21,502 bases of DNA from a virus, in IMG/VR virus record IMGVR_UViG_3300035070_004152, positions 1-21,502 of that record. One strand, written 5' to 3'. Shown in pieces: positions 1 to 21,502 of the stretch. Each line of letters starts with the position of its first letter. Position 1 is the stretch's first letter. The position numbers and the translations under genes were made by a program. Under the pieces are notes generated by a model. That model saw nothing but the letters and a program-made list of their open reading frames with translations, did not search any database and had not been told where the DNA came from.

Positions 1-363
1 TTCGTTACCAATTGCAATCCCATAATAATCGTCTGCTTCATTATCATTACCTATAGCTATAGATTTTTCACCTGAAGATACATTTGCTACAGCAGCTAAA
101 CTATCTGCAGATTTCAATGAATTAGTACCAATACCTGCTACTAAACCAGCACCTCCTGGTAAACCGGTTACTGTAACTCCTGTGAAATCTACTAGAGATC
201 CGCTTGTGAATTTAGTTTCTACTTGTGAGACTGAAAGTGGTAGTGTTCCACCAGTTCCGTCTGTTAGTGTTTGTAAAACAGTAGGATCTACTGCTCCATT
301 ATCCTCGATCTTGATAAGACCAGGATATGTGTCTTTTATTTTAGTTCCTGTTAGTGTACTCAT
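1..363 (-). CDS. Second tail fibre / adhesin-like protein, N-terminal part (runs off the window)
   Basis: The reading frame starts at ATG 363 and stays open to the window edge, giving the first 121 residues. The N-terminus (MSTLTGTKIKDTYPGLIK) matches the start of the 437-residue fibre encoded at 632-1945 (MGTLTGKQIDNTYDGLIK). Both also share a D-F-T-x-x-T-V-T-G stretch at residues 59-67. This suggests a common anchor that docks both proteins to the same virion part. From about residue 80 the sequence becomes Ser/Ala/Gly-rich, with SIAIGNDNEA and GIAIGNE at 101-121. That spacing resembles the YadA-head left-handed beta-roll repeats of trimeric adhesins and some phage fibres. It is the last gene of the fibre unit seen here. 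The shared N-terminus is seen directly; the receptor-binding role is inferred. Confidence 0.75.
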   Translation of the reverse strand, partial: MSTLTGTKIKDTYPGLIKIEDNGAVDPTVLQTLTDGTGGTLPLSVSQVETKFTSGSLVDFTGVTVTGLPGGAGLVAGIGTNSLKSADSLAAVANVSSGEKSIAIGNDNEADDYYGIAIGNE

Positions 364-382
364 GAGTTTTTATATTGTTATA

Positions 383-508
383 TTATTCGTCTTCCCAGTT
401 TGTATCTCTGTTTTCCCATAGTGTTTCTATAAGATTCCACACATATACAATGGGAGTAATAGCTGCTCTTCCGAGCGTTCTTGTTATTGATATTAGATTT
501 GCTATCAT
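383..508 (-). CDS. 41-residue microprotein between the two fibre genes
   Basis: This is a short frame from ATG 508 to TAA 383. Its start overlaps the stop of the 40-residue gene upstream (TAATG), and it ends 19 nt before the second fibre start, so it fits the operon tightly. The protein (MIANLISITRTLGRAAITPI...ENRDTNWEDE) begins with an amphipathic or hydrophobic helix of about 28 residues and ends in an acidic, Trp-containing tail. I do not recognise the family. Support comes only from the close packing, the overlap and the coding-like composition. It could be a fibre chaperone or a small membrane-associated protein. Confidence 0.5.
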   Translation of the reverse strand: MIANLISITRTLGRAAITPIVYVWNLIETLWENRDTNWEDE

Positions 509-630
509 TATTTGTCGTCTTCTAGATGTTTTGCAATGATTGCAGCCTTTTTAGCTTCGTCAATTGTTCTTGTTACAGTACCATCTTTCTTGTATGTGTA
601 TATTACACAACCTATAGTTACTTTATTCAT
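508..630 (-). CDS. 40-residue microprotein between the two fibre genes
   Basis: The frame runs from ATG 630 to TAA 508. It begins one base after the stop of the 437-residue fibre and overlaps the next start as TAATG, which implies translational coupling. The protein (MNKVTIGCVIYTYKKDGTVT...AKHLEDDK) shows a beta-hairpin-like N-terminal half followed by a charged helix (residues about 23-40). No family is recognised. Both neighbours on its 3' side are minus-strand genes, so it is probably a real operon member. Confidence 0.5.
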   Translation of the reverse strand: MNKVTIGCVIYTYKKDGTVTRTIDEAKKAAIIAKHLEDDK

Positions 631-631
631 A

Positions 632-1945
632 TTATACGTTTGTTATTGTTAGTGATGGAGAGTAAGCTTCCCATGATGCGCCAGGGTCATCACACCAAAC
701 ACTAATTGTAAAGTATTGGTCGATAGTCCAATCCATTGGAATTTGATTTACAGGGTCTACAGTTTGTTGTGGCCAAAAATAACTGTTTTGGTCTATGTAG
801 TATGCGGTACCATTAGCTCCAACCATAATGCTTCTATACCAAGTAAAATGTTCTGGTGATCCACTTGGAGCTTGTCTACCTAATAGGTTTATAAAACTAA
901 AGTCTCCTGGTGTAGGTGCAATTTGTAATGAAGAATAATTGAATTGGTTATTACCATTATCTGAAACTGGTGAGCGAAACTCAATAGTTGCCGCTCCTGT
1001 AATAGTGTTAGCTGGAATAAGTACTTGTGCAACAATAGTATCTTGCCCTGCAGGTCCAACCCATGCATTTACAACACCTGTTGTGATTACAATAGATTTA
1101 CCCGAACTTCCACCTCCAGCAGCATCGATAGTAAATGTATTACTACCATTATCTGTTAGTGTGATGTTTGTACCAGCTTGCATAGTCACAACATCATTTG
1201 TTGTATCTGATCCTGTTAGTGCAAAGTTTATATTACCTGCAGCGCCTACGGCACCATAATCATAAGTAGTATTATCTGCATCGATTTGAATATCACCATT
1301 TACAACATCTAAGCCGATATTAGCACCTGGTGTAAATGACACAGTAGTAGTAACTCCTGTATTTGGTACTAGTTTTAGATCCGCATTGACTCCATTATCT
1401 ACAGCACCTAATTCGTATGTTGTACTAGCGCCTCCAGCGGCATCAATAGTAATATTGTTACCTGTGTTTGTAAGAGTAATATTAGTACCTGCTTGTAATG
1501 TAACGTTTGATTGAGCAGAAGTTCTATCTAAAGTTATATCTACATCTGTTCCGTCTTGTGCAGAATTGATAGTATATGGTTCAACAGTAACATCTAATTC
1601 GTTAGCAATTGCTGTAACGTCCATTGAAATATTACCATTTGCTTGTAATACTATTTCTTGTGCTGGTGAACCATCGCTTGCTGTAAGTGTTATTATACCA
1701 TCTGGTACACTTTCTTCTACTCCTAAGGTATATGTTGTGTCTGTTGCTGATATACCTGTTACGGTAGCATTAGTAAAATCCTGTGCACCGTCGTATACCA
1801 TACCTGCTGTTCCTACTTTCACAGGTAAATCGTTTCCTAAACCATCTTGCAATCTTTTTGGAGTTGCGTTGATTGGTTGTTCGTCGTCTGTCTTGATAAG
1901 ACCATCATAGGTATTATCAATTTGTTTTCCTGTTAGTGTTCCCAT
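632..1945 (-). CDS. Tail fibre protein with four internal beta repeats
   Basis: This 437-residue protein has three parts. Residues 1-68 form the N-terminal module shared with the partial fibre at 1-363. Residues 70-278 hold four units of about 52 residues (near 70-122, 123-172, 173-225 and 226-278). Each opens with a Y-T/E/D-L/I/Y element, has a central I-T-L/L-K-L/I-N-F strand, an A-G-x-N-I-x-L turn in units 2-4, and closes with I-T-I-D-A or I-Q-I-D-A. This is typical of trimeric beta-rich fibre shafts. Residues 283-437 form a non-repetitive, aromatic-rich C-terminal domain (FTWYRSIMVG, YFTISVWCDD) that would suit a receptor-binding tip. The ATG directly abuts the stop of the 88-residue gene. 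Virion location and receptor role are inferred from the architecture. Confidence 0.8.
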   Translation of the reverse strand: MGTLTGKQIDNTYDGLIKTDDEQPINATPKRLQDGLGNDLPVKVGTAGMVYDGAQDFTNATVTGISATDTTYTLGVEESVPDGIITLTASDGSPAQEIVLQANGNISMDVTAIANELDVTVEPYTINSAQDGTDVDITLDRTSAQSNVTLQAGTNITLTNTGNNITIDAAGGASTTYELGAVDNGVNADLKLVPNTGVTTTVSFTPGANIGLDVVNGDIQIDADNTTYDYGAVGAAGNINFALTGSDTTNDVVTMQAGTNITLTDNGSNTFTIDAAGGGSSGKSIVITTGVVNAWVGPAGQDTIVAQVLIPANTITGAATIEFRSPVSDNGNNQFNYSSLQIAPTPGDFSFINLLGRQAPSGSPEHFTWYRSIMVGANGTAYYIDQNSYFWPQQTVDPVNQIPMDWTIDQYFTISVWCDDPGASWEAYSPSLTITNV

Positions 1946-2212
1946 TTAGTATAGTCTAAATATGTTTGCTGTTGCTGTTTGTGCTGTTACTTTTACTACT
2001 CTGATTGGTAAAAATCCTGCAGTAAATGCAATAGTAACTGTTTGTCCTCCACCTGTTTCAACGGTTAGTGTGTCATCCGCATCTATATACAATGCAGATT
2101 CTTCAAATGCTGTAGCACTTGGAGTAACTGCGAATATGTTTTGTGGTAATGCTGTGTCTAATCTGTCTGAAGCAGCTTGAATGTAACTTGATTCTCTATT
2201 TTGTAGTCCCAT
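1946..2212 (-). CDS. Small virion protein resembling spike-base proteins
   Basis: This is an 88-residue protein starting at ATG 2212, just downstream of a copy of the late-promoter-like motif. It heads the fibre transcription unit. The pattern of a beta strand pair, then FLPIRVVKV and a final TATANIFRLY, resembles short phage and gene-transfer-agent spike-base proteins, whose C-terminus typically reads G-x-L-P-x-R-V-x-x-V...T-G-T-T-A-x-x-I-x-x-L. No transmembrane segment or signal peptide is seen. Position immediately before the fibre supports a virion tip role. The family match is by eye and could be coincidental, so unknown structural protein is the fallback. Confidence 0.5.
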   Translation of the reverse strand: MGLQNRESSYIQAASDRLDTALPQNIFAVTPSATAFEESALYIDADDTLTVETGGGQTVTIAFTAGFLPIRVVKVTAQTATANIFRLY

Positions 2213-2236
2213 GATTTATTGTGTGTGTTATTTACA

Positions 2237-2251
2237 GTATAAGATATACTT
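2237..2251 (-). promoter_or_regulatory. Late-promoter-like motif, copy at the spike/fibre unit
   Basis: On the minus strand this reads AAGTATATCTTATAC. It lies in the 40-nt gap between the 62-residue gene and the 88-residue gene, 25 nt upstream of ATG 2212. With flanking bases it is identical over 21 positions (2231-2251) to the copy before the tape measure gene. Promoter function is inferred from recurrence and position. Confidence 0.6.
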
Positions 2252-2252
2252 A

Positions 2253-2441
2253 TTAGTTCGATTGTTTTAGTTTTGCGACAGCATCTATAATTGTCTGTCC
2301 GCCAATGTAGATTGCACTTATCGTAACCCAATCAGATGATGTTACATCACCAAATAAAGTTAGTAAGGTAGCAATTGCAAAAACCATTAGTTTTCTGCTT
2401 GAGTATCTTTCGATGAATCTATCTATTGTTCCTTTGCTCAT
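2253..2441 (-). CDS. Small membrane protein, holin-like candidate
   Basis: This 62-residue protein has a charged N-terminus (MSKGTIDRFIERYSSRK), a hydrophobic segment at about residues 18-31 (LMVFAIATLLTLFG), a short polar turn (DVTSSDW) and a second hydrophobic segment at about 39-55 (VTISAIYIGGQTIIDAV), ending K-L-K-Q-S-N. Two short membrane spans with charged ends are compatible with a small class II-type holin. They also fit an unrelated virion membrane-facing protein. It lies between connector and spike-base genes, and no endolysin is adjacent, so the holin label is tentative. Confidence 0.5.
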   Translation of the reverse strand: MSKGTIDRFIERYSSRKLMVFAIATLLTLFGDVTSSDWVTISAIYIGGQTIIDAVAKLKQSN

Positions 2442-2500
2442 TGTTTTGATTTTGTTTTGAGAAGTATTGTGATAACTTCTTTATGTTTTCTTTAGTACTC

Positions 2501-3091
2501 TTAGTAGAGTGGGATATTGATTCGGCCTTCTGAGTTGTCGCAGTCATCACAGTATTTATTTAGGTTTGTTCCGGGCATTGCTAATCCAGTATAGTAAGAT
2601 GTTCCTCTTCTTGGTGCCATACCATCTTTATTGGTATATGATTGATATTCTGGATAATCTTCTTGATAAGCAACTAAAAAGTCTCTTAGTCTTTCATTGT
2701 AAAACTGTGCAGTAGAATTTACTTGATTCATCAAGAATTGTACTTCTTCTAATGCTATAGATTCTCCAACTTCAGATGTTCCACTCATAAGTCCTTTATT
2801 AGTAGTCTTATATTTGATATGTGGTAATGCAAGATAGTAAGTATAGTATACTACCATATTAGCTACATAGTCATCTAGGAGTGTCTTGTATGCCGTAGGG
2901 ATAGGTGTCTGATTAGTTACGTAATCATTTACATATTCTTTCAAAGCATTGTATAACTTAGTTCCACATGTGGATTGTACGTACAGATCCTGACTTTGGA
3001 TTACGTATGGGTAAAGTTGATCTGGATCTACATTTTGGTCGATTCCAGTAAAGCTCTTGAGCTTGTCTTCTGTGATAAAGAGAGTTGTCAT
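2501..3091 (-). CDS. Head-tail connector-like protein (DUF6712-like)
   Basis: This 196-residue protein is encoded one base after the portal gene. The N-terminus (LFITEDKLKSFTGIDQNVDP...LYPYVIQSQDLYVQ) and the following helices, including GTKLYNALKEY and YVANMVVYYTYYLALP, match the pattern of the DUF6712 group as I recall it. Those proteins sit beside portal genes in Bacteroidetes phages and are compared with gp6-type adaptors. The C-terminus carries a CDDC motif (about residues 181-184) that could bind metal. Adjacency to the portal supports a role in the neck ring. The assignment is from remembered family pattern plus context. Confidence 0.65.
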   Translation of the reverse strand: MTTLFITEDKLKSFTGIDQNVDPDQLYPYVIQSQDLYVQSTCGTKLYNALKEYVNDYVTNQTPIPTAYKTLLDDYVANMVVYYTYYLALPHIKYKTTNKGLMSGTSEVGESIALEEVQFLMNQVNSTAQFYNERLRDFLVAYQEDYPEYQSYTNKDGMAPRRGTSYYTGLAMPGTNLNKYCDDCDNSEGRINIPLY

Positions 3092-3092
3092 A

Positions 3093-4226
3093 TTAGTCTT
3101 GTGTTTCGTTTGGTGTGATTATGTCTTGCGGAGCACCGTCAACATTTACTGTATATAAGATCTCTGCTGGTATAACTTCTAGTTTGACTGTTCTACCTGT
3201 TTGGTTGATAATCTTACTAAATGATTTTACTAATTTCTTTTGCATAGGTACAATAACAGTTCCCATAAAGTGGTTATATGCTACTTGTATTTCATCTGCA
3301 TTATTTGAGAAACCTGCAGCATCTTTTATACCTAACAAAAGTGGACTCGATATCCTGTGACTAGTCAATATATCTTGTGAAAGTCTAGCAGAAAGCGTGA
3401 TATAGTAGTCATCGTTTGCGTTCTCTATTGCTTGTAAATCTGGTTCTCTTCCTGGTTCTGAGAAGTTTACGAAGAATTTCCCCGCGTTATCTTCTCCCGC
3501 AAATGTGGACTCTATGTCTCGCCAAATCGCTGTTTGCTCGTCGGGAGTTGGTATACCATTTTTGAAAGTTAGCATCATAGAAGGAGCTAATCCCTGTTGT
3601 AAATTCGAGCGGTGGAATCGACTGACTCTAGCATCAGTATCTATCGAGTTTATAGCACCTACATAAGCAGGTAAAGGATAGTAAAATGCACCTACAGTAT
3701 AATCAAAACAATAGTAAACTTGATTAGCGTCTTCACCTTTATTATCTGTTGGTGAATATGCTTTGTATGCTACGGGTTTATATTTTCTATGTTGCTGCCA
3801 GTTTGATGAGTAGTAATAGTGTTCTACTTCTTCTTCATCATTCATTACACCACTTCTTACATTGTTGAAAGGAAGATGAAATACTTCTGCTATAGTACTT
3901 CCGTCTCTCGACCATACTACATTCAAACTATAACCTCCAAAGAGAACATAGTCCGTTGAAATCTTTTCAAAGACTTCGTCAATAGTTTCTCCTTTTGAAT
4001 TGATGACGTCATCACCAAAATGTTGAAAACCTTCACCAGTTACTGCATCTACTTTAGCTTCGATTGCTGTGTGGTGCATTGCTGAGTTGTTGAATAACTC
4101 TATTAGTAAATCTGGGTATAAGTTGTTAGAACCAAAATCTATCCAATCTTTACCTTTTTTCTCTTGTATCGCTGGTAATTGAATTGCTTCGAATGACCTT
4201 GAGTTGAACGCGTATCGTTGCTGCAT
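3093..4226 (-). CDS. Portal protein
   Basis: This 377-residue protein forms the dodecameric DNA gate at one capsid vertex in related phages. Portal-type features include an early segment with SNNLYPDLLIELFNNSAMHH (residues about 33-52) followed by an I-x-x-K-V-D-A-V-T-G-E-G-F element (crown/stem entry). There is also DYVLFGGYSLNVVW, a mid-protein beta wing with HLPFNNVR, and a C-terminal helical stretch with SHRISSPLLLGI and GFSNNADEIQVAYNHFMGTV, typical of PBSX/HK97-class portals. Length is slightly short for the class. It is followed by the connector gene and preceded by a virion protein gene after a 4-nt gap. Its place downstream of the capsid gene is atypical. Confidence 0.85.
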   Translation of the reverse strand: MQQRYAFNSRSFEAIQLPAIQEKKGKDWIDFGSNNLYPDLLIELFNNSAMHHTAIEAKVDAVTGEGFQHFGDDVINSKGETIDEVFEKISTDYVLFGGYSLNVVWSRDGSTIAEVFHLPFNNVRSGVMNDEEEVEHYYYSSNWQQHRKYKPVAYKAYSPTDNKGEDANQVYYCFDYTVGAFYYPLPAYVGAINSIDTDARVSRFHRSNLQQGLAPSMMLTFKNGIPTPDEQTAIWRDIESTFAGEDNAGKFFVNFSEPGREPDLQAIENANDDYYITLSARLSQDILTSHRISSPLLLGIKDAAGFSNNADEIQVAYNHFMGTVIVPMQKKLVKSFSKIINQTGRTVKLEVIPAEILYTVNVDGAPQDIITPNETQD

Positions 4227-4230
4227 ATTA

Positions 4231-4719
4231 TTATTTGTATATTACGTATGATTTTGCTGTGTTAGGTTCAGTCTTATATTTGACTGTGATTGCTTCATCA
4301 GAACCTCTTTGCATATCTACCGTCGTTGTTGATTTTATTTTAGTTTGACCATTCTGTAGTAGAGACCATTGACCTTCATCAAAGTTTTCTGATGTCCAAT
4401 CAATATCTAATTCACTACCCCATATTTCATAGTCATATAAACCAGTGTAAAGTCCAAGTTCTACAGTACTTCCTGCACCTAAATAAGGTTGAACATTGAA
4501 CTCTGAGTATCTTTCATTTGATAATTGTAATTCAATTGGTAATAACCAAGAGCTGGTGTCATTATCGATTGATCTATTAGTGTATCTACTTGTTAGTTGT
4601 AGTCTATAAGTAACATAACCATTTGGTGTAGCTGCGGTCACGCCGCTTAGATCACCATCTACTGCTACTCTAGTTCTCAAAGCTGTGCCTTCTGTATTGT
4701 CTCTAAAATATAATGTCAT
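4231..4719 (-). CDS. Beta-rich virion protein of unknown role
   Basis: An open frame extends upstream to a TTG at 4749, but the first ATG is at 4719. It lies 30 nt downstream of the late-promoter-like motif at 4749-4763, at a spacing like that of other copies. The TTG would fall inside or beside that motif, so I use 4719 (162 residues, beginning MTLYFRDNTEGTALRTRV). The protein has alternating short beta strands (YVTYRLQLTSRYTNR, LPIELQLSNERYSEF, GLYDYEIWGS), suggesting an Ig-like or jelly-roll fold. No enzymatic motif is seen. It heads the unit leading to portal and connector, so a head or neck decoration role is plausible but unproven. Confidence 0.6.
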   Translation of the reverse strand: MTLYFRDNTEGTALRTRVAVDGDLSGVTAATPNGYVTYRLQLTSRYTNRSIDNDTSSWLLPIELQLSNERYSEFNVQPYLGAGSTVELGLYTGLYDYEIWGSELDIDWTSENFDEGQWSLLQNGQTKIKSTTTVDMQRGSDEAITVKYKTEPNTAKSYVIYK

Positions 4720-4748
4720 ATAGTATTTATCTAGATTTATTTGTATCA

Positions 4749-4763
4749 ATATAAGATATACTT
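4749..4763 (-). promoter_or_regulatory. Late-promoter-like motif, copy at the portal unit
   Basis: The minus strand reads AAGTATATCTTATAT. It lies directly after the intrinsic terminator at 4786-4817 and before ATG 4719. A terminator followed by this motif is the expected arrangement if the motif restarts transcription for the virion protein, portal and connector genes. Confidence 0.6.
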
Positions 4764-4785
4764 CTGACTGTAGTTGTAATTACAC

Positions 4786-4817
4786 AAAAAAAGAGGTAAC
4801 CATTTCTGATTACCTCT
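4786..4817 (-). terminator. Rho-independent terminator after the tube-like gene
   Basis: On the minus strand an 11-bp stem (AGAGGTAATCA pairing with TGGTTACCTCT, one G-T pair) closes a GAAA tetraloop and runs directly into seven T residues. It lies 41 nt past the stop of the tube-like gene. It would end the scaffold-capsid-tube transcript. Confidence 0.9.
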
Positions 4818-4858
4818 CTTACATATATAGGCAGACCTAAGTCTGGAAGAGTAATAAC

Positions 4859-5377
4859 TTACTCTCCAACGAATGCAGCGTCGCACTCATATGATGGATC
4901 GGGTTCAAGCCCCGTAAGGGTAAGTTCTCCCCCGTTGCGATCTCCGTAGTTTGTACCTGTTGCAACTGAACCTGCTGTAAGTTCTGCTCCGCGAGTTACG
5001 CCTACACTCCAGAACTTCGAATTGCCATCTTTGATGACTACTAAAAGTTTTGGATTCTGCGCTAGCAATTTGATCTGATCACGCTTTACACTTTCCATTT
5101 TATTGAAGACCATAAGAGCGTCCTGCTGATAGAAAACTGTGCCCGCAGTGTTATCTGCATTTATAGTTTCTGTAAAGCTTGAACTCTGCTTCGGAACTTC
5201 ATATTTATAAAAAGTGATTGTAACTGGCGCGCCAGCAGCGTCTAATGAAACGATTTTCCCGTCCACATCAGTGGTAATAGTATCGTATGTCGGTAAATCA
5301 GCAATATACAAATACTCTAAACCACCCTGTGAATCTTTACAGCCTAGTGTTAGGCCTGATGTTATACTACAACTCAT
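4859..5377 (-). CDS. Major tail tube-like structural protein
   Basis: This 172-residue protein has the start pattern M-S-C-S-I-T-S-G-L-T-L-G-C-K-D-S-Q-G-G followed by an L-Y-I-A-D strand. It also has SSSFTETINADNTAGTVFYQQ (about residues 65-85), RDQIKLLAQNPKLLVVIKDG and a final ELTLTGLEPDPSY. This combination is common in small, abundant structural proteins of Bacteroidetes phages that I associate with a tail-tube or tube-like beta fold. The position right after the capsid gene and before a strong terminator fits a highly expressed virion component. The tube assignment is inferred; head decoration is an alternative. Confidence 0.6.
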   Translation of the reverse strand: MSCSITSGLTLGCKDSQGGLEYLYIADLPTYDTITTDVDGKIVSLDAAGAPVTITFYKYEVPKQSSSFTETINADNTAGTVFYQQDALMVFNKMESVKRDQIKLLAQNPKLLVVIKDGNSKFWSVGVTRGAELTAGSVATGTNYGDRNGGELTLTGLEPDPSYECDAAFVGE

Positions 5378-5411
5378 AATTCTTTGGTGTTTTTTTTAGA
5401 TTATTTTTATA

Positions 5412-6314
5412 TTATAATGTACCGTTCTTTGCGAATTTAGTAACATCCACGATTCCTAAACCGATCCTCCATGCGCCCATGACACGAACTTCGTCGTTAT
5501 CGGCAGAATAGAAAATATTTAGTGAATCGAAGTCATCTTCTAAACCAACTCCTACTACGATATCTTTCAAAGGACCTGCAACGAAAGAATCACCTGTAAC
5601 TGCTGGATAAGTAGCAGAAGCAGAGAAACCTGATGATTTGATTACTTTGAAATCAGTACCTGGCATTACTAATTCTGTGTTTGAGTTAGTATCCGCTGGG
5701 TTGAAGTGGAATAAGTTTTGTGAAATCAATGCTCTTCTCAACATGTTGTAGTAAGAAGGCGCCATGATAACACCTAAGTCATCTCTGTCTAATACAGAAG
5801 ATGGTACAGCGTCAATTAGGTCCATAACGTCTGCAACGATAGTTGAAGCGATAGATGCAGTAGTTTGACCTGAAGTGACAGCACCGTTTGCAACAGTTAC
5901 ATCAGTAAGGATTTCAGAACCTAAGTAGTTCTCATTCCAGTTACGGATTTTCTCTACGAATAAGTTTGCAGTAACCTCTTCAAATGGAATTTCTTCTGCG
6001 TGAGCTGAAGCAGATAATCTGCTAGCTAAATAATAATCGCGAAGATCAGTTGGGCATAATGCTTGTTTTGTTTGTTTTTCTTGCATGTCGATATCTACTT
6101 GTGAATAAGTAAGATTTCCTGCTGCGTTCCAACCACAAGCTCTATCAGCTACAGCGATATCTGCATCTAATAAATTGATAGTTGTCGTTCCGAATTTCAA
6201 TCCTGAACGGATCTGTGCGTATTCCATCACAGAAGTCTGTAAAACTGCCTTTGAAATCAATTCAAAAGATAGTTCATCTGACATAGTTTGTAAATTTGCT
6301 AAATTGTAGCTCAT
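5412..6314 (-). CDS. Major capsid protein (HK97-fold candidate)
   Basis: This 300-residue protein follows the scaffold gene after 22 nt. An N-terminal helical region (residues 1-35) is followed by a beta-rich E-loop-like stretch (FGTTTINLLDADI at 41-53). Then comes a long helical segment with EEVTANLFVEKIRNWNENYLG (112-132) and the P-domain-like sequence VLDRDDLGVIMAPSYYNMLR (174-193). A C-terminal A-domain-like part ends SADNDEVRVMGAWRIGLGIVD. The order scaffold-capsid-tube and the length suit a capsid subunit. No long delta domain is present; the separately encoded scaffold would supply that role. HK97 fold is inferred, not demonstrated. Confidence 0.8.
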   Translation of the reverse strand: MSYNLANLQTMSDELSFELISKAVLQTSVMEYAQIRSGLKFGTTTINLLDADIAVADRACGWNAAGNLTYSQVDIDMQEKQTKQALCPTDLRDYYLASRLSASAHAEEIPFEEVTANLFVEKIRNWNENYLGSEILTDVTVANGAVTSGQTTASIASTIVADVMDLIDAVPSSVLDRDDLGVIMAPSYYNMLRRALISQNLFHFNPADTNSNTELVMPGTDFKVIKSSGFSASATYPAVTGDSFVAGPLKDIVVGVGLEDDFDSLNIFYSADNDEVRVMGAWRIGLGIVDVTKFAKNGTL

Positions 6315-6336
6315 AATGTTCTAATGTTTATTTTGG

Positions 6337-6912
6337 TTATTTAGATTTGCGAATCTTTTGGATTCTTTCAATTGCATCGAATTTGTTTGCTGCGAATGCT
6401 TCAGCTTTCTTGATTGGCTTAGTAGCAGGTTCTTTAGAGAATTTAGAGAAGTTTCCTTCCATCTCTACAACCTTTTCCTTTAGCTCTTTGATCTCTTCAA
6501 AGTAAGGCTTCATAGCTTCCACGATCTTTACGATCATTTCTTCTTCCATCTCTACTTCTACTTTTTCTTCCTCTTCGTTTTCTACTTCAACGGTTACTTC
6601 CTCTTCCATCTCAACTTTTACTTCTTCTTCTACTTCTTCAGTAGCTTCTTCAGTAACTTCTTCGATTTGAGTAATAACACCAGCTTCGTCTACAGTGATA
6701 AGCTTGTTTGACTCTGTCATGTGTTTTCCAGCGGGAGCTGGTATATCACCTTCTGCAGTCACGACAACTAAAGCCTTTCCAGCCTCTAATTCTCCTTCAA
6801 CCTTTACTTCTGTACCATCAACTAGTTTCTCAGATGCCATAGCGATTGCTACAACTTCTTCTTCAACGCCTAATAGAACACGAATCTTTGTAATTGCATT
6901 TGTTGCTGTCAT
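6337..6912 (-). CDS. Acidic capsid scaffolding protein candidate
   Basis: This 191-residue protein has three regions. Residues about 18-82 form a small beta domain (MASEKLVDGTEVKVEGELEAGKALVVVTAEG). Residues 84-126 are extremely Glu-rich with alternating Val/Glu. Residues 127-155 form a coiled-coil helix (VKIVEAMKPYFEEIKELKEK), followed by a basic C-terminus (165-191, ending RIQKIRKSK). A basic C-terminal tail that binds the inner capsid surface and a central coiled coil are typical of scaffolds. The gene sits immediately before the capsid gene. No protease motif is visible in it, so the XkdF-type protease at 9086-10876 is the likely source of maturation activity. The role is inferred from composition and position. 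Confidence 0.7.
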   Translation of the reverse strand: MTATNAITKIRVLLGVEEEVVAIAMASEKLVDGTEVKVEGELEAGKALVVVTAEGDIPAPAGKHMTESNKLITVDEAGVITQIEEVTEEATEEVEEEVKVEMEEEVTVEVENEEEEKVEVEMEEEMIVKIVEAMKPYFEEIKELKEKVVEMEGNFSKFSKEPATKPIKKAEAFAANKFDAIERIQKIRKSK

Positions 6913-6969
6913 GTACTAATTATTTATTTTTAGTTGTTATACTTTAGACACTGAATGTGCCTTGAACAT

Positions 6970-6985
6970 AATAAGATATACACTT
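6970..6985 (-). promoter_or_regulatory. Late-promoter-like motif, copy at the scaffold-capsid unit
   Basis: The minus strand reads AAGTGTATATCTTATT, with a two-base change (GT added next to the AAGT end) relative to the other copies; the GTATATCTTAT core is intact. It lies 58 nt upstream of the scaffold ATG at 6912, the longest leader among the six copies. Confidence 0.55.
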
Positions 6986-7097
6986 GTGCTTGGATGACAT
7001 AAGTTAGGTTTGAGAGCTCATCTGCCCACACAATTCACCTTTGAGACGTAAAGACATTACTTATATGCTAGTTTAGTCTTTTTGTTTCATTCAATTG

Positions 7098-7117
7098 AAA
7101 ATAATTTGAAAATAGTT
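7098..7117 (+). repeat. Repeat A, first copy (upstream AT-rich element)
   Basis: AAAATAATTTGAAAATAGTT recurs at 7519-7538 with one mismatch. Each copy lies upstream of a copy of the 28-bp early element. The TTTG within it could be a -33 element of a Bacteroidetes-type promoter, with TATATAAT 21 nt further on in this copy. Confidence 0.5.
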
Positions 7118-7176
7118 TAGCAAAAGTTGTATATAATATAGAATACGTACACACGTACACACACGGGAGGCTTATC

Positions 7177-7189
7177 TATAGTGACTATA
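7177..7189. promoter_or_regulatory. Perfect palindrome, operator candidate
   Basis: TATAGT-G-ACTATA has two 6-bp arms about one central base. It lies in the divergent control region upstream of the early element. Such odd-length palindromes can be dimeric regulator sites, but no regulator is identified. Confidence 0.3.
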
Positions 7190-7223
7190 AATAACAAAAT
7201 AAACCGCAATATATTGTCGTATG

Positions 7224-7251
7224 TCAAATAAAAGTGTTATATTAGTAGTAT
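7224..7251 (+). promoter_or_regulatory. Duplicated 28-bp early promoter-like element, first copy
   Basis: This element matches 7558-7585 at 27 of 28 positions, including all of GTGTTATATTAGTAGTAT. TATATTAG (7238-7245) resembles the Bacteroidetes -7 box TAnnTTTG with one mismatch. A TTG lies 21 nt upstream (7214-7216), matching the usual spacing. It precedes the first early gene by 37 nt. The repeat is seen directly; the promoter role is inferred. Confidence 0.6.
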
Positions 7252-7258
7252 ACAAATG

Positions 7259-7272
7259 GAGGTTACTACCTC
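7259..7272 (+). promoter_or_regulatory. Small hairpin in the leader of the first early gene
   Basis: GAGGT and ACCTC form a 5-bp stem around TACT, inside the predicted 5' leader and 16 nt before ATG 7289. The GGAGG here is too far from the start to act as a normal ribosome binding site and would be partly sequestered by the stem. Confidence 0.3.
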
Positions 7273-7288
7273 ACTAAACTAAACAAAA

Positions 7289-7525
7289 ATGAAAAATCAA
7301 GAAATGAACATCGAAACCCTGGAAAACAAACTAAATGAAATGGAATCTCTTGCCCATGCTAAAATGGATGTAATGGAAGAAGCTGATGACTACTCAGACG
7401 AATACTATGAGTTAGACGGTCTGACGAATGACATCAACTACATTCACCACGACTACGAAGGTGCTGAATTGGTAGAAGCTATGGAGGGTATCATTGATCA
7501 ATTACAATACCTTTTGCAAAAATAA
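7289..7525 (+). CDS. Early acidic protein, 78 residues, unknown function
   Basis: This is the first gene of the rightward cluster. It starts at ATG 7289 after an A-rich leader (AACTAAACAAAA). The protein is strongly acidic and predicted to be helical: a helix at about residues 7-34, an acidic Tyr-rich loop (DDYSDEYYELDG) and a C-terminal helix (ELVEAMEGIIDQLQYLLQK). No domain is recognised. Small acidic proteins directly behind strong early promoters in phages often inhibit or redirect host proteins, some as DNA mimics. That is only an inference here. Confidence 0.7.
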   Translation: MKNQEMNIETLENKLNEMESLAHAKMDVMEEADDYSDEYYELDGLTNDINYIHHDYEGAELVEAMEGIIDQLQYLLQK

Positions 7526-7538
7526 TTTGAAAAAAGTT
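7519..7538 (+). repeat. Repeat A, second copy
   Basis: This copy matches 7098-7117 at 19 of 20 positions. It spans the last codons of the 78-residue gene and the following gap, 19 nt upstream of the second 28-bp element; in the first copy that gap is 106 nt. Confidence 0.5.
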
Positions 7539-7557
7539 GCTAAAATATTTTTTTATC

Positions 7558-7585
7558 TCAAAAAAAAGTGTTATATTAGTAGTAT
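7558..7585 (+). promoter_or_regulatory. Duplicated 28-bp early promoter-like element, second copy
   Basis: This near-identical copy of 7224-7251 is placed 31 nt before ATG 7617. It gives the second early gene its own promoter even though it lies downstream of the first. TATATTAG is at 7572-7579; no clear TTG is present at the -33 position of this copy. Confidence 0.6.
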
Positions 7586-7616
7586 CTAATAACAACAAAC
7601 AAATAAAACAAACAAA

Positions 7617-7871
7617 ATGAAACAGACAACAAACAAAATGGTAATCGCTTTAGACATCAATGAAATTATGCATAACCTTCAATGTATGGCCGACGAAGCT
7701 ATTGAATTAGGTGAGGTTATAGATGATGATTATATCTATGAGGCTTTATGTAAACTAACATTAGATGCTGGTTTATGGGAAGAGACTGATAATGATTGGT
7801 ACGAAGTTTATCAAGATTCAGTTGATTCTTGGAATGCGCATGGACACTTCTTTTATTTATTCCTATTGTAA
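7617..7871 (+). CDS. Early acidic protein, 84 residues, unknown function
   Basis: The gene starts at ATG 7617 after the A-rich leader AAACAAACAAA. The protein is acidic, with two helices (DINEIMHNLQCMADEAIEL, residues about 14-32, and DDDYIYEALCKLTLDAGLW) and an aromatic, acidic C-terminal half (DNDWYEVYQDSVDSWNAHG). It ends in a hydrophobic FFYLFLL. No catalytic motif or known fold is recognised. It lies 7 nt upstream of the next gene start, consistent with cotranscription. Confidence 0.65.
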   Translation: MKQTTNKMVIALDINEIMHNLQCMADEAIELGEVIDDDYIYEALCKLTLDAGLWEETDNDWYEVYQDSVDSWNAHGHFFYLFLL

Positions 7872-7878
7872 ACACATA

Positions 7879-8121
7879 ATGAGTCTAATCCACTACAAAC
7901 AAAAAGTTATTGATAGTATCTCGTACAACAATAATCCACAAAACTGGAGGTTGTATGAGCTACTCAATAATAAAGAAGTAAAACTAACACGTCTACTAAA
8001 AGATATGGTAAGAGAAGGTCTCATAACCATCCATTACGAGACTGAGGCTAATGGTAAAGTAAGAAGAATACTTACTAAAGTGAGAGATTGTTATGACGAC
8101 TTCTCACGTATCGAGTACTAA
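7879..8121 (+). CDS. Small winged-helix-like early protein, 80 residues
   Basis: An upstream extension of this frame overlaps the previous gene out of phase, so I place the start at the ATG at 7879, 7 nt after that gene ends. The 80-residue product (MSLIHYKQKVIDSISYNNNP...) has helices at about 5-15 and 20-30, a helix KLTRLLKDMVREGLI at 34-48 and a beta hairpin (TIHYETEANGKVRRILTK). The order helix-helix-helix-wing suggests a winged-helix DNA-binding or transcription-modulating protein. It is more basic than its neighbours. The fold is inferred by eye. Confidence 0.6.
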   Translation: MSLIHYKQKVIDSISYNNNPQNWRLYELLNNKEVKLTRLLKDMVREGLITIHYETEANGKVRRILTKVRDCYDDFSRIEY

Positions 8122-8171
8122 AGTGAAACAAATACATACTACTAGTGTATAACTATAAACAAAACAAGAAT

Positions 8172-8342
8172 ATGGAATCACATTTTGAACAATTAGAATT
8201 ATGGTGGGGAGAAGCGGCTGACGACTTCCCAGGTTCATTTGCGTCTTGGTTATTAGAACGCATTGAGTCAGAAGAATCAGAAGATATAGACGCAGACATT
8301 GAGTGTCTAGTTTATGAGCTACGAAAAAAGAGAAATATATAA
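8172..8342 (+). CDS. Early acidic protein, 56 residues, unknown function
   Basis: The frame opens further upstream at a GTG (8145), but the ATG at 8172 follows an A-rich leader and gives a normal start (MESHFEQLELWWGEAADDFP). The product is acidic, with DIDADIECLVYELRKKRNI at its end. It is separated by 3 nt from the next gene, so the two are probably cotranscribed. Function is not recognisable. Confidence 0.6.
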   Translation: MESHFEQLELWWGEAADDFPGSFASWLLERIESEESEDIDADIECLVYELRKKRNI

Positions 8343-8345
8343 GCT

Positions 8346-8648
8346 ATGGAAAACACACAACAACAACAGAACTATGACGCATTCATCGCTAGAGCGGGTT
8401 GGGTCAACGCACAACCTTCGGAAGAGATGTACAAGCTTTGCCATAATGTAAGTAATGATATGTTACTTATGATGTGGACTGAGTATTTAGCATTTACTGA
8501 AGGACTTGCAACAGAAGTCTACGAAATAGAATTATCAAAGTTCTTAGAAGAGATGGGAGCACTTGAATTAGTTAGTGGCTTTGTCGCTTATTTACAAGGA
8601 GGTATCGATGTTGCAAAAGCACAAGAAACTAAAGAAACTAAAGAATAA
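8346..8648 (+). CDS. Early protein, 100 residues, unknown function
   Basis: This is the last gene of the rightward cluster. It starts at ATG 8346 and ends 25 nt before the intrinsic terminator. The N-terminus is Gln-rich (MENTQQQQNYD). The rest is predicted helical, with hydrophobic, aromatic helices (MLLMMWTEYLAFTEGLATEV, residues about 38-57, and FLEEMGALELVSGFVAYLQ). It ends in a charged KETKETKE repeat. No known domain is recognised. Confidence 0.65.
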   Translation: MENTQQQQNYDAFIARAGWVNAQPSEEMYKLCHNVSNDMLLMMWTEYLAFTEGLATEVYEIELSKFLEEMGALELVSGFVAYLQGGIDVAKAQETKETKE

Positions 8649-8673
8649 TTTTTTGTTTTGTTTTGATTGAAGA

Positions 8674-8702
8674 AGGACCTGCAGAAATGTAGGTCCTTTT
8701 TT
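8674..8702 (+). terminator. Rho-independent terminator of the early cluster
   Basis: A 10-bp stem (AGGACCTGCA pairing with TGTAGGTCCT, one G-T pair) closes a GAAA tetraloop and is followed by a T-run (8697-8702). It ends the rightward unit before the leftward unit arrives from the other side. Confidence 0.92.
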
Positions 8703-8910
8703 GTTTGTAGTGAGTCTATACCACTTTCCATGTTTCTTTCCTTGTTTAGCCAAAAACCCTTCTATAAAATATACCTATATTGCAAGTATACTACTATTAG
8801 TATAGAACCCTTTATTATTTAGAAAAATAAGGAAAGAAGGAAAAAGTATATAAAAGGTTTGATTGGGTAGAACCAAGTGCCTTTTTACCTTTCCATGTTT
8901 TTTCCATGTT
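8703..8910. other. Convergent intergenic region with short repeats
   Basis: No gene is apparent here between the rightward terminator and the end of the leftward holin-like gene. The stretch is AT-rich. It contains TTTCCATGTTT-type repeats near both ends, an inverted repeat TATACTA-CTAT-TAGTATA at 8787-8804, and purine-rich AAGGAAAGAAGGAAAAAG on the plus strand (about 8828-8846). Confidence 0.6.
8724..8747. repeat. TTTCCATGTTT / TTTCCTTGTTT repeat pair, left cluster
   Basis: TTTCCATGTTT (8725-8735) is followed by TTTCCTTGTTT (8737-8747). The same two 11-mers recur in the right cluster at 8890-8930. Confidence 0.5.
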
Positions 8911-8930
8911 TTAGGATTTTCCTTGTTTTC
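8890..8930. repeat. TTTCCATGTTT / TTTCCTTGTTT repeats, right cluster
   Basis: Two copies of TTTCCATGTTT (8890-8900 and 8902-8912, 12 nt apart) are followed by TTTCCTTGTTT (about 8918-8928). The cluster overlaps the last codons of the holin-like gene. Confidence 0.5.
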
Positions 8931-9081
8931 TACGTTTTATCTCAATAATTCGTACTATATTGAAGATTATACCTGTTACTAATAGAGTGAAAGTTAGTCC
9001 TTCGTTCCATCCCATCACTACGCTGCCAGTTCCGAAGACTGTTATTACGTTTGCTGCTGTATCTTTTGTTTCTTGTATCAT
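8911..9081 (-). CDS. Small membrane protein, holin-like candidate (56 residues)
   Basis: ATG 9081 to TAA 8911 encodes a 56-residue protein starting 4 nt after the stop of the protease fusion, so it belongs to that operon. The N-terminus is polar (MIQETKDTAANV). It is followed by a moderately hydrophobic segment (ITVFGTGSVVMGW, about 13-25) and a clear membrane span (LTFTLLVTGIIFNIVRII, about 29-46). The end is strongly basic (EIKRRKQGKS). A basic cytoplasmic tail after one or two short spans is typical of phage holins, and the pattern G-W-N-E-x-L-T recurs in Bacteroidetes phage holin candidates as I recall. No adjacent lysin is visible. Confidence 0.6.
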   Translation of the reverse strand: MIQETKDTAANVITVFGTGSVVMGWNEGLTFTLLVTGIIFNIVRIIEIKRRKQGKS

Positions 9082-9085
9082 TAGT

Positions 9086-10876
9086 TTAGTTTATGTCTTT
9101 TAGTACATTTATTATTTTGTCTAAGACTGTTTCATCAGTCTCAACGGGTTGTGCTTTATTTATGAAATCTCCAGCGATTGAAAATCCTTTGATCTTACCT
9201 GCTTTTATATCTTCCCAGGTTTCATCATTATTTACTTTGTAAACTCCAAACCAACTTCCAATTGGTAAGTCATTGAAACCGTAGAATCGTGACTTGTCAT
9301 GCACTCTAGACTCGACTAACCATTGTTCTAATAAGATATTATCAGTTTTGATTTGGCCATCGTGGTCGATGTCTGTGACGTTCTGGAAACCTGCTCTATT
9401 GAATCTTTCTTGTATTCTTCTAATAGTATCCTTTGAAAAGAACACATAGTAAGGTTCTCCGCTACCGTCTCTTCTGAGTATCATTTTATTAGGAGTCATC
9501 AGAGGCCCTGCTACTATTCTTTTATCTTCATCTTGTATAGCAAATGAGAATCTAAGTGATGCGTTATTTGAAACTGAACCTGCAGGACTTGGTGTATTAC
9601 TATTATTAGATTTACCTGCATCTCCTTGTGCTGGACCTTCTTCAATCATTAGTACTCTTCTACTTCCTTCTGGTTTGTAGAGAGCAACTTGAGACCACCA
9701 GTGGCGGCAATTTACGCCTCCTTTATATGCGAAAACATTATAGGAATCTCTTCCTCCAGGTCCCATATCAGGATTGATAGCACTTAGACGTCCTCTAAGA
9801 CCTCGCATATCTCCTTCTGCATAAACCTTATTGAGAGATAACATAGCTCTACAGAAACTACGTGAGTCACCGCCTCTAGGGCCTGTGTATCTGTATCTGA
9901 TCTGAGCAGGTTCATCTTTTCTAATTCCCATCTTACCAAGTATATCTAAACCTGTAATTGCTTTAGAAATATTCTCAATTGTATTGAATTCTTCTTGTGA
10001 AGGATCTATATAAGTAAAGTCTTCAGTTATTTGTTCTCCGTGTTCCTGAGCCCACGCTAATATGATCTCTTGTTCTTTTGTGTATTCTTCTTTACTGAAA
10101 TCTTTCTTCTTGATCTCATCACCATAGTCCACATAAGGTTCCAATTGGCTAACATCTGCATCTGATTCTTCACGAATACGATCTAATTTTGATTGTGCCC
10201 ATTCAATACCTGCTTGTCCGCCCCATGCGTCAACCATTAGACCACCACATCCTTCAGAATATGGCACATCTTTATATTGTAAATGTCTTGCAAATGAAGC
10301 CATACGAGCGATAGTTTCTTCGCTTATCATCTCACCTTTTGCAAGTTGATTTGCTCTTGCCCAACCTACTCTTGTTCCACAAGATTGTTCAGGATGAGAG
10401 TCTCTCCATTCTAATGCTCTTTTAGCAGCCGACTTTGCAGATTCTGGATAGTCATTGTATGATGCAAACTCTTCTTTGCTATTTTGAATAGGTACACAGT
10501 TTGGAACTTGACGACCATTCTTATCTTTCATGCCAATAGGTTCATAACCAGCCCAACATGCTTCATCTAAATCAAAGTAGTCTGTGTTCATTTCAGTAGG
10601 ACCGTGTTTCTCTTCCCAATATGTATGGCAAATAGCAGCGGCTTGATCAGCTTCGTAACCCTCTTCGCCTACTAATACACCAATACAGCGACTCATAAAT
10701 GGATTATGATCTTCGTCACCAATTGGTTTGACAAATTGTTCAGCGGCGAATGCCATAAAGTCTACTTCAATAGCAGGTTCCTCTACGAAACTTACTACTT
10801 GAACTCCCATTTCTTCGAGTTCTAAATTATCTAGATCTATTTCTAGTTCTACTATCTTTTTGATGTTATCTTCCAT
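9086..10876 (-). CDS. Multidomain prohead protease fusion (XkdF-type, S78-like) with Cys-rich and capsid-associated modules
   Basis: This 596-residue protein has at least five modules. (1) Residues 56-88: FMSRCIGVLVGEEGYEADQA...CHTYW, a short Cys/His motif seen in phage head proteins. (2) Residues 99-130: a C-W-x-G-Y-E-x-I-G-M-K...G-R-x-V-P-N-C-V-P motif. (3) Residues 139-237: a small domain with SAKRALEWR, CGTRVGWARANQLAKGE, YSEGCGGLMVDAWGG and GIEWAQSKL. (4) Residues 326-401: RYRYTGPRGGDSRSFCRAML...GGVNCRHWWSQVALY, a Cys/His module related in style to MuF-type minor head proteins. (5) Residues 443-572: an XkdF-type serine protease domain ending WEDIKAGKIKGFSIAGDF, with candidate catalytic His505 and Ser566. 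Only module 5 has a clear enzymatic role, cleavage of scaffold and capsid during maturation. The gene follows the tape measure gene by 14 nt. Confidence 0.8.
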   Translation of the reverse strand: MEDNIKKIVELEIDLDNLELEEMGVQVVSFVEEPAIEVDFMAFAAEQFVKPIGDEDHNPFMSRCIGVLVGEEGYEADQAAAICHTYWEEKHGPTEMNTDYFDLDEACWAGYEPIGMKDKNGRQVPNCVPIQNSKEEFASYNDYPESAKSAAKRALEWRDSHPEQSCGTRVGWARANQLAKGEMISEETIARMASFARHLQYKDVPYSEGCGGLMVDAWGGQAGIEWAQSKLDRIREESDADVSQLEPYVDYGDEIKKKDFSKEEYTKEQEIILAWAQEHGEQITEDFTYIDPSQEEFNTIENISKAITGLDILGKMGIRKDEPAQIRYRYTGPRGGDSRSFCRAMLSLNKVYAEGDMRGLRGRLSAINPDMGPGGRDSYNVFAYKGGVNCRHWWSQVALYKPEGSRRVLMIEEGPAQGDAGKSNNSNTPSPAGSVSNNASLRFSFAIQDEDKRIVAGPLMTPNKMILRRDGSGEPYYVFFSKDTIRRIQERFNRAGFQNVTDIDHDGQIKTDNILLEQWLVESRVHDKSRFYGFNDLPIGSWFGVYKVNNDETWEDIKAGKIKGFSIAGDFINKAQPVETDETVLDKIINVLKDIN

Positions 10877-10890
10877 ATTGTTATATATTA

Positions 10891-12861
10891 TTACAATTTT
10901 GCTATGTTCTCAACTCTTGCATTAGCTTCTTGAGCATCAGTCATTTCAGTTGCAACTACATAGGCTTTTAGTATTGGTTGTGTTGAAGGTTGTCCTTGTG
11001 AGTTTGTTGTTGATAAGTCTCCAATAGCATCTGAATCTCCTACACTAGGTCCTTCTCCTAAACCTAAACTTCCAGTATTTCCAGTAAATGTTGGTATACT
11101 TCCAGCAGAAGGTAATCCTCCACCTGCTCCTCCACCACCACCTCCACCTCCAGGTGTTGGGGTTGCTACAATAGCTCTAATGTTTGCAACACCCGTAGCG
11201 ATTGCAACTCCTGCAGCCAGGGCCGCTCTAATAGGAGAATCTGGTGTTAGAGTCATTTGAGATGTATATGCTTTTTGAGCTCCTAAATATGTGGAAATCG
11301 TGGCTGCCGCAACTGCCGCGGCTTTTCCAGCAGCACTTTCTTGTCCGACTAAACTAGCAATTGCACTAAATGCAGAAGTTGCTAATTCTAAATCGTTATC
11401 AGTAACATCTTGAGCAAGTTTCTTATTATAGCTTGCTTCTTCTTTTGCGAGTTTACCACGTTTCTTAGCGTAACCATCTCTAATCTTTTGTTTTTCTAAT
11501 TCAGTAGCTCCAAGTAATTCAAGTTCTGCCATTGCCTGTTCTTCTTGGCGTAGTAGTTCTTCTTGTGCTCTTTGAAATTCATTCTCTATCGACTCGAAAT
11601 ATGCCTGGTCTAAGATTGCTTTCAGTCTCTCTTGTTTTGCAAGTAGGTCCGCGGCATCTTTCTCGTCTTGCATCGCTTTAGCTTCTGCTTCTTTATCTCT
11701 ATAAGATTGTTCTAATGCTATCTTCTGATCTTCGTATAATTTGTCTGCTTCTAATAACTGTGCTTTAGTTGCTTTATTATCTACTAAGACTTGTCTCTGT
11801 GTTTCTTGTTGTATTTGAAGTACTGCCATCGCTTTGGCTTCTTCATCTGCAATACCATTTACATTTAGATCTCTAAGAGCATCTGCAACAGTTTGTTCCA
11901 TTGCCATCCTTTCTTCGATCTGTGCTTTGTATTCTTCAGCAGCTTGAGTTCTAATTTCTCTTGCTACTTTATTAGCATCATACTCTACATTGGCTAACGT
12001 AGTTTGTTGATCAATCAGACTTGCTTGTAATTCTGCAATCTCTAATTGTTTCTCTCTACGTTCTTCATAATTGTTTGTAAGTATTAGTTGTGCTTCGGCG
12101 CTCTGTAAGGCTAGTTTAGTTTCTGCTACTTGATTCTCTGCTAATTTCTTAGTAGCTGCTGTAACTCCATCTAAGGCAGCAAGACGTTCATCTAGAGAGA
12201 GTGTTGTATCTTCTAAGACTTTCTTATTCTCTTCAATAGTTGCATTCAGTTTAGCATTCTCAATAATAGTCTTATTTCTAAGTTGTGCTAGTTTCTTCTC
12301 TGCTTCAAATTGACTATCAACTGCTTCAGTTGCTTCTACCACAGCATCCTTCATAGTATTGAAAGCTCCTGCAATATCACCTGAAAGAAGTAGCTTCAAT
12401 GCGGTACCGACATTTGAAATAATAGCACCAAGAGCAGCCATTGTCTTTTTCAAGATTTTGGCTCCTGCTTCAAGATTTGAGAAGTAGTTTACTAATGCGA
12501 GAACTAAGGGTACAATCAGGCCAATCCCAGTAGCTGCGATTGCAGCACTAGTGGTAGTACCAAAGATTTTAGCGGCTTTACTAGAAAGACCAAAGCCTTT
12601 TGCCATACCTGTAAGTCCATTTTGTAGTGTCTTGTAGCCTTTCTTTAGATCTCCAAATCCTGCTTTTAGTCCACTGAACTTTTCTTTGACTTCATCGATT
12701 TTCTTACTAAAGAAACCTTGCTCCTTAGCAGCATCTTTGGTCTCTTTCTTTACATCATCAATTTCAGAAGCGGCTTTCTTAGCACCTTTTGCTAAGTCCT
12801 TCAACTGATCTTGAGTGTACTCAATACCGTCTATTTTTACTTTGATTTCTATATCAGACAT
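10891..12861 (-). CDS. Tail tape measure protein candidate
   Basis: This 656-residue protein has a charged helical N-terminus (1-65), a Gly/Ala-rich and hydrophobic region with a membrane-spanning-like segment (AAIAATGIGLIVPLVLALVNYF, 106-127), and a long Ala/Glu/Lys/Gln-rich coiled coil (about 180-480). A further Ala-rich region (about 485-560) and a poly-Gly linker (571-578) follow. It ends with a conserved-looking C-terminus, PILKAYVVATEMTDAQEANA...ENIAKL. This is typical of tape measure proteins of Bacteroidetes phages, which set tail length and pass to the membrane during DNA entry. At about 0.15 nm per residue the tail would be near 100 nm if the whole protein is the ruler. It has its own late-promoter-like motif 20 nt upstream. 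Confidence 0.75.
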   Translation of the reverse strand: MSDIEIKVKIDGIEYTQDQLKDLAKGAKKAASEIDDVKKETKDAAKEQGFFSKKIDEVKEKFSGLKAGFGDLKKGYKTLQNGLTGMAKGFGLSSKAAKIFGTTTSAAIAATGIGLIVPLVLALVNYFSNLEAGAKILKKTMAALGAIISNVGTALKLLLSGDIAGAFNTMKDAVVEATEAVDSQFEAEKKLAQLRNKTIIENAKLNATIEENKKVLEDTTLSLDERLAALDGVTAATKKLAENQVAETKLALQSAEAQLILTNNYEERREKQLEIAELQASLIDQQTTLANVEYDANKVAREIRTQAAEEYKAQIEERMAMEQTVADALRDLNVNGIADEEAKAMAVLQIQQETQRQVLVDNKATKAQLLEADKLYEDQKIALEQSYRDKEAEAKAMQDEKDAADLLAKQERLKAILDQAYFESIENEFQRAQEELLRQEEQAMAELELLGATELEKQKIRDGYAKKRGKLAKEEASYNKKLAQDVTDNDLELATSAFSAIASLVGQESAAGKAAAVAAATISTYLGAQKAYTSQMTLTPDSPIRAALAAGVAIATGVANIRAIVATPTPGGGGGGGGAGGGLPSAGSIPTFTGNTGSLGLGEGPSVGDSDAIGDLSTTNSQGQPSTQPILKAYVVATEMTDAQEANARVENIAKL

Positions 12862-12880
12862 ATGGTAATATTGTTTTACA

Positions 12881-12896
12881 GTATAAGATATACTTT
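12881..12896 (-). promoter_or_regulatory. Late-promoter-like motif, copy at the tape measure unit
   Basis: The minus strand reads AAAGTATATCTTATAC in the 49-nt gap between the 883-residue gene and the tape measure gene, 20 nt upstream of ATG 12861. Including flanks it is identical over 21 bases to the copy at 2231-2251. Confidence 0.6.
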
Positions 12897-12910
12897 TAGG
12901 TTGTTATGAA

Positions 12911-15562
12911 TTATGCACAGTCTTCGCATGTTGCATATGTAGTACCATCAATTAGTACTCCTAAGTCTCCACCTTGTGGTCTTGCTTGTTCTTGTCCTAC
13001 AATTACACATTCAAGTGTTATCTGTCCTGTTAGTTCATCTTCAACATTTCCTCTCATTATAGTTCCTTGCAGGATTGCATTAGGACTAGTTAGCCATGCT
13101 TGGCCTTGGCCATTACAGAATTGTACGTTATATTCATAAAGTCCTGGTGCTGGTGGTGCTGGATTACCTGAAGTATTTGAAAGTAATTTTATTAGTTCTA
13201 CCTTTACTGTAGCAACCTCACCTAGAGGTGCATCGTAGACCTTCTGGATCCTCCAATAATCATCTTTGATAAATATAACATCGTCAAAGGTAAGTGTCCT
13301 TAGATCTTCTGAGGTTAGATTGAAGTATGCTGTCATCTTTCTAGCATTTGGACTATATTGATTTGCAATATATTGTTTCCAATACCTATCATAAACTGAT
13401 TCTCCTAATTGACCGCTATCTTCTACGTTTTCAGTTACAGGATCTATATAAGAAAAGTAACTAAATTGTGTTTTCCAGTTTAGATTGAAAGTAGTATTAG
13501 TTGTTGGAATCTCTGTTAGGTATGAACAACGTGGATATCGATAATCTGTACCACTTAGTAATGGAAATTGACTAGAATTCTTTACAGTATTTCCATCTGT
13601 ATAGTACCATCTTACTTGTTGGTTTTGACCTGAAGGAGTAGTTCCAACATTAGTCGTTGTAGGTTGTAAACCATTCCAGAATAAGAGTCTTTGAACTGGA
13701 GTAATAGGTATATGTTGTACGTGTCCATGATCACTGAGTTCATCTCCATTCTCATAGAATCTTGGTATAATAAACTGAGTGTCTATGTCCTTTAGTCCTT
13801 CTATTTGACTTACAGGTGTAGGAGCAAATTCTGTTTCTATTTCTCTAGTATCTGAAAGTAACTCATTACCACTTACAAATAGTCTACGTCCATAGACAGC
13901 ACCAAAAGTATCTTGTTGGTATTTGTTAGTAACATCTACATCCTCTTGATCTGTGAAAGTAATATCAGACTTTTGATCGTAGAATAAGGGTTGCATTCTA
14001 ATATCTTTATTGTGATCTAATTTGTAAGTCCAATCGAATTCATCTCCACTTCCTATATAATCTTGCCAAGGTTTGATTGTAAATATATTAGCATTCTCTA
14101 TTGTTGGTACCATTACCATTCTAAATTTAGTTAGAATAGATCTAAAGAAATCGATTTGTTTTAGGTCAGTCTTCAACATATCGTTTACAGTAATTTGAGA
14201 TGGTGTAAGTGTTGCATAGAATTGATTATCGAGTCCAAAAAGATCTGAGTCTCCATAGAACGAGTTTAGTATTACTGTTATTTCTTGACCTGCGAAAAAG
14301 TTACCTGTATAAGTTACATCACCTGGAAGAAAATCAAAGAAGTTTGTTTGGCCTTCGACACCCAGTTGAGTATCACTGGCAATTACAGAACCATCTCTAT
14401 AAATACCTAATTCTACATAAGGATCATCACTCTGACTGGTACTCGATTGTCTTCCTGTTAGTTCTACACCAAATGTATAAACTCCATCAACTGGTATAGT
14501 ATAAGTTCCTGTAACGGAACTATATGCATTCGCATTATTTTGATTGACAGTAGGAAAAACAATAGGTGTAAAGTTAGGTATATCATATGCAACTCCTTTA
14601 GTTGCATTGAATAGACCATCTCCTGATGGAGTAAATGGAAATCCTGTTGCAATACCATCTACGTATAAGTCTTTGAACCATTCCTCGTTGAACTCAGAGT
14701 CATCTGTGTAACTATAATCAGTACTCTCAAATATTTTATCAACTAGATATTTTACTTGCACGATAGGTGTAAACTGTGTAAGGAATAGTGGGTGTGCTAC
14801 TTTAGTAAATGCATTACCATGTGTTTCTGGAAAACCAACTCCAGCACTTGTATCTACTGCAGTCTCTGATGGTTCATCATTACCTGGAACTGCTAATAAG
14901 ACTCCATTGTCATCATAGTTTCCACCACGACTTGCTAACACATAACGTAAGAATTCTGGATTAGTTCTTGGTCCTCCTTGTTGTTGAGTCCAAAAAGCAC
15001 TTCCAATACTTGGTACATTACCAGTATTTCCACTTTGAGTAGATGCAAACATGTAATCTTGGTACCAAACTTCTTGGTTGAGAGAGTATGTCTCAGTAGC
15101 ATTCCACGGGTCAGTCCATGACTCTTCTAGATATTGTAGTGTAAGAACATGTGCTAAATCAATAGCATCAATAGAGCTCATGTATAGATCTCCTACTTGA
15201 CTTGAAAAGGTTTTAGTCTCTCCTAAGAATACTACTTCAAAATCTATTCTATCTTCTGTATCGTTTTGGTAAGCACCAATTAGTCTTAGTTGACCTGTCG
15301 TGTATCTAATACCATCTACATAAATATCTGCAGTTATCTTCTGAGTAACATCAAAGTCTAAGACTCCACTAGTATACCAATATCTAAAGTACTTACTATT
15401 GTTATTAGTTGCAGGTATTCTAAACTGTCTACTAAATGTAGAGTTTACTTGTGTAGGATCTGTGATCTCTTCTGCACTGAGTGTAATCTTGATTGGTTGC
15501 TCAGGATATAAATCGAGTTCATATCTGGTTCCATTCTCGTATGCGTATAATTGTACATTCAT
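12911..15562 (-). CDS. Large tail / baseplate-like structural protein with a possible carbohydrate-binding insert
   Basis: This 883-residue protein begins with a beta-rich domain carrying EEITDPTQVNSTFSRQFRIP (31-50), a pattern common in large structural proteins of Bacteroidetes phages, followed by SKYFRYWYTSGVLDF. Residues about 149-192 (WTDPWNATETYSLNQEVWYQ ... GNTGNVPSIGSAFWTQ) look like a carbohydrate-binding module of the CBM5/12 style, with its W-x-x-x-x-x-Y and final A-F-W-T pattern. The middle and C-terminal parts are beta-rich, with LTSEDLRTLTFDDVIFIKDD and DYWRIQKVYDAPLGEVATVK. It lies directly upstream of the tape measure unit and 3 nt after the 486-residue gene. A distal-tail or baseplate hub role with host-surface contact is inferred. 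Confidence 0.6.
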   Translation of the reverse strand: MNVQLYAYENGTRYELDLYPEQPIKITLSAEEITDPTQVNSTFSRQFRIPATNNNSKYFRYWYTSGVLDFDVTQKITADIYVDGIRYTTGQLRLIGAYQNDTEDRIDFEVVFLGETKTFSSQVGDLYMSSIDAIDLAHVLTLQYLEESWTDPWNATETYSLNQEVWYQDYMFASTQSGNTGNVPSIGSAFWTQQQGGPRTNPEFLRYVLASRGGNYDDNGVLLAVPGNDEPSETAVDTSAGVGFPETHGNAFTKVAHPLFLTQFTPIVQVKYLVDKIFESTDYSYTDDSEFNEEWFKDLYVDGIATGFPFTPSGDGLFNATKGVAYDIPNFTPIVFPTVNQNNANAYSSVTGTYTIPVDGVYTFGVELTGRQSSTSQSDDPYVELGIYRDGSVIASDTQLGVEGQTNFFDFLPGDVTYTGNFFAGQEITVILNSFYGDSDLFGLDNQFYATLTPSQITVNDMLKTDLKQIDFFRSILTKFRMVMVPTIENANIFTIKPWQDYIGSGDEFDWTYKLDHNKDIRMQPLFYDQKSDITFTDQEDVDVTNKYQQDTFGAVYGRRLFVSGNELLSDTREIETEFAPTPVSQIEGLKDIDTQFIIPRFYENGDELSDHGHVQHIPITPVQRLLFWNGLQPTTTNVGTTPSGQNQQVRWYYTDGNTVKNSSQFPLLSGTDYRYPRCSYLTEIPTTNTTFNLNWKTQFSYFSYIDPVTENVEDSGQLGESVYDRYWKQYIANQYSPNARKMTAYFNLTSEDLRTLTFDDVIFIKDDYWRIQKVYDAPLGEVATVKVELIKLLSNTSGNPAPPAPGLYEYNVQFCNGQGQAWLTSPNAILQGTIMRGNVEDELTGQITLECVIVGQEQARPQGGDLGVLIDGTTYATCEDCA

Positions 15563-15565
15563 TTA

Positions 15566-17026
15566 TTATCCTCTTTGAACTTTTTTAGTATTTGCAAATT
15601 CTACTTCTAATGTGTGTTGGAATAACCCGTCTCTTGAGTTAGTTTTCTGTGTATAACCTCTAGATGTAATTACAGCAGGATGCCATACACCATCGTAGTT
15701 GACTTGAACACTTGGACTAGTGAATAACTCTTCTAACCATTTAGATTCATCGTCTTCCATCCAGTAACTTGCCATAGTCATCTTAGTCTGTATCTCTGTT
15801 GAGAATGTTCTACGACCTCTACCATGTGGATCAATTGCAAATTGACTTGCTGACCAACTTCCTAAGACTTGATCGTAATCGTTTCTCTTTACAGTTTGGT
15901 TTAGTGTGTTTCTTCTATCAAATGTATAATAGTCTTTGACTCCATATTGATTTACAAAAGAGACTGTGATAGGATCATAACCAGTACAAGGGTCTGCTAC
16001 TTGAAATTTCTTTGAGTATATTACATCTCCTAAATAAGGTTCTAATGTTGCTGCTCCTGGATTTATTGGTGCTCCATTGTCTCCCCAGTAACACATATCA
16101 ACTGACATGATATCTAATTCATAATGATCTACTACTGCTGTACTAGTTGCAAGGTTCCAAATCTGTGAGTTGTTACCCCAAGTTTGTACTACTAGATTCC
16201 ATACTGCACTTACGCTAGTTGGCCAAAGACCATTGTCCATTAGATTCTGAGGTCCTGCACCTACAGTTCCAACAATTTGTTTATCAAAATAACTTAGAGG
16301 TAAATTACTATTGAAGTCTATACGTGGTCCTAATCCTGTAGCTTCTGAGATGGCTCTGATTGCTGTCGTAATAAGATTGTTATTGATATCATAGAACTTG
16401 ATTCTAACTGCATAAGGTTGCTCCGAATTACCCCACGCTGTACCATCTTGATAGTTACCTATTCTATTGAAGAAACTTAGAGTGTGTTGTGTATTTGATC
16501 TAATTGGAATTGAACCAGGATAGTTAGTTAGATATTGTTTCTGTACTAAGTATCTCGCGTTGATTTCAGTATTGGTCTCACATAATATACCGAGTGGTGT
16601 AGGTATATGATTAGTTTGTCCTGGCCAATTTATAGATCTCCAATCATCGTAACCATTGATTACTATTTTATTTGCACTAACACCATCGAAAGTAATTAGA
16701 TTATCTGCAACAGATCCATATGAAACTTTATAGGTTAGTGTTTCTCCTGGTGTTGGTGCTGCTATTTCTCCAGTTACTCCAGTATCTTCTACCCATCCAA
16801 TTGCCATCTGAGCCTGTAAGATCTTAGAGATATCGAATTGACCAACTCCTGCTGGATTTGCTGGTTGCTGAATAGTTGCTAGTACTACGAATTGGTCTAG
16901 TACATCGTTATACCCTTCTACTTGTAAGGCATATGAGTCTTCGTTTGCTGTAATACCACCTAGTGTGTATACATTTGGACTCACTGCTACATTGTACTGA
17001 GTTGGTTGTTGGTTTAGTGTAATCAT
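15566..17026 (-). CDS. Tail-associated structural protein
   Basis: This 486-residue beta-rich protein has no signal peptide or enzymatic motif. Its C-terminal third contains FVNQYGVKDYYTFDRRNTLN (about 358-377), KRNDYDQVLGSW, and WMEDDESKWLEELFTSPSVQVNYDGVWHPAVIT, and ends in an LEVEFANTKK strand. This F-x-N-x-Y-G-V-x-D-Y-Y-x-F plus S-P-x-V arrangement recurs in tail-cluster proteins of Bacteroidetes phages. It probably interacts with the 883-residue product encoded 3 nt downstream. Tail-tip or baseplate periphery are reasonable locations, inferred from position only. Confidence 0.55.
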   Translation of the reverse strand: MITLNQQPTQYNVAVSPNVYTLGGITANEDSYALQVEGYNDVLDQFVVLATIQQPANPAGVGQFDISKILQAQMAIGWVEDTGVTGEIAAPTPGETLTYKVSYGSVADNLITFDGVSANKIVINGYDDWRSINWPGQTNHIPTPLGILCETNTEINARYLVQKQYLTNYPGSIPIRSNTQHTLSFFNRIGNYQDGTAWGNSEQPYAVRIKFYDINNNLITTAIRAISEATGLGPRIDFNSNLPLSYFDKQIVGTVGAGPQNLMDNGLWPTSVSAVWNLVVQTWGNNSQIWNLATSTAVVDHYELDIMSVDMCYWGDNGAPINPGAATLEPYLGDVIYSKKFQVADPCTGYDPITVSFVNQYGVKDYYTFDRRNTLNQTVKRNDYDQVLGSWSASQFAIDPHGRGRRTFSTEIQTKMTMASYWMEDDESKWLEELFTSPSVQVNYDGVWHPAVITSRGYTQKTNSRDGLFQHTLEVEFANTKKVQRG

Positions 17027-17027
17027 A

Positions 17028-17501
17028 TTATAGTTCTAAGTTTTGATTTACGTAGTCTACCACTTGGTCTACGAATAATTCTAATTGCATAAAGTCTTGT
17101 GCGGAGAAGCCACTGTAATAGGCTCCCCATGGTTTTCCTCCATTATCATAGTTTCCAGTACCGAATTTGAATGTACTATCTGGTGAGCTTTCGAATGCTT
17201 CTGCTGTTAGTTCATCTATTCCCATCTGAGTAGTTCCTTTATCTTTTACTCCTTCTACTCCAAAGTTTTGAAAGTAACCATGTGCTGGCATTGTAATACC
17301 TAAAGTCATAGTAGACTCATCAAGTGTAGAGGAGACTGAAGCTCTAACTCCATCTGAAGAATTGTTTTGGAAGTTCATCCTATTCTTCATGTCTTCAATT
17401 GCTTGATCAGCAGCGGCTTGTATAACTACTCCCATTGTTTGTGGTAAGTCTTGACCAAGATCTGCTATTGCTGCTTCTATTTGTTCTGGTGTTAGTGCCA
17501 T
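17028..17501 (-). CDS. Tail-completion / neck protein candidate (gp10-like)
   Basis: This 157-residue protein starts at ATG 17501, overlapping the upstream stop as TAATG. It has an N-terminal helix (PEQIEAAIADLGQDLPQTMG), a second helix with AADQAIEDMKNRM, and a beta sheet core with TLGITMPAHGYFQNFGVEG (about 66-84). The motif GKPWGAYYSGFSAQDFMQLE follows (about 121-140), and a C-terminal helix (VDQVVDYVNQNLEL). The strand-loop Y-F-Q-N-F-G-V-E-G is typical of small tail-completion proteins related to HK97 gp10. Its place between a tail-terminator-like gene and the tail genes supports a neck role. The family call is tentative. Confidence 0.55.
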   Translation of the reverse strand: MALTPEQIEAAIADLGQDLPQTMGVVIQAAADQAIEDMKNRMNFQNNSSDGVRASVSSTLDESTMTLGITMPAHGYFQNFGVEGVKDKGTTQMGIDELTAEAFESSPDSTFKFGTGNYDNGGKPWGAYYSGFSAQDFMQLELFVDQVVDYVNQNLEL

Positions 17502-18427
17502 TACTGTATAAAGAATTTGATTTGTACCTCTTTTAGTTCAACATCCTTTGTTACCTCTGGTTTGTCAAAGAGTGCAATAAAATTGATTAGGTCAGTAGTC
17601 TCTATAGTAATAGCATCCCAACTACTAGTAAAATATCTATATTCTGTTTGATCTATTGCAGTTGGCCAACCAGTTGTCTCTGTTGCAGTTGTATAGGTTG
17701 TTGAAGAACCAATAACAGTTTCAATAACTGGTTCGCTTGGCACTGTGGTGCCTGTGCTACCATCTACTATTCTAACAAATCCGCTAACTTCTATTCTGTA
17801 AGCTCTGGTTGCAGTAGGCACAAATCTATTGATAGCCCATTGACTATCTGGGTTTATATAGTAGTCACGTGCTGCAATAACAGTGTCTTCACCAGCCTCT
17901 TCACCTAATATCTGTGGGTCTTTTTCACCAACATAAATGTATTCAGTTTGAAACTTTGGTGCAAATGGTGCAATACAGTCATTGAGGATCATTGGTATTT
18001 CTATTTGAATATTAGCAGTCATACCACTTACAGTATCATCATACTTCTCTTTGAAAGGAGTTAGCGAACTATTTAGAGTAAAGTCATATTTCTGATCGTA
18101 GTTGTAATAGATCTCTGCAAGTACATCTTGAATATATTGTTGGCAATCTGACTGGGCATTTATCACGGCCTGTGAGTCATTCACACATTGCTCCATCATT
18201 ATTAGATTGAAGTTATATGCAACTTTACCTTTTGATAGATTGTGTTGTAGAGGTTGTAAGAATGCATATGGATAATCAATATCATATACAGTCGTAGCAT
18301 TACCTGTTTTGTCTTCCTTCTTGAAAGGAGTAACAAGGTCTGAGAGGTTTCCGTAACCCCATGTTTGAATCATCTTGTGTCTATCTAATAAATTAGTTAG
18401 ATCACTTAGTACGTCTTTGTAAGTCAT
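17501..18427 (-). CDS. Tail terminator-like structural protein
   Basis: This 308-residue protein starts at ATG 18427, inside the last 26 nt of the upstream gene in another frame. The first 160 residues show the pattern Y-K-D-V-L...H-K-M-I-Q-T-W-G-Y-G-N-L-S-D, then DYPYAFLQP, YNFNLIMMEQC and QQYIQDVLAEIYYNY. That layout resembles tail-terminator proteins (helix, YP-containing strand, long strand pair, C-terminal helix). The later half (DYYINPDSQWAINRFVPTAT, then a Thr-rich beta region ending EVQIKFFIQ) is an extra beta domain not expected in a minimal terminator. I do not recognise that domain. Virion role is inferred from context. Confidence 0.5.
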   Translation of the reverse strand: MTYKDVLSDLTNLLDRHKMIQTWGYGNLSDLVTPFKKEDKTGNATTVYDIDYPYAFLQPLQHNLSKGKVAYNFNLIMMEQCVNDSQAVINAQSDCQQYIQDVLAEIYYNYDQKYDFTLNSSLTPFKEKYDDTVSGMTANIQIEIPMILNDCIAPFAPKFQTEYIYVGEKDPQILGEEAGEDTVIAARDYYINPDSQWAINRFVPTATRAYRIEVSGFVRIVDGSTGTTVPSEPVIETVIGSSTTYTTATETTGWPTAIDQTEYRYFTSSWDAITIETTDLINFIALFDKPEVTKDVELKEVQIKFFIQ

Positions 18428-19121
18428 TCTTTTGCTTTAGGTTTTGTAGTTTTTCTTTCTGTACTTGGGCTTTCTTCCATGTCAGATAGTTGAGTGCTTC
18501 TCTCCAAGGTCTTTCGACTACTTGGTGTATCTTTAGGAAATCCTCATTAGCAAGAGCCATGATAGCCTCCCACCACATTAGTTGTATATTAGGTTCGTAG
18601 TCCTCATCTTTATCTGGTTGAGGTCCTTTCTTGTTTTGTTCTAATTCAAAGAACTCATCATATTCTTTATAGCACTGTTCTCTCCATTTAGTGTATTCAA
18701 CTATGGCTCCCCATACTGTTTCAATCGAAACTTCTTTGATGTCTTCAGTGTTACAATTGTATAAGATCTTTGAGATATTGATTACGTTGCTTGGGACTCC
18801 CTTTGAAACGAAAGTATCTAAGTCTACGAATTGACTAAAGGTCATATCTTCAAAATCTATTAGGGTCCATTCTAAGACACTCAAATTTACTGGTTGATTG
18901 ATCAATTGAAACCTTTGTAAACAAACACCTGTGATGAACGCAAGTACCTCCTCGTCTAGTTGGTTGATAGAACTAAGAGGACATTCCATAATCGTAGCAA
19001 CAAATGGCTTCAGATTGTTGAGGTCTTCTATATTCCAGACAATTGCCTTCTCAAAGCATTCCAGTGTGATATGCTTTGGTACACTGTATGTTTTGTCTAA
19101 GATTGTAAATTCTAGTTTCAT
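18402..19121 (-). CDS. Tail assembly chaperone-like protein
   Basis: This 239-residue protein follows the large terminase. It begins with a beta strand pair (MKLEFTILDKTYSVPKHITL), then is mainly helical. The C-terminal part reads WWEAIMALANEDFLKIHQVV, NYLTWKKAQVQKEKLQNL (about 184-230). The W-x-x-x-x-x-x-L-A-x-x-D-x-x-K-x-x-x-V plus Lys-rich tail resembles tail assembly chaperones of siphoviruses and myoviruses. Its place at the head of the tail unit fits. Against this, no tandem frameshift product is obvious. The ATG lies only 5 nt downstream of the late-promoter-like motif, so a leaderless or very short-leader transcript is implied if that motif is the promoter. Confidence 0.45.
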   Translation of the reverse strand: MKLEFTILDKTYSVPKHITLECFEKAIVWNIEDLNNLKPFVATIMECPLSSINQLDEEVLAFITGVCLQRFQLINQPVNLSVLEWTLIDFEDMTFSQFVDLDTFVSKGVPSNVINISKILYNCNTEDIKEVSIETVWGAIVEYTKWREQCYKEYDEFFELEQNKKGPQPDKDEDYEPNIQLMWWEAIMALANEDFLKIHQVVERPWREALNYLTWKKAQVQKEKLQNLKQKNDLQRRTK

Positions 19122-19126
19122 CCGTA

Positions 19127-19139
19127 ATAAGATATACTT
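19127..19139 (-). promoter_or_regulatory. Late-promoter-like motif, copy at the tail unit
   Basis: The minus strand reads AAGTATATCTTAT in the gap between the large terminase and the tail-assembly-like gene. Only 5 nt separate it from ATG 19121, far closer than the 20-58 nt seen for the other five copies. Confidence 0.55.
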
Positions 19140-19152
19140 GTAAGTTGTTATG

Positions 19153-19194
19153 AATTATCTAAGACCATGAGCCGTTCGCTCTTCTTAGATAATT
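19153..19194 (-). promoter_or_regulatory. Long hairpin covering the 3' end of the large terminase gene
   Basis: A perfect 12-bp inverted repeat (AATTATCTAAGA / TCTTAGATAATT) encloses an inner 4-bp GAGC/GCTC stem. It covers the last eleven codons and stop of the terminase gene and ends 13 nt before the next late-promoter-like motif. There is no T-run after it on the minus strand, so it is not a classical intrinsic terminator. An mRNA 3'-end stabiliser, processing site or protein-binding site are options. Confidence 0.6.
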
Positions 19195-20397
19195 GTAGGT
19201 TCCTAATGTTTTGTTTTGTTTTCTATTATGGTTCGCTATTGCTAAAGACATTACACAATCATCATGAAAACTCGCAGGCGCGTTGTAACGAATTGATCTA
19301 GTCTTAGGTGAGTAATCATACTCATATATACCTAACTCAAATTGGAGCGGCGCAAAGAGTTCTGCATTAGGTATTCGAATGGCCACATTGTTTAGATCTA
19401 CTGCAAGACCTTCTATCATATCATTCTTTGATTTACTTGAAGTAACAAAGGGGTGTGTATCAGACCACTGCTTCTTTAGCATTTCGAATACAACATCTCC
19501 AATTGAATTCGTTTCCACCATTACTGTTGCATTCCACTTCTTGATTTTGACTAACATCTCTTGTATCATCTGAGACCAGTCTTGTAGGTTCTGTCTGTAT
19601 ATGTCTACTATGTTACCTTCACCATCGATAAATGTTGCTACCGAGAAATCGTTCGCGCGACCTAAATCTATTCCGCAATATACTTTACCTTGTGGTAGTG
19701 GGTACTGTGAGAACTGGTTAGGTTTGGTATCTGCGAATACTGTCTGTCCACTTTCTGTAAATGAACCTTCATACTCTGCTTGGAATATATGAGATGGTAA
19801 ACTTCTACGAGCTTCTTCGAGTTCTCTTATATCTAGATGAGGATTCTCCGTATAGTGCATTCTACAACTCGCATAATCTGGTTGTTCGGGATCTATTCCT
19901 TGGTCATATAGTTTTTTGAAGAAGTTGTTACCACGAGGAGTTGATATAAATAAAACTTTTTTACCACGAACTAACATGATAGGTTTTAGTACAGATCCCC
20001 AAGCATCTTCTGCATGGTACGCAGCTTCGTCTATTACCATATAGTCTGCAGTATACCCTCTAAGATTATCTACTCTCTCAGTTGATTTGAACATTATCTT
20101 GGATCCGTTCTTGAATGATATAGTAAAGTCTGATTTGTTATATTGTTTGACTATACCTGATTCTGCTATCGCATCATGTAGATCTTCCATTACCTTTCTT
20201 GCTTGAGAGTAGGTTGGACTTGCGAACATTATGAGACATCCATGATTATTGATTGCCCAATACAGAAGCGCTTGCATAGACATAAAGGTTTTCCCAGTTT
20301 GCCTTGGTGCAACTACTGTAATGTACTTCGCAGGACCTTCAAGTAATCCGACTACTCTTGCTTGACCGCTATGTAGTTCTGGACTATTTACTATCAT
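19159..20397 (-). CDS. terL: Large terminase subunit (DNA packaging ATPase-nuclease)
   Basis: This 412-residue motor protein pumps DNA into the prohead and cuts it. ATPase motifs visible are Walker A APRQTGKT (30-37), Walker B YMVIDEA (119-125, with D123-E124) and the coupling motif ISTPRG (151-156). The RNase H-like nuclease part shows D244 in GIDLGRANDF (242-251), E295 in MVETNSIGD, and D379/D380 in FHDDCVMSLA, the expected metal-binding set. Length is near the lower end for the family but complete. The start overlaps the small-subunit gene by 14 nt, indicating coupled expression. The final codons are folded into a hairpin. Confidence 0.95.
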   Translation of the reverse strand: MIVNSPELHSGQARVVGLLEGPAKYITVVAPRQTGKTFMSMQALLYWAINNHGCLIMFASPTYSQARKVMEDLHDAIAESGIVKQYNKSDFTISFKNGSKIMFKSTERVDNLRGYTADYMVIDEAAYHAEDAWGSVLKPIMLVRGKKVLFISTPRGNNFFKKLYDQGIDPEQPDYASCRMHYTENPHLDIRELEEARRSLPSHIFQAEYEGSFTESGQTVFADTKPNQFSQYPLPQGKVYCGIDLGRANDFSVATFIDGEGNIVDIYRQNLQDWSQMIQEMLVKIKKWNATVMVETNSIGDVVFEMLKKQWSDTHPFVTSSKSKNDMIEGLAVDLNNVAIRIPNAELFAPLQFELGIYEYDYSPKTRSIRYNAPASFHDDCVMSLAIANHNRKQNKTLGTYNYLRRANGSWS

Positions 20398-20695
20398 CTT
20401 CTTTTGGTGGAGTATTGAAGTTGAACTTCAGTGACTTGAATAAGTCTTCTCCATCGGCCGCTGTTAGCTCTTGTCTTGATAATTCTGGAAGGAACCTATT
20501 AGATAATTTGAGTAAGAGATCTATTGCCTTTGCAGGATCGTCTTGCGCTGTTTGTTGTAACCATCTCTCAAGATCAGGCAACTTGTTTTCTAAGACCATT
20601 TGGAATGCTTCTCTAATCTCTTCTGTTATTTTGTTCTTACTTCCAACAGGTCTACCTGCTCTGTTGATTCTATCGTCGTTCTTTTCGAATGGCAT
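20384..20695 (-). CDS. terS: Small terminase subunit candidate
   Basis: This 103-residue protein directly precedes and overlaps the large subunit gene. It carries AGRPVGSKNKITEEIREAF (13-31), an AT-hook-like G-R-P-x-G-S-K-N-K motif followed by a helix, often found at the N-terminus of small terminase subunits of Bacteroidetes phages. Further helices (QMVLENKLPDLERWLQQTAQ, DPAKAIDLLLKLSNRFLP) could form the oligomerisation core. Its C-terminus (FNFNTPPKEDDSK) is acidic and extended, as expected of a segment that contacts the large subunit. It would recognise packaging sites on phage DNA. A late-promoter-like motif lies 29 nt upstream. Confidence 0.75.
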   Translation of the reverse strand: MPFEKNDDRINRAGRPVGSKNKITEEIREAFQMVLENKLPDLERWLQQTAQDDPAKAIDLLLKLSNRFLPELSRQELTAADGEDLFKSLKFNFNTPPKEDDSK

Positions 20696-20724
20696 ATTGT
20701 TATAGTTATTTTATAGTTTATTAG

Positions 20725-20737
20725 TATAAGATATACT
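20725..20737 (-). promoter_or_regulatory. Late-promoter-like motif, copy at the terminase unit
   Basis: The minus strand reads AGTATATCTTATA between the 59-residue gene and terS, 29 nt upstream of ATG 20695. It would initiate the terS-terL transcript. Confidence 0.6.
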
Positions 20738-20742
20738 CTAGT

Positions 20743-20922
20743 CTATTTTAGTTCTGGATTAGCCAGTCTAGCTCTCTGTAGCATTCTAAGGAACTCTTCC
20801 GCTCCTTGAATAGAAGTACTAGTTACAGTATACATTGCTTCTTTAGAGAGACCCCAGTGTAAATCTTCTGGAGTTGGTTCTTGTTCGTATAGGGTATTAC
20901 CTATGATGTAGTATTTGTTCAT
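20743..20922 (-). CDS. 59-residue protein of unknown function upstream of terS
   Basis: ATG 20922 overlaps the stop of the homing endonuclease gene (ATGA) and the frame ends at TAG 20743. The product starts MNKYYIIGNTLYEQEPTPED, continues LHWGLSKEAMYTVTSTSI and ends with a helix (QGAEEFLRMLQRARLANPEL). Codon use and the tight overlap support a real gene. No family is recognised. The W-G-L-S-K-E-A-M-Y segment followed by a helix could be a small regulatory or adaptor protein. It ends 5 nt before the late-promoter-like motif of the terminase unit. Confidence 0.6.
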   Translation of the reverse strand: MNKYYIIGNTLYEQEPTPEDLHWGLSKEAMYTVTSTSIQGAEEFLRMLQRARLANPELK

Positions 20923-21368
20923 CTTAGTACTCTTCTTATTATACCTCTAGAAACTCCATGTTTATCAGCAATCTTTTGCATTGACATACCATTTTGTCTA
21001 TCGATAATTATTATTCTATCTTGTTCTTTTGTAGTTGCGCAAAGTTTTCTTCTAGCAGTTTCAGCCATTGGAACTCCTGTTCGAGCTTCTGACATCTTTT
21101 TAGTACATTTCTTTTTGACACCTTTATTTGCTTTACCACCTGCTGTACATAACTCTAAATCAGTAACTAATCCATATTGTTTTTGTAACTCACATTGGTA
21201 GTTGAATGCTTCTCTTTTAGTATTGAATTCTTTGACTACTGTAAGTTCTATTTCTATTCCTTTGAATCTGTTTCTTCTATGTTCGCTTCTTCTTCTATCA
21301 GGATCTTTAGTTTCTCCTACATAGATTACTTGATTATCTGTGTTTGTTATTTCGTATACGTAGTTCAT
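20919..21368 (-). CDS. GIY-YIG homing endonuclease
   Basis: This 149-residue enzyme would nick or cut a specific DNA site to spread its own gene. The N-terminal nuclease module shows the GIY-like YVYE (3-6), YIG-like YVG (16-18), Arg25-27, His30 and a Glu-bearing helix (REAFNYQCELQKQYG, with E53 or E60 as the metal ligand), followed by L-C-T-A-G-G (73-78). A NUMOD3-like DNA-binding segment (KKCTKKMSEARTG, about 86-98) follows. The C-terminus has a helix-turn-helix (MSMQKIADKHGVSRGIIRRV, 128-147). Its start and stop both overlap neighbouring genes as ATGA, so it sits inside a coupled operon rather than in a loose intergenic site. Confidence 0.9.
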   Translation of the reverse strand: MNYVYEITNTDNQVIYVGETKDPDRRRSEHRRNRFKGIEIELTVVKEFNTKREAFNYQCELQKQYGLVTDLELCTAGGKANKGVKKKCTKKMSEARTGVPMAETARRKLCATTKEQDRIIIIDRQNGMSMQKIADKHGVSRGIIRRVLR

Positions 21369-21502
21369 ATGAATAATGTTGGGTTTTCGCGCATTATCGC
21401 TCTCTTCGCTGACTCATAACATCTCCCGCACCCAGTCATCTTATGTGTCTGAGTACTATCAACTATATTTGCTATTTGAAATATCATTGCCATTTGTTCT
21501 TT
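21365..21502 (-). CDS. Small Cys-containing protein, C-terminal part (runs off the window)
   Basis: The frame is open from the window edge to TGA 21365, giving the last 45 residues: an N-terminal helix (KEQMAMIFQIANIVDSTQTH) and then KMTGCGRCYESAKRAIMREN. The C-G-R-C pair within a helix-rich tail is a possible metal-binding or redox site. Its stop overlaps the ATG of the homing endonuclease gene (ATGA). Too little is present to name it, and the true start is outside the window. Confidence 0.6.
   Translation of the reverse strand, partial: KEQMAMIFQIANIVDSTQTHKMTGCGRCYESAKRAIMRENPTLFI

Follow-up and report, generated by a model that had tools for sequence, protein, structure and literature searches.

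A conserved bipartite motif ahead of late genes in an uncultured Bacteroidetes phage, a predicted promoter for a phage-encoded ECF-like sigma factor

The window analysed here is the entire IMG/VR record IMGVR_UViG_3300035070_004152, 21,502 bases long. Its genes are those of a tailed phage, with terminase, portal, prohead protease, tape measure and probable capsid each encoded on the minus strand. A small-terminase-like gene (TerS, 20384..20695), which has weak PHROG and DUF5681-type matches in the gene or its orthologues and is first in the putative late operon 1, precedes the terminase large subunit (19159..20397; PHROG 2, E 4e-53; Pfam Terminase_6N, 1e-19). The tape-measure-like protein (10891..12861; PHROG 9483, E 6e-9) is first in putative late operon 3 and lies beside a prohead protease with an S78/XkdF-like domain (9086..10876; Pfam PF14550, E 1.5e-14). 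The probable major capsid protein (5412..6314) matches PHROG 11320, a family of unknown function, and is assigned its capsid role from position; the portal protein occupies 3093..4226 (PHROG 11226, E 4e-39). At the right edge, sequence comparison identifies the 3' end of a small minus-strand gene (21365..21502) whose counterpart in the related contig L104 (12967-13308) sits just 3' of a sigma-like gene. A block of small plus-strand genes (7289-8648), with a repeated promoter-like element of its own, breaks up the late strand. The nearest cultured relative of the portal is that of Nonlabens phage P12024S (26 % identity by tblastn), and the sequenced phages that have related portals are almost all phages of Bacteroidetes (Nonlabens, Bacteroides, Phocaeicola, Parabacteroides). 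Judged from these sequences, the window is a fragment of an uncultured Bacteroidetes phage.

The initial annotation had described six copies of an intergenic motif here, and we find all six in place. Five are exact matches to AGTATATCTTAT on the minus strand (2239-2250, 4751-4762, 12883-12894, 19127-19138 and 20726-20737), and the sixth (6971-6982, also minus) differs by one mismatch (TGTATATCTTAT); the plus strand of the window has zero exact copies. As had also been noted, every copy is on the strand of the structural genes, within a gap ahead of a minus-strand gene, and two copies share 21 identical bases (AAGTATATCTTATACTGTAAA, at 2231-2251 and 12875-12895). The copy at 4751 lies outside its gene because the true start of that gene is ATG 4719, not TTG 4749. 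The proposal that the motif marks every late operon start is slightly too strong: six starts do carry a copy, but late-strand gaps at 364-631, 2442-2500, 5378-5411 and 6315-6336 are motif-free, and these may be internal gaps.

When two mismatches are allowed, the window holds 11 matches against 5.9 ± 2.0 by chance, a modest excess of about twice. Enrichment over shuffled sequence is clear once context is included. A matrix built from relatives only, with the window excluded, ranks the six sites 1-6 over both strands, with scores of 14.4-31.1; the next window score is 8.6, and the top score over 30 dinucleotide shuffles is 10.9. What carries the signal is the core, exact or nearly so, together with its context.

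We sought the motif in related phages, which were found among IMG/VR contigs with terminase, capsid (5412..6314) and sigma queries; a few of these contigs are near-identical to one another. It recurs there ahead of the orthologues of the six genes that it precedes in the window, with 40 sites in 19 related contigs (about 20 carriers). The conserved starts are those of the small terminase, a 239 aa gene, the tape measure, the gene before the capsid, the MTLYF gene before the portal and the MGLQN tail-fibre-like gene. The flanking sequence varies from operon to operon and the box stays constant. Strand bias is absolute for the exact pattern AGTATATCTTA, which has 36 late-strand copies and none on the opposite strand in 179 kb of related contigs; in 18 related records it has 31 copies, against 0 for the reversed pattern. 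The small-terminase start of relative L184 has no motif copy.

Alignment of the 40 sites, which come from six unrelated operon starts, resolves two blocks, CA-N12-AAGTATATCTTA, in which the box is AAGTATATCTTA and tCA stands 12 bases upstream. The repeated box of the initial annotation is real, and its bipartite form had been overlooked. The upstream element has C in 34 of the 40 sites and CA in 30; small-terminase sites are the exception, with CA in 1/7. TTA is followed by four bases, mostly ending in T, and then by a purine (box position 16) in 40/40 sites. This invariant purine, five bases past TTA, is the likely +1, and if it is, the box ends at -5 and CA falls at -29/-28.

On this assignment, predicted late promoter 1 (20722..20751, all six being on the minus strand) has its box at 20726-20737 (AGTATATCTTAT), an upstream C at 20751 (CT rather than CA) and +1 at 20722, before TerS (ATG 20695). 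Promoter 2 (19123..19152) has CA at 19152-19151 and a box at 19127-19138, and its predicted +1 (19123) is 2 nt ahead of the ATG of the 239 aa gene (19121), giving a 2-nt leader. Promoter 3 (12879..12908; CA 12908-12907, box 12883-12894, +1 at 12879) precedes the tape-measure-like gene (ATG 12861), and promoter 4 (6967..6996; CA 6996-6995, box 6971-6982 with its one mismatch, +1 at 6967) precedes a 191 aa gene (ATG 6912) that sits upstream of the capsid gene. Promoter 5 (4747..4776; CA 4776-4775, box 4751-4762, +1 at 4747) lies before the MTLYF gene (ATG 4719) and the portal, and promoter 6 (2235..2264; CA 2264-2263, box 2239-2250, +1 at 2235) before an 88 aa tail-fibre-like gene (ATG 2212). 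An intrinsic-terminator-like hairpin on the minus strand (4789..4820; 14 pairs, T run) would terminate the capsid operon immediately before promoter 5, consistent with an operon boundary there. Terminator-like sites in the whole window are no more numerous than in shuffles, and we rely on the placement of this one only.

The distance from box to ATG ranges from 4 to 59 nt. At the shortest TTA-to-ATG distance, 4 nt (L006, L007), the A of the ATG coincides with the purine, and because the two are the same base in three sites, leaderless late mRNAs are predicted. Few mRNAs of flavobacterial hosts lack a leader (5.5 % in F. psychrophilum; PMC9723704), which makes this a distinctive prediction.

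A DNA scan of the whole collection with the bipartite pattern returned 40 loci, many of them single matches in unrelated contigs that are probably chance, and added two informative family contigs, L158 (equivalent to L184/L185) and L180 (equivalent to L188). A single match was also seen in L187, a 38 kb phage with a strong sigma. A DNA-level search of phage records found no near relatives, and a capsid query against the same records gave no match. The terminase query gave no usable match among genome contigs, and a tape-measure query added zero contigs.

Directly upstream of the terminase genes, nine related contigs (L006, L104, L109, L110, L112, L113, L111/L115, L184 and L188) carry a gene for a sigma70/ECF-like protein of ~190 aa; examples are L104:12360-12878 (from the first ATG), L006:2-559 and L112:9950-10525. 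The right end of the window falls inside the small gene that follows the sigma-like gene in L104; the sigma gene itself is, by this synteny, expected just past that end. All nine contigs with the sigma-like gene (9/9) also carry the bipartite motif, on the late strand only, and among them L184/L185 and L188 were outside the matrix training set. Put the other way round, each of the nine motif carriers found to include this region has the gene. By comparison, the motif is missing from P12024S and from the 349 kb searched in the wider ~35 kb clade (0 matches each). The gene adjacent to the sigma gene in L104 codes for an HTH protein that is weakly Mor-like.

Along its full length the sigma-like protein matches NCBIfam TIGR02937 (sigma70-ECF), with a best E of 3e-8 and matches in five/six members; two further members reach 1.3e-5 and 2.6e-4, and scores lie under the curated cut-off (33.4 vs 42.9 bits). 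Pfam Sigma70_r2 does not match the relatives' protein, P12024S being its sole match across 49 records, and a PDB sequence search gave chance matches only. Despite these negatives, TIGR02937 together with a fold search brought out the kinship. In the structure model (mean pLDDT 78.8), the C-terminal domain superimposes on ECF SigL, the best PDB match (Z 10.1, 1.8 Å, 74 residues); almost every one of the top 40 rows is a sigma factor, with region-4 chains predominating. The N-terminal half resembles sigma domain 2 (3ugp_A) weakly (Z 4.8). Size and region 4 fit the ECF layout (region 2 plus region 4, 160-200 aa) well, and on the model region 2 is established less firmly than region 4. Among the matches in BFVD (E 1e-5 to 5e-4) are phage proteins named as sigma-70.

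Taken with the conservation at orthologous starts and the strand exclusivity, the sigma-like gene in nine relatives suggests that the six copies are, very probably, late promoters recognized by a divergent, ECF-like sigma factor that the phage encodes. We infer that this sigma recognizes the motif, as we do the start site, the late timing and the leaderless translation. Host polymerase with sigma-A would read the early genes and also the replication block, of which the sigma gene would be part, beyond the window and directly upstream of the terminase genes. The phage sigma would then bind host core RNA polymerase and recruit it to the six late promoters, where region 4 would recognize tCA (-30 to -28) as a short -30 element and region 2 would recognize AAGTATATCTTA (-16 to -5) as a long -10 element. 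Initiation would occur at the purine 5 nt downstream of the box (+1), each copy would drive one late operon (terminase; head-tail; tape measure and protease; capsid; portal; tail fibre), and an ATG immediately behind the box would give a leaderless mRNA. The earlier idea, that this is a late promoter specific to the phage and recognized by a phage factor from outside the window, is the best-supported reading, as a prediction.

The motif might instead bind a late activator or repressor and not form a promoter core, which we consider improbable. The box and the bases downstream of it look palindrome-like in some copies (AGTATA-TCT-TATACT), and the Mor-like HTH protein of L104 could be such a regulator. 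The dyad, though, is not conserved: G2 is invariant, position 14 is not, and the two are complementary in just 15/40 sites, on which count we dropped a palindromic-operator reading. A regulator site also sits poorly with the fixed spacing to a start-like purine and with boxes as close as 3-4 nt to the ATG.

The conserved, repeated and strand-specific placement before late genes would also suit a single-subunit RNA polymerase of the phage, as in T7-like phages. The initial annotation had left open a phage factor or a phage RNA polymerase; the factor now has an ECF-like sigma as its candidate, and a separate polymerase is less favoured and, in our judgement, very unlikely. Two blocks and a variable 12-nt spacer suit a sigma holoenzyme better than the contiguous block of ~20 bp that such a polymerase would read, and the relatives we read encode no unassigned ORF of polymerase size. 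No PF00940 (RNA_pol) match was found in 19 records, a weak argument, since the contigs are partial and control genomes were silent too.

Nor do the copies seem to be ordinary host sigma-A promoters (-33 TTTG, -7 TAnnTTTG) that resemble one another by coincidence, a reading to which we give similarly little credence. The hosts are Bacteroidetes, and the Flavobacterium johnsoniae -7 box is defined by T-12, A-11, T-8, T-7, T-6 and G-5 (PMC6847099). Like the sigma-A promoters of Flavobacterium and Bacteroides, the motif has a box that ends at -5 and TT at -7/-6 (PMC6847099, PMC9723704). However, the motif lacks T-12, A-11, T-8 and G-5, there is no TTTG at -33, and the box is AAGTATATCTTA, not TAnnTTTG; strict TTTG-N-TAnnTTTG has two matches in the window, which is chance level, and neither is at a copy. 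The earlier remark that the motif is unlike the host -33/-7 promoter therefore holds for these key positions, but the position of the box and part of its sequence do resemble the -7 box. Finally, some copies lie just ahead of an ATG and GIY-YIG genes adjoin several, but a signal for translation or RNA processing, or a target site for insertion by neighbouring homing endonucleases, has next to no likelihood given that the ATG distance varies, internal genes of the same operons do without the motif and most copies have no adjoining endonuclease.

Phage sigma factors with late promoters of their own are already known, from phiEco32, 7-11 and T4 (gp55). Host polymerase transcribes T4 late genes with the sigma-family protein gp55 from promoters with a long -10 box; gp55 itself lacks a region 4 and requires the sliding clamp and T4 gp33. 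The window family is like T4 in its long -10 box and in the proposed use of a phage sigma-family protein with host polymerase. It is unlike T4 in that its box is AAGTATATCTTA with an upstream CA, not a TATAAATA box without an upstream element, in keeping with the earlier remark that the motif does not look like the T4 late promoter. Phage 7-11 encodes a divergent sigma, SaPh711_gp47, that acts with host core polymerase at bipartite promoters, GTAAtg-(16)-aCTA, present in eight copies before late operons (PMC8948821). Here too a divergent phage-encoded sigma (predicted from the relatives) goes with a bipartite motif upstream of late operons, whereas the phages, the host phylum and the promoter sequence (tCA-N12-AAGTATATCTTA) differ, leaderless starts are predicted, and the system of the window family is a prediction from sequence. 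In phiEco32, sigma gp36 serves middle and late promoters with one element and lacks region-4 homology (PMC8948821), unlike the window family with its region-4-like domain and -30 element. What is new here is the candidate sigma family and its predicted promoter in Bacteroidetes phages; in open-access papers we found no late promoter or late transcription factor of any Bacteroidetes siphophage.

A comparable arrangement is found in the cultured phage P12024S (NC_018271). Its gp33 is sigma-like (Pfam Sigma70_r2 above cut-off; TIGR02937 5e-7) and is encoded at the equivalent genome position, upstream of the terminase genes. As in the window family, a repeated box precedes late genes: CGTTAMTA has nine copies genome-wide, 6/9 of them exactly 4 nt ahead of an annotated start, and the remaining three precede no gene. 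We found no report of these boxes in open-access papers. Box and sigma sequences both differ from those of the window family, and hhalign could not align the two sigmas (E 0.25). Unalignable sigmas and different boxes would be expected if sigma and promoter co-diverge, as in phiEco32 and 7-11 (PMC8948821); by this analogy co-divergence is suggested, and two cases are no proof of it. De novo motif searches of the wider ~35 kb clade, by k-mer and by EM, turned up nothing beyond AT-rich or A-rich patterns barely above shuffles, and 24 more distant records have weak sigma70-ECF matches, a few of which, in long ORFs, are probably chance.

These observations bring within reach a directly testable question, built on a candidate sigma, a promoter with a predicted +1 and the cultured P12024S pair. 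E. coli promoters fail in Bacteroidetes, and a compact orthogonal sigma/promoter pair, if the prediction is true, would be a useful expression tool in this phylum. A broader pattern over Bacteroidetes siphophages is possible. We suggest tentatively, as somewhat short of an even chance, that these phages generally may direct late transcription through fast-diverging ECF-like sigmas of their own, acting at lineage-specific promoters (CA-N12-AAGTATATCTTA in the window family, CGTTAMTA in P12024S) that often abut the start codon; late structural mRNAs would then be leaderless and, as part of the same tentative reading, would contrast with most mRNAs of their hosts.

The late-operon junctions of several relatives hold free-standing GIY-YIG-like endonuclease genes that adjoin copies of the bipartite promoter, as if these genes favored promoter gaps as landing sites. 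Such genes lie at 20919-21368 in the window and, in related contigs, at L104:2162-2680, L105:9569-10030, L110:5253-5735, and L112:1430-1882 and 10978-11379. Small genes that run against the late strand are inserted in blocks (window 7289-8648, L006:2582-3818, L110:7870-11217 and L105:12281-13929), usually directly upstream of a late operon, at late-operon junctions that differ from relative to relative.

A 44-nt direct repeat containing ...AAAAGTGTTATATTAGTAGTAT occurs on the + strand of the window at 7208-7251 and 7542-7585 (86% identity between copies), upstream of two small + strand ORFs that start at 7289 and 7617. The first copy includes TTG-N21-TATATTAG, which is similar to the -33/-7 promoter of the host; on that basis, the repeats may be early promoters. 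Elsewhere in the window, the 596 aa protease ORF at 9086-10876 matches a portal profile (the C-terminal part of PHROG 33693) N-terminal to its S78 domain, ahead of which there is also a region common to halovirus and Vibrio phage proteins; the ORF is a predicted fusion of an unusual kind.

A possible second transcription factor is the 203 aa protein encoded at L104:11696-12304, immediately preceding the sigma-like gene; the C terminus of this 203 aa protein carries a weak Mor/late-activator-like HTH. L187, a 38 kb contig (G063), has a single strong bipartite match at 13408 with an ATG directly after it, and also carries a sigma70-ECF gene (E 3e-19, above the curated cut-off); the match could be chance, or it could mean that this promoter is also used by L187, as a distant case.

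The cultured Nonlabens phage P12024S (L027, NC_018271) has its own repeated box, CGTTAMTA, 4 nt ahead of six annotated starts, and CGTTAATT 3 nt ahead of a seventh (starts 179, 3031, 5412, 21280, 23961, 25201 and 26802). With AAAACAAA-like sequence upstream, these boxes would represent a promoter family that seems not to have been described before.
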